Shown: positions 1 to 64,000 of the stretch, in pieces
How positions within the stretch are numbered: position 1 is the first letter of the stretch
Layout: the number at the start of each line of letters is the position of its first letter
Assembly (NCBI GenBank): GCA_030323885.1
Contig: CM059186.1
Span: 155,963,064-156,027,063, forward strand
DNA: 64,000 nucleotides
Source of the DNA: Branchipolynoe longqiensis
Lineage: Eukaryota; Annelida; Polychaeta; Phyllodocida; Polynoidae
Direction of reading: 5' to 3'
The notes under the pieces: model-generated
The model's database searches: none
What the model saw: only the letters and a program-made list of their open reading frames with translations
What the model was told of the DNA's origin: nothing
Translations under genes and position numbers: made by a program

Positions 1-39
1 GGCTGCTGCTGCACTGCGCTTACTCCGCTTCGTGGCCAT
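1..39 (-). CDS. DIRS-like gag, N-terminal fragment cut by window edge
   Basis: The first 13 codons of a gag-like frame read on the minus strand from an ATG at 39 and run off the window. They begin MATKRSKRSAAAA, close to MATRRNKPPAAAV at the start of the complete gag at 30064-31395. The DNA upstream (40-810) matches the leader and terminal repeat of that same element, which supports the start and the assignment. Nothing can be said about the rest of the protein. It marks a third DIRS-type copy in the window, on the same strand as the other two. Confidence 0.6.
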   Translation of the reverse strand, partial: MATKRSKRSAAAA

Positions 40-812
40 CGAGAGCTGAAACAAAATTTTTGATCAGTCCCGGTATATATATATATGTCACAACATGGTT
101 GTTTAAAACTGATTTGGACATCTATTGGTGTTAGAGAACGTGTTTATACCGTTATAGCACAGGCGTAATAAGCTAAATTTGTGCGTGGGTTGTGGGTCAA
201 GCCCAAACCTTACGCGGGGTCGGGACCAGTGTATCGGCCCGCCCATCCCTCTGTCACGCACACTTCTCCCACCTGTGACTACAACGTCAACAAGTTGGAG
301 AAAATGCTACGAACCTCGGAGAAACGCCTGAAAAAGTTTTGTGGGGAGTCTATAAAAGAAACCCAGGAGCATCTCCAACATTACTCTCTATTAGAGTACG
401 AGAGAATTTCCACAGGAGACGAGGCAGAGCCCACATCTCTACCCATAATCACACGGTGACTCTGGTGTTGACAGAACCGCTAATGACCGGTTTCAATACT
501 TCGAGAAGGAATTCTATCCTTGGTTTTTATAACCAAATAGTCCAAAATGGACCAAAGAAAGTCTAAACTTTCCATAATGATGCTCTAATGCATCATGATT
601 AAGCTAACCACAGTTTTTATGATACTTACTGCGTATTAGCTTGTATGTAGACTAAATTTGCCGGAGCAACCCAACGACACGTAATCCAGTCGTGAGTTGT
701 ATATGCTAATTGCTGGTACCTCACGTCCTTCCTTCTCCCTAGCCTGAGGCTAGCCTGAGGCTGTATACCGAGGTAAAATATATATATATATATACTGTCC
801 ACACCCGCCATT
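40..812 (-). mobile_element. DIRS-like terminal repeat and 5' leader
   Basis: This region aligns with 31396-32147 and 25324-26030. Shared landmarks are ACTTCTCCCACCTGTG, CAAGTTGGAGAAAAT (about 268-305), TATGCTAATTGCTGG, CTTCCTTCTCCCTAGCCTG and a terminal ACCGAGGTAAAATATATA. The terminal repeat ends in a TA microsatellite, as in the other copies. I infer it is the 5' terminal repeat of the element whose gag starts at 39. Confidence 0.6.
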
Positions 813-890
813 CACAACTAACTAACAGGGGCAAGTTTGAATGAGGTTTTCTTTGATCAAAATACGGATGTGAGAACAAAACAGGCGCAG

Positions 891-960
891 CCCACAAGTA
901 ACCTCCCGTCCTGATATTACCTTAGATGTTGCCAGGACGTAAAACACAAACAAACAAAAC
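891..960 (+). mobile_element. SINE-L, 5'-truncated 3' end
   Basis: Only the conserved 3' end of the most abundant SINE here (called SINE-L in this annotation) is present: CCCGTCCTGATATTACC, then TTAGATGTTGCCAGGACG and an A/C-rich tail with CAAA repeats. A truncated 5' end with an intact tail is the usual product of target-primed reverse transcription. Confidence 0.6.
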
Positions 961-1151
961 ACAAGTAACCTGCACCCCCCCCCCCCCATTTCACACACAT
1001 ACACACACGCACATATATGCTATATTGCCGTGTCCAGGCAGCTCGTGACAGACTGAGCCAACCTTACACCTCTCAGCGCCCTCCGACCGGCCCGCCCCAC
1101 TCCCTCCCGGTGGAACTTGGGCCTTCGGGCACCGCCCTCGGCCGTTGGCCG

Positions 1152-1665
1152 CCGGTGTCGCAGTTTCCGCCGTCGGCCAGTTTCCGCGGTACGCATCGCT
1201 TCTGTACATGCATCAAAATCGAACAGCATCATCACTAACCTTATAAATTTAATATAATGTTTTTGGTAAAGATGTTTTCTTTTTGTGTACCAAGCGATTT
1301 GTTTCTAGGTGTTGTGGTTTTAGACATATTTCACTTTTTCTGTATTTTCTGTATAAAGATTGCTCACGACCATTGATAATGCCTTGAGTTTGACGGTACG
1401 CGCAGTGCAAAACATTAGTTTTATTCAAAATTAATAGAAATCAAGAACCCTAACCGTATAAATTTATATAATCTTTTTGGTAAAGATGTTTTCTATATAT
1501 GTGTACCAAGTGATTTGTTTCTAGGTGGTGTGGTTTTAGAGATATTTCACTTTTTCTGTATGAAGATTGCTCACAGCCATTGACAATGCATTTTGAGTGG
1601 AGGCGTACCGCGGAAACTGGCGGACGGCGGTAACTGGCCGACGGCGGAAACTGCGACACCGGCCG
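1152..1665. repeat. Inverted-repeat-bounded region with internal duplication
   Basis: A GC-rich arm at 1152-1194 reappears inverted at 1603-1665 (landmark GCGTACCGCGGAAACTGG). Between the arms an AT-rich block of about 150 bp is present twice in direct orientation (about 1237-1380 and 1449-1592; landmark GGTAAAGATGTTTTCT). The right arm carries one extra internal repeat of its own motif. No coding capacity is seen. It may be a fold-back element, but I see no clear target duplication. Confidence 0.5.
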
Positions 1666-1807
1666 GTCCCAACCTCAGCTTCCTTCCGCAGTACACCGGC
1701 TACCTGTCATTGCACGACATCTCTCCGTTCCTCATTCTCCTCCCATCCCCACCCACCCCCCTCTCCAACTCTCTCTTCTATTTGTTGGGCTTTTGTATCG
1801 TATAACT

Positions 1808-1861
1808 TTGTTTGTTTGTTGTTTTACGTCCTAGCAACATCTAAGGTCATATCAGGACGGG
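1808..1861 (-). mobile_element. SINE-L, 5'-truncated 3' end
   Basis: Tail-first fragment on the minus strand: TTTGTTTGTTTGTTG, then TTTTACGTCCTAGCAACATC, ending at CAGGACGGG. Confidence 0.6.
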
Positions 1862-1904
1862 TCGTATAACTAGTTCTGCAAATACTATTTAGACTGAAGG
1901 GGCA

Positions 1905-2275
1905 TTATCCGTCGCGATTTACGACATATCACGACGGGCACCGACTTGCGACAGTGCGCAATCATGGCGACATTATAGTGCTGCCCCACTGGTTGGTTGT
2001 TGTTGTTTTACGTCCTAGTAACATCTAAGGTCAAATCACAACGGGTACCGACTTGTGACAGTGTGCACTCAAGGCGACTTTATAGTGCTGCCCCAGTGGG
2101 AGATAATATCAGTGGCACCATGACCCAATATCCCACACATTCACATTATCCTGACACTGAGCAAACCAATTCTTGCCCTTTTCTAGTAATGCCGATCTCC
2201 AGGTTAGGTAGTTGCAGATGTCAATTGTGTAAGACATTGGTTTGACTCGGCCAGGATTCGAACTCCCAATCTTCC
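1905..2275 (-). mobile_element. SINE-L copies, two abutting (one partial, one near full)
   Basis: 1905-1992 is a degraded body fragment (GACAGTGCGCAATCATGG, GTGCTGCCCCACTGG). 1993-2275 is a longer copy running from the tail (TTGGTTGTTGTTGTTTTACG) through the body to the tRNA-like B-box region near 2245-2270 (TTGACTCGGCCAGGATTCGA). The head beyond the B box is missing. Confidence 0.6.
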
Positions 2276-2582
2276 ATTGTATTTCATTTAATTCATTCAA
2301 TAGGGGTAATTTTATAACAAATTCAACCGAAACTCAATAGCACTTCCCCTCATAATCATAGCGAGTTGTATATGGTCCGCTTCCTTGTGGAAAGTCTTCC
2401 AACCCCTGTCCGAGTCAAGCCCTTTTTCAAGAAGTGACACACACACAAAAAAAGAGGAAGAAAAGAATTGCGCATGAGTTGCTACTTCGTCGGGTAGCGA
2501 CAAGTAGTGAAAGGTGACAGGCAAACACTTGTGATCCCCTCCATACCTGTGTACAATGATCACTGCATTCTTCCCGTCCTAA
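2276..2582. other. Unclassified intergenic stretch
   Basis: No supported feature. There is no credible coding frame, repeat or structured element beyond a short CA run near 2440. Confidence 0.4.
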
Positions 2583-2761
2583 CCGGACGCGGTGGCCGAA
2601 TCGGTAGAGTGCAGGCTTCCCGTACGGAAGGTCGGGAGTTCAAGTCCCGGCCGAGTCAAACCAATGACTTATAAATAAAATTGATACTTGTCATGACCTA
2701 GCCTGGCGCTCGGCATTAATATGATAGGACAAGGACTGGTTAGCACAGTGTCAGGATAATG
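2583..2761 (+). mobile_element. SINE-L type I, 5' half with complete tRNA-like head
   Basis: The head GGACGCGGTGGCCGAATCGG followed by GGGAGTTCAAGTCCCGGCC has the A-box and B-box layout of a leucine-type tRNA. Body follows to GTGTCAGGATAATG, where the next copy (2762-3066, opposite strand) interrupts it. Confidence 0.7.
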
Positions 2762-3066
2762 CTGGTTGGTTGTTGGAGTTTTATCTCCTGGCAACATCTA
2801 AGGTAATATCAAGACGGGTACCGACTTGTGACAGTGTGCACTCATGGTGACTTTAGTGCTGTTCCACTGGGAAACCAGGCCACCAGCACCATGACCTGAT
2901 ATCCCACTCAGTCACATTATCCTGACACTGAGCCAACCAGCCCTTGCCCTATCCTAATAATGCCGAGCGGCTGGCTAGGAAGTGACAACTATAACTTTTA
3001 AAGTCATTAGTTTGACTCAACCAAAACGGTAGACGGACGCCCAACTCCTTCGGCCAACCCGTCTGG
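2762..3066 (-). mobile_element. SINE-L type II copy
   Basis: Near-complete copy from tail (TTGGTTGTTGGAGTTTTA) to a type II head, seen as the reverse complement near 3030-3064 (CCTTCGGCCAACCCGTCTGG). The type II head differs from the type I head next to it while the body is shared. Confidence 0.65.
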
Positions 3067-3240
3067 TGACACATTATCCTGAGACTAAGCAAACCAGTCC
3101 TGTCCTATCTTATTAATGTCAAGCATCAGGCTAGGTAGCAGAAGGTATCAATTATTATACATCATTACTTTGACTCAGTCGAGGTTCAAACCCATGACCT
3201 CCCACACGGGAGTCCAGCCAGCGCTCTTGCCGATTTGCTC
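3067..3240 (-). mobile_element. SINE-L, partial
   Basis: Body and head-proximal half only (CACATTATCCTGAGACTAAG through the TTTGACTCAGTCGAGG B-box region). The 3' half was lost, apparently at the junction with the copy at 2762-3066. Confidence 0.55.
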
Positions 3241-3246
3241 ACTCCA

Positions 3247-3536
3247 TCAAGGTCAAATCAGAACGGGCACCGACTTGTGACAGTACGCACTCATGGCGAC
3301 GTTATAGTGCTGCCCAACTGGGAAATCAGGCCACCAGCACCATGACTCGATAGCCCACTCAGTCACATTATCCTGACACTGAGCTAATCAGTGTCCGATC
3401 CTATTAATGCTGAGCGTCTGGCTAGGAAGCGATGAGTATCAATTTAGTAAGTCATTGGTTTGACTCGACTGGGAACCAAACTCCCGATCTGTCACATGTG
3501 AGGCCGGTGCTCTACCGATTCGGCCACCAAGCGCGG
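3247..3536 (-). mobile_element. SINE-L type I, lacking the extreme tail
   Basis: Runs from AAGGTCAAATCAGAACGGGC to the head, whose reverse complement CTCTACCGATTCGGCCACC is visible at 3511-3529. The tail beyond the GATTTGACC block is absent. Confidence 0.65.
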
Positions 3537-3924
3537 ATACACAGCCTTAATGCTCTGATTATTGATTGATGCCTCCTTTTAAAGTCGCGCATACTTATTT
3601 TCATATTCAAATTTATCACTAAGCTTCCACTAAGATCAACTATAAAGAGTTGCAATTGAGCCTCGATAATTGACTCTTTAGGTAAAAGTCGGCGTTCGGC
3701 TGACGGCTGGAAACGCTGTATACAGGGCGGACGCACTTAACCCTCCGATGAGAGGGTTATATGAATTTGAATGCCGGCACATAAGTGATTAAACGAGGTG
3801 GTTGTTGTTATACCTTGTCACGACATGGTTGACTGACAGACAACCATGTCATTATGCATCATATATCACTTATCCCCCTTCTAGAAACACATATTCAATC
3901 GATACTAACCACGCACAAAATCAC
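3537..3924. other. Unclassified intergenic stretch
   Basis: No gene seen. A small hairpin is present near 3825-3852 (GACATGGTTG paired with CAACCATGTC across a 9-base loop). Confidence 0.4.
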
Positions 3925-4116
3925 CCTATCCCCTAGATACAAGATTCACCCCGTACTGCTGCAGTAGGGGTGCAAACCAACCCTATGTAAAAGCTGTCGA
4001 AAAACCGGGTCAATGAAATGAGAGCCTAATTTCACAATGTAAGAAGCAACAATTATTCTTTACATCTGTCTTATTATTAGCCCGCTACCTTTGAGTTGAA
4101 AAATATCATATAATAT

Positions 4117-4290
4117 TGTAGTGGTCTGCACTGACCTCTCAGGCAAGGAGCCGCATAGACAGGTAGGCGTGGGTAGTGTGTTGATATCAGGGAGCCTATG
4201 TGGTGTAATGGTTAGCACACTGGCCCGGAATGCAAAGAGATGTGGGTTCGAGTCCCGCTCTAGGTGCATATTTCCCATTTTCATCACCCC
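4117..4290 (+). mobile_element. SINE-Q copy 1, tRNA(Gln)-like
   Basis: A tRNA-like segment at 4191-4268 has an A box in TGGTGTAATGGTTAGCACAC and a B box in GGGTTCGAGTCCCGC, closest to animal tRNA-Gln. It is preceded by about 75 bp shared by all full copies (TGTAGTGGTCTGCACTGACC) and followed by TTCCCATTTTCATCACCCC. The intervening anticodon arm is not tRNA-like, so this is a SINE rather than a working tRNA gene. Other copies: 4333, 23869, 52527, and partial copies at 5713 and 11500. Confidence 0.65.
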
Positions 4291-4326
4291 CCACGACACT
4301 GGTGTCGTGGGGGTGATGAAAATGGG
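4274..4326. repeat. Near-perfect 53-bp palindrome
   Basis: Left arm CCCATTTTCATCACCCCCC and right arm GGGGGTGATGAAAATGGG meet at a 2-base centre flanked by CACGACAC/GTGTCGTG. The only imbalance is one extra C in the left arm. It is formed by two SINE-Q 3' ends facing each other between copies 1 and 2. Confidence 0.85.
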
Positions 4327-4332
4327 GACGAG

Positions 4333-4515
4333 TGTAGTGGTCTGCACTGACCTCTCAGGCAAGGAGCCACATAGACAGGTAGGCGTGGGTAGTGTGTTGA
4401 TATCAGGGAGCCTAGGTGGTGTAATGGTTAGCACACTGGCCCGGAATGCAAAGAGATGTGGGTTCGAGTCCCGCTCTAGGTGCAGTATTTCCCATTTTCA
4501 TCACCCCCACGACAA
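4333..4515 (+). mobile_element. SINE-Q copy 2
   Basis: Almost identical to copy 1 across the leader, the tRNA-like segment (4407-4484) and the tail (ATTTTCATCACCCCCACGAC). The near identity of two copies 210 bp apart suggests recent local duplication rather than two independent insertions. Confidence 0.65.
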
Positions 4516-4872
4516 TATCAAGATTAATAAGATTTAAAAGTGAAATCGACGGCGTTCTACGGCTGCCATCTTGTCTTTTTGCATTCTCTCCCATTTCACC
4601 AACTCTGTGCCTATATAAATATCCATTTGATACTGGAGGCAGACATTCTACTCCCTGGTCCATACTAAAGCTATTTTCGCCCGTATTTAGACTACGTTGT
4701 CATTCACCCGTGTACTACAAGTACCGGGTGAATCTTTTATCTACCTACCCCCACCCTCGCCCCCAAAGGCAACAAACCCAAAAGCCAGCAGATTACAGAG
4801 CCAGGAATATAAAATTAGCCATCGACGGATGGTTGCAATGCCAACAGCAGCTGGGAATGCGATTTAATCTTT

Positions 4873-5226
4873 TTAAGGTTGCACAGTTTCATGGTTTTGA
4901 ATTTCTATAATTTTTTTCTGAGATAAGTATATTATTTTGATTATGATCTAACTTACTTTAGTTTGAAGTAACCTTTATTTGAAATGACTAACTTTAGAGA
5001 TATTTTAAATGCGAACATGTCAAATTAGTTTTGGCACACATGCCAAAACTCTGGCACCATGGGCTTCAGCAGTAACAGGTTCTATTAAATTGACTCAATA
5101 TTCCCTTCTATGTGGCGACAAATGCGTAATAACGGCAGCAATATCTAAGTTCGGTATGTAGAATCAAATCTAGATAATTGCTTTGGTTTTGAAAATTTGA
5201 TTCTTTATCCAACTATGCAGCTTTAA
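4873..5226. mobile_element. TTAA-bounded MITE, copy 1
   Basis: Bounded by TTAA at both ends, with a degraded terminal AGGTTGCACAG on the left and the reverse-complement end ACTATGCAGC on the right. Same internal order as the better copies at 16306 and 52040. Non-coding. TTAA targets are typical of piggyBac-type transposons, but TTAA could also be part of the inverted repeat. Confidence 0.65.
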
Positions 5227-5267
5227 GTGGATATAATTAGGAGGAAATGCCAGACGACCCTGTAGGT

Positions 5268-5488
5268 CATATTGTTTGTTTGTTGTGGTTTTACATCCTG
5301 GCAACACCTACGGTCATATCAGGATGGGTACTGGCTTGTGACTTCCCTACTGGTGCTTCCCTACTGGGAGACCAGGCTGCTGACACCATGACCGGATTTC
5401 CCACTCAGTCACATTATCCTGCTACTGAGCTAAGCCAGCCCTTGCGCTATCCTATTAATGCCGAGCGCCAGGGTATGTAGTGACAAGT
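5268..5488 (-). mobile_element. SINE-L, tail and body without head
   Basis: Starts TTGTTTGTTTGTTGTGG and covers the body to the segment near GCCAGGGTATGTAGTGAC; the tRNA-like head is missing. A short internal duplication (CTACTGG repeated near 5346-5367) is present. Confidence 0.6.
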
Positions 5489-5712
5489 GTCAAACTGTCA
5501 TGTGGTAACGGAGCTCATTCGCGACCATTACATTACCATTATTTCATTAGTTAAAGCCTCCACCCGAATATTGTTAATTGATTCACAGTCTCTCAAGATT
5601 CACCATGTGCCCAAAGGTCTCCAAGTACAGGTGACAACCGAAAGAAATGGCTTCCAACTACATTCCTCAAGATCGAAAACAGGCGGGCAAATGCCTTGAA
5701 TTTGTGCACATC

Positions 5713-5852
5713 GGGGTGATGAAAATGGGAAATATTGTGCCTAGAGCACGATTTGAACCCACACCTCTTGAAGTCTGGTCCACACCACCTAGGCTGCCTG
5801 ATGCCTAGGCTACGGGAGGCCTGCGCTCTACCGATTCGGTCACCACGCCCGG
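5713..5852 (-). mobile_element. Partial SINE-Q joined to a SINE-L type I head
   Basis: 5713-5800 is a reversed SINE-Q fragment (GGGTGATGAAAATGGGAAAT through ACACCACCTAGG). 5810-5852 is an isolated type I head in reverse (GCGCTCTACCGATTCGGTCA). The junction looks like broken remains of two insertions. Confidence 0.5.
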
Positions 5853-6049
5853 TCTGTGTGTGTGCTGGCATATGTCTGACAAATTCCCCGAGTGCCTCTG
5901 AAGCCCTCCTTGGAAGTTCAGAGACAAATATTTGATCACCCATCCTTTAGTAAAAGGTATTTGACTCCTTCTCTAAAATGTACACTTACTTATACATATG
6001 TGCATTGGAGCGTAACACATCCCATTAAAGGTCAAAATTATATATATAT

Positions 6050-6360
6050 ACATATATATATATAGTATAGTTATATGAATCTTACCCGGATACAGATGAT
6101 GGATAACTGGTGTTTTACCGAGGTACTAGCCTCGGATAGTCATGGGCCAGGGAGAAGGAAGCACATTCGTGTCCAGCAATCTTTTACGTACTTTATAAGG
6201 ATAAAAAATTATCTTATTCTTAGTATTATATGAATACTTTAGTGTCTTCGTGTTGGTACCAGCAAAATATGATAGTCGTGGTAGGGTAGGGTGGGCGGGC
6301 GGGCCCTGACCCACATTGGCTTTTATTGGCCCACACAAAGAGATGTTCAGAGGGCCCCAT
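6050..6360 (+). mobile_element. Isolated DIRS-like terminal repeat, opposite orientation
   Basis: After a TA microsatellite (6043-6063), TTTTACCGAGGTA at 6114-6126, AGGGAGAAGGAAGCACAT at 6151-6168 and GTCCAGCAAT at 6171-6180 are the reverse complement of the terminal-repeat landmarks at 32046-32125. The following 180 bp match only weakly, and no gag frame follows. I infer a solo or diverged terminal repeat of a related element. Confidence 0.45.
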
Positions 6361-6624
6361 TTGCAGGTCAGTTCTTCCCATGATCAGTAGGTATCGATTC
6401 AGCACTTTAAAAAAACCGCATTCAAAACCAGTGAGAGCCGGACATATTGAGATTTATACTAGGTGAGAATGATAGCTGCTAAGAGGGTGTTGATACCTAG
6501 TCATCATTTAATGTTTTTTGTGCTGCTATTTTAATGCCCATCAGACACCAGCCGAGTGTGGCGATTATTGCAGCTTCGGGATTCGCAATATGATTCCGGC
6601 AGGCTAAATGGCGAGGCAGTGCTT

Positions 6625-6930
6625 AAGCTTGTTTTATTTAACGACGCTTCTAGAGCATATCGATTTTCATATCATTGGCTATTGGACATCAAACATATGG
6701 TCATTCTGACATATTTCTTTGGAGGAAACCAGCTACCACCACATAGGCTACTTTTCCTGATAAGGAACAAGAGGTCGTTTATATACACTTTCTCACAGAT
6801 AGGACAGCACATACCACAACTTTGATGAACCAGTTGTGGACCACTGGTTGGAACAGAAAATATCCCCCAAACTGCAAATGGGTCCACTGAGCAGGATCGA
6901 TAGGATGACTGACAGCTTCACATGGGAAGC
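6625..6930 (-). mobile_element. Mollusc-type tRNA-derived SINE (SINE-T), degraded
   Basis: Reverse orientation relative to the better copy at 8595-8920. Shared blocks include TTGTTTTATTTAACGACGC, CACATAGGCTACT, GGACAGCACATACCACA, GTTGTGGACCACTGGTTGG and CAAACTGCAAATGGGTCCAC. The head end breaks off at about 6927, where a 13-bp minisatellite begins. Confidence 0.7.
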
Positions 6931-7378
6931 CATGAAGGGAAGCCATGAAGGGAAGCCATGATGGGAAGCCATGAAGGGAAGCCATGAAGGTAAGCCATGA
7001 AGGTAAGCCATGAAGGGAAGTCATGAATGGAATTCATGAAGGGAACCATGAAAGAAAGTCATGAGGGGAAGCCATGGTGGGAAGCCATGAAGGGAAGCCA
7101 TGATGGGAAGCCATAAGGGAAGCCATGATGGGAAGCCATAAGGGAAGCCATACGGGATGCCACAGGGGAACCTATGAACGGAAGCCATGAACGGAAGCCA
7201 TGAAGGAAAGGCATGAACGGAAGCCATGAACGGAAGGCATAAGGGGCGTACATCAGGGAAGCCATTATGGGAAGCCATGAAGGGAAGCCATGCAGGGAAG
7301 CCATGAAGGGAAGCCATGAAGGAAAGTCATGAAAGGAAGCCATGCAGAGAATTCATGAAAGGATTCCAAGAAGAAGCC
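6927..7378. repeat. 13-bp minisatellite (CATGAAGGGAAGC)
   Basis: About 450 bp of tandem units, consensus CATGAAGGGAAGC, with variants such as CATGATGGGAAGC and CATGAACGGAAGC. Thirteen bases is not a multiple of three, so all frames give similar open reading with repeated MASLHGFPSWLPF-like peptides; these are not genes. The array begins inside the head of the SINE at 6625-6930. Confidence 0.85.
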
Positions 7379-7815
7379 ATGAACGGTAAGGGGAAATAAA
7401 GAGTAGTTTAGGTGAGGTTGAGTAGGTTGGAGCAGTAGATTACTAGCCCGAGGCTCCACCACCCGATTACTGGTGGGTGTGAGGAGCGAGTATGGAATTC
7501 CAGGTTATTATACTTGTATAATTCTGATACAGTATATATAGACCCAGGACTGATTTAGGATGCTACAAACCTGCTTCTGAATGCCCATAGCCCTTGGTAT
7601 TCCTAGGTGGTCATTGAGTGACTGATGCGGTATGAACTCAGTCAGCCCTAAGCAATGCCACTCAATATAATTTCCATTCACAATTCCCATAATTAACCTG
7701 CTCATGCATACATGTATGCACAGCTGTAGGAGGGGTGGTGGGAGAGGGCGGGGGAAGGGGGAAGGGGGAAGGGGGACGGGGGACGGGGGAAACGCCTGTG
7801 GGTAACCAACGCACA
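7379..7815. other. Unclassified intergenic stretch with a G-rich tract
   Basis: No gene seen. 7725-7792 is a run of short G tracts (GGGGGAAGGGGGAAGGGGG type) capable of G-quadruplex formation on the plus strand. Confidence 0.4.
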
Positions 7816-8170
7816 TTAAAGCCGCATAGTTCGATGAAAACATCAAATTTTCAAAACCGAAGAAGTTATCTAGACTTGATTCTAAATATCTAACTTAGAT
7901 ACTGGTGCACTTATTAAGCATTTGTTGCCACATAGAAGGGAATACTGAGGCAATTTAATAGAACCTGTTACTGCAGAAGCCTGTGTTATCAGGATTTCGA
8001 TGCGCTTGCCAAAATTAATTTGGCATGTTCGCACTTCAATCAAATATCTCCAAAGTTAGCCATTTAAAATTAACTTTAAGCATACGTAGGGTAGATTATA
8101 ACGATCAACTTAATATATTTATCTCAGAAAAATGACAGAAACTCAAAACCAGCGGACTATGCAACTTTAA
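7816..8170. mobile_element. TTAA-bounded MITE, copy 2 (inverted)
   Basis: TTAA at both ends; the right end GGACTATGCAACTTTAA is the best-preserved terminus. Internal order is the reverse of copies at 4873, 16306 and 52040. Landmark ATCTCCAAAGTTAGCCATTT lies at about 8046-8065. Confidence 0.75.
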
Positions 8171-8594
8171 GTAAGACTGCATTGGTCGCAGATCGCAGAT
8201 CCCTTACCGCGAGTCGCAATACTGGAGTGTGTGTGTGGAGAGGGAGGGTGAGGGGGTGAGTGGTGATGGGTGGAGGTGGGGAGAGGGGGGGGGGGGCTCA
8301 GTGGAGTTAACATAGGCACATTTTCCCGCCACACAGACCATGACGCCTTCATCATCAGGGCGATGACAGGCCCAGGTATTCGTACTATGACAAAAATCCT
8401 CTTATACAGTTGATCCCGCTCACTTGTGCCATGGGCACGCTCTACCAACAAACCCTCCCTCATACACACACACAACAACCACCAATATTTCACACCCAAA
8501 TAATATCAATAATATCAATAATATCAAACACATTATTTTTAAATCTGCATATGCATAATATATAGCTCGTGCGTATAAAGCCCTAGTTTTTAGT
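8171..8594. other. Unclassified intergenic stretch
   Basis: No gene seen. Contains a G-rich run at 8239-8298 and a CA-rich patch near 8462-8478. Confidence 0.35.
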
Positions 8595-8920
8595 GAGCGG
8601 GACGTAGCTCATGTGGTAGCATGTCCACCTGTGAAGCTGTCAGTCATTGAATCGATCCTTCTCAGTGGATCCATTTGCAGTTTGGGCTATTTTCGGTTCC
8701 AACCAGTGGTCCACAACTGGTTCAAAGGCTGTGGTATGTGCTGTGCTGTCTGTGGGAATGTGCATATAAAAGACCCATTGCTGCTTATCGCAAAGAGTAG
8801 CCTATGTGGCGGCATGAGTTTCCATATGTTTGACCATATGTTTGACTTCCAATAGCCGATGATAAAAATCAAAGTGCTCTAGAGGCATCGTTAAATAAAA
8901 CAAGCTTTACTTTACTTGTA
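8595..8920 (+). mobile_element. Mollusc-type tRNA-derived SINE (SINE-T)
   Basis: Head GCGGGACGTAGCTCATGTGG has a tRNA A box; a degraded B box follows near TTGAATCGATCC. Body blocks are GTGGTATGTGCTGTGCTGTC, CATATAAAAGACCCATTGC and CCAATAGCCGATGATAAAAA, ending TCGTTAAATAAAACAAGC. I recognise this body from mollusc sequences in general; this is the main clue to the organism group. Confidence 0.75.
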
Positions 8921-9217
8921 TAAAGTCCTTGTTCAATTCTCCATTGTGGTAATAATATTTGTGTGTGTGTTTTATTGCTAAAGCAAGCCGAATTGTTAGG
9001 GAAGCCCTGAACCAACATGCACGCAGCTTAGTGCAGCATTGTTCTCATTGTTTGCCAACCTCTTTCAGAACGTCTATTTTCCGGGTTTTTTTGCTCTCCC
9101 TCCTATCCCATCCGTCGCCTGCCCACCCCCCACCCCACCCACCTCTCTCTCTATCCCTTTTTCCCTCTCTGGTATCATCTATAAACAAAAAAGTCTTTGA
9201 TTAAAAAAAAGGGTGAA
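8921..9217. other. Unclassified intergenic stretch
   Basis: Contains a C-rich patch (about 9105-9150) and no credible gene. Confidence 0.35.
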
Positions 9218-10241
9218 TTAAAGTTGCATAGTCCGATGGTTTTGAGTTTCTATGATTTTTGTAGTTAAATATATTAGGTTGACCATTAGAGTCTATCTTA
9301 CATGCACTTGAAGTTACTTTCATTTAAAATTGCTAACTTTGGAGATATTTGAAGTTTAGACGTGCAAAATTAATTGTGGTGTACTTGCCAAAACTCTGAC
9401 CCCATAGACTTCAACAGTACTTAGCAGGTGCACCCATATCTTAGCAAGTGCACCCATACCTTAGCAGGTGCACCCATATCTTAGCAAGTGCACCCATACC
9501 TTAGCAGGTGCACCCATATCTAGCAGGTGCATCCATATCTTAGCAGGTGCATCCATATCTTAGCAGGTGCATCCATACCTTAGCAGGTGCACCCATATCT
9601 TAGTAGGTGCATCCATATCTTAGCAGGTGCATCCATATCTTAGCAGGTGCATCCATATCTTAGCAGGTGCATCCATATCTTAGCAGCTGCATCCATGTCT
9701 TAGCAGGTGCACCCATATCTTAGCATGTGCATCCATATCTTAACAGGTGCACCCATATCTTAGCAGGTGCACACATATCTTAGCAGGTGCATCCATATCT
9801 TAGCAGGTGCACCCATATCTTAGCAGGTGCACCCATATCTTAGCAGGTGCATCCATATCTTAGCAGGTGCATCCATATCTTAGCAGGTGCATCCATATCT
9901 TAGCAGGTGCATCCATATCTTAGCAGGTGCACCCATATATTAGCAGGTGCATCCATATATTAGCAGGTGCATCCATATCTTAGCAGGTGCATCCATATCT
10001 TAGCAGGTGCACCCATATCTTAGTAGGTGCATCCATATCTTAGCAGGTGCATCCATATCTTAGCAGGTGCATCCATATCTTAGCAGGTGCACCCATATCT
10101 TAGCAGGTGCACCCATATCTTAGCAGGTGCACCCATATCTTAGCAGGTGCACCCATATCGTAGTTGGATATGTAGATTCAAATCTAGATAAGGGCGTAGC
10201 TTTCGAAAATTTGATGCTTTTATCGGACGTTGCAACTTTAA
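9218..10241. mobile_element. TTAA-bounded MITE, copy 3, with internal satellite
   Basis: Left end TTAAAGTTGCATAGTCCGAT, right end CGGACGTTGCAACTTTAA, TTAA at both limits. The two arms match other copies (landmarks CTAACTTTGGAGATATTTGA and CAAATCTAGATAA), but a 739-bp 20-mer array replaces the central part. Without the array, the length would be close to the usual 350 bp. Confidence 0.85.
9421..10159. repeat. 20-bp tandem repeat, 37 units, inside a MITE
   Basis: Unit TTAGCAGGTGCACCCATATC, with a common T-for-C variant at one position (CATCCATATC). One unit is 19 bp. The single-copy MITE sequence at the corresponding place (TTAATAAGTGCACCAGTATC at 16561-16580) is an obvious ancestor of the unit. 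Confidence 0.95.
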
Positions 10242-10547
10242 TATTAGGCGAGGGGCATTAGGTCACAATCATAAGGGCAGCTGGCAAAAAAATAGAGAAA
10301 GCTGAATTTTTCATTTTCAGTGAAGGTTTATTGATGATTCCAGAGTCATATTCTACAAACGTTCCAAAAATCTTGACTAGGCTGACGACGGGAGGGAAGG
10401 AAATAAAAATGCCCACCATCACCATTATGCGCTTACCTAAATTTGGAACTACGCTGAATATAATGCTATGTTTGTGTTCCATTTTCAGGGTTTTAGAATA
10501 CAGGAAACCCATTTATACCATAAGCACATGCTAAAACTAGTAAAAGG
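10242..10547. other. Unclassified intergenic stretch
   Basis: An 84-codon minus-strand frame (10258-10512) has no recognisable domain and no start-context support. I regard it as chance. Confidence 0.3.
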
Positions 10548-10889
10548 TTGGTTGTTGGAGTTTTACTCCTGACAACATCTAAGGTCATATCAGGATGGGC
10601 ACCGACTTGTGATAGTGCGCACTCATGGTGACTTTATAGTGCTGCCCCACTGGGAAATCAGGCCACCAGCACCATGACCCGATATTCCACTAAGTCACAT
10701 TATTCTGACACTGACTGCGCTAAACCAGTCTTTGCCCTATCCAATTAATGCCAAGTGCCAGGCTAGGAAGCAACAAGTATCAATTTTATAAGTCATCGGT
10801 TTGACTCGACCGAGACTCGACCGAGAACCGACCTCCCGATCTCCCACACGCAAGACCGGCGCTCTACCGATTCGGCCAGCGCGTCCGGT
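10548..10889 (-). mobile_element. SINE-L type I, near full length
   Basis: Tail TTGGTTGTTGGAGTTTTA at the left, type I head at the right (CTCTACCGATTCGGCCAGCG). The head-proximal linker carries a small duplication (CGACCGAGA repeated near 10807-10825). Confidence 0.75.
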
Positions 10890-11499
10890 GCATGGATTAA
10901 GGAAGGTGTTGGATAAATATACAGTCAACCAACCCTGGTTAATACAGACCAGTTTTATTTCCTGCACACAGCGCATATCAGATTACCAGAAATGTCAATT
11001 AACCGGCCTTGAGAATAATAGTGACAACATTTGTAAAAAAAATTGTTTTAATTCTATTTCATGTAGGTTTTGATCAGATGGCGATATTTCCAGATTAATC
11101 GCCGTCGGATAAGGCGAGCTGAAGCATGTGCAGTGACACCTTCTTTCCGCTATTAACCCTTTAAGGACAGAAGCACCCAAATGCACCCGCAAGTTACCTG
11201 TACTTACAAGCCGGGAGCACGCGAATGTGCCCGCCATATCTGATATCATATATCATAACCAGTAATACCAAGGAAGCTAAAGTTGGTATCATTTGAAAGA
11301 GAAATCAATTTACTTTCATGAAAAATCTGACTGGATTTTCAACGGTTTTTGAGATATATCAATTTAATTGCACTGACATCACATATTCAAATTTCTTTTA
11401 ACAATTAGTACAGTACTCCAGGGAGTTAATAATTTAAATCTCTTTTGGGCTAAAATAAAATATAAATACGCACTTCCTCAGGCGTTCATAGCTTGGTTT
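10890..11499. other. Unclassified intergenic stretch
   Basis: No repeat family or gene recognised. Short open frames on both strands lack conserved motifs. Confidence 0.3.
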
Positions 11500-11592
11500 A
11501 TATCGTGGAGCCGAGATAGACTAACAGTTAGGAAGTGCACTCCTGAATGGCAAAGATGTGAATTTTGAGTCCCGCTCTAGGCGCAATGTTTC
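11500..11592 (+). mobile_element. SINE-Q, degraded partial
   Basis: Shares GGCAAAGATGTGAATTTTGA and GTCCCGCTCTAGGCGCAAT with the tRNA-like part of the SINE-Q copies; the leader is missing. Confidence 0.5.
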
Positions 11593-11597
11593 CCTTT

Positions 11598-11928
11598 GTT
11601 TGTTGGTTGATTGTTGGAGTGTTACGGCCTGGCAACATCTAAGGTCATATCAGGATGTGAACTGATTTGTGACAGTGCACACTCATGGCAAAATGCTGCC
11701 CCACTGGAACACCAGGCTGCCAGCACCATGACCTGATATCCCACTCAGTCACATTATCCTGACACCGAGCAAACCAGTCCTTGCCCTATCCTAATAATGT
11801 AGAGCGCCTGGCTAGGAAGTGACAAGTATCAATTTTATAACTCATTGGTTTGACTCGACTGGGGAATTGAACTCTCAATCTTCCGCACGGGAGGCCTTCG
11901 CACTACCGATTCGACCACCGCGTCCAGT
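11598..11928 (-). mobile_element. SINE-L type I, near full length
   Basis: Tail TTGGTTGATTGTTGGAG to head (CACTACCGATTCGACCACCG in reverse). A short deletion removes part of the GACTTTATAG block near 11690. Confidence 0.7.
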
Positions 11929-13227
11929 AAACGTTCTTGAAAAGGAACATGTAAGGACGCAATAAAGAAGGTAAATCTGATGGGTGAGCCATGCTTTGTG
12001 TGTGTCCAGGTAATTGGCAAGATGCTTTCCCGCTGTCTTCAAACGTGGCATTGATGGGCACCTTGCGAACACCCACACATTGGCGGCTGCCAACTGCACT
12101 TGTCCCACACCGCTCTCTCTCCCCACTCCTCCTCCCCACCGCCATCCACACACCACAACGCATATATGTAGACACTAGACATGTATGGGTGTGAGGACCT
12201 ATTCACCAGCACCAGGCGGTGGCCCACACTTTGACTATATAGACAGGCAGAAAACTCACCGTGTCTAGGTAGCCCTCCTACCTAGCTATTGAGGAGTTGT
12301 GTCAAACGATTAGCACCGCGTGACCAGTGCCTCATCGGCCATCATGGTTGGATAGAAAGTATAGGTATAACACTGCCAATGTGGCGGTGTGTGTTAATAT
12401 CGCTCCGATTTTTGGTTTAATTTGACCGAGTTTCCGCTTTTGAGTAAGTTTTTTTGTGTTTTTTTTGTTGTAAATATAGTTTATTCATTGAAAGAAGTCT
12501 TTTGTCAGCGCCATGGCACTGGTATTCCAGCCATGTGACTATACAGTTATTTCCAATATATGTATATGTAGTCTGATATTGTCACCAGCAGTTAGCTCAA
12601 GTCAGCTGAAATGAACAATATTAATCATTCCAAGACTTACATATGGTATAGTTTGACAATTCACATATAAAATAGTAGTTATATGTTGTGTACATACATA
12701 CTTAGATACATACATGTGTATTGATTAGACCTTTACATTAGGAGTGGTTAGGTGCATAGTTTCCCTTCACAGGGTTGTATGCCTACTGTATTGTGAATTG
12801 CATAATTATCATGTTGTTGGCAATAGCATTTTGAGATAGAGTGTTAGTAGAATGGTTTGTTTATTCTGTTAGATAGAGTGTGGTTAGCTTGTAGGGTTAT
12901 GCTTAAAATGTTAATACCTCGGGTGTGTTTTTGACTACATGAAGTAGTTTGAGTAAGTAGGTTGTTAGTAATGATGGGATAAACTATGCTTGGACGATTG
13001 TACATTTCAGTCATTTAGTAGTCTAGTACAGTCTTTATTAGTGTCTATCTTTATAGCAATACTACCACACTGATATACATTTTATGAATTTGCTGGGCAA
13101 ATAATTTGTAAGGTGGATAACTTGGTTTGTTGGCAGCAGGTAAAGGAGCGTTTGGGGTGGTGGGGGTGGATGGGGGGGTGGCCCTAGGTGCTTATAATAG
13201 ATAGATAATTAAATATGGCGACCTCAT
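11929..13227. other. Unclassified, mostly AT-rich, low-repeat stretch
   Basis: One of the longest stretches here without recognisable repeats. No coding frame with conserved motifs was found on either strand. The right part lies downstream of the non-LTR pseudogene and may include its 3' untranslated region. Confidence 0.35.
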
Positions 13228-15010
13228 CACTAGGCCTGTAGAGGGGCTTGATTGGCTTGGTGAATTCTTACCAGGTTCTTGAATTCTAGTTGTGTTTGTG
13301 CATGTCTAATTCTGACTGGGAGTTCATTCCATAATTTGCTGCCTTTGTAGATAGGGGCTCTTGTCAGTCTATTTGTGAGTGGTTTAGGAACTTTGAGGAG
13401 TGTAACAACCCCCTAGCTGGCAACTCTGGTGGTACGGTCTATGTAGTTTTCATCCTTGGCTCTGATAAACATAGGAGATAGCAGATGTGCATCTTTCCTT
13501 TTGCTCAGGTATGGGATATTACATCTAGTGTGCATCTCATTCACTGAGAGAACGTTTCCCCTATATACTGTTCTAAGTGCCTGGTTTTTGGTTCTCTGTA
13601 ATTTATTTTCTTGTTGTTTTGTTAAAAGGCCATAGATTGGATCATTATAATCTATTATTGGCAGTATAGATGCCTTACACAGTTTGAGCACTGTGTCCTC
13701 ACTCATCTAACATCTTATTTTTCTAAAGGTTGCCATTCTCATAACTAGAATTTGATTCAGCTTCGATAGTTGCTGGTTCGCATTCAGTGTACAGTCAAGT
13801 CTGGTTCCTAATTATTTATACGAGTTCACTTCTCTGCGCACTGCATTGCCTATACATAGCTCTATATTTTGTGCTTGAGATTTTCTAGATTTTGTTCCAA
13901 ATATCACATTCTGATTTTTGTGTGTTTAAGGTAAGTTTGTTATCAGCACACCAAATATTCACCTTTTTCAACACCTTGTTTACAATAGTAACTGCCAGAA
14001 TAATTTTTTTATTGTGCACTGTGAGGACAGCATCATCCGTAAAAAGTGTGAAATTAGCACTGGCAGACAGCAATGGTAGGTAATGAATAAATATCAGAAA
14101 GAGGAGTGGTCACAAAGTGGAACCTTGGGGCACTCCTGTTCTGACAATTCTACTGGAGGATTTGTATTATTAATTTTTGTGACTTGTTGTCTGTTGTTTA
14201 GGTAGTTAGATATAAACCTACATGATCTTTTTCCTAGTCCAGCTCTTTTGATCTTACATAGCAGTATTTTGTGGTCAATTGTGTCAAAAGCTTTCTTGAA
14301 ATCAAGAAAAACAGCTATTGTAAACTCCCCTCTGTCTGTGTTAATCAACAATTCATCCATTAATGAGGCAAGTGCCTTAGTCATTGACCTTTCTTTTCTG
14401 AAGCCATTTTGTTGGGTGGCTAAATAGTTAGTGTCCTCAAGAAATGTCTTTATTTGGTCATGAATTATCTGTTCAATTATTCTGCCAGGGAGAGGTAGTA
14501 TGGATATTGGTTGCAGTTCATTACAGGACTTTGGGTTACCTACCTTGGGTGTAGGGATAACAGTTCCTCTCTTCCATTATTCTGGGAAAATTCCAGTAGT
14601 AATTATGAGGTTGTATCGGTATGTAAATTCATCTATTAAAGCCGTAATGGTACCTTTGATAAAGGTTGAACTGATGTCCTTCATGCATGAAGGTTTGAAT
14701 GGTCATAGATTTTGTACTTTGGTAAGGATCTTCTTTTTTATTGTTTCTATAAGATCATATTTGTGTTGGTGAACTACAACCTTATAGTTTTCCTGGACAT
14801 CATCTTTTGGCTGAAATTTGTGGACTAGGTTAGCTCCTATATCAACAAAGTAATTGTTGATCTCTTCTGCTAGGTGAATGTCGGGTATTGTTTCACCAGT
14901 GCTGTCGTTTATTAGATTACTGATTTTTGGCTTGGGATCAGGCTCTATTTGATCTACTTCATACCAAAATAACATTATTTCAACCCCCGAGTGAATATTC
15001 ATGGTTCTAA
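13228..15010 (-). pseudogene. Non-LTR retrotransposon reverse transcriptase, degraded
   Basis: Minus-strand fragments lie in the right order for a LINE polymerase. Near 14490-14580 the text reads WKRGTVIPTPKVGNP and PISILPLPGRIIEQI; near 14390-14420, ATQQNGFRKERSMTKAL; at 14270-14330, FLDFKKAFDTIDHKI (motif A with its Asp); at 13990-14060, FTDDAVLTV (the catalytic FADD box, Ala changed to Thr); and at 13230-13400, the C-terminal KGSKLWNELPVRIR followed by a stop at 13228. Several stops and frameshifts interrupt it, including a stop before WKRG and one near 13425. No endonuclease domain is seen upstream, so the copy is also 5'-truncated. The motif pattern fits CR1/Jockey-like non-LTR elements; the exact clade is not resolved. 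It cannot encode a working protein. Confidence 0.85.
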
Positions 15011-15420
15011 ATAACAGAATTAGATCGTAGCAGTGAATAGATTTGTGCTTTTTGTTTTATTTACATTCGCATAACGCCGTGCCCGGTGTAGGGGTGGGGG
15101 TAGGGGTGTGGGGTGTGGGTGGGGGTGGGAGAAGTGTTCGTGGGAGAGAGGAACTAAAAGATGCACACAGTCATGGCTGAAAGTACATATTTGAAGAGAA
15201 TGGGGAAATTCACGAGGCGACCTTCCTGAATGGAATCCAAGCAGCCGTGCGTGCTGAGCAGTGTGCACACACCTGTAAGACATTCCCCTATAATGACGAA
15301 GGCTCACCCGCCCTACTTTCCTCCTAATACACGAAGGCAGCCATGACACCGAGAGCAGAATTCAGGGTGGGTGGGATACTGCCCCCACGCTGATGAAATA
15401 AACCCTACACACACCCATAA
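15011..15420. other. Unclassified intergenic stretch
   Basis: G-rich run at 15083-15128 (GGGTGTGGGG type). No gene seen. Confidence 0.3.
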
Positions 15421-16115
15421 CAGCTGTCATATTAAGTGATTATGTAGAAACAGTGAACTGAAACAAATTGTGTTGCGATTGTTGCCCTGGACTATATAGA
15501 CCCCACTGAGTAGCAATAACATATTTATAATTTAAACCACAGAATTTGCCTCGATGAACATGTCTTGGTAACATCATATCTTTGTTTAACATGTGTTTGT
15601 TTCCTCAAGGATGGATGGATGGATATTGGAGTTTTACGTCCTGGCAACATCTGAGGTCATATCAGGACGGCTACCTACTTGTGACAGTGCACACTCATTG
15701 CGACTTTATAGTGCTGCCTCAATGGGAGACTAGGCCACCACCAGCTTGACCTGATATCCCACTCAGTCACGTTATCCTGACACTAGCCAACCAGTCCTTG
15801 CCCTATCCAAATAATGCCGCGTGCCTGGCTATGAAGTGATAATTATCAATTTTTAAGTTATTGGTCTGACTCGACCAGGGTTCCAACCCGTGAGTTCGAA
15901 TCCCCCGATCTACCAAAACGGTCATATTAAGTGGATATTGTCAAACAGTAAACTGTAACAACAAAATGTGTCACAATTGTTGGCCTAGACCATATAGACC
16001 CCAATTAGTAGCAATACAATTTTTATAATTTAAACCACAGAAATTGTCTGTTGATGAACATGATTGTCCTGGTCTCATCATATCTTTGTCGAAGATGTGT
16101 TTGTTTCCTCAAAAA
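15421..16115. repeat. 190-bp direct duplication with a SINE between the copies
   Basis: 15421-15609 and 15923-16115 are about 80-85% alike by eye (landmarks TCATATTAAGTG, ATATAGACCCCA, TTTATAATTTAAACCACAGA, GTGTTTGTTTCCTCAA). A SINE-L lies between them. Non-coding. Confidence 0.75.
15621..15921 (-). mobile_element. SINE-L type II, head incomplete
   Basis: Tail merges with a GGAT repeat at 15609-15622. Body is complete; the head is cut at CCCGATCTACCAAAACGG, which is the type II variable-arm sequence. Confidence 0.65.
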
Positions 16116-16305
16116 GCAGCATGTAGGTTATCTGTGTATAAGCTCCCGGGTTCATGATGTTGGATTACATATTATTTGTTTATAAGGGGCAGTGGGAAGA
16201 CAACCATTAATGGTTACACTGTTCCTACAATTTATATTATTGTCAATAGGTTAATTTATGTTTATGTACTAACTACTATGTATGGACATTTTGAATAAAC
16301 AGAAC

Positions 16306-16660
16306 TTAAAGTTGCATAGTCCGATGGTTTTGAATTTCTGTATTTTCTCTGAGGTAAATATATCAGACCGATCACTAGTATCTACTTTACATTAGTTCAA
16401 AGTTACTTTTAGTTTAGATGGTAAACCTTTGAGATATTTTGAGTGCAAACATGGAAAATTAGTTTTGGCAAGCTTGCCAAAACTCTGATGCCATAGACTT
16501 CTGCAGTAACAGGTCCTGTTAAATTCACTCAGTATTGCCTTCTACACAGAAACAAATGCTTAATAAGTGCACCAGTATCTAAGTTAGATATGTCAAATCA
16601 AATCTAGATAATTGATTTGGTTTTGAAAATTTGATATTTCATCGGACTATGCAGCTTTAA
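16306..16660. mobile_element. TTAA-bounded MITE, copy 4 (intact, 355 bp)
   Basis: TTAAAGTTGCATAGTCCGAT at the left and ATCGGACTATGCAGCTTTAA at the right give 20-bp inverted ends with one mismatch. Non-coding, and a good reference copy for the family. Contains TTAATAAGTGCACCAGTATC, the apparent source of the 20-bp satellite at 9421. Confidence 0.85.
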
Positions 16661-17032
16661 TGTCTTATGTCTTATATCTGTAAGTTATAAGGCATAGCCA
16701 TATGGCTTCAATTTTACTATTACTCCGAGTGGGGTTTCTTTGAGACCTCTGTTGCTGGGTTACTGACTTCTATAATTAGTGGCCCATGAATCCGAACATG
16801 TTTCAGTTCTATTTAATAGAGAGGCGCTATCCAGCTGGGTAAGCATTCCCTGGTCTACGTCATTAGCGCTGAATGACTCTAATGCCCACATCTTGACCAC
16901 AGCGACCCCCCCCCCTTTAAGCCAACGTGTTATGGGGATTAATGGGATATTTCAAAATATTCAAATTATTACTGATATGTTTTCATCACGATAATTGGGA
17001 ATGCAGAAGCTTGTATTAGTCATGTTGTTGCC
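16661..17032. other. Unclassified intergenic stretch
   Basis: No gene or repeat recognised apart from a 10-base C run near 16907. Confidence 0.3.
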
Positions 17033-17870
17033 ATTTAAACTAAACATCATCTGTAATGATGTATTAGAATGAGATCACGTGATGTTCACACATTTAGGCC
17101 TGCCAGACGAGACCTGATCCAAGTTGAACTTATCGGCGTTCAAACTAAACAACATCTGTAGGTAAAGATGTGCATATCGGACATGAGATCACGTGATGTT
17201 CACACATTTAGGCTTGTCAGACGAAACCTGATGTAAGTCAAACTTATCGCCCTTCAAACAAAACAAGATATGTACAATAAGAGAGCCTGTCAGACGACAC
17301 CGTATACAAGTCGAACTTATCGCCCTTCATACTAAACAACATATGTGCATAAAGACGAAATAACGGAAATGAGATCACGGGATGTTCCTACCTCTGAGCC
17401 TGTCATGTCAGACGAGACCTGATACAGTTTGTTTGTTGTTGGTTTACGTCTTAACAACATCTAAGGTTATATCAGGATGGGTACCGACTTGTGACAGTGC
17501 GCACTCATGATGACTTAATAGTGCTGCCCCACTGGTAGACCAGGCTGCCAGCACCATGACCTGATACCCCACTCAGTCACATTATACTGACACTGAGCCA
17601 AGCAGTACTTGCCCTATCCTAATAATGCCGAGTGCCTGGCAAGGAAGTGACAAGTATCAATTTTTAAGTCACTGGTTTGACTCGACCAGGGTTCGAAACC
17701 ACGATCCCACAGTCTACCAACACCGGAGACGGACGCTCTAACTCATTCGGCCATCCCGTCTGGTTAGACCTGATACAACTTATTGCCCTTCAAACTAAAC
17801 AACATCTGTACTTAAAGATGGGAATATCAGAATGAGATCATATGATACAAGTTGAACTGATACTGAGGCA
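17033..17870. repeat. About 115-bp satellite, five diverged units
   Basis: Units share ATGAGATCACGTGATGTTCA, AGCCTGTCAGACGAGACC, GTTGAACTTATCGCCCTTCA and AACTAAACAACATCTGTA. Units start near 17070, 17183, 17290 and 17368, with a last one at 17766-17870. A SINE-L insertion (17427-17765) splits the array. Confidence 0.8.
17427..17765 (-). mobile_element. SINE-L type II, full length with target duplication
   Basis: Flanked by AGACCTGATACA at 17415-17426 and 17766-17777, a 12-bp target duplication taken from the satellite unit. Tail TTTGTTTGTTGTTGG at the left; type II head in reverse (CATTCGGCCATCCCGTCTGG) at the right. Confidence 0.9.
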
Positions 17871-18390
17871 GCCCAGCAATGACTGCGCTCACCGTTGAAG
17901 AGCGCATGGCCTATGTTGATATAACGCAGTATTCATCAAGCCCAGGAACTGTTGCATACGGTGCGTGTGAGGACATTACTTCTTTCCAAGTAATATGTTA
18001 ATTTCGAACCAAGCGAATGACCTTCCGCCCACCCTCCACCCAGTTATCCCACTTGCATAGTGCAGTTTGCTGATTTCCAGAATGTCCATGCATGTATGCA
18101 TGCCATACCATATTGGGTTTGGTGAAAGGCCACACAGGAGACAAACTGGTATACTCTGGTTAGAGAAACTATCTGTGATGGTGTTATCTTACCCGGAGAA
18201 ATTACGATATCGTTTAAGCCATAATCCATAGATCATCTAAAGCCATCAAATCCCTGGTCCCGTTATCTATAATATAAGGAGAGCTTGCGATATCACATAA
18301 GCCATAATCTTTATATCTTAAGCCATAATGCATGCGGCTTCGTTATCTACAGACATAACTTACGTCATCACTTCAAACTTGCAGTCAAAT
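17871..18390. other. Unclassified intergenic stretch
   Basis: A short repeated phrase (TAAGCCATAATC) occurs three or four times between 18210 and 18335. No gene seen. Confidence 0.35.
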
Positions 18391-18652
18391 GGTTGTTGTT
18401 GGTTGGGGTTTTATGTCCTAGAAACATCTACACTCAAATCAGGATCGGTACTGACGTGGTACAGTACACTCATGGTGACTTCATAGTGCATCCCCACAGG
18501 GAGAACAGGCTGCTGGCACCATGACCGATATCCTACTCAGTCAGATTATCCTGACACTGAGCCAACCAGCCCTTGGCCTATCCTAATAATGCTGAGCGCC
18601 TGACTAGGAAGTGACAAGCATACATTTTGATGTCATTGGTTTGACTCGACCA
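18391..18652 (-). mobile_element. SINE-L, head missing beyond the B box
   Basis: Tail TTGTTGTTGGTTGGGG to TTTGACTCGACCAGAGG. Confidence 0.6.
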
Positions 18653-18761
18653 GAGGCTTCAAGTTGATGGTTCTGTGTTAAGTGATAACTAATGTGCCTA
18701 GTAAAACCTGTGGTGGGGGCTACTGGCAATACTGGAGGAGAAATCCATCACACTAGCTAAC

Positions 18762-19375
18762 ATCATCATCATCATGCTGTCGGTCGCGATGCGATAAAGA
18801 CTGCTTTCATTACTTGACTGCCGCTCTCCACCCAGCTCCCCGCCGTGAGAGTTGCGTCCATGAGTCGGTCTTAATGTCTCTCAGCTTCAGGTTTCTCTTG
18901 ATGGTATCTTTGAACCGGAGACGGGGGCACCCTCTCTTTCTGTAGCCAGAAGACAGTTGAGAATAGAGGATCTGCTTTGGTAGCCTGTCTGATGACATCC
19001 TCGTGAGGTGTCCAGTCCACCGGAGATTCTTTTTGATCAGCATTTCATGAAAGCTGCCTGCAAAAGTGTTGAAGTGCTGCTGGCTTTTGCAAGTTACCAG
19101 CGGCACTCTCTCGGAGAGCAAATAGAGGTTTCACACCGGCAAGAACATGTCAAGACAGGCGCAAAACTATTTGTCCCTGCAGTGGCTGGTCGGGAGATGT
19201 TGGGAGTTCCATACATCAACCGCCCTTAATGCTGCCACAGTGACATGGTTTTCTGTTTAGGGTTTGCTCCCTTAGCCTTTGGTTCTGTCAAGGACCTGTA
19301 CCACAAGGCAGTGGTTTACAACTCTGCAAGGCAGGGGCGTCAAACTCCCTGAGGTATTGCTATACCTGCATACCA
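18762..19375 (-). mobile_element. Chimeric retroelement copy 1: 5' module plus LINE 3' end
   Basis: The minus strand first reads a 5' module of about 320 bp shared with 22813-23415 and 56519-56877 (landmarks GGTATAGCAATACCTCAGGG, CAGTGGCTGGTCGGGAGATG in reverse). It then reads the C-terminus of a LINE protein at 19042-18813: LIKKNLRWTGHLTRMSSDRL, then RKRGCPRLRFKDTIKRNLK, DIKTDSWTQL, stop. This C-terminal pattern (RWxGHxxRM...RxRGxPxxRxKD...) is common at the end of animal LINE reverse transcriptases. The element ends in a (ATG)n tail at 18764-18775. The fragment is too short to encode reverse transcriptase. Confidence 0.75.
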
Positions 19376-20230
19376 CTAGCTAACAGTGGGTAGAGAACAA
19401 TAGACATCACGGTTCTGACTGCACATGCGCTGAAAACGGCGTTGGGAGCAAAGCAAAGGCATACTGCCATTGAGTTTACCGATACGCATAGGGAAAAACT
19501 TCGATTTTTATTCAAAATGAATAGAAATACATAACAATTTGGCATAAACATGTATGCACACATGCACTATAATGATCTGATGAATATAACTAAGACAAAA
19601 CTAGCCATAGTTAAACATTTTGAGCTAAGAAACATACAATTCCACACAAAATAATCAGTGATATCCACATCACCATTTTTAATTCTTGTTCTAAATATTA
19701 AAATGCCAAATGTGTCAACATACACTTGTTTCAGAGAAATATATAACCAATATCTGATTAACCCTACTCATTTTCTATTTCTACATATGTCATTAACCAT
19801 AGGATATAATAAAAACATGAATAAAATAAATCAAACTGACTCTGGCTATGGCTCTAACACTAGTCTGAGTGCCTAGATTTGTCTAAATCTGAATGCACAT
19901 GGCATAGGATGTGCTGACTATATAAATATCTTAATTTATTATATAATTTTTTTTAGTTGGTATTCTATGTTTCAAATAAGAGCTGAGATGAGCTGAAACT
20001 ATCATATTTCATACCTGCACCCAGTGTATTAGCATCAGCCATGTGCTTCTCATGGGTATGTTTTGCTCTGACGCATCCCACAATGCACCGCACCACTGGA
20101 ACCATGATGTAGTCTATTCAAACTGTGATATATTCGGCAGTAAACACCAAATCGTTCCACTTATCTGCAGGTGGGATTAAGATGTCGCCAAAGCCATCAT
20201 AATCCTCCAAGCCACAATCCATTTATCATT
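19376..20230. other. Unclassified AT-rich stretch
   Basis: 19478-19545 resembles a piece near 1392-1442 (TTTTATTCAAAATTAATAGA). No gene seen. Confidence 0.3.
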
Positions 20231-20490
20231 CATATGTTGTGCAGTGCACAACATATATCCAGCGGTTCTAAATAGACAACGGTTATTTGGTTTATATGTA
20301 TACATATATATATGTACATCGATGTACAATATATGTGTATATATGTACTATATAATTTATTATGTGGATATAAATAACGGCAGCCCCTTAATGTTTCTCT
20401 CTCAGCACCTTAACTTCCATGTTATTCACTGAGGAGCGGGCATTCTCTCCTCCCCTGCCTCCTATACCCATGAGCCAACTGTCACTCTGT
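20231..20490 (+). repeat. Dispersed repeat shared with 44165-44365
   Basis: Starts with a 25-bp palindrome (ATATGTTGTGCA, G, TGCACAACATAT). Later blocks ATTTATTATGTGG, AATAACGGCAGCCCCTTAAT and GAGCCAACTGTCACTCTG recur inverted at 44165-44365. Family unknown. Confidence 0.6.
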
Positions 20491-20564
20491 GGAATATCGA
20501 TCCTACTTCGGACAGCTTTGTTGCATTGCATAGTCCGACGGATTTGAGTTTCTGTCATTTTTCG

Positions 20565-20635
20565 TGTTGTTTGTTTGTTGTTTTGCTTGTTGGTGTTTTA
20601 CGTCCTAGCAACATATAAGGTAATATCAGGACGGG
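20565..20635 (-). mobile_element. 71-bp SINE-L 3' end with 10-bp target duplication
   Basis: TCATTTTTCG occurs at 20555-20564 and again at 20636-20645. Between them lies only the SINE tail and the last 40 bp of body. This shows the family's 3' end to be the mobilised end and confirms 5' truncation on insertion. Confidence 0.9.
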
Positions 20636-20837
20636 TCATTTTTCGAGATAAATATATCAAATGTCTTGTTATAATTGGTATTACGTTAGCTTGAAATATG
20701 TTTATTATATATGGTTCACTTTGGAGATATTTAAAGTACAAACAACCCAACATAATTTTGATGTGCACACCGAAATGCTGGATATCATCAGCTTTGCTCA
20801 CTCATTTTCGATAATAGTAATGTGGCAGGGGAGCATC

Positions 20838-21254
20838 TAGATAAAAGATTCACCCAGTACTTGTAGTACACGGGTGAATGACAACGTAGTGTAAATACGG
20901 GCGAAAATAGCTTTAGTATGGAACAGGAAGTAGAATGCCTGGCTCCAGTGTCAAATGGTTATTTATATCGGCACAGAGTTGGTGAAATGGGAGAGAATGC
21001 AAAAAGACAAGATGGTGGTCATAGAACGCCGTCGATTTCACTTTTAAATCTTATTAAACCAGATGTTTTATTATATTTTTCAACTCAAGGGTAGCGGGGA
21101 AATATGAAGACATATACAAAGAATAAATGTTGCTTCTTAGATTGTGAAATTAGGCTCTCATAAAGACTCATTCATTAACCTGATTTTCCGATCGTTTTTA
21201 TATAAGGCTGGTCTTCACCCGTGTACTGCGAGTACCGGGTGAATCCTTTATCTA
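20838..21254. mobile_element. 9-bp-TSD TIR element, copy B (417 bp)
   Basis: TAGATAAAAGATTCACCC at the left, GGTGAATCCTTTATCTA at the right. Perfect 9-bp duplication GGGAGCATC at 20829-20837 and 21255-21263. Each end carries its own hairpin (left 20848-20879, TTCACCC paired with GGGTGAA). No coding frame. Inserted into MITE copy 5, so it is younger than that element. Confidence 0.9.
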
Positions 21255-21373
21255 GGGAGCATCAAACCGGCAAAGGCAACACAGTTTAATAAGTGTATCA
21301 GATGTAGGATCAAATCGAGGCAGGTGTTCTGGTTTATACAATACGGTGCTTTCGTCGGACTAGGCACCTTTAA

Positions 21374-21713
21374 ATCACTCAAATGTCAACACCCCCCCCC
21401 CCGACCCCCTCGCCCCATGCATCCTACTGGCTGGATGCATAAGCGGCGCGGTAGTGTAGTCTACGGATAATTATAATTATAAACCCCCCCCTCGGGGACG
21501 TAGCTGTGCATGAGGCAGCAAACCCCACTAAATGCCAATTAACCGGTAGCGGGGCGACGAACGGGCTAACCGCCAACACGCCGCAAACAAGCCGAATGTA
21601 AACGGAAATGAGCAGGCGCAATTAGCAGCAATCACAGTTGTGAGGCCTAATCACCTTACAAGTTACACCAGGGGGTGGGGGGGGGGGGGAGTGGGCTGTG
21701 ACCGTCGTCTAAT
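21374..21713. other. Unclassified intergenic stretch
   Basis: Two homopolymer-rich patches (C run at 21391, G run near 21680). No gene seen. Confidence 0.3.
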
Positions 21714-22040
21714 TGGTTGGTTGTTGGAATTTTACGTCCTAGCAACATCTAAGGTCATATCAGGATAGGTATAGACTTATGACAGTGCGCACTCATGGCG
21801 ACTTTATAGTGCTGCCCAGTGTGAAATCAGGCCACTTGCACCATGACCTGATATCCTACTCAGTCACATTGCCCTGACACTGAGCTAGCCAGTCCTTGCC
21901 CTATCCTATTATGATAAGTGCCAGGCTAGTAAGCGAGAAGTATTAATTTTAAAGCCATTGGTTTGACTCGACCGGGAACCGAACTCCCGACCTTCCGCAC
22001 GCGAGGCCCGCGCTCTACCGATTAGGCCACCTCGCCCGGT
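21714..22040 (-). mobile_element. SINE-L type I, full length
   Basis: Tail TTGGTTGTTGGAATTTTACG to head in reverse (CTCTACCGATTAGGCCACCT, CGCCCGGT). Complete body. No target duplication is obvious. Confidence 0.75.
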
Positions 22041-22171
22041 CCCCTTCGTGTAATCAGTTAAAGGGCATGTTAACTGCCACTGTATTGCCGTTGGTTACAA
22101 TTAGATGCCCATCCTGTTCACCCTCCTGTCGCACCCCCCCCCCCCCCCGCTCTCCCACACACCCATCGACC

Positions 22172-22585
22172 TAGAGATAAAAGATTCACCCAGTACTTCC
22201 AGTACAGGGGTGAAAACCAACCCATTAGAAAAGCTGGTGAAGAATTTCGAAATGCTGGGTTAATTAACTGAGCTGGTAAATTCTTAATTTAAGAAGCACA
22301 ATATATTCTTTAAGTATGTCTTCATATTTACCCACTACTTTTGAGTTGGAAAATATAATAAAACATATACTTTAATGCAATTTAAAAGTGAAATCGACGG
22401 CTTTCTCTGGCTGCCATCTTGTCCTTTTGCATTCTCTCCAATTTCACCAACTCTGTGTTGATATAAGTAACCATTTGACACTGGTGCCAGGCATTCCTGT
22501 TCCATACTAAAGCTATTTTCGCCCGTATTTAGACTACGTTGTCGTTCACCCCTGTACTGTAAGTATGGGGTGAATCTTTTATCTC
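22172..22585. mobile_element. 9-bp-TSD TIR element, copy C (414 bp)
   Basis: TAGAGATAAAAGATTCACCC at the left, GGGTGAATCTTTTATCTC at the right. Duplication CCATCGACC (22163-22171) and CCATTGACC (22586-22594), one mismatch in nine. Interior matches B and E (landmark AAATCGACGGCTTTCTC). Confidence 0.85.
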
Positions 22586-22812
22586 CCATTGACCTATCTG
22601 CAAATTAGAACATCAAACATTTGAGATGAAAATTTGAGATATTAATTATGGGAGTTTAGCTCGGGTAGATGACTATAAACATGTCGACGGAAGTTATTTA
22701 TTGTCTGTCATGGGAAGATGGCAATGTGTCAGATGGTATAATATATGTAATGCAAATGCTTATATATTTGAATACATATATATATTTATATATTATATAT
22801 ATACAGTGATAG

Positions 22813-23415
22813 GTATGCAGGTATAGCAATACCTCAGGGAGTTTGATGCCCCTGCCTTGCAGAGTTCTAAACCACTGCCTTGTGGTACAGGTCCTTGACA
22901 GAACCGAAGGCTAAGGGAGCAAACCCTAAACAGAAAACCATGTCACTGTGGCAGCATTAAGGGCGGTTGATGTATGGAACTCCCAACATCTCCCGACCAG
23001 CCACTGCAGGGACAAATAGTTTTGCGCCTGTCTTGACATGTTCTTGCCGGTGTGAAACCTCTATTTGCTCCCCGAGAGAGTGCCGCTGGTAACTTGCAAA
23101 AGCCAGCAGCACTTCAACACTTTTGCAGGCAGCTTTCCTGTAATGTACAACCGCACAAAACACCATACCGGCTCGGCCTTCTCCCGGGTTACCAAGGACC
23201 GCACTGCTCGAGCTCATCTTCCGTCGACCGCGGAAAATCAGCTAGGAGGAACACAACGCAACACAACACAACTACTGAAACCTGAAGCTGAGAGACATTA
23301 AGACCGACTCATGGACGCAACTCTCACAGCAGAGAGCTAAATGGAGAGCGGCAGTCAAGTAATGAAAGCAGTCTTTGTCGCATCGTGACCGACAGCATGA
23401 TGATGATGATGATGA
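22813..23415 (+). mobile_element. Chimeric retroelement copy 2
   Basis: Shares the 5' module with 18762-19375 in opposite orientation. The middle differs: 23138-23275 carries sequence not present in the other copies. The LINE end resumes at AAACCTGAAGCTGAGAGAC and reads RDIKTDSWTQLSQQRAKWRA before the stop at 23360. The 3' tail is (ATG)n at 23396-23414. Confidence 0.75.
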
Positions 23416-23418
23416 TAT

Positions 23419-23512
23419 ACAGTGATAGAAATAAGCAAAGTTTATCACTTGTCCAACGGACAAGTCTGGTGTGATTTTCACTTGTCTGGCTGAATTTTCA
23501 CTTGTCTATAGT
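23419..23512 (+). repeat. 90-bp dispersed repeat, copy 1
   Basis: GTGATAGAAATAAGCAA, CTTGTCCAACGGACAAGTCT (a short palindrome), GTGTGATTTTCACTTGTC and GAATTTTCACTTGTC. A second copy lies at 26028-26113 in the same orientation. Confidence 0.8.
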
Positions 23513-23520
23513 ATGTATCT

Positions 23521-24125
23521 TAAGGCCCAGTCACACCTTACCGGACTGGGGTACCGGACAAGAACCGGACACTGGCCGGTACTGTGCGGCGATGTCCGGT
23601 ACATGTCTGGTACCCATCCGGCGGTGTCCGGTGGTGTCCAGCGGTGTCCGGTACAAGTTTTGAACATGCACAAAACTTCTACCGGACACCACCGGACTGA
23701 CGTGTCCGGTTGGTGTCCGGTTGGTGTCCGATTTGTCTGGTTCATGTCCGGTATCCATCCGTATGTGTCCGGTACCCATCCGTTGGTGTCTGGTACCCAT
23801 CCGTTGGTGTCTGGTACCCATTCGTTGGTGTCCGGTTTGCGAGAACGTCAATAAAATATATATATACTGTAGTAGTCGGCACTGAAGTAACCACATAGAC
23901 AGGTAGGCGTGGGTAGTGTGTTGATATCAGGGAGCCTAGGTGGTGTAATGGTTAGCACACCGGCCCAGAATGCAAAGAGATGTGGGTTCAAGGCCCGTTC
24001 TATGTGCAATTGTTCCCATTTTCATCACCCCCATGACAATACCAAGAAAATCAAAAAAGTACAGTCCGGTACGTGTCCGGTTGATGGTCCGTCCGTCCGG
24101 TTCTCATCCGGTACTCGTCTGGTAC
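23521..24125. mobile_element. CAGTCACAC-ended element rich in CCGGA/TCCGG words, one end only
   Basis: Starts TAAGGCCCAGTCACACC, nearly the same end as the element at 45142-45788. The interior is dense in ACCGGAC and GTCCGGT words arranged in blocks of one orientation. A SINE-Q (23869-24045) interrupts it, and the CCGGT words resume at 24061-24125. The far end is not seen; degraded DIRS gag begins at about 24125. Confidence 0.6.
23869..24045 (+). mobile_element. SINE-Q copy 3
   Basis: Leader TGTAGTAGTCGGCACTG (with an internal deletion), tRNA-like segment with TGGTGTAATGGTTAGCACAC, tail CCCATTTTCATCACCCCC. Confidence 0.65.
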
Positions 24126-25323
24126 ATGTCTTCTTGAAGCAGGTACAACTCGTGTCTGAAGACTTCTTTTTGTCCGTTTCCATATGTTTTCCACACTTGG
24201 AACCGGTCTCCACTTGTTTGAACAAGTGTTGGAGTTGTCCATCGAACATCTTAGTTTTGTCCAGTGGGTTTCCCTTAATGGGCTTGGGTTGGGTTGGGGG
24301 GGGGGGGGAGAAGGAATAAGGTATATTCCTTGTTGTCATTGTCAATTACCTTCTTTGATCTGGTCACCTCCTTGCCTGCATCCGTGCATACCACCTTGGA
24401 TACTTTTCTAAATGTCTGTAGGAAAGGAAGTTGCTCATTGCCGTCAGCAGCGCAATTCCTCCATTCATTTCCTCGCACAGTGATGAGAATTTATCCTTAG
24501 CCATCATCCTGTTGGCTATAGGTGCAATGGTGAGTGCCGAAAGTACCCCTTTGTGTACTGTATGGAGGACCGCTTCAAACCTTTTGCGGTCTTCACTAAG
24601 CCTGACATCCGAGTCCATCTCTTTGATGGCAGACTCTGGGATCCCTTTGATTCCCGTGAATTTTTCGGCCAACTTCATAATAACCTCGGCTGGCTTAGAC
24701 ATGTTGAAGTGTCCTTGTATTATTTTCCTCATGGATTTTCTTATGCCGCAACACTTTGCACTTCTTCATCTCTTTCCCACTCAACTTTGTGTATTTCCCT
24801 GCATGCTTCCTGTCTGAATCCGAACTCCTCCATGACGAGTCCGACGAAGAGTCAGAGGAAGAGGATTTGCCTTTCCTCCTCTTTTTGGTCTTTTTCTTGC
24901 TCTTCTTCATGTGTGGCTTCTTTCTGCATGCCCTCTTGTACTCATCCCCATCTGATGAGTGTACTTTTTTCTTGTGTTTGCGTTTGCATGCAGCCACAAC
25001 CACCTTCTCCTCTGACTCATCGTCAGACGAGCCCTGATCCTCCGAAAGATCCTCCCACTCAGATTCATCTGAATCCTGTGTCTTCGGTGTCCTACCTTTC
25101 CTGGTTGCCATCCTGGAGGGAAGCATTTCCTTCATCTTTTGTTGCACCAGATGTGCAACCTGCTCATCTAGGTCAACTGGATTGGGGCCGGACTCAGACC
25201 CCCCCCCCCCTCCTCATCGGAATCTCTTTGTTCTATCGACCTTTGCCCCTGTGCTGGCGGTGAGGGTTCCTCATCTTCACTGAGCACACGAGATGCCTCT
25301 GCCTTACCCAGCTTTGTAGCCAT
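24125..25323 (-). pseudogene. DIRS-like gag, degraded second copy
   Basis: The minus strand starts at the ATG at 25323 (MATKLGKAEASRVLSEDEE) and shows the same order of features as the gag at 30064-31395: an acidic Ser-rich stretch, a Lys-rich stretch (24890-24960), a second Ser/Asp-rich stretch, then MRKIIQGHFNMSKPAEVIMK, GIKGIPESAIKEMDSDVRL, ANRMMAKDKFSSL, CTDAGKEVTRSKKV and LDKTKMFDGQL. Frame changes occur at a 12-G run (25199-25210, read on the minus strand), near 24735, near 24410 and at a G run near 24300. The C-terminal Arg/Gly-rich tail and all downstream genes are missing. Two of the four frame changes are in homopolymers, so sequencing error may add to real decay. It is clearly diverged from the main copy, so it belongs to a related subfamily. 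Confidence 0.8.
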
Positions 25324-25979
25324 GGCTCGGAGACTGTGAGTAAAACCAAAGAAACCTGTGGTTAGGCATTATTCAGAGTAAATATCACACAGATAATTAA
25401 AGTATAATTATAGGAGGTGTGTATTATGGCATTAAAACACTTTTTAACGCAGGCGTGTGGTTAATCGACAGTTGTAGGATGACGGTAAGGAATACCAATC
25501 AAAACGCTGGGTAGGGACCAGTGTAGCAGTACCCTCCCACCCTCTCTGTCCTATAAACTTCTCCCACCTGTGGCTTTCTTCGCCAACAAGTTGAAGAAAA
25601 TACTATAGAACTCAGAGATATGCCTTATTAATAATAATAATAATAATGGGGGAATCTCAGAGAAACCCATGAATTAATCCTATCGATGTAACGGCTCCTG
25701 CCAAACATCTCTCCATTTGGCAATGGGCAGCTTTATCAATCACCAAGCATGGATGCATTGTTCTAATGATTATACAGAATACAATCATAATTAAGCTGTA
25801 ACACAGTAATAACTTATGGAAAAGTTTCAAAACATTTTGTATGTGAATGCTAACATAAACTGAACCAACGTATCCAGTTTATAAGATACTAATCTGTGTT
25901 GATTATGCTAATTGCTGGACCCGGATGTGCTTCCTTCTCCATTGACTACGAGTAGCCAGAGGCGAAGTACCAAGGTCAA

Positions 25980-26026
<47 letters not shown>

Positions 26027-26027
26027 G
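25324..26027 (-). mobile_element. DIRS-like terminal repeat and leader of the degraded copy
   Basis: Matches 31396-32147 at ACTTCTCCCACCTGTGGC, AACAAGTTGAAGAAAATACT, TATGCTAATTGCTGGACCC, GGATGTGCTTCCTTCTCC and GTAGCCAGAGGCG, ending in a long TA microsatellite (25981-26024). Same strand as the other two DIRS copies. Confidence 0.7.
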
Positions 26028-26113
26028 TGATAGAAATGAGCAACAATTGTAACTTGTCCACTGGACAAGTCTCGTGTGATTTTCACTTGTCCATCTGAAT
26101 TTTCACTTGTCCC
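26028..26113 (+). repeat. 90-bp dispersed repeat, copy 2
   Basis: Matches 23419-23512 (GTGATAGAAATGAGCAAC, CTTGTCCACTGGACAAGTCT, GTGTGATTTTCACTTGTCC). Confidence 0.8.
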
Positions 26114-26119
26114 AGACAA

Positions 26120-26655
26120 GCGGACGAGCTCTTATTTCGAACGCTGTACTAATCTGAAGGTTGGTGGTTCGATTCCCATGCAATCACCTCTGCGAATTTG
26201 GATCTCCGCCGCTGTGTCATCAAAGGCCAGTCATCAATGGCCAGTTGCTCTCATACCATGTCCAGGTGGTGTTGGAGGGTAATACTCCCCATCACACCAA
26301 ACTAGTTCTCACTACGTTCTTGAAAATGTTGCTGAACACGCTCAAACTGTGTGCGAACGGAATGGACATAGTAGCAACTTTTTACAGTCTGTTTACGAAT
26401 GGAATGAACAGGCTATAACAGAATGGTGCTCCAGAACTTTGAGCATGCCCAAAATTGTCTTGAAGCCACGTTCTACCCCGACCACAGCCCGTTTTAGAAT
26501 GGGGTCAGACGTTTTGAGAACTAGTTTGGTGTGATGGGGGTATAAAAATCCCCTGGGTCGGTAAAAGTGTAGGCTCTGGCTTTCAATTGACCAACTGAAA
26601 ATAAGACTATTCAGGCTTATTCATGACAGGCAATATAAATCTTCAAGAATAGAAA
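26120..26655 (+). mobile_element. SINE-S, interrupted by a Harbinger-like MITE
   Basis: Parts at 26120-26282 and 26543-26655 match the uninterrupted copy at 49553-49855: B box GGTGGTTCGATTCCCATG, TCATCAAAGGCCAG, GTTGCTCTCATACCATGTC, GGGTCGGTAAAAGTGTAGGC and CAATATAAATCTTCAA. The A-box end is poorly preserved. Confidence 0.75.
26283..26542. mobile_element. PIF/Harbinger-like MITE (260 bp, TAA target duplication)
   Basis: Left end TACTCCCCATCACACCAAAC, right end in reverse TACCCCCATCACACCAAACT; the inverted repeats extend about 28 bp with a 1-base indel. Flanks are TAA at 26280-26282 and 26543-26545. The uninterrupted SINE at 49553-49855 gives the empty site (GGAGGTTAAAAATCCC). A 3-bp TWA duplication is the mark of PIF/Harbinger elements. 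No coding frame. Confidence 0.85.
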
Positions 26656-26672
26656 AAAAGAACAAATAACAA

Positions 26673-26678
26673 TTTATT
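26673..26678 (-). promoter_or_regulatory. Candidate polyadenylation signal
   Basis: AATAAA on the minus strand, just after the stop of the unidentified frame at 26695-26895, followed by a T-rich stretch on that strand. Could serve that frame or the DIRS transcript. Confidence 0.3.
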
Positions 26679-26694
26679 GGATTTGCGCTTTCCC

Positions 26695-26895
26695 TCAAAA
26701 GATGGTGGTAGGCACCAGATCCCGTGACGGTATGCAGGGTCCGAGAACCAGATTGTGGCTGTCCTTGAAGCTGTCCACTATCACTAGTATCAGGTCCTGC
26801 ATTGTTTGTGGTGCTGACTGTATGATTGATAACCTCTTATCAGACAGAAGCAGCCGCTTGTCATTCCATGCCCACTGCGGGATGCACAGTAAGCG
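26695..26895 (-). CDS. Possible 3' coding fragment, unidentified
   Basis: A minus-strand frame is open from 26895 to a TGA at 26695-26697. It reads RLLCIPQWAWNDKRLL near its start, then SDKRLSIIQSAPQTMQDLIL and ends VPTTIF. An AATAAA lies at 26678-26673, 17 bases past the stop. Upstream, CTTACTGTGCATCCCGCAG (26873-26891) would serve as a splice acceptor. I recognise no domain. It could be the last exon of a host or transposon gene whose remainder is in or beyond the 500-bp gap, or a chance frame. It sits between a SINE and the 3' end of the DIRS element. Confidence 0.3.
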   Translation of the reverse strand, partial: RLLCIPQWAWNDKRLLLSDKRLSIIQSAPQTMQDLILVIVDSFKDSHNLVLGPCIPSRDLVPTTIF

Positions 26896-26918
26896 TCAGA
26901 TATGAACAACAATGGCGA

Positions 26919-28286
26919 TTAATCAACCGTGTNNNNNNNNNNNNNNNNNNNNNNNNNNNNNNNNNNNNNNNNNNNNNNNNNNNNNNNNNNNNNNNNNNNN
27001 NNNNNNNNNNNNNNNNNNNNNNNNNNNNNNNNNNNNNNNNNNNNNNNNNNNNNNNNNNNNNNNNNNNNNNNNNNNNNNNNNNNNNNNNNNNNNNNNNNNN
27101 NNNNNNNNNNNNNNNNNNNNNNNNNNNNNNNNNNNNNNNNNNNNNNNNNNNNNNNNNNNNNNNNNNNNNNNNNNNNNNNNNNNNNNNNNNNNNNNNNNNN
27201 NNNNNNNNNNNNNNNNNNNNNNNNNNNNNNNNNNNNNNNNNNNNNNNNNNNNNNNNNNNNNNNNNNNNNNNNNNNNNNNNNNNNNNNNNNNNNNNNNNNN
27301 NNNNNNNNNNNNNNNNNNNNNNNNNNNNNNNNNNNNNNNNNNNNNNNNNNNNNNNNNNNNNNNNNNNNNNNNNNNNNNNNNNNNNNNNNNNNNNNNNNNN
27401 NNNNNNNNNNNNNNNNNNNNNNNNNNNNNNNNTTAATAAAGCTGACCAAAAGCTGTCTTGTGTTTCTTATTAATCTTGTCTTGGATATATAATTCCGTAT
27501 CGCAGATACGACACATAACTTGCGATCCTGAGTGAAACTAGACACCCCTATCGTAGAAAAGGGGTCACCTAATCGGTTTGATTTTAATAAAGTTGATAAA
27601 TCAAACGTGGCCTCTTTACTGTCAATTTCTAGACCATTCAGCGACAGGGCAACTATAGTTTGGCCTCTGTGTCCAGTGACCAGGAGAAGCAAAACTGCGA
27701 CTTTGAAAACTAAAAGTTTAACGTCCAGAAACTTATTTTCTGGCCATTTCTTGAAGAGGTTGAACACTAGAGAAACATCCCAAAACCTATTATATTTGGG
27801 TTTAGGCGGATTCCTCTGATAAATTGATCGTATGATCCAACAAATAACATGGTGTTTACCCAGTGTTTGTCCATTAACCCGCGGTAGGATTATCGACAGA
27901 GCACATCTGGCAGCGTTAATAGCGCCATATCCTAGGCCTTCGTCCTCTAGGTAACGTAGGAAGCGTCCTACCTGGGATACTGTGGGAGTCATTGGCTTGA
28001 CTTTCTTAAGCAGGCAATAAATACCCCATTTCTTTAAATACGTAGTATACATTTTCACCGTTCCTTTTCTCCACGCATCATCAACCAAACGCTGTTGTGT
28101 AATTTTGTCTAAGCCAAACTGTTGTAAATATTTATTTAAAAAAGGAATGCCACTAACGGAGTTGTCGACACGTTTCCGTGGCGTTCTAGTGGTCCCTTGT
28201 GTTTGAGGTTTCCTCGGAATCTTGGGAAGCGAAGGCTGCTTTTGGCTGTGGCTAGTAACGTCGGTAGCCACGGTTGCGTGTGCCAC
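26919..28286 (-). CDS. DIRS tyrosine recombinase, interrupted by assembly gap
   Basis: The enzyme would integrate the circular DNA intermediate of a DIRS retrotransposon, replacing the DDE integrase of LTR elements. The first 284 residues are readable. Residues 1-45 form a basic, low-complexity leader. Residues 60-135 form the N-terminal SAM-like DNA-binding domain (QRLVDDAWRKGTVKMYTTYL, then VGRFLRYLEDEGLGYGAINA). Residues 185-284 begin the catalytic domain, with TGHRGQT at 204-210 supplying the first catalytic Arg (207). The HxxR and Tyr motifs fall inside the 500-N gap, so activity cannot be judged; the stop at 26919 is only apparent because the gap length may be wrong. The start at 28286 overlaps the end of the RT frame by 151 bp in another frame, the usual DIRS arrangement. 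No stop or frameshift in the visible part. Confidence 0.85.
   Translation of the reverse strand: MAHATVATDVTSHSQKQPSLPKIPRKPQTQGTTRTPRKRVDNSVSGIPFLNKYLQQFGLDKITQQRLVDDAWRKGTVKMYTTYLKKWGIYCLLKKVKPMTPTVSQVGRFLRYLEDEGLGYGAINAARCALSIILPRVNGQTLGKHHVICWIIRSIYQRNPPKPKYNRFWDVSLVFNLFKKWPENKFLDVKLLVFKVAVLLLLVTGHRGQTIVALSLNGLEIDSKEATFDLSTLLKSNRLGDPFSTIGVSSFTQDRKLCVVSAIRNYISKTRLIRNTRQLLVSFIXXXXXXXXXXXXXXXXXXXXXXXXXXXXXXXXXXXXXXXXXXXXXXXXXXXXXXXXXXXXXXXXXXXXXXXXXXXXXXXXXXXXXXXXXXXXXXXXXXXXXXXXXXXXXXXXXXXXXXXXXXXXXXXXXXXXXXXXXXXXXXXXXXXXXXXXXXXXXXXXXXXXXXXXTVD
26933..27432. other. Assembly gap (500 N)
   Basis: Exactly 500 undefined bases, probably a fixed-size placeholder. It removes the C-terminal half of the recombinase gene and possibly the element's 3' terminal region. 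Confidence 1.
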
Positions 28287-30046
28287 TCGGGGACGATGAG
28301 TATGGCGTGTGTCCCCTCCATTTGAATCTTTCTGGCGACTTTGCTAATGATAGTCAAGGGGGGGAAAATGTAAAAGAAATGATGTCGCCACTTTAGGGAG
28401 AAGGCATCAATGTGCCAAGCATTGGGTTCCGGGTGCCACGAAACATATTTTGGAATTTTAAAGTTATTACGCGAAGCGAACAAATCGATCTGAGGTGAAC
28501 CCCATGTGTGACAAATGTGTTTTAAAATGGATGGATTAAGTGACCACTCTAAGTGATCATGGAACTGGCGACTCATCTTGTCAGCTAGACAATTTTGTGT
28601 GCCTGGAATGTGATTAACAGTTAACCAGACATCAAAGGTTTGAGCCCAGTTCCAAATGAGAAGTGCCATTTCATTACATTTAATCGATTTTGTATCTCCC
28701 ATATTTCTGACATAAGCCATAGCTGTGGTGTTATCCGTGAGGATACGTACATTATTTTTGGGTATTTTTACTAGACTGGTTAATCCCAAGTAAATGGCCC
28801 TTAGTTCTAGAACGTTAATATGATCGGGGAGTTCCGATTCTAGCCATCTTCCTCCCGTTGCTACATCATTTTGATGTGCTCCCCACCCTTGGAGAGACGC
28901 GTCAGTGGTAACGGTAGTGTCAGGCTCTCCCATTCTAATGGGATTTGGGGAATGGTCAAAGTGGTTTAGCCACCAATCAATGTCGGCTAGGCCGTTCTCC
29001 GAAATAAACATGGTCTTTTCAAAGTTTCCCTTTGCGCGGGCCAGCGCCAAATTTTTATCAATTTCGAGGGATTTTATGTGTGCCGCTCCGTATAGAATAG
29101 CTGGACTATACAAAATCATGACCCCGATAAGGACCGCGACCTGTCTAATCTTTGGCCTAGAAGTGTCTAACAGCTGTATCGCTGTGCGGTAAAGCTTATC
29201 TTTCTTTTGGCGTGTAAGCGAAACGGTCATAGCCGTGGTGTTCAGAATGAACCCGAGACACTTAAGCTCCTGAGTAGGAGAAAAAACTGATTTCTTCTTA
29301 TGTATGAAGAAACCCCATTTGGTGAAAATTTTGCATAAATCTTTAACAGCGAGTTCACATTGCGTGAAAGATTGGCCCATAATAAAAGAATCATCTATGT
29401 ATGGAAACGTACAATGCCCCAATTTTGCCATGTGTGAAAAAATTGGTTTCAACAACTTAGTAAACAGACGCGGTGCGCAGGCCAAACCATTAGGTAAACA
29501 TGTAAATTCAAAAAGTTGGCCATTCCAGAGAAAACGTAGGTATTTCCGATCTGTCTGGTGAATAGGAACGGTATAGTACGCATCCCTTAAATCAACCCTC
29601 GCTAGCCAACACCCTGGGGTAATTAAATCACGAGCTGTTTCTAAAGAAAACATTTTGAAATGTTTGTATTCAATGATTTCATTCAACTGAGTTAAATCTA
29701 AAATCATTCGGATTGAACCATCAGGTTTAGGAGTAGAGAAGATATTGGAAATATATTCCCCTTCAGTATGTTCAACTCTGTTGACAATGCCCTTAGACTC
29801 AAACAGTAGAACCTGCTGATCTAGCTGAGATTTTTCTAGTGAATTAAACTGATACGGAAATGGCGCTCTCTTTTGTATAGGCAATTGTGTGAAAGGGATG
29901 TGAATGCCTTTAACAATATTCAGGACCTCTGGATTAGTGGTTAACTGTTGCCATTGATGTAAACAATTAGAAACATTCCCTGCTTGAAAAAGGCTTACTT
30001 CAGTTTGAGTTTCCTCCGTGACCATTGTAGGGTCAGGAGGCTGCAC
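28136..30046 (-). CDS. DIRS reverse transcriptase-RNase H polyprotein
   Basis: A 636-residue frame without interruption. Residues 103-122 carry the RT entry motif (FSTPKPDGSIRMILDLTQLN). 151-158 (VDLRDAYY) is motif A with its catalytic Asp, 184-197 (LPNGLACAPRLFTK) is motif B, and 216-219 (YIDD) supplies the other two catalytic Asp residues; 261-266 is LKCLGF. RNase H follows: TDASLQGWGA (381-390), LELRA (413-417, catalytic Glu), TDNTTA (437-442) and the Asp of LADKMSR (487-493). Residues 515-595 contain IDLFASRNN, DAFSLKW, FPP and VPEW, a conserved extension of DIRS polyproteins. The ATG at 30046 lies 17 bases after the gag stop in a different frame; translation by re-initiation or from an upstream in-frame site is possible. 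All catalytic residues expected of an active enzyme are present, so the copy is young. Confidence 0.95.
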   Translation of the reverse strand: MQPPDPTMVTEETQTEVSLFQAGNVSNCLHQWQQLTTNPEVLNIVKGIHIPFTQLPIQKRAPFPYQFNSLEKSQLDQQVLLFESKGIVNRVEHTEGEYISNIFSTPKPDGSIRMILDLTQLNEIIEYKHFKMFSLETARDLITPGCWLARVDLRDAYYTVPIHQTDRKYLRFLWNGQLFEFTCLPNGLACAPRLFTKLLKPIFSHMAKLGHCTFPYIDDSFIMGQSFTQCELAVKDLCKIFTKWGFFIHKKKSVFSPTQELKCLGFILNTTAMTVSLTRQKKDKLYRTAIQLLDTSRPKIRQVAVLIGVMILYSPAILYGAAHIKSLEIDKNLALARAKGNFEKTMFISENGLADIDWWLNHFDHSPNPIRMGEPDTTVTTDASLQGWGAHQNDVATGGRWLESELPDHINVLELRAIYLGLTSLVKIPKNNVRILTDNTTAMAYVRNMGDTKSIKCNEMALLIWNWAQTFDVWLTVNHIPGTQNCLADKMSRQFHDHLEWSLNPSILKHICHTWGSPQIDLFASRNNFKIPKYVSWHPEPNAWHIDAFSLKWRHHFFYIFPPLTIISKVARKIQMEGTHAILIVPEWHTQPWLPTLLATAKSSLRFPRFRGNLKHKGPLERHGNVSTTPLVAFLF

Positions 30047-30063
30047 TGTTTGTGTGGAAATCT

Positions 30064-31395
30064 CTACTTGTTCCCTTGTTTCGTGAAATGGGGCTTGGGA
30101 ACGAAATCCCTCTTGTAGCCGCGGTTGTCGTTCCAGTTTGAGGCCGGCCTGTCGCCTCGGCCCCTTCCTCGCTGGTTGAACTGGAAGGACGGTCCGCCCC
30201 TGAACGGCCTTCCTCCTCTGCGGAATCGAAAATCCGTCCTAGACTTTCTGAACCCTGCTGGGTTTTGGAAGCGACGAATCTTTGCTTCAGTGTTTTTAGC
30301 ACTCTTGTAGTCGACCTCTACCTGTTTGTACAGGTAAGCTAGCTGACCCCCAAACATCTTGGATTTATCAAGCGGTTTGCTCTTGATAGGGGTAGGTCCG
30401 GAATACACGGTGTATTCCTTACCATCATGGTCCGTTACCTTCTTAGAGCGGGCAACCTCTTTTCCGGCATCTGTGGTGACCGATTTGAACACGTTTTCAA
30501 ATCTCCGATGGGTCATGTAGTTACTAGCGGCTGCTAACAAAGCTATGCCCCGGTCCATAACCCGCGCCAAAGACGAGAACTTGTTCTCTGTCTGCATCCT
30601 GTTAGCCACAGGGATAACAGACGTCAAGGCACCCAAAACTGCCTTATGGATCAGGCAGAGGGAAGTTTCATAACGACGGCGTTCGTCGGAAAGATGAATG
30701 CCGGAATCCATCTCTTTGAAAACAGAAGCAGGAATGCCCTTAACTCCTGAAATCTGCTCAGTCAACTTGTTGATGACTTCGATCGGTTTAAACGTAGTGA
30801 AATGGCTATTCACCGTTTTGCGCATCATGGTAGTGGTGCGCACTTTCTGAGCTTTCTTTTTGACAATCTTCTTGCCAGCTTTAACGCCTATTTTGGCGTA
30901 GACTCCCGCTCGTTCCGTGTCGGAATCCGACTCGGTGGAAGAAGAGTCGGACGACGAGTCTGAAGAGGAGTCCTTCTTCGTCTTCTTCTTCTTCTTCTTT
31001 TTGGACTTTTTGGAGCGCTTAGAGTTCGCTTTCTTTGTGAACTCGTCACCAGAACTGCTCACTGGGCGGCGTTTCTTGCCCCGCGCTTTCGGTTTCGGAA
31101 CCTCAGGTGCCGAAACCGTGTCCTCTTCGTCCTCAGAAAAGTCTTCCCAATCCTCATCGGGGATTTGGGAAGGATCTGGAAAGGTCTGCGCCTGGAACTG
31201 GCACATCTTCTCCTCCATCATCGCCGCCATTTTCGCCTCCCACCCCACTGGTTGAGGGGCCTGATCACTGTCTTGATCCGAGGCATGAGCCCCAAGATGT
31301 GGGGACGGCGGAGCCGTAGCCGGTGGAGATGAATCGTAATCCGTAGGAGGGACGCCCACGGCTGCAGCGGGCGGCTTATTCCGGCGAGTGGCCAT
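30064..31395 (-). CDS. DIRS gag-like protein
   Basis: A 443-residue uninterrupted frame, first in the element. Residues 1-55 are Ala/Pro-rich; 75-93 acidic (DEDWEDFSEDEED); 102-142 very Lys-rich, resembling a nuclear-localisation or nucleic-acid-binding segment; 142-160 alternating Ser/Asp/Glu. Residues 190-365 form the conserved core shared with the degraded copy at 24125-25323 (GVKGIP, KEMDSG, KFSSL, TDAGKEVARSKKV, LDKSKMFGGQL). The C-terminus (375-443) is Arg/Gly-rich (RRGGRPFRGG, QRGRGRGDRP) and has no CCHC zinc knuckle; it probably binds nucleic acid instead. The start at 31395 is supported by the same MAT- opening in the two other copies. Its role as structural protein follows from position and composition, not from a recognised fold. 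Confidence 0.85.
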   Translation of the reverse strand: MATRRNKPPAAAVGVPPTDYDSSPPATAPPSPHLGAHASDQDSDQAPQPVGWEAKMAAMMEEKMCQFQAQTFPDPSQIPDEDWEDFSEDEEDTVSAPEVPKPKARGKKRRPVSSSGDEFTKKANSKRSKKSKKKKKKKTKKDSSSDSSSDSSSTESDSDTERAGVYAKIGVKAGKKIVKKKAQKVRTTTMMRKTVNSHFTTFKPIEVINKLTEQISGVKGIPASVFKEMDSGIHLSDERRRYETSLCLIHKAVLGALTSVIPVANRMQTENKFSSLARVMDRGIALLAAASNYMTHRRFENVFKSVTTDAGKEVARSKKVTDHDGKEYTVYSGPTPIKSKPLDKSKMFGGQLAYLYKQVEVDYKSAKNTEAKIRRFQNPAGFRKSRTDFRFRRGGRPFRGGPSFQFNQRGRGRGDRPASNWNDNRGYKRDFVPKPHFTKQGNK

Positions 31396-32147
31396 CGGGA
31401 ACTGTAACGAAACAGAGCGTTACTAACCCGGAATCATCTCAACTACACAAGTGTAAGCCAGTAAACTGGGTTGAGGACCATGGTACAGAGAACGTGTTTT
31501 GCAACGTGTCAGTACAGGCGTGAAGCTAAATTTGCCGTAGGTGTGTGGTAACGAAACCAACCAAACGGAGGGCATCGATCGTGAGATCGGCCCCTCTCTC
31601 TGTTCCGTACACTTCTCCCACCTGTGGCTACAGCGCAAACAAGTTGGAGAAAATATTACGAAACTCGGAGGTTCGCCTTAAACCGGTCAGGGGTGTTTAT
31701 AAAAAACACCCAGAAGCATCCCCAACATCATCCTCTATTAGGATCCGGGAGACTTTTCTTAGGAAATGAGCAACTCGGGTTACCATTTCTCCCTGTCTGA
31801 AAAACAGGTGTCGATAGAACTCAGTATCGGTTTCGTTTGTGCCAGCGGCACGCAATGTTCTATCCGTAAGTTAAAAAACGTACAAAGTCCAAACAGGACT
31901 GAAGACAGTTCTGAACTTTCATAAAAAGATGCTATAGAGCATGATAAACAAAGTTATCGAAGAAAACAGTACTTACTTTTGGATAAAAGCAGTAGTAGTA
32001 GATAAATCCTGTGGAGCAACTCACCAACGTCCTCCCGTTGTGAGTTACTTATGCTAATTGCTGGACCCGGATGTGCTTCCTTCTCCCTAGCCTGCGGCTA
32101 GCCAGAGGCGGCATACCGAGGTAAAATATATATATATATTTATAGTA
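31396..32147 (-). mobile_element. DIRS 5' terminal repeat and leader of the main element
   Basis: Matches 40-812 and 25324-26027. Inner leader landmarks are ACTTCTCCCACCTGTGGCT and AACAAGTTGGAGAAAATATT. Outer landmarks are TATGCTAATTGCTGGACCC, CTTCCTTCTCCCTAGCCTG and CATACCGAGGTAAAATATAT. The outer end abuts a TA run and then a fragment of the pogo-like MITE. The matching inverted repeat expected at the 3' end (left of 26919) was not found and may lie in the gap or be missing. Confidence 0.7.
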
Positions 32148-32149
32148 AA

Positions 32150-32210
32150 AACCTCCCTAAATCGATCGACCATGAGACCAACTTTAGGGGAGTGGTCGAT
32201 CTGTTGACAG
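32150..32210. mobile_element. Pogo-like MITE fragment
   Basis: AGTAAAAACCTCCCTAAATC and GACCATGAGACCAACTTTAG match the ends of the elements at 39138 and 50625. Truncated, next to the DIRS terminal repeat. Confidence 0.5.
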
Positions 32211-33020
32211 CGTTTTGATTTTGTGGTACTGATGTCACAGTATTGGTACACAACTTCTGAGAACGACCCATATATATAACTTCCAAGCGAGTGGAGTAGG
32301 GCGAAGGCACCCGACACAGTGCAAGCGCACACGGCAGCGCAAACCTCGACGCCACAACCAGAGATGGCGGAAATTAAAGAGGATGTACGAAGAACCCATC
32401 ATATTAATTAAGACAGAATGCGAGAGAGTACAGACTGGAGACCGAGCAAATTCGGGACAGCGCCCCGCCCCCCCCCCCCATTGCAACCCATGCCCCCCCT
32501 GCCCCCCTTGCCCCCCCCCCCCCTGCCACTTTACAAAAATAAATGCCCCACATAGACATAGCATTGCCGTATTTTACCACCCGCGAAGGGTAAACACTGC
32601 AGCAATGCTATGTCTATGCAGAGCATTTATTTTAGCAAAATTAATTTAAAAGCTTTCACTGAGTCGATTAAAAATATATTAATGCGCAATTGAAGAGGAA
32701 GATCTGAAGTATTTAATTTAACTTAAGGGTAATTTTCTCTGAAAGTATTAAAAACAGAGATAATAGTGAAAGTTGGGCATGGCAAATCAGCCTTGTGGCA
32801 GCTGAGACGTCCACACCGGATCCCCCACCCGCCTGGGTGTGGGGGGTTCACTCCAGATCTTATTACAGGCGATAATGGTGTTATCACTATCCATATATAT
32901 GTGTGTGTGTATGTGTGTGTATATATACAACGTTTCTGATTATTATAGACAAATAAATCGCATTTGCACGATCGGACATATACGGTTGTTTGGTGTGCTG
33001 GTCTGCACGGTTTATGTCTA
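32211..33020. other. Unclassified stretch with C-rich tract and hairpin
   Basis: C runs at 32461-32522. A 97-base hairpin is annotated separately. No gene seen. Confidence 0.35.
32537..32633. repeat. 97-bp imperfect hairpin
   Basis: Left arm 32537-32567 (AAATAAATGC, ACATAGACATAGCATTGC) and right arm 32602-32633 (GCAATGCTATGTCTATGC, GCATTTATTT) pair over about 28 bp, with a 3-4 base internal loop. The 34-base loop itself contains a weaker stem (TTTACC with GGTAAA). Size and shape suit either a very short MITE or a microRNA-type precursor; the sequence alone does not decide. Confidence 0.7.
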
Positions 33021-33320
33021 TTTGTGGTTGTTTTACGTCCTAGCAACATCTAAATTCTAAGGTCATATCAGGATGGGTGTCGACTTATTACAGTGCACAC
33101 TTAGTTCTGCCCTACTGGGAGACCAGGCCGGTGGCACCATGACCCGATATCCCACAGTCACATTACACTGACATTTTTCTAACCAGTCCTTGTCCCATCC
33201 TATTAATGTCAAGCGCCAAGCGAGGTAGAGACGAGTATCCATTTTGTAAGTCATTGGATTTGACTCGGCTGGGAATCAAACTCCCGAGCCTGTGCTCTAC
33301 CGACTCAGCTAACGCTTCCA
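33021..33320 (-). mobile_element. SINE-L type I, near full length
   Basis: Tail TTTGTGGTTGTTTTACGTCC, complete body, diverged head in reverse (GCTCTACCGACTCAGCTAAC). Contains a small insertion repeating TCTAA near 33050. Confidence 0.65.
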
Positions 33321-33692
33321 GTCACTGTTTATGCGTGTATATGTATATGTCTATGTTTAAATAAATATATATACGTATATGTATGTGTGTGTATATGTAT
33401 AGTTATACATTATATTGTTTGACTATAAATAACAGAGATACTAACATTTTATTATATTATTCCTGCATATCATTAATTGATGCCGTTTTGGATCGTGTCC
33501 GCCTAAAAGACGATATTCACGGTGAGTGTGGGTTTGCGCCGTATATGAATATATTATATATATTCATATATGCATATATGTGTAGGAAATATGCATAAAA
33601 GTGCGTGTAAATACGCATCCGTGTATACTATATATGCAGATATATAAAAAAATAAACCGACCCTATTCAGTCACATCCCTATATATATATAT

Positions 33693-33739
<47 letters not shown>

Positions 33740-33933
33740 CACACACACACACATATAGTTGTATGCATATGCGAATAAGAAAAGTTGAATTGCCTGCTGT
33801 TGACAAAGGTAGTACACGGCAATGGTGTAGAGTGAGCACACATTCCATTTCCGATAGCCCGCCCACTTGCCAATGTACTTACTAATCAACTATATGAGAC
33901 CGAGAGGCTTGAGGGGCACCAGATAACATTGGT
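33321..33933. other. TA/CA microsatellite-rich stretch
   Basis: Long TA runs at 33682-33734 followed by CA repeats. Open frames across it are artefacts of the repeat. Confidence 0.6.
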
Positions 33934-34089
33934 GGGTTGGTTAATGGAGTTTTACGTCCTGGCAACATCTAGGGTGATATCAGGACGGGTACCGACTTGT
34001 GGCAGTGCGCACTCATGGTGCCTTTATAGTGCTGCCCCACTGGGGGACCAGACCGCCAGCACCATGACCTGATATCCCACTCAGTCACC
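33934..34089 (-). mobile_element. SINE-L, 3' half
   Basis: GGTTGGTTAATGGAGTTTTA to GATATCCCACTCAGTCA; the head half is absent. Confidence 0.6.
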
Positions 34090-34248
34090 AGATGAGAGAA
34101 GTGGCATGATCAATGTAATGCCCAATGCGTGTGAGTTGTGTAGGTAGGTATTTCAGGTAGGACCTGAAAGTGTAAGGCACTTCGCCTTACTAATCCACGA
34201 TTGACTTCAGTATCCTGTATCAGGTGGTCTAGGGCATCTCCCATTCCC

Positions 34249-34416
34249 AGGTTTGTTTGTTGGGGAGTTATGGCTTAGCAACATCTGAGGTCATATCAGG
34301 TCGGGCACCAACTTGTGACAGTGCGCACTCATGGTTACTTTATAGTGCTGCCCCACTGGGAGACCAGGTCAGATTAGTTGGTTGGTTGGTTATTGGGATT
34401 TTATTTCCTAGTTTGT
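34249..34416 (-). mobile_element. SINE-L 3' fragments, two
   Basis: 34249-34371 covers tail and body up to GGGAGACCAGGTCA. 34378-34416 looks like a second, very short tail (TTGGTTGGTTGGTTATTGGG). Confidence 0.5.
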
Positions 34417-34420
34417 TATT

Positions 34421-35042
34421 GGACAGGCAAGGGACAGGCAAGAGACAGGCAAGAGACAGGCAAGAGACAGGCAAGAGACAGGCAAGAGACAGGCAAGAGG
34501 CAGGCAAGAGGCAGGCAAGCGGCAGGCAAGATGCAGCCAAGAGGCAGGCAAGAGGCAGGCAAGAGGCAGGCAAGGGGCAGGCAAGAGGCAGGCAAGAGAC
34601 AGGCAAGAGACAGGCAAGAGACAGGCAAGAGACAGGCAAGAGACAGGCAAGAGACAGGCAAGAGACAGGCAAGAGACATGCAGGGACAGGCAGGGACAGA
34701 CAGGGGTAGGTAAGGATAGGCAGGGACAGATAGGGACAAGCGCGAACAGATAGGGACAAGCACGAACAGACAGGGACAGGCAGGGTCAGATAGGGGAAGG
34801 TAGGGATAGGACAAGCACGAACAGACAGGGACAGGCAGGGACATGCAGGGACAGACAGGGAGAACCTGGACAGACAGGGGTAGGCTGGGACAGGTAGGGA
34901 CAGGCAGCGACAGGCAGGGATGGGCAGGGACAGGCAGGGGTGGGCAGGGACAGGCAGGGGTAGGCATGGGTAGGCAGGGGTAGGCAGGGACAGGCAGGGG
35001 TAGCCAGGGGTAGGCAGGGACATGCAGGAACAGGGACAGGCA
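34421..35042. repeat. 10-11-bp minisatellite (GACAGGCAAGA / GACAGGCAGG)
   Basis: First block 34421-34678 has an 11-bp unit (GACAGGCAAGA, with GGCAGGCAAGA variants). Second block 34679-35042 has 10-bp units (GGACAGGCAG, GGTAGGCAGG, GAACAGACAG). Long open frames across it on both strands are repeat artefacts. Confidence 0.9.
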
Positions 35043-35134
35043 AGCATAGGGGGAGGAGCTGTGACGGGAAACAGGGGAAAGTCTGCATTCTACCTATTTA
35101 TTGTACGTTGAAAAGCCGCACCCTTCGGGGGTGC

Positions 35135-35808
35135 GGCTTCCCCTATCTTGAACCGTGTCTGATCCCTCACTCTGATCTGAAACCACTAATAGCCACCCAC
35201 ATAAAATCCAAATGGCAACATGAGTGGGATGAAAACATCAATAAACTTAAAGAAATTGAACCATCTGTGGGAAAGCCACCACAGACTCATGCGGGAGGTC
35301 GGCGGGACCAAGTGGTCCTTAGCCGCTGCCGTATTGGCCACTCGTGGCTTACACATGCTTTTCTGCTCAAGGGGGAACCTCCCCCTGAATGTATTGGGTG
35401 TCAGTCCCCGCTGACACTCAAACACATTTTACTAAGTTGCGTTGATTTTTTGGCCCTGCGCCAACGGTTCTACACTGCAGACAGTATGCATGACCTTTTT
35501 ACTAAGGTAAAACAGGAAAACATTTTAGCCTTTTTGAGGGCAGCTGGACTGTACCACCTTATATAGTTTACTAAATGGATTCTATTAATTATTAATGAAA
35601 CTTTTCTTTTTCTATGGGAGTTTGTTTCCCTTGGCCACAGATATATGATTGTGAGCTTTCTAATTTAATTAGTGTCTATTGGCACATAATTGATTGTCTG
35701 CTTTTACATGTAAAAGCGATGGTTTGAACAAGGAACAAACATTTCTCACCGTGAATATGGCCTATGCTGCCGACACGGCGTAAAGCAACCACCAATCAAT
35801 CAATCAAT
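35135..35808 (+). mobile_element. I/Nimb-like LINE 3' end with target duplication
   Basis: Flanked by CGGGGGTGC at 35126-35134 and 35809-35817. Contains the C-terminal coding part (to 35566), a 3' untranslated region of about 230 bp with ATATGGCCTATGCTGCCGAC, and a (CAAT)n tail. 5'-truncated. Related tails: short fragments at 53713-53775 (minus) and perhaps the CAAT run at 51035-51053. Confidence 0.8.
35147..35566 (+). pseudogene. LINE ORF2 C-terminal fragment with CCHC finger
   Basis: About 140 residues, open to the stop at 35564-35566. It contains GRRDQVVLSRCRIGHSWLTH, then C-x2-C-x7-H-x4-C (CIGC...H...C, codons at about 35390-35440). This finger ends many I-clade non-LTR polymerases. The frame is intact here, but reverse transcriptase and endonuclease are missing through 5' truncation, so the locus is a dead copy. 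The frame continues upstream into 35108 only by chance across the insertion junction. Confidence 0.8.
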
Positions 35809-36012
35809 CGGGGGTGCCCAGAGTCCCCAGAGGCCGGGCCTGAGGACAGGTATCCGGACTATTTGTCAACACACATTTCGTCCCCTTCCGCCCGATGACT
35901 GGGTGGCAGCTAAAGGGGAGGGAGCGGGGGCATTACCAAATTACGTCGCATTAATTTCAGTCATTTCCGCCACACCTCCAGACGTAAAGCTTTTTTTTAT
36001 TACACTCCGCCC

Positions 36013-36190
36013 CGACCGGACGCGGTCGCCGAATCGGTAGAGCGCAGGCCTCCCGTGCGGAAGGTCGGGAAATCGATTCCTGGTCGAGTCAAACCAATGT
36101 ATAAACAAAATTGATACTTGTTGTTTCCTAGCCATGCGCTCCCGCATTATTAGGTTGGGCAAGGACTGGTTGGCTCGGTGTCAGAATAAC
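36013..36190 (+). mobile_element. SINE-L type I, 5' half
   Basis: Head GGACGCGGTCGCCGAATCGG, body to GGTGTCAGAATAAC. The 3' half is lost. Confidence 0.65.
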
Positions 36191-36216
36191 AGTGTGTCAC
36201 AAAGGAGTCTGCACCA

Positions 36217-36543
36217 GACGGGATGGCCAAATGAGTTGAGCGTCCATCTCTGTTTTGGTAGATCGTGGGATTCAAAGACTGGTTGAGTCAAACCAATGAC
36301 TTAAAAATTTATACTAGTCGCTTCCTAGCCAGGCACTTGGCATTATTAGGATAGGGCAAGGACTGGTTGGCTCAGTTTCAGGATAATGTGACTGAGTGGG
36401 ATATCAGGTCATGATGCTGGCATCCTGGTCTCCCAGTGGGCAACACTATAAAGTCACCATGAGTGTTCACTGTTACAAGTCGGTACCTGTCCTAATATGC
36501 CCTTAGATGTTGCCAGGATGTAAAAATCCACCAACCAACCGAC
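36217..36543 (+). mobile_element. SINE-L type II, full length
   Basis: Head GACGGGATGGCCAAATGAGT, full body, tail TGTAAAAATCCACCAACCAA. Confidence 0.75.
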
Positions 36544-37164
36544 CAACAGCCGATTAGTTATACATGTGAACAGTCAGAGTCAGGGGCAGAGTCAGGGGCA
36601 GAGTCAGGGGTAGATTCAGGGGAAGAGTCAGTGGCGGAGTCAGGGGCAGAGGCAGAGTCAGAAGGTGTCAACTGTCAATGAGGTTAAACGCTGACCCGAT
36701 GTAACTTCCAAATCTTCTAAGCATTGTGAATTATGTGCGTCAGCCACTCATAATTACACACCCGGGTGGGCGCTTAAATACTCAAGTGTTGGTCTAAGTA
36801 CACCTCAGGGGAGCCAAGTTTCCCGATTTGGTGGGAGATCGCCCTAAAACAGAGCAAAATAAACCCATGTTCCGATTTCCCACTTTTGATTTATAATCTC
36901 ACGCCAAAGAATCATTTTAGTTGTTTTGGGGTGTTTTTTGTTTTTTTAATTGTGTATATTTTGTCCATAAAATTCACCAGAATTCACCATTTTGCATCAC
37001 TTTTTTCTTTAGGGGGACGGCCCCTGGAAGCCCTCCGCTCTGTGGGACCGGGCAACCCCAGCCCCCTCCTCCTGTACCCCCCCCCCCCAACCACCACATT
37101 ATTTCTCCTTATTTACAATTTGTGTTTTTAGGGAGATCTCCCTAAGGACATTCTTATCTACTTG
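36544..37164. other. Unclassified; contains a short minisatellite
   Basis: 36572-36660 repeats AGTCAGGGGCAG with variants. The rest shows no recognised feature. Confidence 0.4.
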
Positions 37165-37509
37165 TTTGTTGTTTTACGTCCTAGCAACATCTATGGTCAT
37201 ATCAGGACGGGTACCGACTTGTGACAGTGCGCACTCATGACGACTATATAGTGCTGCCCCACTGGGATACCAGGCTGCCAGCACTATGACCTGATATCCA
37301 ACTCAGTCACATTATCCTGACACTGAGCCAACCAGTCCTTGCCATATCCTAATAATGCCGAGCACTAGGCTAGGAAGTGACAAGTATCAATTTTAAGTCA
37401 TTGATTTGACTCGACCAGGGTTCGAACCCACAAACCCATGGGTTCGGATCCCCCGATCTCCCAAAACAGGAGACGGACGCTCAACTCATTCGGCCATCCC
37501 GTCTGGTAT
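37165..37509 (-). mobile_element. SINE-L type II, full length with target duplication
   Basis: Flanked by TTCTTATCTACTTG at 37151-37164 and 37510-37523 (14 bp, perfect). Tail TTTGTTGTTTTACGTCC; head in reverse CATTCGGCCATCCCGTCTGG. Confidence 0.9.
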
Positions 37510-37693
37510 TTCTTATCTACTTGGCACCTCTGACACCTGTGGACTTTGAGGTTGGCAGACGTCCCGGCTTATTGCGGACGGTTTTGCCGCCAGAGGCCAC
37601 TGCCTACGTCTGGTATCTAACACAGGCCAATGGGGTTCTAAGTAGTTCTAAATACCCTGCACGCTACTTAAACAATGACGTATCTGATGGGAC

Positions 37694-37945
37694 CAGATAG
37701 GATGGGCTAGATGTTAGAGCGTCTGCTTTTTGAGGAATCGAACATCAGCTGACTCAATTGCAAAATTGGTTCTTGTCACTGCCTTGCCTGGTGTATAGCA
37801 TTACTAGGATAGGGAAATGACTGATTGGTTCAGTGTCAGGATAATGTGACTTGAGTGGAATGTCGTGGCATAGTGTCAGTGACACTGTATTGCATATCAA
37901 TGGGGGCATCACAATGACACCTGTACCTGTCCTAAAGTATAAGCA
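37694..37945 (+). mobile_element. SINE-L, old and degraded
   Basis: Recognisable through GGGATGGGC-like head remains, TTACTAGGATAGGG, TTCAGTGTCAGGATAATGTG and ACCTGTACCTGTCCT. Confidence 0.5.
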
Positions 37946-38480
37946 GAAAACGTAAATCTGAAATCCATAGGGTAAATTTTCCAATTGCAATATGCAGAAA
38001 AACAATAAAAAATTAATATAATTAAATTTAATATAATTGTGTACCTTGCAGTTAGTTGCATAGTTCATAATGCATCAGTGGTAAAGTTCTACATCTTAAG
38101 TCTGTGCTTAGTCTCATTTAAAGATTAACTAACAGTACCAGGACCATGCCAGATATTAACAAGTATTAAAGGGGGGGGACCTGATTCAAAGTTTTGTTTG
38201 TTTGGAACTGTGTGAGTTATCTGTACCATAATCTAGGGGTTATCTTATAAAGTCAATTTCTTGCCGTTAGTGAGCTTCCACCATTAATAAACCTCTTAAA
38301 TGGGTGCTAATATGACCAACACAAAGTCACTTATTCACAATTATCAGAGTCCAATAAGACTATTTATAATTGGAACTACTTATGCTTCTGGGATTATTTA
38401 GGGCCAGGTCTTTAAGTGATAAGATCTCATAAAGCAATGTCGATAAGGAAACATATGCACACAGCTTGATAAGGACCTTT
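37946..38480. other. Unclassified AT-rich stretch
   Basis: No gene or repeat recognised. Confidence 0.3.
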
Positions 38481-38561
38481 GGTTGGTTGGTTGGTTGGTG
38501 GAGTTTTACATCCTGGCAACATCTAAGGTCATATCAGAACGGGTACTGACTTGTGACAGTT
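38481..38561 (-). mobile_element. SINE-L, 5'-truncated
   Basis: Extended GGTT tail (GGTTGGTTGGTTGGTTGG) and the last 60 bp of body. Confidence 0.65.
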
Positions 38562-38889
38562 CGTTCTCTTATTTTCTCTCTCTTTTTTTTAACGAAGACA
38601 TTTAATGTATTTATACATTTGTATTTATATTTATTTTACGCATTCATGCATTTGTATTTATATGTATTTTTTACCAAAGTACAGGATAATCTAATTTCAA
38701 CCTATTCATCTAATGCATACAATGGAATGAATGGTAAATGCAATGTTATGCGCATCTCGGCAATAGGCTGACATGAATATGCGCCGAGTGTCTCTTTTAG
38801 TTGGGAACCATAATGTAGCTATATATGTTTATGGAACACTGATACAAAAAATTCCACGGCGCGCGTTGTGATGTCTGGTTGCGTAACTT

Positions 38890-39105
38890 GTAGATACACG
38901 TCACTTCCGGTTACGTCCCCACTGCACTAATAAATCCCCTCAACTCCTGTGTGTTACTTCCACATTCCTGTCCCCACTGCACTAAAAAATCCCCTCAACT
39001 CCTGTGTGTCACTTCCACGTTCCTGTCCCCACTGCACTAAAAAATCCCCTCAACTCCTGCGGTCACTTCTCAGTTCCTGTCCCCACTGCACTAACAGATC
39101 CCCCC
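38890..39105. repeat. 62-bp tandem repeat, about 3.5 units
   Basis: Units share GTCCCCACTGCACTAA, AATCCCCTCAACTCCTG and TCACTTCCACGTTCCT. Last unit is followed by a C run. Confidence 0.85.
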
Positions 39106-39137
39106 CCCCGGCCTAGTTCCTAGGACTATTACTAGTA

Positions 39138-39316
39138 CAGTAAAACCTCTCTAACCGACGACCTCCAGAGATCGACCACTTCCCTATATCGATCGCTTTA
39201 TTTGGGTCCCAACAATACCATTGTAACCATATTATAACTCCATAACTCGACCACCTCCCTAAATGGATCACTTTAAAGTCGGTCCCAAGGTCTGTCGATT
39301 TAGAGATGGTTTACTG
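39138..39316. mobile_element. Pogo/Tc1-mariner-like MITE (179 bp)
   Basis: CAGTAAAACCTCTCTAA at the left and the reverse complement of CAGTAAACCATCTCTAAA at the right; TA on both sides (39136-39137, 39317-39318). Interior GATCGCTTTATTTGGGTCCC. TA duplication and this terminal sequence fit pogo/Tigger-type elements. Confidence 0.75.
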
Positions 39317-39425
39317 TATTACTATTACTTGTAATAATCAGTACAGTATGCTTCAGAAACGGTTTTACTTACATCGATTAGATCAACATAAATATTAATA
39401 TATTACTCATCAACTACTGATTTGG

Positions 39426-39749
39426 GGACAGGACGCGGTGGTCGAATCGGTAGAGCGCAGGCTTCCCATGTGGGATGTCCGGAGTTCAAATCCCGGTCGA
39501 GTCAAACCAATGACTTACAAAATTGATACTCTTTGCTACCTAGCCTGGTTCTTGGCATTACTAGGATAGGGCAAGGACTGGGTATCTCAGTGTCAGGATA
39601 TTGTAACTGAGTGAGATATCAGGTCATGGTGCCGGTAGCCTGGTCTCCCAGTGGGGAACAACTATAAAGTTGCCATGAGTGTGCACTGTCACAAGTCGGT
39701 ACCCATCCTGATATGACATTAGATGTTGCCCGTGGAAAAAAATCCAACA
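39426..39749 (+). mobile_element. SINE-L type I, full length with target duplication
   Basis: Flanked by AACTACTGATTTGG at 39412-39425 and 39750-39763 (14 bp, perfect). Head GGACGCGGTGGTCGAATCGG at 39431-39450. Confidence 0.9.
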
Positions 39750-40030
39750 AACTACTGATTTGGTATGCTATAAACCTGTGGCATCCTATATTCTCAGGTT
39801 CTCACCGTACAAGTACCTTACTCACGAAGCTCAATATTGCTTAACTTCAGTAATCGGACAAAAAAACAACATATAAAATAAGTGCACAGCAAGAATTCTA
39901 CCAAGTTTGGTCATGAGGGGGGTTATCGTTACAGGTTAAATACAAGTTTAAAGCGCCGGGTATATGCTGAAGGACGTGGTTGGGAGGGACACCTCTCCCA
40001 AGTTCTGCTCTGACCTGGCATGCTGGGTCA

Positions 40031-40927
40031 TAGATACAAGATTCACCCCGTACTGCTGCAGTAGCCACAGGAGGGGTGCATACCAACCCTATGTAAAAGC
40101 TGTCGAAAAAACGGGTCAATGAATTGAGATCATAAATTTACAATCTAAGAAGCAACACTTTTTCTTTATATATATCTTCATATTTACCCGCTATCTTTGA
40201 AATGGTTAGTGTATTACTTCCCCTGGGTTGATGAATCTTAAGATATGGATCGACAGAACACCTGGATACACATGTCGGCCATTTTGGGAGGGTAGAAGGA
40301 AGTTGAGAGGCTCATGGGTAATTATCCAGTCTGGTTCAGGGAGCATTCATTGCAGGCTCTAGAACCACTTGGCATGTCATGGACGCTATGATGGCTTTTG
40401 AGAAACTACTACACCATGTTCAACAGAAATACCATATGCGCTTCAATATTAAAGAGAAACAAATGGAAATCATCTGGAGATTAGTTGTAGCAACTAGTAT
40501 TGATGCCAACCTCTCAGCTTGGAACGCAGAATGTGACCCGGTGACAACCTCTCAATTCACTAACCAGACACCAGAATACAGGACCTATATATAATAAATG
40601 CTCCCTGGCTGACTTCCAACAGGAAGTGATGTAAGAGAACCAGTTCATTCAAACATGGTGGATTTACTTCATGGACTCTATCACTTCAAACTGATTTCTG
40701 TCAACCTGACTTGAGATTGTGTGATTTGAACACTCTGGGGTGTATATGTTGAGGGTTAATATAAACACTTGGATTGTAGCTATTGAATGTTAGACAACAT
40801 AAGGTAGGACTGCCAAACTAAGCCTTTCTAAGGCCATTACTATTGAGACATATTTTCTCCAACTTTTACATAGGGCTGGTTTTCACTGCTGATACAGCGT
40901 CAGCGTCAGCGGTGAATCTTTTATCTA
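40031..40927. mobile_element. 9-bp-TSD TIR element, copy D, with unrelated interior
   Basis: TAGATACAAGATTCACCCC at the left, GGTGAATCTTTTATCTA at the right. Flanks GCTGGGTCA (40022-40030) and GATGGGTCA (40928-40936), 8 of 9 matching. The left arm (to about 40205) matches copy A; the right arm matches only for about 70 bp. The interior (40206-40855) is absent from copies A, B, C and E. Confidence 0.85.
40379..40594 (+). CDS. Possible captured exon inside TIR element D
   Basis: A 71-codon frame from an ATG at 40379, with a second ATG four codons on. The part FEKLLHHVQQKYHMRFNIKE followed by KQMEIIWRLV resembles the helix that precedes the ATP-binding loop of RecQ-like helicases (F-x-I-x-x-x-Q-x-E-x-I). 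The similarity stops soon after, about where a splice donor could lie. No Walker A motif is present. The upstream 150 bp could be 5' untranslated sequence. Alternatively this is a chance frame; the helicase reading is a guess from a short pattern. Confidence 0.25.
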   Translation: MDAMMAFEKLLHHVQQKYHMRFNIKEKQMEIIWRLVVATSIDANLSAWNAECDPVTTSQFTNQTPEYRTYI

Positions 40928-41012
40928 GATGGGTCACAGCTTCAGCTCTTCCTGGGGGATCAGCGAGAACTTGGAATATCCGTATTATCTCAACAGTCAT
41001 TTGGTTATTGAC

Positions 41013-41136
41013 TTAAAGCTGCATAGTCCGACTAAAGCATAATATTTTGAATATCCATAAAATGTATGTAGATTATTTTGATTCCACATATCCAACTTAA
41101 GATACCAGTGCACTTATTAAGCGTGTGTTGCTGCAT
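41013..41136. mobile_element. TTAA-type MITE, one arm
   Basis: TTAAAGCTGCATAGTCCGAC, then ATCCAACTTAAGATACC and GCACTTATTAAGCGTGTGTT, in the orientation of copy 2 (7816). The other arm is missing. Confidence 0.6.
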
Positions 41137-42040
41137 AGATTAAAGCAATCACCCGAATGTATTCATTTATCTAAAAAGAAACTATGGCAGAACTTTTCCT
41201 TTAAAACTCTTCCTCTATGCAATTTTAACCCTCAGACCAGGAGGGTTCCCAACGCAACGGTACACCATGCATGCTTCCAGGTTGGGGTGATGCTCTCACA
41301 GCATCTAGTTCTCAAGACCCTGCACCACATTGCTATGCATGCTACATTGCCACATTGCTATACATGCCACATTGCAATGCTTGCCACATTGCCACATTAG
41401 CACAATGCCACATTAGCACATTTCCACATTAGCACATTTCCACATTTCCACATGGCCACATTTCCACATGGTCACATTTCCGCATTGCCACATTACCATG
41501 CATGCCACATTGCTGTGCATGCCACATTACCACATTGCCGCAGCCATTCAGCATGGGTCCAGCCCTTGATCCGGTGCGCAACATTGTGTTTGGGCCTTTG
41601 AGGACAGACAGTTCACCCCCCCCCACTCCCTCCCTCCCACCCCCTATCCCCTCCCCACCACCACCGACTCCGCGCGAAACTCTACCCGCACCACTCTCCA
41701 TGGTGCATGTATATATGCACTCACCCTACTCAACCGACTAATGCATGACTCTAACCAAAGAAAGCCCTGTCCGTCCAAGCCCATCTGCTCGGCCACACAG
41801 CCTAATCAGGAGAACGCTGTGTTGTTCCAATCGGCGCCAATTTAATTTGTCTGAAGCAGACGACAACTGATGACAACTGCCGACCATCTATGTCTACCGG
41901 CAGCACAGTGCAAACTTCAGGCACTGTCAGTCGGCGTCGTGTCGGCACCACGGCTTGGTTAGCGCCCGGCATTAGCGCCAGCCGGCGCTGGGGTGAGACA
42001 AGTCAAACTTTACATTGTAATGACAATCTTGATCCGGATG
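41137..42040. other. Unclassified; includes a CCACATTG-type minisatellite
   Basis: 41322-41545 is made of GCCACATTGC, TAGCACATTTCC and CCACATTTCC units. 41615-41695 is C-rich. 41740-42000 has balanced composition and no recognised repeat. Confidence 0.5.
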
Positions 42041-43844
42041 TGCGCTGCATGGTCCGATGAAATATAATTTTGGCACAATTAAAACAACTACTTACATTTG
42101 ATCCTATATATCCAACTTAGATGCTGGTGCATTCGCTAATGATTTGGGACAGCAAATACAGAATAACCAGTGAATTTATAACCTCACCCCTTTTGACACT
42201 CACTTTGAAACACCCAATATGCAGGGAGGCCATTAACCAATTAGGCCAATCTCGTGACGTCATTAGCCTCCCCCCCCCCCCCAAGTCCAAGTAGGCCTAC
42301 TCTGCAAGGCCATAGAGGGGAAGGGCAAATGAGGTGGATGTTGCCCCTCCCCTCCATGTTGGATAGTCAATGCTGTTTGGTCAATTCTAAAAATATAATT
42401 AATCAATTTGGGTAATTTAAATTTTGGAAATTTTACATATGTCAATTAAAATTGCATCTGCCATCGGGACTATGTATGGTATAAGGAAGGATGAGACATG
42501 GATGACATAACAGTAAATAATAACAGAGCAATAATATGTACATCAGAAATGCAAGCAGTACGCATATCCTTGGTGGTCTAAATGTATGTGAGGATGTGCA
42601 CGGATGTGTTTTGCATGCATTCATTTGAAATTTGTCAGTTACACTGTATATAAAAGGAAAACGTTTTTTTGTTGTTATTGAATGTAAAGAGGAGCGAACC
42701 ATATGTAGTGAGATATATGCATTTGAAAGTTTTTCACTTTCAGATCTTTTGTATTAGCTAATGCAGCAGCCATTCCATGCTGGCCACATCAGCCGGGCCT
42801 GAGCATTAATTATTTGATGGGATCCGCCGCAAATACACAGGGTTCCGGTTTTAATGCTATGATGGCAGCAGCCATTCTGGTTGTGCCTATATGTTATCAT
42901 TTGGACGGGATCCATCGCAAATGGGCCGGGTTCTGTGCTTAATGCTATGATGGCAGCAGCCATATTCTATAATCCAGCTGGACCTGAGCATTAATGGCTT
43001 GACGGGTTCCACTGCAAATGTGTAGATCTTCAGGTTTAATCGCATGATGGCAGCAACTGTTCTGGTCATGCGTTATCATTTGGATGGGATCCATCGCAAA
43101 TGCACCGGGTATTGGGCTTAATGCTATGACAGCAGCAGCTGTTCCGCATTGTATATGCCGGTGTATGGCTTGGGATCGCAGAGTGTGCAGTTTGTCATAG
43201 GTGAGTGTAGAAACTGATATGGTGCTATGACCAAAGGCGGTCCTCCGATGCATTCGCTGTGGAACGGTGCATTTGCAATGGATCCCATCCAAACGATAAC
43301 GCATAGGCACAACCAGAACTGCTGCTGCAATCATAGCATTAAACCCCGAAACCTGCACAATTGCAGCGGACCCCATCAAACCTTTAATGCTCAGGCCTGG
43401 CTGAATCATAGAATGTGCAGTTTGGTGGGTGGTTGCATAGTTTGATATTTTGAAATTTCTGCCTTTGGGACGATGTCAATCATATACCGATGTATATGTG
43501 ATGTTGGATATTCAATGCTACTTGGTCAATTCGATAGATATGAAACAAATTAACCTTTCTACAAAATATTATTTGGTTAAAAACCCTATAGCACCATACC
43601 ATTCCCAGAATGTGAACATTCCAAACAGAAATACCTACATACAGCCCTGTCAGGTTCCAGAATTAGTAGGTCATCTCACATCACGTGGTCACCGCGAGAT
43701 GACCAGCTCAAATTGCTTCAAAACTAGTCATTTTTCATCAAAATGACTCCAGACTAATGATTAGTAGCTCATAATGATCAATTTGATATATTTATCTAAA
43801 AAGTAAGACAAAAATTCAAACACCATCGGACCATGCAACTTTAA
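42041..43844. mobile_element. TTAA-type MITE arms around a dimeric fold-back repeat
   Basis: Left arm 42046-42165 (GCTGCATGGTCCGATG, ATCCAACTTAGATGCTGGTG) and right arm 43755-43844 (ATATATTTATCT, CACCATCGGACCATGCAACT, ending TTAA) are in the orientation expected for the two ends of one element. If so, the 1.8-kb interior is an expansion. The left TTAA is not preserved, so two separate fragments remain possible. Confidence 0.45.
42762..43420. repeat. Dimeric satellite (about 100 + 85 bp) with an inverted copy
   Basis: Two kinds of unit alternate, both ending TTAATGCTATGATGGCAGCA and containing GGGATCCATCGCAAAT. Boundaries lie near 42762, 42866, 42950, 43046 and 43132. After an 85-bp spacer, one inverted dimer follows at 43240-43420 (TTTGCAATGGATCCCATCC). 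Open frames here follow the repeat and are not genes. Confidence 0.8.
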
Positions 43845-44060
43845 TCTGACGGCCCGCGCCGCCCCAGTCCCGTGAGCACACATCACGGCGCATGCGCGCT
43901 GGCGTCGCGGCACACATCTCAAATGGCCTCATTTTCTCTATTGCTTATCCCATTCACGTATAGCGCCCCTGTGTAAGATATATTTATATAGTGACCAGAT
44001 GCAGCTGGTATCAGCGCGGCCAGGAGCCAGTCGCAGGTGCCGCCGGTGTGGCAAGAGCAG
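43845..44060. promoter_or_regulatory. Small CpG-rich patch with NRF1-like palindrome
   Basis: 43848-43915 is rich in CpG and contains GGCGCATGCGCGC, which includes the perfect NRF1-type palindrome GCGCATGCGC. Could be a promoter remnant; no adjoining gene is visible. Confidence 0.25.
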
Positions 44061-44164
44061 GAACTAACTCCGGTGACAGTAGGATAATAGATAATAACTA
44101 ATATAGAAAAGGGAATTGATAAGTGGGAATGTCCTTATTTATATTCCCATAATAGATTATAGAG

Positions 44165-44365
44165 CAGAGAACTTGAAAGTGAGCAGAGTGACAGTTGGTT
44201 CATGGTATAGAGGAGGCGGGGGGGGGGGGGGGGGGGGGGAGAGGAGAGAATGGCCACTCTGCCGTGAATAACATGGAGGTTGAGGTGGTTAGAGCAAAAC
44301 ATTAAGGGGCTGCCGTTATTTATACCCACATAATAAATTATATAGTACACATATGTACATATGTG
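44165..44365 (-). repeat. Dispersed repeat shared with 20231-20490
   Basis: GAGTGACAGTTGGTTCATGG, AACATGGAGGTTGAGGTG, ATTAAGGGGCTGCCGTTATT, ACATAATAAATTATATAGTA. A 22-base G run interrupts it at 44218. Confidence 0.6.
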
Positions 44366-44955
44366 TCAAATTTTAAAATAATAAAAACTTCCGCCCAAAA
44401 CTATTACCAAAATTGAACTCCAGGCATTGCCAGAGGTCAACACTAGCATACATAAATAATGTGGTGAATTTTCCATTACATAGCTATATATCTAAAGACA
44501 TGCACTACTCTGTATATATATGTATATATATATATAGAATACTACCTGTATTTAGCAGCTCCTGTGTAAAAGCATGCCATTTGCAGACAGTTTTTTCAAT
44601 GTACAAAGTTATTTTCTTCTCCGATGATGGGACACATGCTGTGTCAAAACAACATTGGTCCGGATAAAGGGTTGTTTATTGAAGAGAGATTCTACTATAT
44701 ACAGACGCATATTTATAGACATATACATTGACACATATAGTGAGTGGCCTGAATCATGACAGCTGAATAGGCCAGGTGGCAGCACTAGGCAAGGCAGAAA
44801 GCCTGCCCATTCGCCTGAGTGTCAGGTAAGATGCCAAGCAGAGGCACAGTTCAAGGATAATCAGTTTATGGATAATAATACTCGTATAATGCTTATACAG
44901 CACATAATATATAGTCATAAAACACAGACATATATATATGTATATGTATACATAT
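44366..44955. other. Unclassified AT-rich stretch
   Basis: TA-rich microsatellite patches near 44511-44535 and 44930-44955. No gene seen. Confidence 0.3.
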
Positions 44956-45863
44956 GAGCCTGTCTCAAAAGGTGATCACCCTTTTTTTTTGTCCATTGTA
45001 ACAATTGACACAAAACAGCATAGAAACGGTTACACTGAAACCACAAGGACATTTGCTTCAAATCAATATGTATTAGGATAATATTGCGATTATGAAACAC
45101 CATGTAAAGAAACAAATCAGTTCATCCTGAGCAAATGCGCAAAGCCCCAGTCACACGTACCCAGACGAGCCCCTGAATTTGAGCCGGACCACCCCCGGAC
45201 CGGTCACCCGGACTGTCCTGGACAGCCCTAGATAAAATCGCTATTTTGGTTGTTTTTTACCTCACGGTCACACCCACCCGAATGAGCCACGGACTAGCCC
45301 CGAACCAGAGGCAGGATTGCCCCGGACTGAGCCGGACCATCTCCTGGACTACCCGGTGTGTACACGGAGTAGTCCCGGGCTTGAAGTGGACTTGTTTGGT
45401 GGTGATCCGTGGCTAATCCGTGCTCATCTGGCTTGTCCGGGTCTTATCCGGGCAGTCTGGGAGTTGTCCGTGGCTATGTTGGGGCTAGTCCGGGGCTGGT
45501 CCGGGTTAAACCGTGGCCCCGGACGGTACACAGACTAACCCCAGACCACCCCCGGACTACCTGTACCACCCCCAGATTATCCCCCGGATCATCCGGACTA
45601 TGCTGGATCGAGCCCAGATCGCAAAATGCCCCGGACCGCCCCGGATGTTTTAAACATTTTAAAACATATGGGGCGGAGCCAAGACAAGGCCGGATCAGCC
45701 ACGGATCACGCCGGATCGCCACGGACCATGCTGGATCATGGTCTGGGGCTCGTCCGGCCCCTGATCCAGGTAGGTGTGACTGAGGCTTAAGCAGACAGTA
45801 TGTTGATCGTTACAATGGACAAAGTTTTGTCCCATATTGCTTAGCACCTTTTGAGACAGTCTC
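44956..45863. mobile_element. TIR element with TGTCTCAAAAGG ends, hosting another element
   Basis: Left GAGCCTGTCTCAAAAGGTG, right end in reverse GAGACTGTCTCAAAAGGTG. Both flanks read ATATGTATATGTATACATAT immediately outside, either a long duplication or insertion into a microsatellite. Interior interrupted at 45142-45788; the host part is about 260 bp. Non-coding. Confidence 0.65.
45142..45788. mobile_element. CAGTCACAC-ended element with blocks of CCGGA/TCCGG words
   Basis: Left AAGCCCCAGTCACACGTACC, right in reverse AAGCCTCAGTCACACCTACC (18 of 20 match). The interior consists of many short words such as CCGGACTA, GGACCACC and TAGTCCGG, in blocks that switch strand near 45370, 45520 and 45730. 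Non-coding. The end sequence is shared with 23521. Confidence 0.75.
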
Positions 45864-45869
45864 ATATAT

Positions 45870-46268
45870 GTATATGTATACATATATAATATATGTATGT
45901 ATACAAGCAACATGTACATGTGCTAATAAACACAAGATATTGCCCAAACTTGTACTTGATAACAATGCAACTTGCAAGCACAAAGTGCACTACCCAGATG
46001 GCAGACTGAACATTAAAAAAACATGTTATTCGATGGTGCTTTGACACATATTCATGTGTATGTATTTATCACAATGTGTGATTTCAAGAAAATTCCCTCA
46101 TAACAAAAAAAATTGTTATGGTGCAAAAATAACTTATCTAAATATTAGGATTTTGTTGTTAATAGTTCATGTGAGAGACAATTTATAAAACATTGATTGT
46201 CTTGTATGTGGTTTAAAAAAAAGACTTTTGCCGGTAGCTAGCTAGCTATTCACATTTTGTTCATTTTT
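45870..46268. other. Unclassified AT-rich stretch
   Basis: No gene or repeat recognised. Confidence 0.3.
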
Positions 46269-46590
46269 GTTAGTTTTTTTGTTGGGGATTTACACCTTAT
46301 CAATATCTATGGTCATATAAGGATGGGTACCCACTAGCGAGTGCGCACTCATTGCGACTTTACAAAGGGAGATCAGGCCACCGGCACCTTAACCTGATAT
46401 CCCACTCAGTCACATTATCCTTACATTGAGCAAGCCATTCCTTGCCCTATCCTAATAATGCCGAGCACCATTCTAGGTAGCGATAAGTGTCAAGTTTTAA
46501 GTCATTGGTTTGACTCGACCAGATTTCGATCTAGTTTGATCTACCAAAACGGGGGACAGACGCTCAACTCATTCGGCCATCCCGTCTGGT
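46269..46590 (-). mobile_element. SINE-L type II, full length
   Basis: Diverged tail (TTTTTTTGTTGGGGATTTAC); head in reverse CATTCGGCCATCCCGTCTGG at 46570-46589. Confidence 0.7.
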
Positions 46591-46929
46591 ATATAAATAT
46601 GATAGTATGTATACGTATGTGTATATTCCTACATGTATATGTGTATATGCATGTATAAATGTATATCATATATGTTTATGTATATGTGTGTATGCCTATA
46701 CATATATATTATTATGATTGTATATATATACATAAACACACGCACACACACAGGCCTACACACACCTTTCGACAACTGCCTCCTGTCAGCCCACCTCCTG
46801 TACTCCTCCTCACTCAAGCATCCTTCCTATGACCTACATTCACGGATACCGCCGTCAGACTCCTCAGGTATAAACCCCCACCCCTCCACCACCCCACCAC
46901 CCCACCACCCCATCCACCCAGCCCGTGCA

Positions 46930-47180
46930 CACTGACGGCATAGAACGCCCCCGCCCGTGACCCGACATACCCCAGACCACCTCGCCCTGGCCAGTTGCGG
47001 CGGGAGGCGGCGCGGGGCGAGCCGGTAGGGTCCCGCCCGTGCCGGGCAGGCGAGGAATTAGGGAATCACCTGTCACGTGGTGGCCGCTCATTAAGGGGCT
47101 GAAAGAACCAGCGCCGGAATGCGCGGAATGCAGGGCCTGGCAGGCTGCCAACGGACGCGCCGCGCCGCTATGTTTCTACT
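46930..47180. promoter_or_regulatory. CpG-rich island with E-box
   Basis: About 250 bp of G+C-rich sequence with many CpG (CGGCGGGAGGCGGCGCGGGG, GGACGCGCCGCGCCGC), in sharp contrast with the AT-rich flanks. Contains CACCTGTCACGTGG (E-box CACGTG). It resembles an unmethylated promoter-type island; no exon can be assigned next to it. Confidence 0.35.
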
Positions 47181-47700
47181 GAAGTTACCGCCCCCTTTCA
47201 CCCCCCCCCCCTCACCCCTGCCCCCTCCTCACCCCCCCCCCCCGCGTCACACTCATCTACCTACCTACATACATACCTACCCCTCCCTCCGTAATCGCGT
47301 TACCGTCACACAAGTGATGAATGATATTAGGCCAATATCCACGCCAGAACTGCATATGTGTGTGCATGTGTGCGGTGGTGGGTGCGGTGGTGGGTGTGTG
47401 CGGCGGCGGTGGTGGGTGTGGGTGTGGGTGTGGGTGTGGTGGTGGTGGTGGTGGTGGTGGGGCTGGAGGATATGGTGCGAGGAGGGATATATGGCAGGGT
47501 GTATGTTTATATGTCGACGTCTGTGTATGTATGTACTTGTGCCCGTGTGTAGATAGTAATACTAGTAGTAGCTAGTTCGATTATCTAATGGAATACAGAA
47601 CACGCATGCGTGTGTATCCATAGTTTCATATAATGATAGCAGTAGTTATGTATATTATACTAATAATAGCTATAGTTATATGTAGTTGTGTATGTTGTTG
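47181..47700. other. C-rich and GGT/GTG microsatellites
   Basis: C-rich tract 47189-47250 and a GTG/GGTGGT tract 47380-47462; open frames here are low-complexity artefacts. Confidence 0.5.
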
Positions 47701-47724
47701 TGTATGTTGTGTATGTTGTTGTGC

Positions 47725-48245
47725 ATGTAGTCGTAGATGTAGTCAGAGATGTAGTAATATATGGTAGTCATAGATGGTAGTCATAGATGGTAGTCATAGA
47801 TGGTAGTCATATATGGCAGTCATATATGGCAGTTATAGATGGTAGTTATAGATGGTAGTCATAGATAGTAGTCATAGATGGTAGTCATAGATAGTAATCA
47901 TATATAGTAGTCATAGATAGTAGTCATATATAGTAGTCATAGATAGTAGTCATAGATAGTCATCATAGATAGTCGTCATAGATAGTCATAGATAGTCACA
48001 GATAGTCACATATAGTCATAGATAGTCATAGATAGTCATCGATTGTCATCGATAGTCATCGATAGTCATAGCTAGTCATAGCTAGTCATAGCTAGTCATA
48101 GATAGTCATAGATAGTCATAGATAGTCATAGATAGTCATAGATAGTTCTAGATAGTCATATATATTCATATTCATAGATGTAATCAAAGATGTAGTCATA
48201 TATGTAGTCATATATGTAGTCATATATGTAGTCATATATGTAGTT
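47725..48245. repeat. 10-13-bp minisatellite (TAGTCATAGATGG)
   Basis: Unit shortens along the array, from TAGTCATAGATGG (13 bp) to AGTCATAGAT (10 bp). Variants ATATATAGTC and GTCATCGAT. Not coding. Confidence 0.85.
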
Positions 48246-48342
48246 GTATAAGTAGCTATAGGTATAATTGTATATGTAGTCACAGACGACTTGCTATCTG
48301 GACCGCACTCCGTCCACACCTCTCTCTATCTCCTCTCCGCTG

Positions 48343-48912
48343 GCCTTGCTCCTCCTTGATATGTCTGAAAAGAGTTCCAGGAGGGGGAGCCTGCCGGCAT
48401 TTCACTTTCTACTCTTACTCTGTCCGTGTCTATGGCTCGCTGGTTGGTCACCATAGAGCAAATAGACACGGTCCTTTGACTCAACTCTCCTCATTTCTCT
48501 TTCCTATACTCTATCCTTTTTTTTTGTTCTCCCAGGCATACTCCTCTCCCTGACTAGGGGAGTTGTGTGCTTGGGTGGGGCCCTGTACCTTTACGTTTTC
48601 TCTCGCTTTGTTCTCGTTGCTGGAACCACCACTGCACCCATCTTTATGCGCCCTTCCTCGAAACCCTTGCTACTGTCGACTGGATACAAGTGCCCAACTA
48701 CCGCTCAATTACCGCCGGACCGAAGAGATTCGGGGCCGCCTCAACGCTTCACCGTTACAACGTTGTAAAGATGTCCCCAGCTTCTACAACACTCCCTACT
48801 GAAGTTTAATCTTCAACCAAAGATTGGGCCGATTTATCGGAGCCTCTCTATAAATGTTGCAGTTCTGCAACCAGTAACCGTCATAAAGTTACAAACCACC
48901 CCCAAAGTAAGT
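48343..48912 (+). mobile_element. Possible retroelement 3' region with AAGT tail
   Basis: Balanced composition, in contrast to its flanks, and an ending of AAAGTAAGTAAGTAT typical of non-LTR tails. Short frames (for example LDTSAQLPLNYRRTEE) have no firm match. Not assigned. Confidence 0.3.
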
Positions 48913-48959
48913 AAGTATGTAGTCATAATATGGCCCACTGGGAAATCAGGCCGCCGGCA

Positions 48960-49175
48960 GTTATGTGTAGTTTTTATATATGTAGTTATCCATGTAGTTA
49001 AATATGTAGTTTTTATATGTAGTTAAATATGTAGTTATGTGTAGTTTTTATATATGTAGTTATCTATATAGTTAAATATATCGTTTTTATATAGGTACTA
49101 TAATTTATATATGTAGTTATATATGTAGTTATATGTGTAGTTTTTATATATGTAGTTATATATGCAGTTATAGAG
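48960..49175. repeat. TAGTTATATATG-type minisatellite
   Basis: Irregular repeats of ATGTAGTTATATATGTAGTT and ATGTAGTTTTTATATATG. Confidence 0.7.
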
Positions 49176-49217
49176 CCAAGACATCCTGCACAGATTTTAA
49201 ACATATGCGCCGTACAG

Positions 49218-49538
49218 ACGGGGTGCGGTGGCCGAATCAGTAGAGGTGGGTCTCACATGCGGGAGATCGGGAGTTCGATCCCCAGTCGACTCAAACCAAT
49301 GACTTACAAAATTGATACTTGACACTACCTAGCCTGGCGCTTGGCATTAATAGGATAGGGCAAGGACTGGTTAGCTCAGTGTCAGGATAATTTGACTGAG
49401 TGGGATATTGGGGCATTGCGCTGGCAGCCTGATTTCCCAGTGGGGCAATCACCATGAGTGTGCACTGTCACAGTTCAATATCTATCCTGATATGACTTTA
49501 AATGTTTCCAGGATGTAAAACTCCAACGACCAACCAAT
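49218..49538 (+). mobile_element. SINE-L type I, full length
   Basis: Head GGGTGCGGTGGCCGAATCAG, B box GGGAGTTCGATCCCCAG, complete body with a small deletion near 49446, tail TGTAAAACTCCAACGACCAA. Confidence 0.75.
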
Positions 49539-49552
49539 CCTATGCTCCATGG

Positions 49553-49855
49553 TGTTCTCTGTGGCGGAGTGGTTAGAGTGTCTGACTTTTTTCTAGGTCG
49601 GACTCCTAACCTGAAGGTCAGTGGTTCGATTCCCCGTGCCCCCATCTCTGCCAATTTGTATTTCCACCGCTGTGTATAACTTACAGCGTCATCAAAGGCC
49701 AGTTGCTCTCATACCATGTCTATGTGGTGTGGGAGGTTAAAAATCCCTTGGGTCGGTAAAAGTGTAGGCTCGGGCTTTCTGTCGACAAACTGTCTAATGG
49801 TGAAAACAAGCCTATTAAGGCTTATCCATGATAGGCAGTATAAATCTTCAACAAC
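49553..49855 (+). mobile_element. SINE-S, full length
   Basis: tRNA-like head with A box TGGCGGAGTGGTTAGAGTG, a long variable arm (as in Ser/Leu tRNAs) and B box GTGGTTCGATTCCCCG. Body includes CTCATACCATGTCTATGTGG, GGGTCGGTAAAAGTGTAGGC and a tail region CAGTATAAATCTTCAACAAC. It provides the empty site for the MITE at 26283-26542. Confidence 0.8.
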
Positions 49856-50081
49856 AATATACATATTATCTTGTATTAATCGGCTTAATCATCATAGGAC
49901 ACGGTGAATAAAGGTTCGAGTATTTAACCTATTTAGAGTGCATGTTGATATTCCGCTTGTCAAACAAACCGAACAATGTTTCCAACTGAGGGAGACTTGT
50001 TGCAGTGGGAGGACCTTAGGCCACACCGTAAACCACTGTAGGGCCCTACAAACCACGCCGTTACATAATACAAGAAGCTGC

Positions 50082-50299
50082 TTGTTTGTTGTGTTATGTC
50101 CTAGCAACCTCTACGGTCATGTCAGGACGGGTGCTGACTTGTGACAGTGCACACTCATGGCAACTTAATAGTGCTGTCCAGAGACAAGGCCACCAGCACC
50201 ATGACCCGATATCCCACTCAGTCACATTCTCCTGACAATGATCCTATTAATGCCGGGCACCAGGCTAGGTTGTGACCGTTTCGGCCCCCGCGTCCGGTA
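50082..50299 (-). mobile_element. SINE-L type I with internal deletion
   Basis: Tail and body as usual, then a jump from AGGCTAGGTTGTGACC to the head (TTTCGGCCCCCGCGTCCGG); about 70 bp around the B box are missing. Confidence 0.65.
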
Positions 50300-50379
50300 A
50301 TAAGTTGTAGCAACAATTTTCTGAGCAGTTTCCAAAAAGAAAACATCAACTGGGCACATGTCGTGTGCAAAGATATTTT

Positions 50380-50610
50380 CGTATTGTATTCGTATTGTAT
50401 TCATATTGTATTCATATTGTAATCGTACTGTATTCGTATTGCGTTCGTATTGTATTTGCATTGTACTTGTATTCGTATTGGATTCGTATTGTATTCGTAT
50501 TGTATTCGTATTGTATTCGTATTGTATTCGTATTGTATTTGCATTCGTATTATATTGATATTGTATTCGTTTTGTATTCGTATTGTATTTGTATTGTATT
50601 CATACGTATT
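50380..50610. repeat. 11-bp minisatellite (GTATTGTATTC)
   Basis: About 20 tandem units, GTATTGTATTC with few variants. Frames rich in IVFVLYSYC on one strand and YEYNTNTIRI on the other are repeat translations. Confidence 0.9.
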
Positions 50611-50624
50611 ATACATATATTATA

Positions 50625-50816
50625 CTGTAAAACCTCTCGAGCCGACCACCTCCACAGATCGACCACTCCACCTATATTGATCGCTTTATTTGGGTCCCAA
50701 ACGATCGCCCATGCAATACTATTGTAACAATATTCTAACTCCCTAATCCAACCACCTCCTTGAGTGGGTCATTTAAAGTTGGTCCCATGATCGGTCGATT
50801 TACAGAGGTTTTACTC
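50625..50816. mobile_element. Pogo/Tc1-mariner-like MITE, copy 2
   Basis: CTGTAAAACCTCTCGA at the left, the reverse complement of GAGTAAAACCTCTGTAAA at the right, TA on both sides. Interior GATCGCTTTATTTGGGTCCC as in the copy at 39138. Confidence 0.75.
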
Positions 50817-51452
50817 TACTTATATTCTATTTATATTCAAGCTTATTCTATTTATATTCATATTCATATATATTCATGCTATTTTTATAGTATATTACTA
50901 TTATAAATGTATATATTCTATTTATATTCAACTTGATTATATTTATATTCAACTTGATTCTACTTATATTAATATTTATATATATCCATGTTATATTCAT
51001 ATTATACTATACATATATTATTATACTCATTTTCAATCAATCAATCAATCAATGGGATACAGCTATACTTATCAAAAATGATTTAAAATGGTATGTTTTC
51101 TCTATAAATCCACATTTGTGCCGAAAAGACTGTCAGTTGCTCAATATGAAGCGAGTGTTAAGAGAGCCTCAATTGCCTCTCCACAGACTCTGTGACCCAC
51201 AAGTCCAGTCTGGATTACGCTTTGCATATGCGTAGTGGAAATCGTGTATTATACCCTCCCACTACTTCTACCAGAGGCAGACTTCCACACCCACAGTATG
51301 TACACACACGTACAGAGTCCCAACTACCCAGAAAATGTAATCCAGATAATGCATGTAACTAACTAAAATAGGGAATAGTTGGTGGAGTGTTGATGGTGTT
51401 ACCTTACTGTGTATCTATGTGCAGGGGTTGACTGAACATACGGGCCAATCAC
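50817..51452. other. Unclassified AT-rich stretch
   Basis: 50820-51030 is built of TATTCATATT-like phrases; a CAAT run at 51035-51053 may be a LINE tail, followed by about 190 bp (RKDCQLLNMKRVL-type frame) with no recognised domain. Confidence 0.35.
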
Positions 51453-51461
51453 ACACCATGT

Positions 51462-51878
51462 TAGATAAAAGATTCACCCCGTACTTACAGCACAGGGGTG
51501 AATGACAACGTAGTCTAAATACGGGCAAAAATAGTGTTAGTATGGAACAACAAGTAGAATGCCTGGCACCAGTGTCAAATGGTTACTTATATCAGCACAG
51601 AGTTGGTGAAATGGGAGAGAATGCAAAAAGACAAGATAGCAGCCAGAGAACGCCGTCGATTTCACTTTTAAATTGCATTAAAGTATATGTTTTATTATAT
51701 TTTCCAACTCAAAAGTAGGGGTAAACATGAAGACATATACAAAGAATAAATGTTGCTTCTTAGATTGGGAAATTAGGCTCTCATAAAGACTCAATTCATT
51801 AGCCCGATTTTTCGACCGTTTTTATATAAGGCTGGTCTTCACCCGTGTACTACAAGTATCGGGTGAATCTTTTATCTA
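51462..51878. mobile_element. 9-bp-TSD TIR element, copy E (417 bp)
   Basis: TAGATAAAAGATTCACCCC at the left, GGGTGAATCTTTTATCTA at the right. Flanks ACACCATGT (51453-51461) and ACACCAGGT (51879-51887). Interior closely matches copy B, including AAATCGACGGCGTTCTCTGG in reverse. Confidence 0.9.
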
Positions 51879-52039
51879 ACACCAGGTTAACCAAGGCAGG
51901 AATGGGCCCCACTCCTGGTACTGCATAATGTATGTGGAATTATAAACTCTCCAACTGTTATGTGTCATTATCCTGGAGTATATTAAATCGAAGGCTGTCC
52001 AACAAAGAGGCCTTACAAATAGGGGATCTAACTTTTTAC

Positions 52040-52369
52040 TTAAAGCCACATAGTCCGATGGTTTTGAGTTTCTGTCATTATCTCAGATAAATATATTAGA
52101 TTGATCATTATCAATTACTTTACTTTATTTTGAAGTAACTTAGATTTTAAATGGTTAACTTGTCAGATATTTGAAGTGCAAACATGCTAAATTAATGTTG
52201 TCAAACACGTCAAAACTCTGAAAACACTGGCTTCTGCAGTAACAAGTTCTATTAGTATTAGATTGACTTAATATGCCATTATATGCAGCAATAAAAGCTC
52301 ACTAAGGGCACCAATATCTGTATTCTGGTTTCGAAAATTTGACTCTTTCATCGGACTATGCAACATTAA
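52040..52369. mobile_element. TTAA-bounded MITE, copy 6
   Basis: TTAAAGCCACATAGTCCGAT at the left, ATCGGACTATGCAACATTAA at the right. Same order as 16306-16660 with a small central deletion. Confidence 0.85.
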
Positions 52370-52526
52370 AGCACATATTTGCATTATTTAATTCATAATG
52401 ATTTCTAGGCTATAGCAACAACGACAATACCGAAAATAAATATTGCTGCATTTGGTAGTAAGAACTATAATATAATTGTAAGCATTTACCCGTAGCCCGC
52501 GTCTGTCCAAAAGTGGGGTATAATAC

Positions 52527-52712
52527 TGTAGTAGTCTGCACCAACCTCTCAGGCAAAGAGCCACATGGACAGGTAGGCGTGGATATGGTGATTACATCAG
52601 GGAGCCTAGGTATGTAATGGTTAGCAACGCTAGCCCAAAAATAGCAAGAAGTGTTGGTTTTAATTCTGTTCTAGGGGCAATGTTTCACATTTTCATCACT
52701 AACCACGATAAT
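52527..52712 (+). mobile_element. SINE-Q copy 4
   Basis: Leader TGTAGTAGTCTGCACCAACC, diverged tRNA-like segment (GTAATGGTTAGCAACG), tail CACATTTTCATCACTAACC. Confidence 0.6.
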
Positions 52713-52760
52713 GCGAATGTGAATGTATTCGGAGTCGTACAACCACACAACATAACAAGA

Positions 52761-53111
52761 CGGTTGGTTGGCTGTTTGAGTTTTTATGTCCTGGCACCAT
52801 CTAAGGTCATATCAGGACCGGTACTGACTTGTGACAGTGCGCCTTCATGGTGACTTTATAGTGCTGTCCCACTGGGAGACCAGGTCACTAGCACCATGAC
52901 CTGATATCCCACTCAGTCACATTATCCTGACACTGAGCCAACCACTCCTTCGGTGGAGGGTCGCATATTGATTCCTATTAATGCCGAGCGACAATCTAGG
53001 AAGTGACAAGTATCAATTTTATAAGTCATCAGCTTGACTCGATCGTCAATTGCACTCCCGATCTCCCGCACAGGAGGCCTGCGCTCTACCTATTCAGCCA
53101 TTGCGCCCGGT
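52761..53111 (-). mobile_element. SINE-L type I with a small insertion
   Basis: Tail TTGGTTGGCTGTTTGAG; head in reverse GCGCTCTACCTATTCAGCCA. About 25 extra bases (CGGTGGAGGGTCGCATATTG) lie in the body near 52950. Confidence 0.7.
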
Positions 53112-53712
53112 CGGTTCAGGTGTGGTGATGTGTGTGGGGGTGGGGGTGGGGAAGGGGTGGTGTTGTCACGCCTGGGGTATCTACCTCCTCCAGCACCTGC
53201 TGAGGGTCCATGAGAGAGTTCACCTACACCCGGAGTCACGTGACCGCACGGCACACAGCCATCACCACGTAGCACCCGTATGAGGGCGTGGTGTCCCAGT
53301 AAAATTATCACCCTGAAACTGCACTCTAAAACGCTAACAACTGCTTTTTGTAATGGCATAAAAACTATGCCGTTGAATATTTTAAATCCTTTTTTAAAAA
53401 AAATCTTTACTGGACGACCCAGACAACTCTCAAAATAAATTATAGGATTACCACGAGATTGCTTGTTTTATCCTTCAAATAAAATGAGGTTTCAAAGTGA
53501 TTAATCTAATTTTAACTACTTGAAAATGACATAGTAGGCCTATGTAAGTTATTCTTGACATTTTTAAGTCTGAGTTGTAGTTTTCACTTGATAGGGAATA
53601 AGCTTCTGCTACGACTACAGGACTGGTACTACTACACATTGAAGGATTTTTAAATGGGGTTAATTGATATTCATATGAGCCTATAATGAACTCGCTGTGG
53701 TTCTTGTAAAGT
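53112..53712. other. Unclassified intergenic stretch
   Basis: G-rich run at 53129-53162. The minus-strand frame at 53090-53359 has no recognisable domain. Confidence 0.3.
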
Positions 53713-53775
53713 TGATTGATTGATTGATTGGTCGTTGTTTTATGCCATGTCAGCAACAAAGGCTATATTCCAAGC
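53713..53775 (-). mobile_element. LINE 3' tail fragment
   Basis: In reverse it reads GGAATATAGCCTTTGTTGCT, GACATGGCATAAAACAACGA and (AATC)n, like the 3' end of the LINE at 35135-35808. Confidence 0.55.
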
Positions 53776-53783
53776 AAGATATG

Positions 53784-53893
53784 TGGGGCATCACTATAAA
53801 GTCGCCATGAATGCGCACTGTCACAAGTCGGTACCCATACTGATATGACCTTAGACGTTACCAGGATGTAAAACTCCAACAACCAACCAATCT
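53784..53893 (+). mobile_element. SINE-L, 5'-truncated
   Basis: GGGGCATCACTATAAAGTCG to TGTAAAACTCCAACAACCAA; the head and first half are missing. Confidence 0.7.
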
Positions 53894-54194
53894 AGTGTAT
53901 CGCAATATTGTGTGTTCAGTAAGCCTTAAGTAAAAAAAAAAAGAAGCATTTTGTAAAGAGTATATGAAATAAGATCAGGTGCAGTGACGAGGTGCATGCA
54001 TTATTCTGTTAATCCAAGTCACCTGACACACCCAGTTAATTGTCATCACCCATACGTCTGTAAAGAACACTAAAAGCAAATAAAGAGGCTACCAAATAAA
54101 CCAGACTATTTCATCTAAACCAGGTTGATCTAATTGGGCAGACAACATTCCTGTCAAACTTAGCAATTTCCTGATTATAGCCGATGTGGTTAGC

Positions 54195-54364
54195 TTTGGT
54201 TGTTGGAGTCTTACTTCCTGGCAACATCTAAGGTCATATCAGGACGGATACCGACTTGTGATAGTGCGCACTTATGGCGACCTTTATAGTGCTGCCCCAC
54301 TGGGAGGCCAAGCTGCCAGCATCATGACCCGATGTCCCACACAGTCATATTATCCTGATACTAC
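54195..54364 (-). mobile_element. SINE-L, 3' half
   Basis: Tail TTTGGTTGTTGGAGTCTTAC to CATATTATCCTGATACT. Confidence 0.65.
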
Positions 54365-54770
54365 ACAGTATGGCTCAGTGTCAGGATAATAAATTAGACG
54401 CAAATTGCATTTCATGACAGATCAGAACTCAGATTTAATCGATAGTCATCTTAAATCTTTACTACATTAATTGATAACAATCCTAATATTATCGGTTGTT
54501 TTATTTTAAAGGAAGCTGGGAGTTACCATTTGATTCGCATATCTTACAAGACCATAATTCAATTCAGTGCAGAGTTCAGATAGTGTAATATAATGTTTAC
54601 ATGCACGTATACATTACCCATATAGAAGTAAGAAGTAAATACACCCACCCACCCACCCACTCACCAGGTGGCGCCACTACTGGCGGGACGCACAGGAAGG
54701 ATGTATCAGGGATCCAACCATATCCGGGTCAATTGCCTTAATTTCGGCGACCTGGTTTTTATTTCTCCCT
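54365..54770. other. Unclassified AT-rich stretch
   Basis: Only a short (ACCC)n run near 54640. No gene seen. Confidence 0.3.
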
Positions 54771-54775
54771 CCAAT

Positions 54776-55740
54776 TAATGAGTGGCGTGGGGGCGGGAAA
54801 GGAGTGGTAGAGGAGGAGGAGGAGGAGGGGTGAAGAGGAAGGGGGGTGAAGAGGAAGGGTGGAGGAGAGGAGGAATGGTGAATGGGAGAGGATGATGTGG
54901 AAAAGGGGGGAGGGTGAGGGAAAGGAGGGGCATAGGGGTAGCGTGGAGGGAGAGAGGGGAAGAGGGGAAGAGGGGGGAGGAGGGGAAGAAGGGGGAAGGG
55001 GGGGGAGGGGGAAGAGGGGGAGAAGGGAAGAGGGGGGTGAAGCGGAGAGGGCGAGAGGGGGAGAGGGGGAGAAGGGTGAGAGGCCGAGAGGGGGAGGAAA
55101 GGGGGAAGGAGTGGGAGAGGGGAGAGAGGGTGGAGGGGGAGAGGGGGTGAGGGGGGAGGAAAGGAAGGGAGGGGGTGGTGAGGGGGAAAGGGGGAGAGGG
55201 GGAGAGGGGGAAAGGGAGGAGGGGGAGAGGGGACGGAGGGGGAGCGGGAAGAGGCGAAAGAGGGGGAAGGGGGAATGGTAGAGGGGGTTAGACGGTGGTG
55301 AGGGGTGGTGGAGGGGTGGTAGTGGTGGAAGTGGTGGAGGGGTGGATGGGTGGAGGGTGGAGGGGGTGGAGGGGTGGAGAGTGGAGGAGTGGAGGGGGTA
55401 GGGGGCTAAAAGGGGTAGGGGGGCTAGGGGGGTAGAGGGTAGAGGGGTAGGGGGTAGAGGGGTATAGAGGGTAGAGGGGTAGAGGGGCGGAGGGTGGAGG
55501 GGTGGAGGGGTAGAGGGGTTGAGGGGGAGGGGAGGGGGATGAGACGGGAGATGGGGGAAGAGGAGATGGAGTTCATGCCTTTGATGGGGAGGGGGAGGGG
55601 GAGAGTAGAGGGGAGAAGGGAGAGGGGTAACGGGCGGAGAGGGGAGAGCAGATAGGGGATAGTGGGGGGAGAGGGGGAAAGGGGTGAGATGGGGTAAGGA
55701 GGAGGAGAGGGGGAAGGGAGGAGGGAGGGGGAGTGCGTGT
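54776..55740. repeat. Polypurine (GGGGA/GGAGG) tract, about 960 bp
   Basis: The plus strand is almost purely G and A from about 54790 to 55300, then G-rich with scattered T to 55740. Units such as GGGGGAGAGG and GGGTGGAGGG. The 401-codon minus-strand frame (Pro/Ser/Leu-rich) and plus-strand Glu/Gly frames are low-complexity artefacts. Confidence 0.9.
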
Positions 55741-56518
55741 TGCCTCAGTGACAATTGACTGCAGTGGCAGTGAGGAGGAGCATTCTGCAGACATGGCGGG
55801 TGGTGTTGGGGGTGATGGGGTGATGGGTTGATGGGTTGATGGGGTGATGGGTTTCGTAGGGATGATGGGGTGATGGGGTTTAGAGGTTGCAAGGTATGCA
55901 GGGGCGCCCTCACGCGGAGACCACCAAACACAGTCAGCTGCGAGGGCCGTGTTGTGGGCAGCACGCCTCACTGGTTCAGTCGTACCGGAGCGAACACACA
56001 GGTTGACGCAAATGGTTTTCCTGTCAACACAGGTGCCCCCCCCCCCCACTCCCTCCTTCCCTCTTCACTGTAACCCCGCCATACTCTTCCCACCCCCACC
56101 CCCACCCCTCCCGCTGCTCCCCACACTATCCAACTCTCCACCATCACCACCACTAGCAGTCACCAACCACTACCTTCCACACTAGTTCTCGAATGTCGCA
56201 TTTCTTTAATTCAATCCATGTTGCTTTTGTGTTGTGTTGGTACTATGGTAGGGAGGGGTGGCGCTGTGTACTCTATCTACTATGCATACTTTCTAGAGAT
56301 AAGATGACAAGGCTTTCTGTTGACACGGCTATGCGCCCCCCCCCCCGCATAACCAACCCCCTCTCCATCTCCACCTCCACCTCAAACTTCACTCCGCCCT
56401 CCATCAGCCAACCCTTCCTTTAAAAAAACCGAAATCATTTTAAATGGTCATCTATGGCCACGATAGACTTTACCCACATTGCAGATGCACATATATAAAC
56501 ATATACACATATACATAT
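55741..56518. other. Unclassified; small repeats
   Basis: GGTGATGGGTTGATGG repeats at 55810-55880, a C run at 56034 and C-rich runs to 56150. No gene seen. Confidence 0.35.
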
Positions 56519-56877
56519 CGTCATCATCATCATGCTGTCGGTCGCGATGTGACAAAGACTGCTTTCATTACTTGACTGCCGCTCTCGTGCAGTTGTACAT
56601 TTCATGAAAGCTGCCTGCAAAAGTGTTGAAGTGCTGCTGGCTTTTGCAAGTTACCAGCAGCACTCTCTCGGGGAGCAAATAGAGGTTTCACACCGGCAAG
56701 ACCATGTCAAGAGGCGCAAAACTATTTGTCCCTGCAGTGGCTGGTCGGGAGATGTTAGGAGTTCCCTACATGAACCGCCCTTAATGCTGCCACAGTGACA
56801 TGGTTTTGTGTTTAGGGTTTGCTCCCTTAGCCTTCGGTTCTTTCAAGAACCTGTACCACAAGGCAGTGGTTTACAAC
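56519..56877 (-). mobile_element. Chimeric retroelement copy 3, internally deleted
   Basis: Keeps the 5' module (56606-56877) and the extreme LINE 3' end (56519-56588, with a (ATG)n tail in reverse), but nearly all the LINE coding part between them is missing. Confidence 0.7.
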
Positions 56878-57594
56878 ATATACACATATATAATGATATA
56901 TACACATATACACACATACATATGTATGCATGCGCATACACACATGCACACACACATACACACATACATACATACATACATATACACACATATACACACA
57001 TATACACAAATACACACATAATGACACACACACGCGCACACGCACACATACACACATATACACATATATACACATTAACTTTCAGATCCTGTTCTGACTG
57101 ATTTAGGCCCTATTGGGCCTCTAATGCCAGCTCGTTTTTTTTTTTTTTAAAAGAACTATTTTTGTGCATACATATACACATATATGTATACAAATAATGA
57201 CATATACACCATATGCACACATACACACATACACATACATACAAATATACACACACATATACATTTCATTCTTAAGACGTAAACCTCCAAACCAACAACC
57301 AAATGCGGACAGAAAGGAAACAAGTTTCTTAGTTTACAATACCGCCGAAGGAAGGCGTGTATTAGGTTTCGCATTGCGCTTGAAGGCGGCCATTTGTAAC
57401 CGTGGTGGATGTGGTGGCGACTATTTGCGGAATTTCAGCGTGCGGTAGGCCCTACGCAGATCACAACCTCACATTAAGAAGGCGGGGGGACCCTCACTTA
57501 GTTACCGTGAGTTGCTTTACTAAGCAGTAGCCACATGCTACTCTCACAAAAATATCTATCTGGGCTATACAGATAATAATGTCATAACACCCAC
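56878..57594. other. CA/TA microsatellites, then unclassified
   Basis: Long CACATA repeats at 56880-57075 and 57165-57265. 57270-57480 is of balanced composition with no recognised feature. Confidence 0.5.
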
Positions 57595-60500
57595 GTGTCC
57601 TATGTGTCTGCCTCTCTCACTCTCTCTCACTCTCACTCCTTCTCGCTGTCTCTCCGTCTCTCTGTCTCTCTATATGTGTATCTGTCTCTCTGTGTCTCTC
57701 TGTGTCTCTCTGTGTCTCTCTGTGTCTCTATCTGTCTATCTGTCTCTATCTACCTCTATGTCTCTCTATGTCTCTCTATGTCTCTCTATGTCTCTCTATG
57801 TCTCTATATGTCTCTATATGTCCATCTATGTCCATCTATGTCCATCTATGTCTCTCTATGTCTCTCTATGTCTCTCTATGTATCTCTATGTCTCTCTATA
57901 TCTCTATGTCTCTCTATGGCTCTATATGTCTCTCTATGTCTATATATGTCTCTCTTTGTCTCTCTATGGCTATATATGTCCCTATATATCTCTCTGTCTC
58001 TCTGTCTCTCTATATATATATGCATCTCTGTCTCTCTGTCTCTCTGTCTCTCTATGTCTTTCTATGTCTTTATATGTCTCTCTATGTCTCTGTGTGTGTA
58101 TATGTATCTCTATGTATCTCATGTCTCTGTCTCTCTATGTCTCTCTTTGTCTCTGCCTCTCTTTGTCTCTGTCTCTCCATGTCTCCGTATGTCTCCGTAT
58201 GTCTCCGTATGTCTCCGTATGTCTCCGTATGTCTCCGTATGTCTCCGTATGTCTCCGTATGTCTCCGTATGTCTCCGTATGTCTCCGTATGTCTCCGTAT
58301 GTCTCCGTATGTCTCCGTATGTCTCCGTATGTCTCGTATATGTGCTCCGCTTTTGTGGTCTCCGTTAGGCGTCTCCGTAGGTCTCCGTATGTCTCCGTGA
58401 CTGTTTCGTCTATGTATGTCTCTATGTCTCCGTCTGATATCTCCGTTATGTCTCCGTTATGTTCCGTATGTCTACCGTTATGTCTCGTATGTCTCTCTCC
58501 GTATGTCTCCGTATTGTCTCCGTATGATGTCCCGTATTTTGTCTCACGTATGGTCTCCGTATGTCTCCGTATGTCTCCGTATGTCTCCGTATGTCTCCGT
58601 ATGTCTCCGGTATGTCTCCGTATGTTCTCTCGTATGTCTCCGTGTCTCGTATGTCTCCGTTATGTCTCCGTTATGTCTCCGTATGTCTCGTTTGGTCTCC
58701 GTATTCTCCGTTATGTCTCCGTTATGTTCTCCGTATGTCTCCGTATGTCTCCGTATGTCTCCGTATGTTCTCCGTATGGTTCTCCGTATGTCTCCGTTAT
58801 CTCCGTATGTCGCGTATGTCTCCGGATGTCTCCGTATGTCTCCAGTATGTCTTCCGTATGTCTCCGTTAGGTCTCCGTATGTTCTCGTATGTCTCCGTAT
58901 TGTCTCCCGTATGTCTCCTAGTATGTCTCCGTATATGTCTCGTTATGTCTACGTATTGATCTCCGTTATGTCTCCGTATGTCTCCGTATTTCACCGTCTC
59001 TCGCGCTCGTTTATGCTCGTATGTCCTCCGTATGTCTCCGTATGTCTCCGTATGTCTCCGTATGTCTCCGTATGTCGCCGTATGTCTCCGCTATGTCTCC
59101 GTATGTCCGCCGTATGTCTCCGTATGTCTACCGTATCGTCTCCGTATTGGTCACCGTATGTCTCCGGTATGTCTCGTATGTCTCCGTATGTCTCCGTATG
59201 TCTCCGTATGTCTGCCGTATGTCTCCGTTATGTCTCCGTATGTCTCCGTCTATCATCCGTTATGTCTCCGTATGTCTATCCTGTCTGTTCTGTATCTGTT
59301 GTCTCCGTATGTCCTCCGTATGCTCCGTATGTCTCCGTATGTGTCCGTTTGTTCCGTAGGTCTCCGTATGTTCCGTATGTCTCGTATGGTTCTCCGTATG
59401 TCTCCGTATGTCGCCGTATGTCTCGAATGTCTCCGTTATTATTCTCCGTATGTCTCCGTCTCGCGCGCGCCGTGCATTGTCCGCCGTATGTCTCCGATAT
59501 GTCTCCGTATGTCTCCGTATGTCTCCGTATGTCTCCCGTATGTCTCCGTATGTCTACGTATGTCTCGATGTCTCCGTAATGTGTCTCTGCATGTCTCCGT
59601 TTGTCTCCGTGTGTCTCACCTTCGTATGTCTCGTATGTCTCCGTTATGTCTCGTTATGTCTCCGCGTGTCTCCCGTAATGTCTCCGTTATGTCTCCGTCC
59701 GCGTCGATCTCCGTATGTCTCCGTCATGTCTCCGTTTATGTCTCAGTTCCGCCGTTATGTCTCCGTATGTCTCCGTATGTCTCCGTATGTCTCCGTATGT
59801 CTCCGTATGTCTCCGTATGTCTCCGTATGTCTCCGTATGTCTCGTTATGTCTCGTTATGTCTCGTTATGTCTCGTTATGTCTCGTTATGTCTCGTTATGT
59901 CTCGTTATGTCTCGTTATGTCTCGTTATGTCTCGTTATGTCTCGTTATGTCTCGTTATTCTTGCTTGGTATGTTATGTTCGGTATGTTGTGTTATGTTGG
60001 ATGTCTCGTTATGTCTCGTTATGTCTCGTTATGTCTCGTTATGTCTCGTTATGTCTCGTTATGTCTCGGCATGTCTCGGCATGTCTCGGCATGTCTCGGC
60101 ATGTCTCGGCATGTCTCGGCATGTCTCGGCATGTCTCGGCATGTCTCGGCATGTCTCGGCATGTCTCGGCATGTCTCGGCATGTCTCGGCATGTCTCGGC
60201 ATGTCTCGCATGTCTCGGCATGTCTCGGTCTCCGTCTCGCATGTCTCGGCATGCCGAGACATGCCGAGCATGCCGAGACATGCCGAGACACGTGTCTCCC
60301 CGTGTCTCCTCCCCGTGTCTCCCGTGTCTCCCTCGTCTTCTCGGTCCTCCGTGTCTCGCCGTGTCTCTCCGTGTCTTCGTGTCTCTCCGTGTCTCTCCGT
60401 TGTCTCTCCGGTGTCTCTCGTGTCTCTCGTGTCTCTCCGTGTCTCTCCGTGTCTCTCGGGTCTCTCCGTGTTCTCTCGTGTCTCTCCGTGTGTCTCTCCG

Positions 60501-61060
60501 TGTCTCTCCGTGTCTCTCTGTGTCTCTTCGTGTCTCTCCTTGTCTCTCCGTGTCTCTCGTCTCCCGTGTCTCCCCGTGTCTCCCCCCGTGTGCTCCCCTG
60601 TCTCCCCATGTCTCCCCTGTCTCCCGTGTCTCCCATGTCTCCCATGTCTCCCATGTCTCCCATGTCTCCCGTGTCTCCCGTGTCTCCCATGTCTCTCCAT
60701 GTCTCCCATGTCTCCCATGTCTCTCCATGTCTCTCCATGTCTCTCCATGTCTCTCCATGTCTCTCCATGTCTCTCCATGTCTCTCCATGTCTCCCCTAGT
60801 CTCCGCTAGTCTCCCCATGTCTCCCCATGTCTCCCCATGTCTCCTCATGTCTCCCCATGTCTCCCCATGTCTCCCCATGTGTCTCCATGTGTCTCCATCT
60901 CTCTCCATGTCTCTCCCTGTCTCTCCCTGTCTCTCCCTGTCTCTCCCTGTCTCTGTCTCTCTCTGTCTCTCTCTGTCTCTCTCTGTCTCTCTCTCTGTCT
61001 CTCTCTCTGTCTCTATGTCTCTCTCTCTGTCTCTATGTCTCGCTATGTCTCTATGGCTCT
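57595..61060. repeat. 10-bp satellite with core GTCTC, 3.4 kb
   Basis: Blocks of one 10-mer each: GTCTCTCTAT (57700-58180), GTCTCCGTAT (58183-59842), GTCTCGTTAT (59843-60062), GTCTCGGCAT (60063-60235), GTCTCTCCGT (about 60360-60560), GTCTCTCCAT (60715-60790), GTCTCCCCAT (60806-60880), GTCTCTCCCT and GTCTCTCTCT to 61060. A 9-bp form (GTCTCCCAT) occurs near 60620-60720. The orientation flips briefly at 60250-60290. Part 58340-59757 is full of 1-base indels. Ten bases means every frame stays open for long distances: frames of up to 708 codons are artefacts, not genes. Confidence 0.95.
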
Positions 61061-61906
61061 CTCGTATATATGAAGAGTTCAGGCCAATCCCAAAATGTAA
61101 TTAAAATAAAAGATTTTTACCTGAAAATAATTGTAATTCTCACTAATTCCACTTTACTTGTGATGACGTGATTATGGAGAGATGAAAAAAAAATAGGAAT
61201 GTAAAAATTGTGTTTCAAGGTTTGATTCCAATGTTCATCCAAGTTTTTGGATTGGCGTTTACGGGTTTTTGGACGTTGAATGGGGGCGCCATCTGCGGCG
61301 TCAGAAACAATCGGTTGATAATGAAAATATTACGAATTTCAATCTTTATATTCCCCTAAATCCTTATACAACACACATATCAATACTTATGTATAGACGT
61401 ACATATATAAATGCATATATTGATCCATGTATATCAATAGATATTAATTATTATATATGGCCATATATGAATATATATATGAATATCTAGAGATATACAG
61501 GAATATATGTATATATGTTGCAAGTGGTTAACCTATATATATATATACGTAAATTATAATTTAATGTATATTATGTATATATTATATGTATATTATATGT
61601 ATATACATGTATGCATATGTATATATGTATGCATATGAATATATATGTATGCGTATATGTGTCTATATGTATGCAGCAGGATGATCAATACGGCGAAAGA
61701 GATAAGTGACAAGAACTGCCAGTGGCGGCGCCACCATAGGCCAGCATGCTGCAGTTAATCAAAATTTGTCCGTAATTGGACCTTAATATAATATAAGTAG
61801 AATGGTAATAATAGTAGGAAAACCTCATACCGATGATTTATACCCGTATATTTATATACTAACTATATATGTATATATGTATGCATATATATATGTGTGT
61901 GTATAC

Positions 61907-61947
<41 letters not shown>

Positions 61948-62071
61948 TATATATATATGCATATATGTATATATACACACCTTTCATTCTATGTTATGTG
62001 AGATAGAACAGTGCAATTGCCAGCGGGCAGATCTCTTGCGGCTCTCAGTTGTCCTCATGTACTCATAACCA
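61061..62071. other. Unclassified AT-rich stretch with TA microsatellites
   Basis: TATATG/TA repeats at 61370-61670 and 61860-61975. No gene seen. Confidence 0.4.
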
Positions 62072-62085
62072 TTTATTTACAACAA

Positions 62086-62428
62086 CACCAGACGGGATGG
62101 CCGAATGAGTTAGAGCATCCATCTCCCGTGCTGGTAGATCGTGGGGTCGTGGGTTCTAGTCCCGGTCGAGTCAAACCAATGACTTAAAAATTGATACTTG
62201 TTGCTTCCTAGCCAGGCGCTCGGCATTATTAGGATAGGGCAAGGACTGGTGTGCTCAGTGTCAGGATAATGTGACTGAGTGGGATACCAGGTCATGGTGC
62301 CGGCGGCCTGGTTTCCCAGTGGGACAGCACTATAAAGTCGCCATGAGTGCGCACTGTCACAAGTCGGTACCCGTCCTGATATGACCTTAGATGTTGCTAG
62401 GACGTAAAACAACAACAAACAAACAAAC
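62086..62428 (+). mobile_element. SINE-L type II, full length with target duplication
   Basis: Flanked by TTTATTTACAACAA at 62072-62085 and 62429-62442 (14 bp, perfect). Head GACGGGATGGCCGAATGAGT; tail CGTAAAACAACAACAAAC. The youngest-looking type II copy here. Confidence 0.95.
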
Positions 62429-62614
62429 TTTATTTACAACAAAAGCTACCGGCGAATCACTAGTCACGCGGGCCACAGGTAGACAACACGGTATATGGAA
62501 TGTTACGCTCCCTGAACAACGCACCCATCATTCGTCGCTTCCCGAGCGTAGACTTGCAGGCCGTCCCACGAACCATTCATATCCAGCTAGTCTCCCCCCC
62601 CCCCTCCGTGGCGA

Positions 62615-62882
62615 CCAGACGGGATGGCCGAATGAGTTGAACGTCAGTCTCCCGCTTTGGTAGATTGTGGGATTCGAACCCATGGGTCGAGTCAAACTAA
62701 TGACTTAAAAATGTATACTTGTCGCTTCTGAGTTGGTTGGTTGGTTGTTGGAGTTTTAGGTCCTTGCAACATCTCAGGTCATATCAGAACGGTGCTTCTT
62801 AGCCATGACGCTCGGCGTTATTAGGATAGGGCAATGACTGGTTGGCTCAGTGTCAGGATAATATGACTGAGTGGGATATCAG
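62615..62882 (+). mobile_element. SINE-L type II, 5' part, with SINE inserted
   Basis: Head GACGGGATGGCCGAATGAGT. Body interrupted at 62730-62793 by a reversed SINE-L tail, resumes as TAGCCATGACGCTCGGCG and stops at GTGGGATATCAG. Confidence 0.8.
62730..62793 (-). mobile_element. 64-bp SINE-L 3' end nested in another SINE-L
   Basis: GAGTTGGTTGGTTGGTTGTT to TCATATCAGAACGGT, with GCTTCT on both sides (62724-62729, 62794-62799). Confidence 0.75.
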
Positions 62883-63954
62883 TCTCTCTAATGTGAAAAA
62901 GTGAAAATTTTCACATTTGCACGATGCATGTAGCCAAACTTTTTTTCAACTTATTTTTACAGTTTTTTTCTTGTAAGCTTGTCTGCTTAAGAGTAATCAA
63001 TAAAATCTTGTTTTACTATGTTGTATACGTTAAAATGAGGTTCTGGATGTGTTTTTGATTTTCATGTTACATGGGTGATATTAATGTATTGCTCAATTTG
63101 TATAAGTTCTAATTCAAAAAGTGAAATTCATTTTTCTCAACTCTGACATATGCATTAGATTGGATTAGGCTATTATTTGGAAGGTTTCTTGCTATTATTT
63201 GGAAGGTTTTCACATTTGCCTTCATTGTCACACTTTCGTGCCCAGTTTTAAAGAATGACCCATACATATACGTGTTTATCTATAAATATATGATACATAC
63301 AAAATCTGTACATAATACGTACATGATACATGCATAACACTCATATGACCGATACATAATACATATATAATACATATATATGTAATACATACATAATACA
63401 TATATATGTAATACATAATACATATATATGTAATACATACATAATACATATATATGTAATACATATATATAATACATACATAATACATATATATGTAATA
63501 CATACATAATACATATACATGTAATACATACATAATACATATATATGTAATACATACATACCAATATAAATGTACACACCCTAACAAACACAGTTCATCC
63601 CGGCTTACCGATTAACCGGATATAGCGGTTAACCTGGCATTCCAACCATTTTAGCTTAGACCCAAGGGTAACATAATATATAAATATATAAATATATATA
63701 TACTATTGTATTCAAATCCTGACTAAGCCAGTTGGAATGCAAACACTACAGTGATATATTCTGCAGCATACCACTGTTGCCCTTGGATTTCTATAAAGTC
63801 AAAAATATGAACTCCAGTGACGGTTTCTTCACCCCGAATTGCAAAAACTCCCGCGTGTGGCGCTGTGGTAGCGAGTCCCCGGCCAAATATGGCTGACCCG
63901 CAGCACAGCATATATTATATGGCATACGATTCAATAGTATAGGTGTATAATGAT
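62883..63954. other. Unclassified AT-rich stretch with ATACATATATATGT repeats
   Basis: 63355-63560 is a tandem array of ACATATATATGTAATACAT-like units; the Tyr/Met/Ile-rich minus-strand frames are its translation. The rest has no recognised feature. Confidence 0.4.
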
Positions 63955-64000
63955 TTGTTTGTTTATCTTGGTTTTACATCCTAGCAAAATCATCATGGCC
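63955..64000 (-). mobile_element. SINE-L tail, cut by window edge
   Basis: TTTGTTTGTTTATCTTGG then TTTTACATCCTAGCAA, diverging afterwards. Confidence 0.45.

Follow-up and report, generated by a model that had tools for sequence, protein, structure and literature searches.

Muta1, a MULE of the Phantom group from Aedes aegypti, is described as producing target site duplications (TSDs) of 8 or 9 bp, as carrying a short imperfect palindrome at its terminus, and as accompanied by numerous non-autonomous derivatives that keep its ends but differ in their cores (PMC5225508). Tm1, a Mutator/Foldback element of root-knot nematodes, is reported with TSDs of 8–10 bp, mostly 9 bp, in 45 of 53 complete copies, and comprises MITE-like and longer members whose cores differ (PMC3169594). 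A third likeness, by description rather than by termini, is to AcademH, for which 9- or 10-bp TSDs and animal hosts are given (PMC10045372). Here, we describe five complete elements with common ends in a 64-kb window (the whole stretch of DNA analysed) of Branchipolynoe longqiensis, which share these features. Muta1 is described with a 145-bp terminal inverted repeat (TIR), a 12-bp subterminal repeat present nine times and a palindrome of 10 bp at the terminus (PMC5225508), whereas the elements here have TIRs of ~70–75 bp, no tandem repeats that we found, and a ~32-bp palindrome 10 bp inward of the terminus. Tm1 TIRs, in contrast to those here, are described as composite arrays of 13–15 bp tandem repeats with other terminal motifs (PMC3169594), and autonomous AcademH members are reported to encode a helicase (PMC10045372), whereas none was recognised in these elements.

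We are highly confident that the five copies constitute one non-autonomous, MITE-like family of cut-and-paste DNA transposons, a judgement that covers the mechanism and not the superfamily; the family is real but is an ordinary non-autonomous TIR transposon family. The five elements, their ends and the flanking 9-mers are present in the sequence as the first-pass annotation had stated (Table 1), with two amendments to the ends: element 3 is real but reads GAGATAAAAG...CTTTTATCTC, plus an additional TA on the left, and TAGATACAAG stands at the left ends of elements 1 and 4 instead of the sequence given for them. Elements 2, 3 and 5 represent one ~417-bp miniature transposon (element 5 is 90% identical to element 2), and its core is conserved in four of the five elements, element 4 being the exception. 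The four 417-bp-type copies show pairwise identities of 81–91% over 384–416 aligned positions, and the copies are old. Element 1 is longer because a nested SINE pair interrupts the 417-bp element; we therefore rejected it as a longer, autonomous or independent long form. The units of this SINE array (~4117–4514) are tRNA-derived, AATATCA at 4102–4108 and 4514–4520 is a candidate duplication of the insert, and the SINE dimer was the sole find of TRF (score ≥50) inside the elements.

Table 1. Positions of the elements, their target duplications and internal features within the 64-kb window.
Feature	Position	Strand	Description
Element 1	3934..4743	-	417-bp-type miniature transposon with nested SINE pair inside
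Left target duplication, element 1	3925..3933	+	CCTATCCCC; 8/9 match to 4744-4752
Right target duplication, element 1	4744..4752	+	CCTACCCCC
Nested insert, element 1	4109..4513	+	Two tRNA-Ser-containing SINE units
Element 2	20838..21254	+	Complete 417-bp non-autonomous element
Left target duplication, element 2	20829..20837	+	GGGAGCATC; 9/9
Right target duplication, element 2	21255..21263	+	GGGAGCATC
Subterminal palindrome, example (element 2 left end)	20848..20879	+	ATTCACCC...GGGTGAAT
Element 3	22172..22585	-	Complete copy, reverse orientation, GAGATAAAAG ends
Left target duplication, element 3	22163..22171	+	CCATCGACC; 8/9
Right target duplication, element 3	22586..22594	+	CCATTGACC
Element 4	40031..40927	.	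Family ends around unrelated core
Left target duplication, element 4	40022..40030	+	GCTGGGTCA; 8/9
Right target duplication, element 4	40928..40936	+	GATGGGTCA
90-aa open frame in element 4	40322..40591	+	No family match above cut-off
Element 5	51462..51878	+	Complete 417-bp copy
Left target duplication, element 5	51453..51461	+	ACACCATGT; 8/9
Right target duplication, element 5	51879..51887	+	ACACCAGGT

The shared ends are common to all five elements, as had been claimed, but the repeat is longer than 18 bp: TIRs extend over ~70–75 bp in all of them, with ~41 bp at 85–93% identity. In the 64 kb, an end profile recovered these 10 ends, each with its partner; no solo end or other match scored below E = 1. 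The first triplet is TAG at 8 of 10 ends and GAG at 2 when element 3 is taken from 22174, or TAG at nine and GAG at one when it is taken from 22172. No tandem arrays were reported within the TIRs, where only the palindrome is present.

This palindrome is interrupted and lies in each of the 10 ends just inside TAGATAAAAG. Its inner stem is GTACT/AGTAC, differing in element 4, and the arms have undergone changes, some of them compensatory (CCCC/GGGG to CCCG/CGGG; GCTGA/TCAGC in element 4). An end palindrome with compensatory changes is a new observation for this family. Each end carries the motif TTCACC both outward and, inverted, inward as the palindrome arms, and the pair is most simply read as putative head-to-head transposase contact sites. 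It is quite conceivable, though short of probable, that the palindromes are a by-product kept alike by template switching or gene conversion in a hairpin, with no role in transposition. Repair of quasi-palindromes can yield paired changes without selection, and related rows inflate the covariation controls, in which 5 of 500 shuffles attained the observed count of double-change pairs; against a mere by-product, a stem is kept in 10 of 10 ends despite the different arm sequence at the right end of element 4. We regard it as speculative and rather unlikely that the ends are recognised partly by DNA structure, through a hairpin or cruciform that forms 10 bp inward of the terminus; the stem would then be conserved while its sequence drifts via compensatory changes, and the family would provide a structure-reading end in a eukaryotic transposon with 9-bp TSDs. 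A palindrome at every end offers a testable idea of substrate recognition by the missing transposase.

The 9-bp direct repeats proposed by the first-pass annotation hold at every locus: left and right flanks of elements 1–5 match at 8/9, 9/9, 8/9, 8/9 and 8/9, those of element 3 when it is taken as 22172–22585. When every remaining length between 4 and 15 bp is considered, the best matches for elements 1–5 were 5/8, 3/6, 6/13, 2/5 and 5/11; a 2/2 match of elements 1 and 3 at a length of 2 bp carries little meaning. hAT and P elements generate 8-bp TSDs, a length at which the five flank pairs match at 5, 2, 2, 2 and 2 of 8. Random pairs of 9-mers from the window (200,000 draws) matched at 8 or more positions with a frequency of ~3.6e-4 and perfectly with ~1.3e-4, and swapped left/right flank pairs matched at ≤5/9 in 20 of 20 cases; we therefore rejected chance TSDs, and the earlier statement that such matches are unlikely by chance is borne out. 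Left and right copies differ at 4 of 45 positions, which fits insertion ages about equal to the copy ages. Under cut-and-paste transposition, a DDE-type transposase supplied in trans would bind the ends, excise the element and join it to target DNA cut on its two strands with a 9-bp stagger, and gap repair would then leave the 9-bp duplications. The family is well delimited and can be added to the repeat library for this genome, and with its fixed 9-bp signature individual copies can readily be dated and verified. GC content averages 62% over the left TSD copies (p ~0.01 vs nearby 9-mers), a value from five sites, too few to rely on, and we did not adopt a GC-rich target preference.

The suggestion that these duplications point to Mutator-like transposition was a fair first guess and is plausible, but a 9-bp TSD is not diagnostic of Mutator because AcademH, Rehavkus (9 bp; PMC6446971) and Merlin (8 or 9 bp, some elements 9 bp; PMC8101967) are also reported with it; in animals, 9-bp duplications alone are insufficient for filing a family as Mutator. 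We consider Mutator (MULE) the likeliest superfamily, with about an even chance of being correct, and its support is limited to TSD length and TIR length: the TSD is 9 bp in 5/5 elements, within the 8–11 bp described for MULEs (PMC6446971), and the TIRs are ~70–75 bp at all 10 ends, within the 14–500 bp of a survey. Two tendencies that do not define MULEs are absent. The ends begin with TAG or GAG, whereas most arthropod MULEs are described as starting with a G/C-rich triplet (PMC13359780), and the maize Mu target consensus SW::SWNNNNNWS::WS (PMC2774946) agrees with the five sites at 14 of 40 positions, a score equalled or bettered by 97% of random sets. Composite TIRs with internal tandem repeats, as in Foldback, were not found. 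That the family belongs to another or an unknown superfamily is possible but doubtful.

Homology of element 4 to the family spans 170 bp (BLAST) or 225 bp (profile) at its left end and ~75 bp at its right; both ends are of the same end type and enclose a core of ~600–650 bp unrelated to that of the other four. The open frame in this core may resemble, as a lead only, the N-terminus of a RecQ-type helicase. The frame matched no helicase family in Pfam (whole frame and parts) or NCBIfam (parts), no chain in the PDB (36-residue piece as query) and no protein in a large protein database (parts of the frame), so that a helicase fragment in element 4 gained no support from these searches. The resemblance would suit a non-autonomous derivative of AcademH, the helicase-encoding Academ lineage, an origin that we consider unlikely; the lack of a helicase match for frame 40322–40591 speaks against it, although non-autonomous copies need no helicase. 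The 9-bp TSD falls in the range of 9 or 10 bp described for AcademH (PMC10045372). The replaced interior of element 4 also has parallels among described MULE derivatives (PMC5225508, PMC3169594) and would be in keeping with Mutator.

Less likely still is an assignment to Rehavkus or Merlin, whose described TSD lengths fit (PMC6446971, PMC8101967), but the conserved 5'-GG termini of Merlin occur at 0 of 10 ends, and the minisatellite that precedes the 3' TIR in Rehavkus is absent from these elements (TRF, score ≥50); Rehavkus on its own we regard as improbable. The chance that the flanking repeats are accidental and that the copies spread by segmental duplication or recombination is practically negligible, for although four of five repeats are imperfect and parts of the 500-bp flanks are shared (for example, 75% over 265 bp to the right of elements 1 and 5, and 80% over 229 bp, in inverted orientation, to the left of elements 3 and 4), this is contradicted by the 9-mers, which match in 5/5 elements while swapped flanks never exceed 5/9, and by the flank comparison, in which shared stretches start at least 38 bp from the elements (leaving out one stretch that is common to two flanks owing to the proximity of elements 2 and 3), never adjoin the ends in register, and lie at differing distances or element orientations, as other dispersed repeats would.

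For the cut-and-paste family, we also considered the coding potential of the interior. Outside the window, every protein returned (7/7), predicted on seven other, short ENA contigs, matches the interior that the four 417-bp-type copies share. The alignment of P0127 passes through a frame change and comes within 2 bases of the end of element 2, its second stretch being 37% identical with gaps. Both P0127 and P0124 track the element DNA across a frame change, and therefore the DNA appears conserved; the element is apparently a dispersed family conserved as DNA rather than as protein. One frame stays open through the same stretch in all four copies, and the seven ENA proteins match it, which led us to consider a product of the miniature element itself. 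We do not favour such a protein: base shuffling gave a longest frame of this size in 36–124 of 500 cases. Synonymous vs non-synonymous differences per pair number 3–6 vs 5–8 over the first 48 codons and 3–6 vs 6–13 over 70 codons, and variable columns at codon positions 1, 2 and 3 number 9, 3 and 13 over 48 codons and 14, 7 and 14 over 70. Second positions vary least, and descent of the miniature element from the coding region of a parent element is therefore possible. Pattern hits in other collections (3 viral, 18 prokaryote) were single ends, with both ends at 0 of 21 loci, and were taken as chance rather than as family copies. Viral contigs yielded nothing by peptide search or DNA pattern search, and plasmids and phages nothing by DNA searches.

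In agreement with the first-pass annotation, no element encodes a recognised transposase. Neither a transposase, an autonomous or helper copy nor an empty site was seen in the 64-kb window, and a non-exhaustive Pfam scan of 19 open frames, in a window with 157 frames of at least 70 codons outside repeats, gave only reverse transcriptases above cut-off. The further claim, of a helper that must exist elsewhere, is better put in the past tense, as one that must have existed: because the TSDs differ at 4/45 positions and the copies are 81–91% identical, the helper may now be extinct. Element 1 is a mosaic, with its left end nearest to element 4 and its right part nearest to element 2.

We confirmed all five TIR transposon copies that the first-pass annotation had placed in the window (elements 1–5; Table), and its 9-bp direct repeats were borne out. 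When the inverted ends were taken as element boundaries, the 9-mers flanking elements 1–5 matched at 8/9, 9/9, 8/9, 8/9 and 8/9 positions, respectively. The same flanks agreed at 5, 2, 2, 2 and 2 of 8 positions when compared at 8 bp, and at 5, 3, 4, 2 and 2 of 10 positions at 10 bp; across all other lengths from 4 to 15, the highest match in any element was 5/8. Because the length-9 matches are rare in random pairs (≥8 matching positions, ~3.6e-4 for random 9-mer pairs from the same window) and absent in swapped flanks (≤5 matching positions in 20 of 20 left/right pairs), the 9-bp duplications are real.

Table. Repeats and other features in the window
Feature	Position (nt)	Remarks
Element 1	3934–4743	417-bp type with nested insert
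Element 2	20838–21254	414–417 bp, full copy
Element 3	22172–22585	414–417 bp, full copy, reverse orientation
Element 4	40031–40927	same ends, other core
Element 5	51462–51878	414–417 bp, full copy
Open frame in element 4 core	40322–40591 (+)	
tRNA-Ser-derived SINE family	4117–4514, 23868–24047, 52527–52712	fragments near 5713–5802, 11496–11597
Palindrome between tandem SINE units	4285–4315	contains inverted SINE tail
Dispersed repeat, VLATSKVISGRVPTCDSAHS-like translation	1979–2242, 33836–34069, 37013–37237, 52524–52850, 62113–62433	
Dispersed repeat, translated stretch KSVEVLLAFASYQRHSLGEQIEVSHRQ	18996–19226, 22960–23241, 56553–56795	third differs by one residue
Large retroelement	26919–31419 (−)	
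500-N gap	26933–27432	
Minisatellite	57607–61052	~3.4 kb, degenerate, 10- to 30-bp ATGTCTC-type units
Purine tract	~54.8–55.9 kb	strongly G-rich

We also compared 500 bp of sequence outside each flanking 9-mer. Several of these flanks have other sequence in common, for example those to the right of elements 1 and 5 (75% identity across 265 bp). The common stretches start at least 38 bp from the elements, and since they lie at varying distances or next to oppositely oriented elements, they look like other dispersed repeats rather than co-duplicated flanks. Elements 2 and 3 are neighbours, so the right flank of the former is in part the same DNA as the left flank of the latter. The repeat with VLATSKVISGRVPTCDSAHS-like translation may be one of those common to the flanks; the window also holds the separate repeat that translates to KSVEVLLAFASYQRHSLGEQIEVSHRQ.

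Both BLAST and an end-derived profile put the length of the inverted repeats at ~70–75 bp. In the window, this profile recovered 10 ends, all from elements 1–5, with the next best match at E = 1.7. Elements 2, 3 and 5, and element 1 without its insert, make up a 417-bp type and carry two different end types, one at each end, while both ends of element 4 are of one type. Homology of element 4 extends over 170 bp (BLAST) to 225 bp (profile) on the left and ~75 bp on the right, and its core of ~600–650 bp had no significant relative within the window. The open frame in this core is reminiscent of a RecQ-type helicase N-terminus, but no library supports that reading. Element 1 is a mosaic, with 161 bp on the left nearest to element 4 (84%) and 220 bp on the right nearest to element 2 (94%). 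Its insert is a tandem pair of units, both containing a tRNA-Ser-like sequence (recognised by ARAGORN and Rfam), and has AATATCA on either side. Pairwise identities of 81–91% among the 417-bp-type copies (element 1 entered minus its insert), together with mismatches at 4 of 45 pooled TSD positions, point to old insertions.

Immediately inside the outer TAGATAAAAG, each end carries an interrupted palindrome. In its typical form, TTCACCC...GGGTGAA arms enclose a GTACT...AGTAC inner stem and a small loop; the inner part deviates in both ends of element 4. Single-stranded DNA folding placed a stem-loop there in 10 of 10 ends, with z-scores from −1.8 (element 4 left end) to −5.5, and for six ends 0 of 200 shuffles folded as well. 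In an alignment of nine ends (the element 4 left end was omitted because of a 9-bp insertion), 85.7% of cells pair, and the outermost pair fails in 6 of 9 rows. Of the 14 pairs, four vary on both sides, and 5 of 500 shuffles attained that count. None of the 500 shuffles attained the covariation score of 0.179, which also exceeded all six slid controls; the tool states that this test is inflated by kinship among sequences. The palindrome is a well-supported feature of the ends; selection on it is weakly supported.

The family is a non-autonomous cut-and-paste DNA transposon. The duplications suggest that a DDE-type transposase, acting in trans, moved the elements and joined their ends to target strands 9 bp apart. 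As for the superfamily, the Mutator-like assignment of the first-pass annotation is plausible: 9 bp falls within the Mutator range, reported as 8–11 bp (PMC6446971), 8–9 bp in Aedes (PMC5225508) and 8–10 bp, most often 9, in Tm1 of root-knot nematodes, a Mutator/Foldback family (PMC3169594). However, duplications of this length are also reported for AcademH (PMC10045372; 9 or 10 bp), Rehavkus (PMC6446971; 9 bp) and Merlin (PMC8101967; 8 or 9 bp), and the termini found here, TAG or GAG, fit none of the four decisively, those of Merlin being GG. We give Mutator an even chance; AcademH seems unlikely. The combination seen here, a 9-bp TSD and a ~75-bp TIR with a palindrome set 10 bp in from each end, is similar to, but not the same as, the terminal palindrome of Muta1, an Aedes aegypti MULE. 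A literature search by title and abstract start, not by sequence, yielded nothing recognisable as this family.

A query with the element 2 open frame returned seven proteins in all (E 6.5e-19 to 1.6e-8), predicted on short ENA contigs (548–1614 bp), and by tblastn every one of the seven matched each of the four copies of the 417-bp type. These matches indicate that the family is present on other sequenced contigs, of this species or another. The alignment of one protein, P0127, runs on beyond a frame change to the codons GESFI, a reading of element 2's TIR, 2 bases short of the element end; because identity in that second stretch is 37%, with gaps, a shared end is likely but not certain. Frames of the element had no Pfam family match above cut-off. 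The conserved thing appears to be the DNA, which may still derive from a coding region in the parent element.

Among the other repeats, the large retroelement encodes a reverse transcriptase (RVT_1, E 1e-20) with a charged ORF upstream. Its last ORF, interrupted by the 500-N gap, may be a tyrosine recombinase; Pfam found nothing in this gap-cut ORF, and one relative of the reverse transcriptase protein has PF00589. The element is probably DIRS-like; together with a LINE-like reverse transcriptase and the tRNA-derived SINEs in the window, it would fit an animal host. Neither of the two single SINE copies is surrounded by an exact duplication of ≥6 bp, and a palindrome separates the tandem units in element 1. 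A minisatellite and a purine tract also occur in the window.
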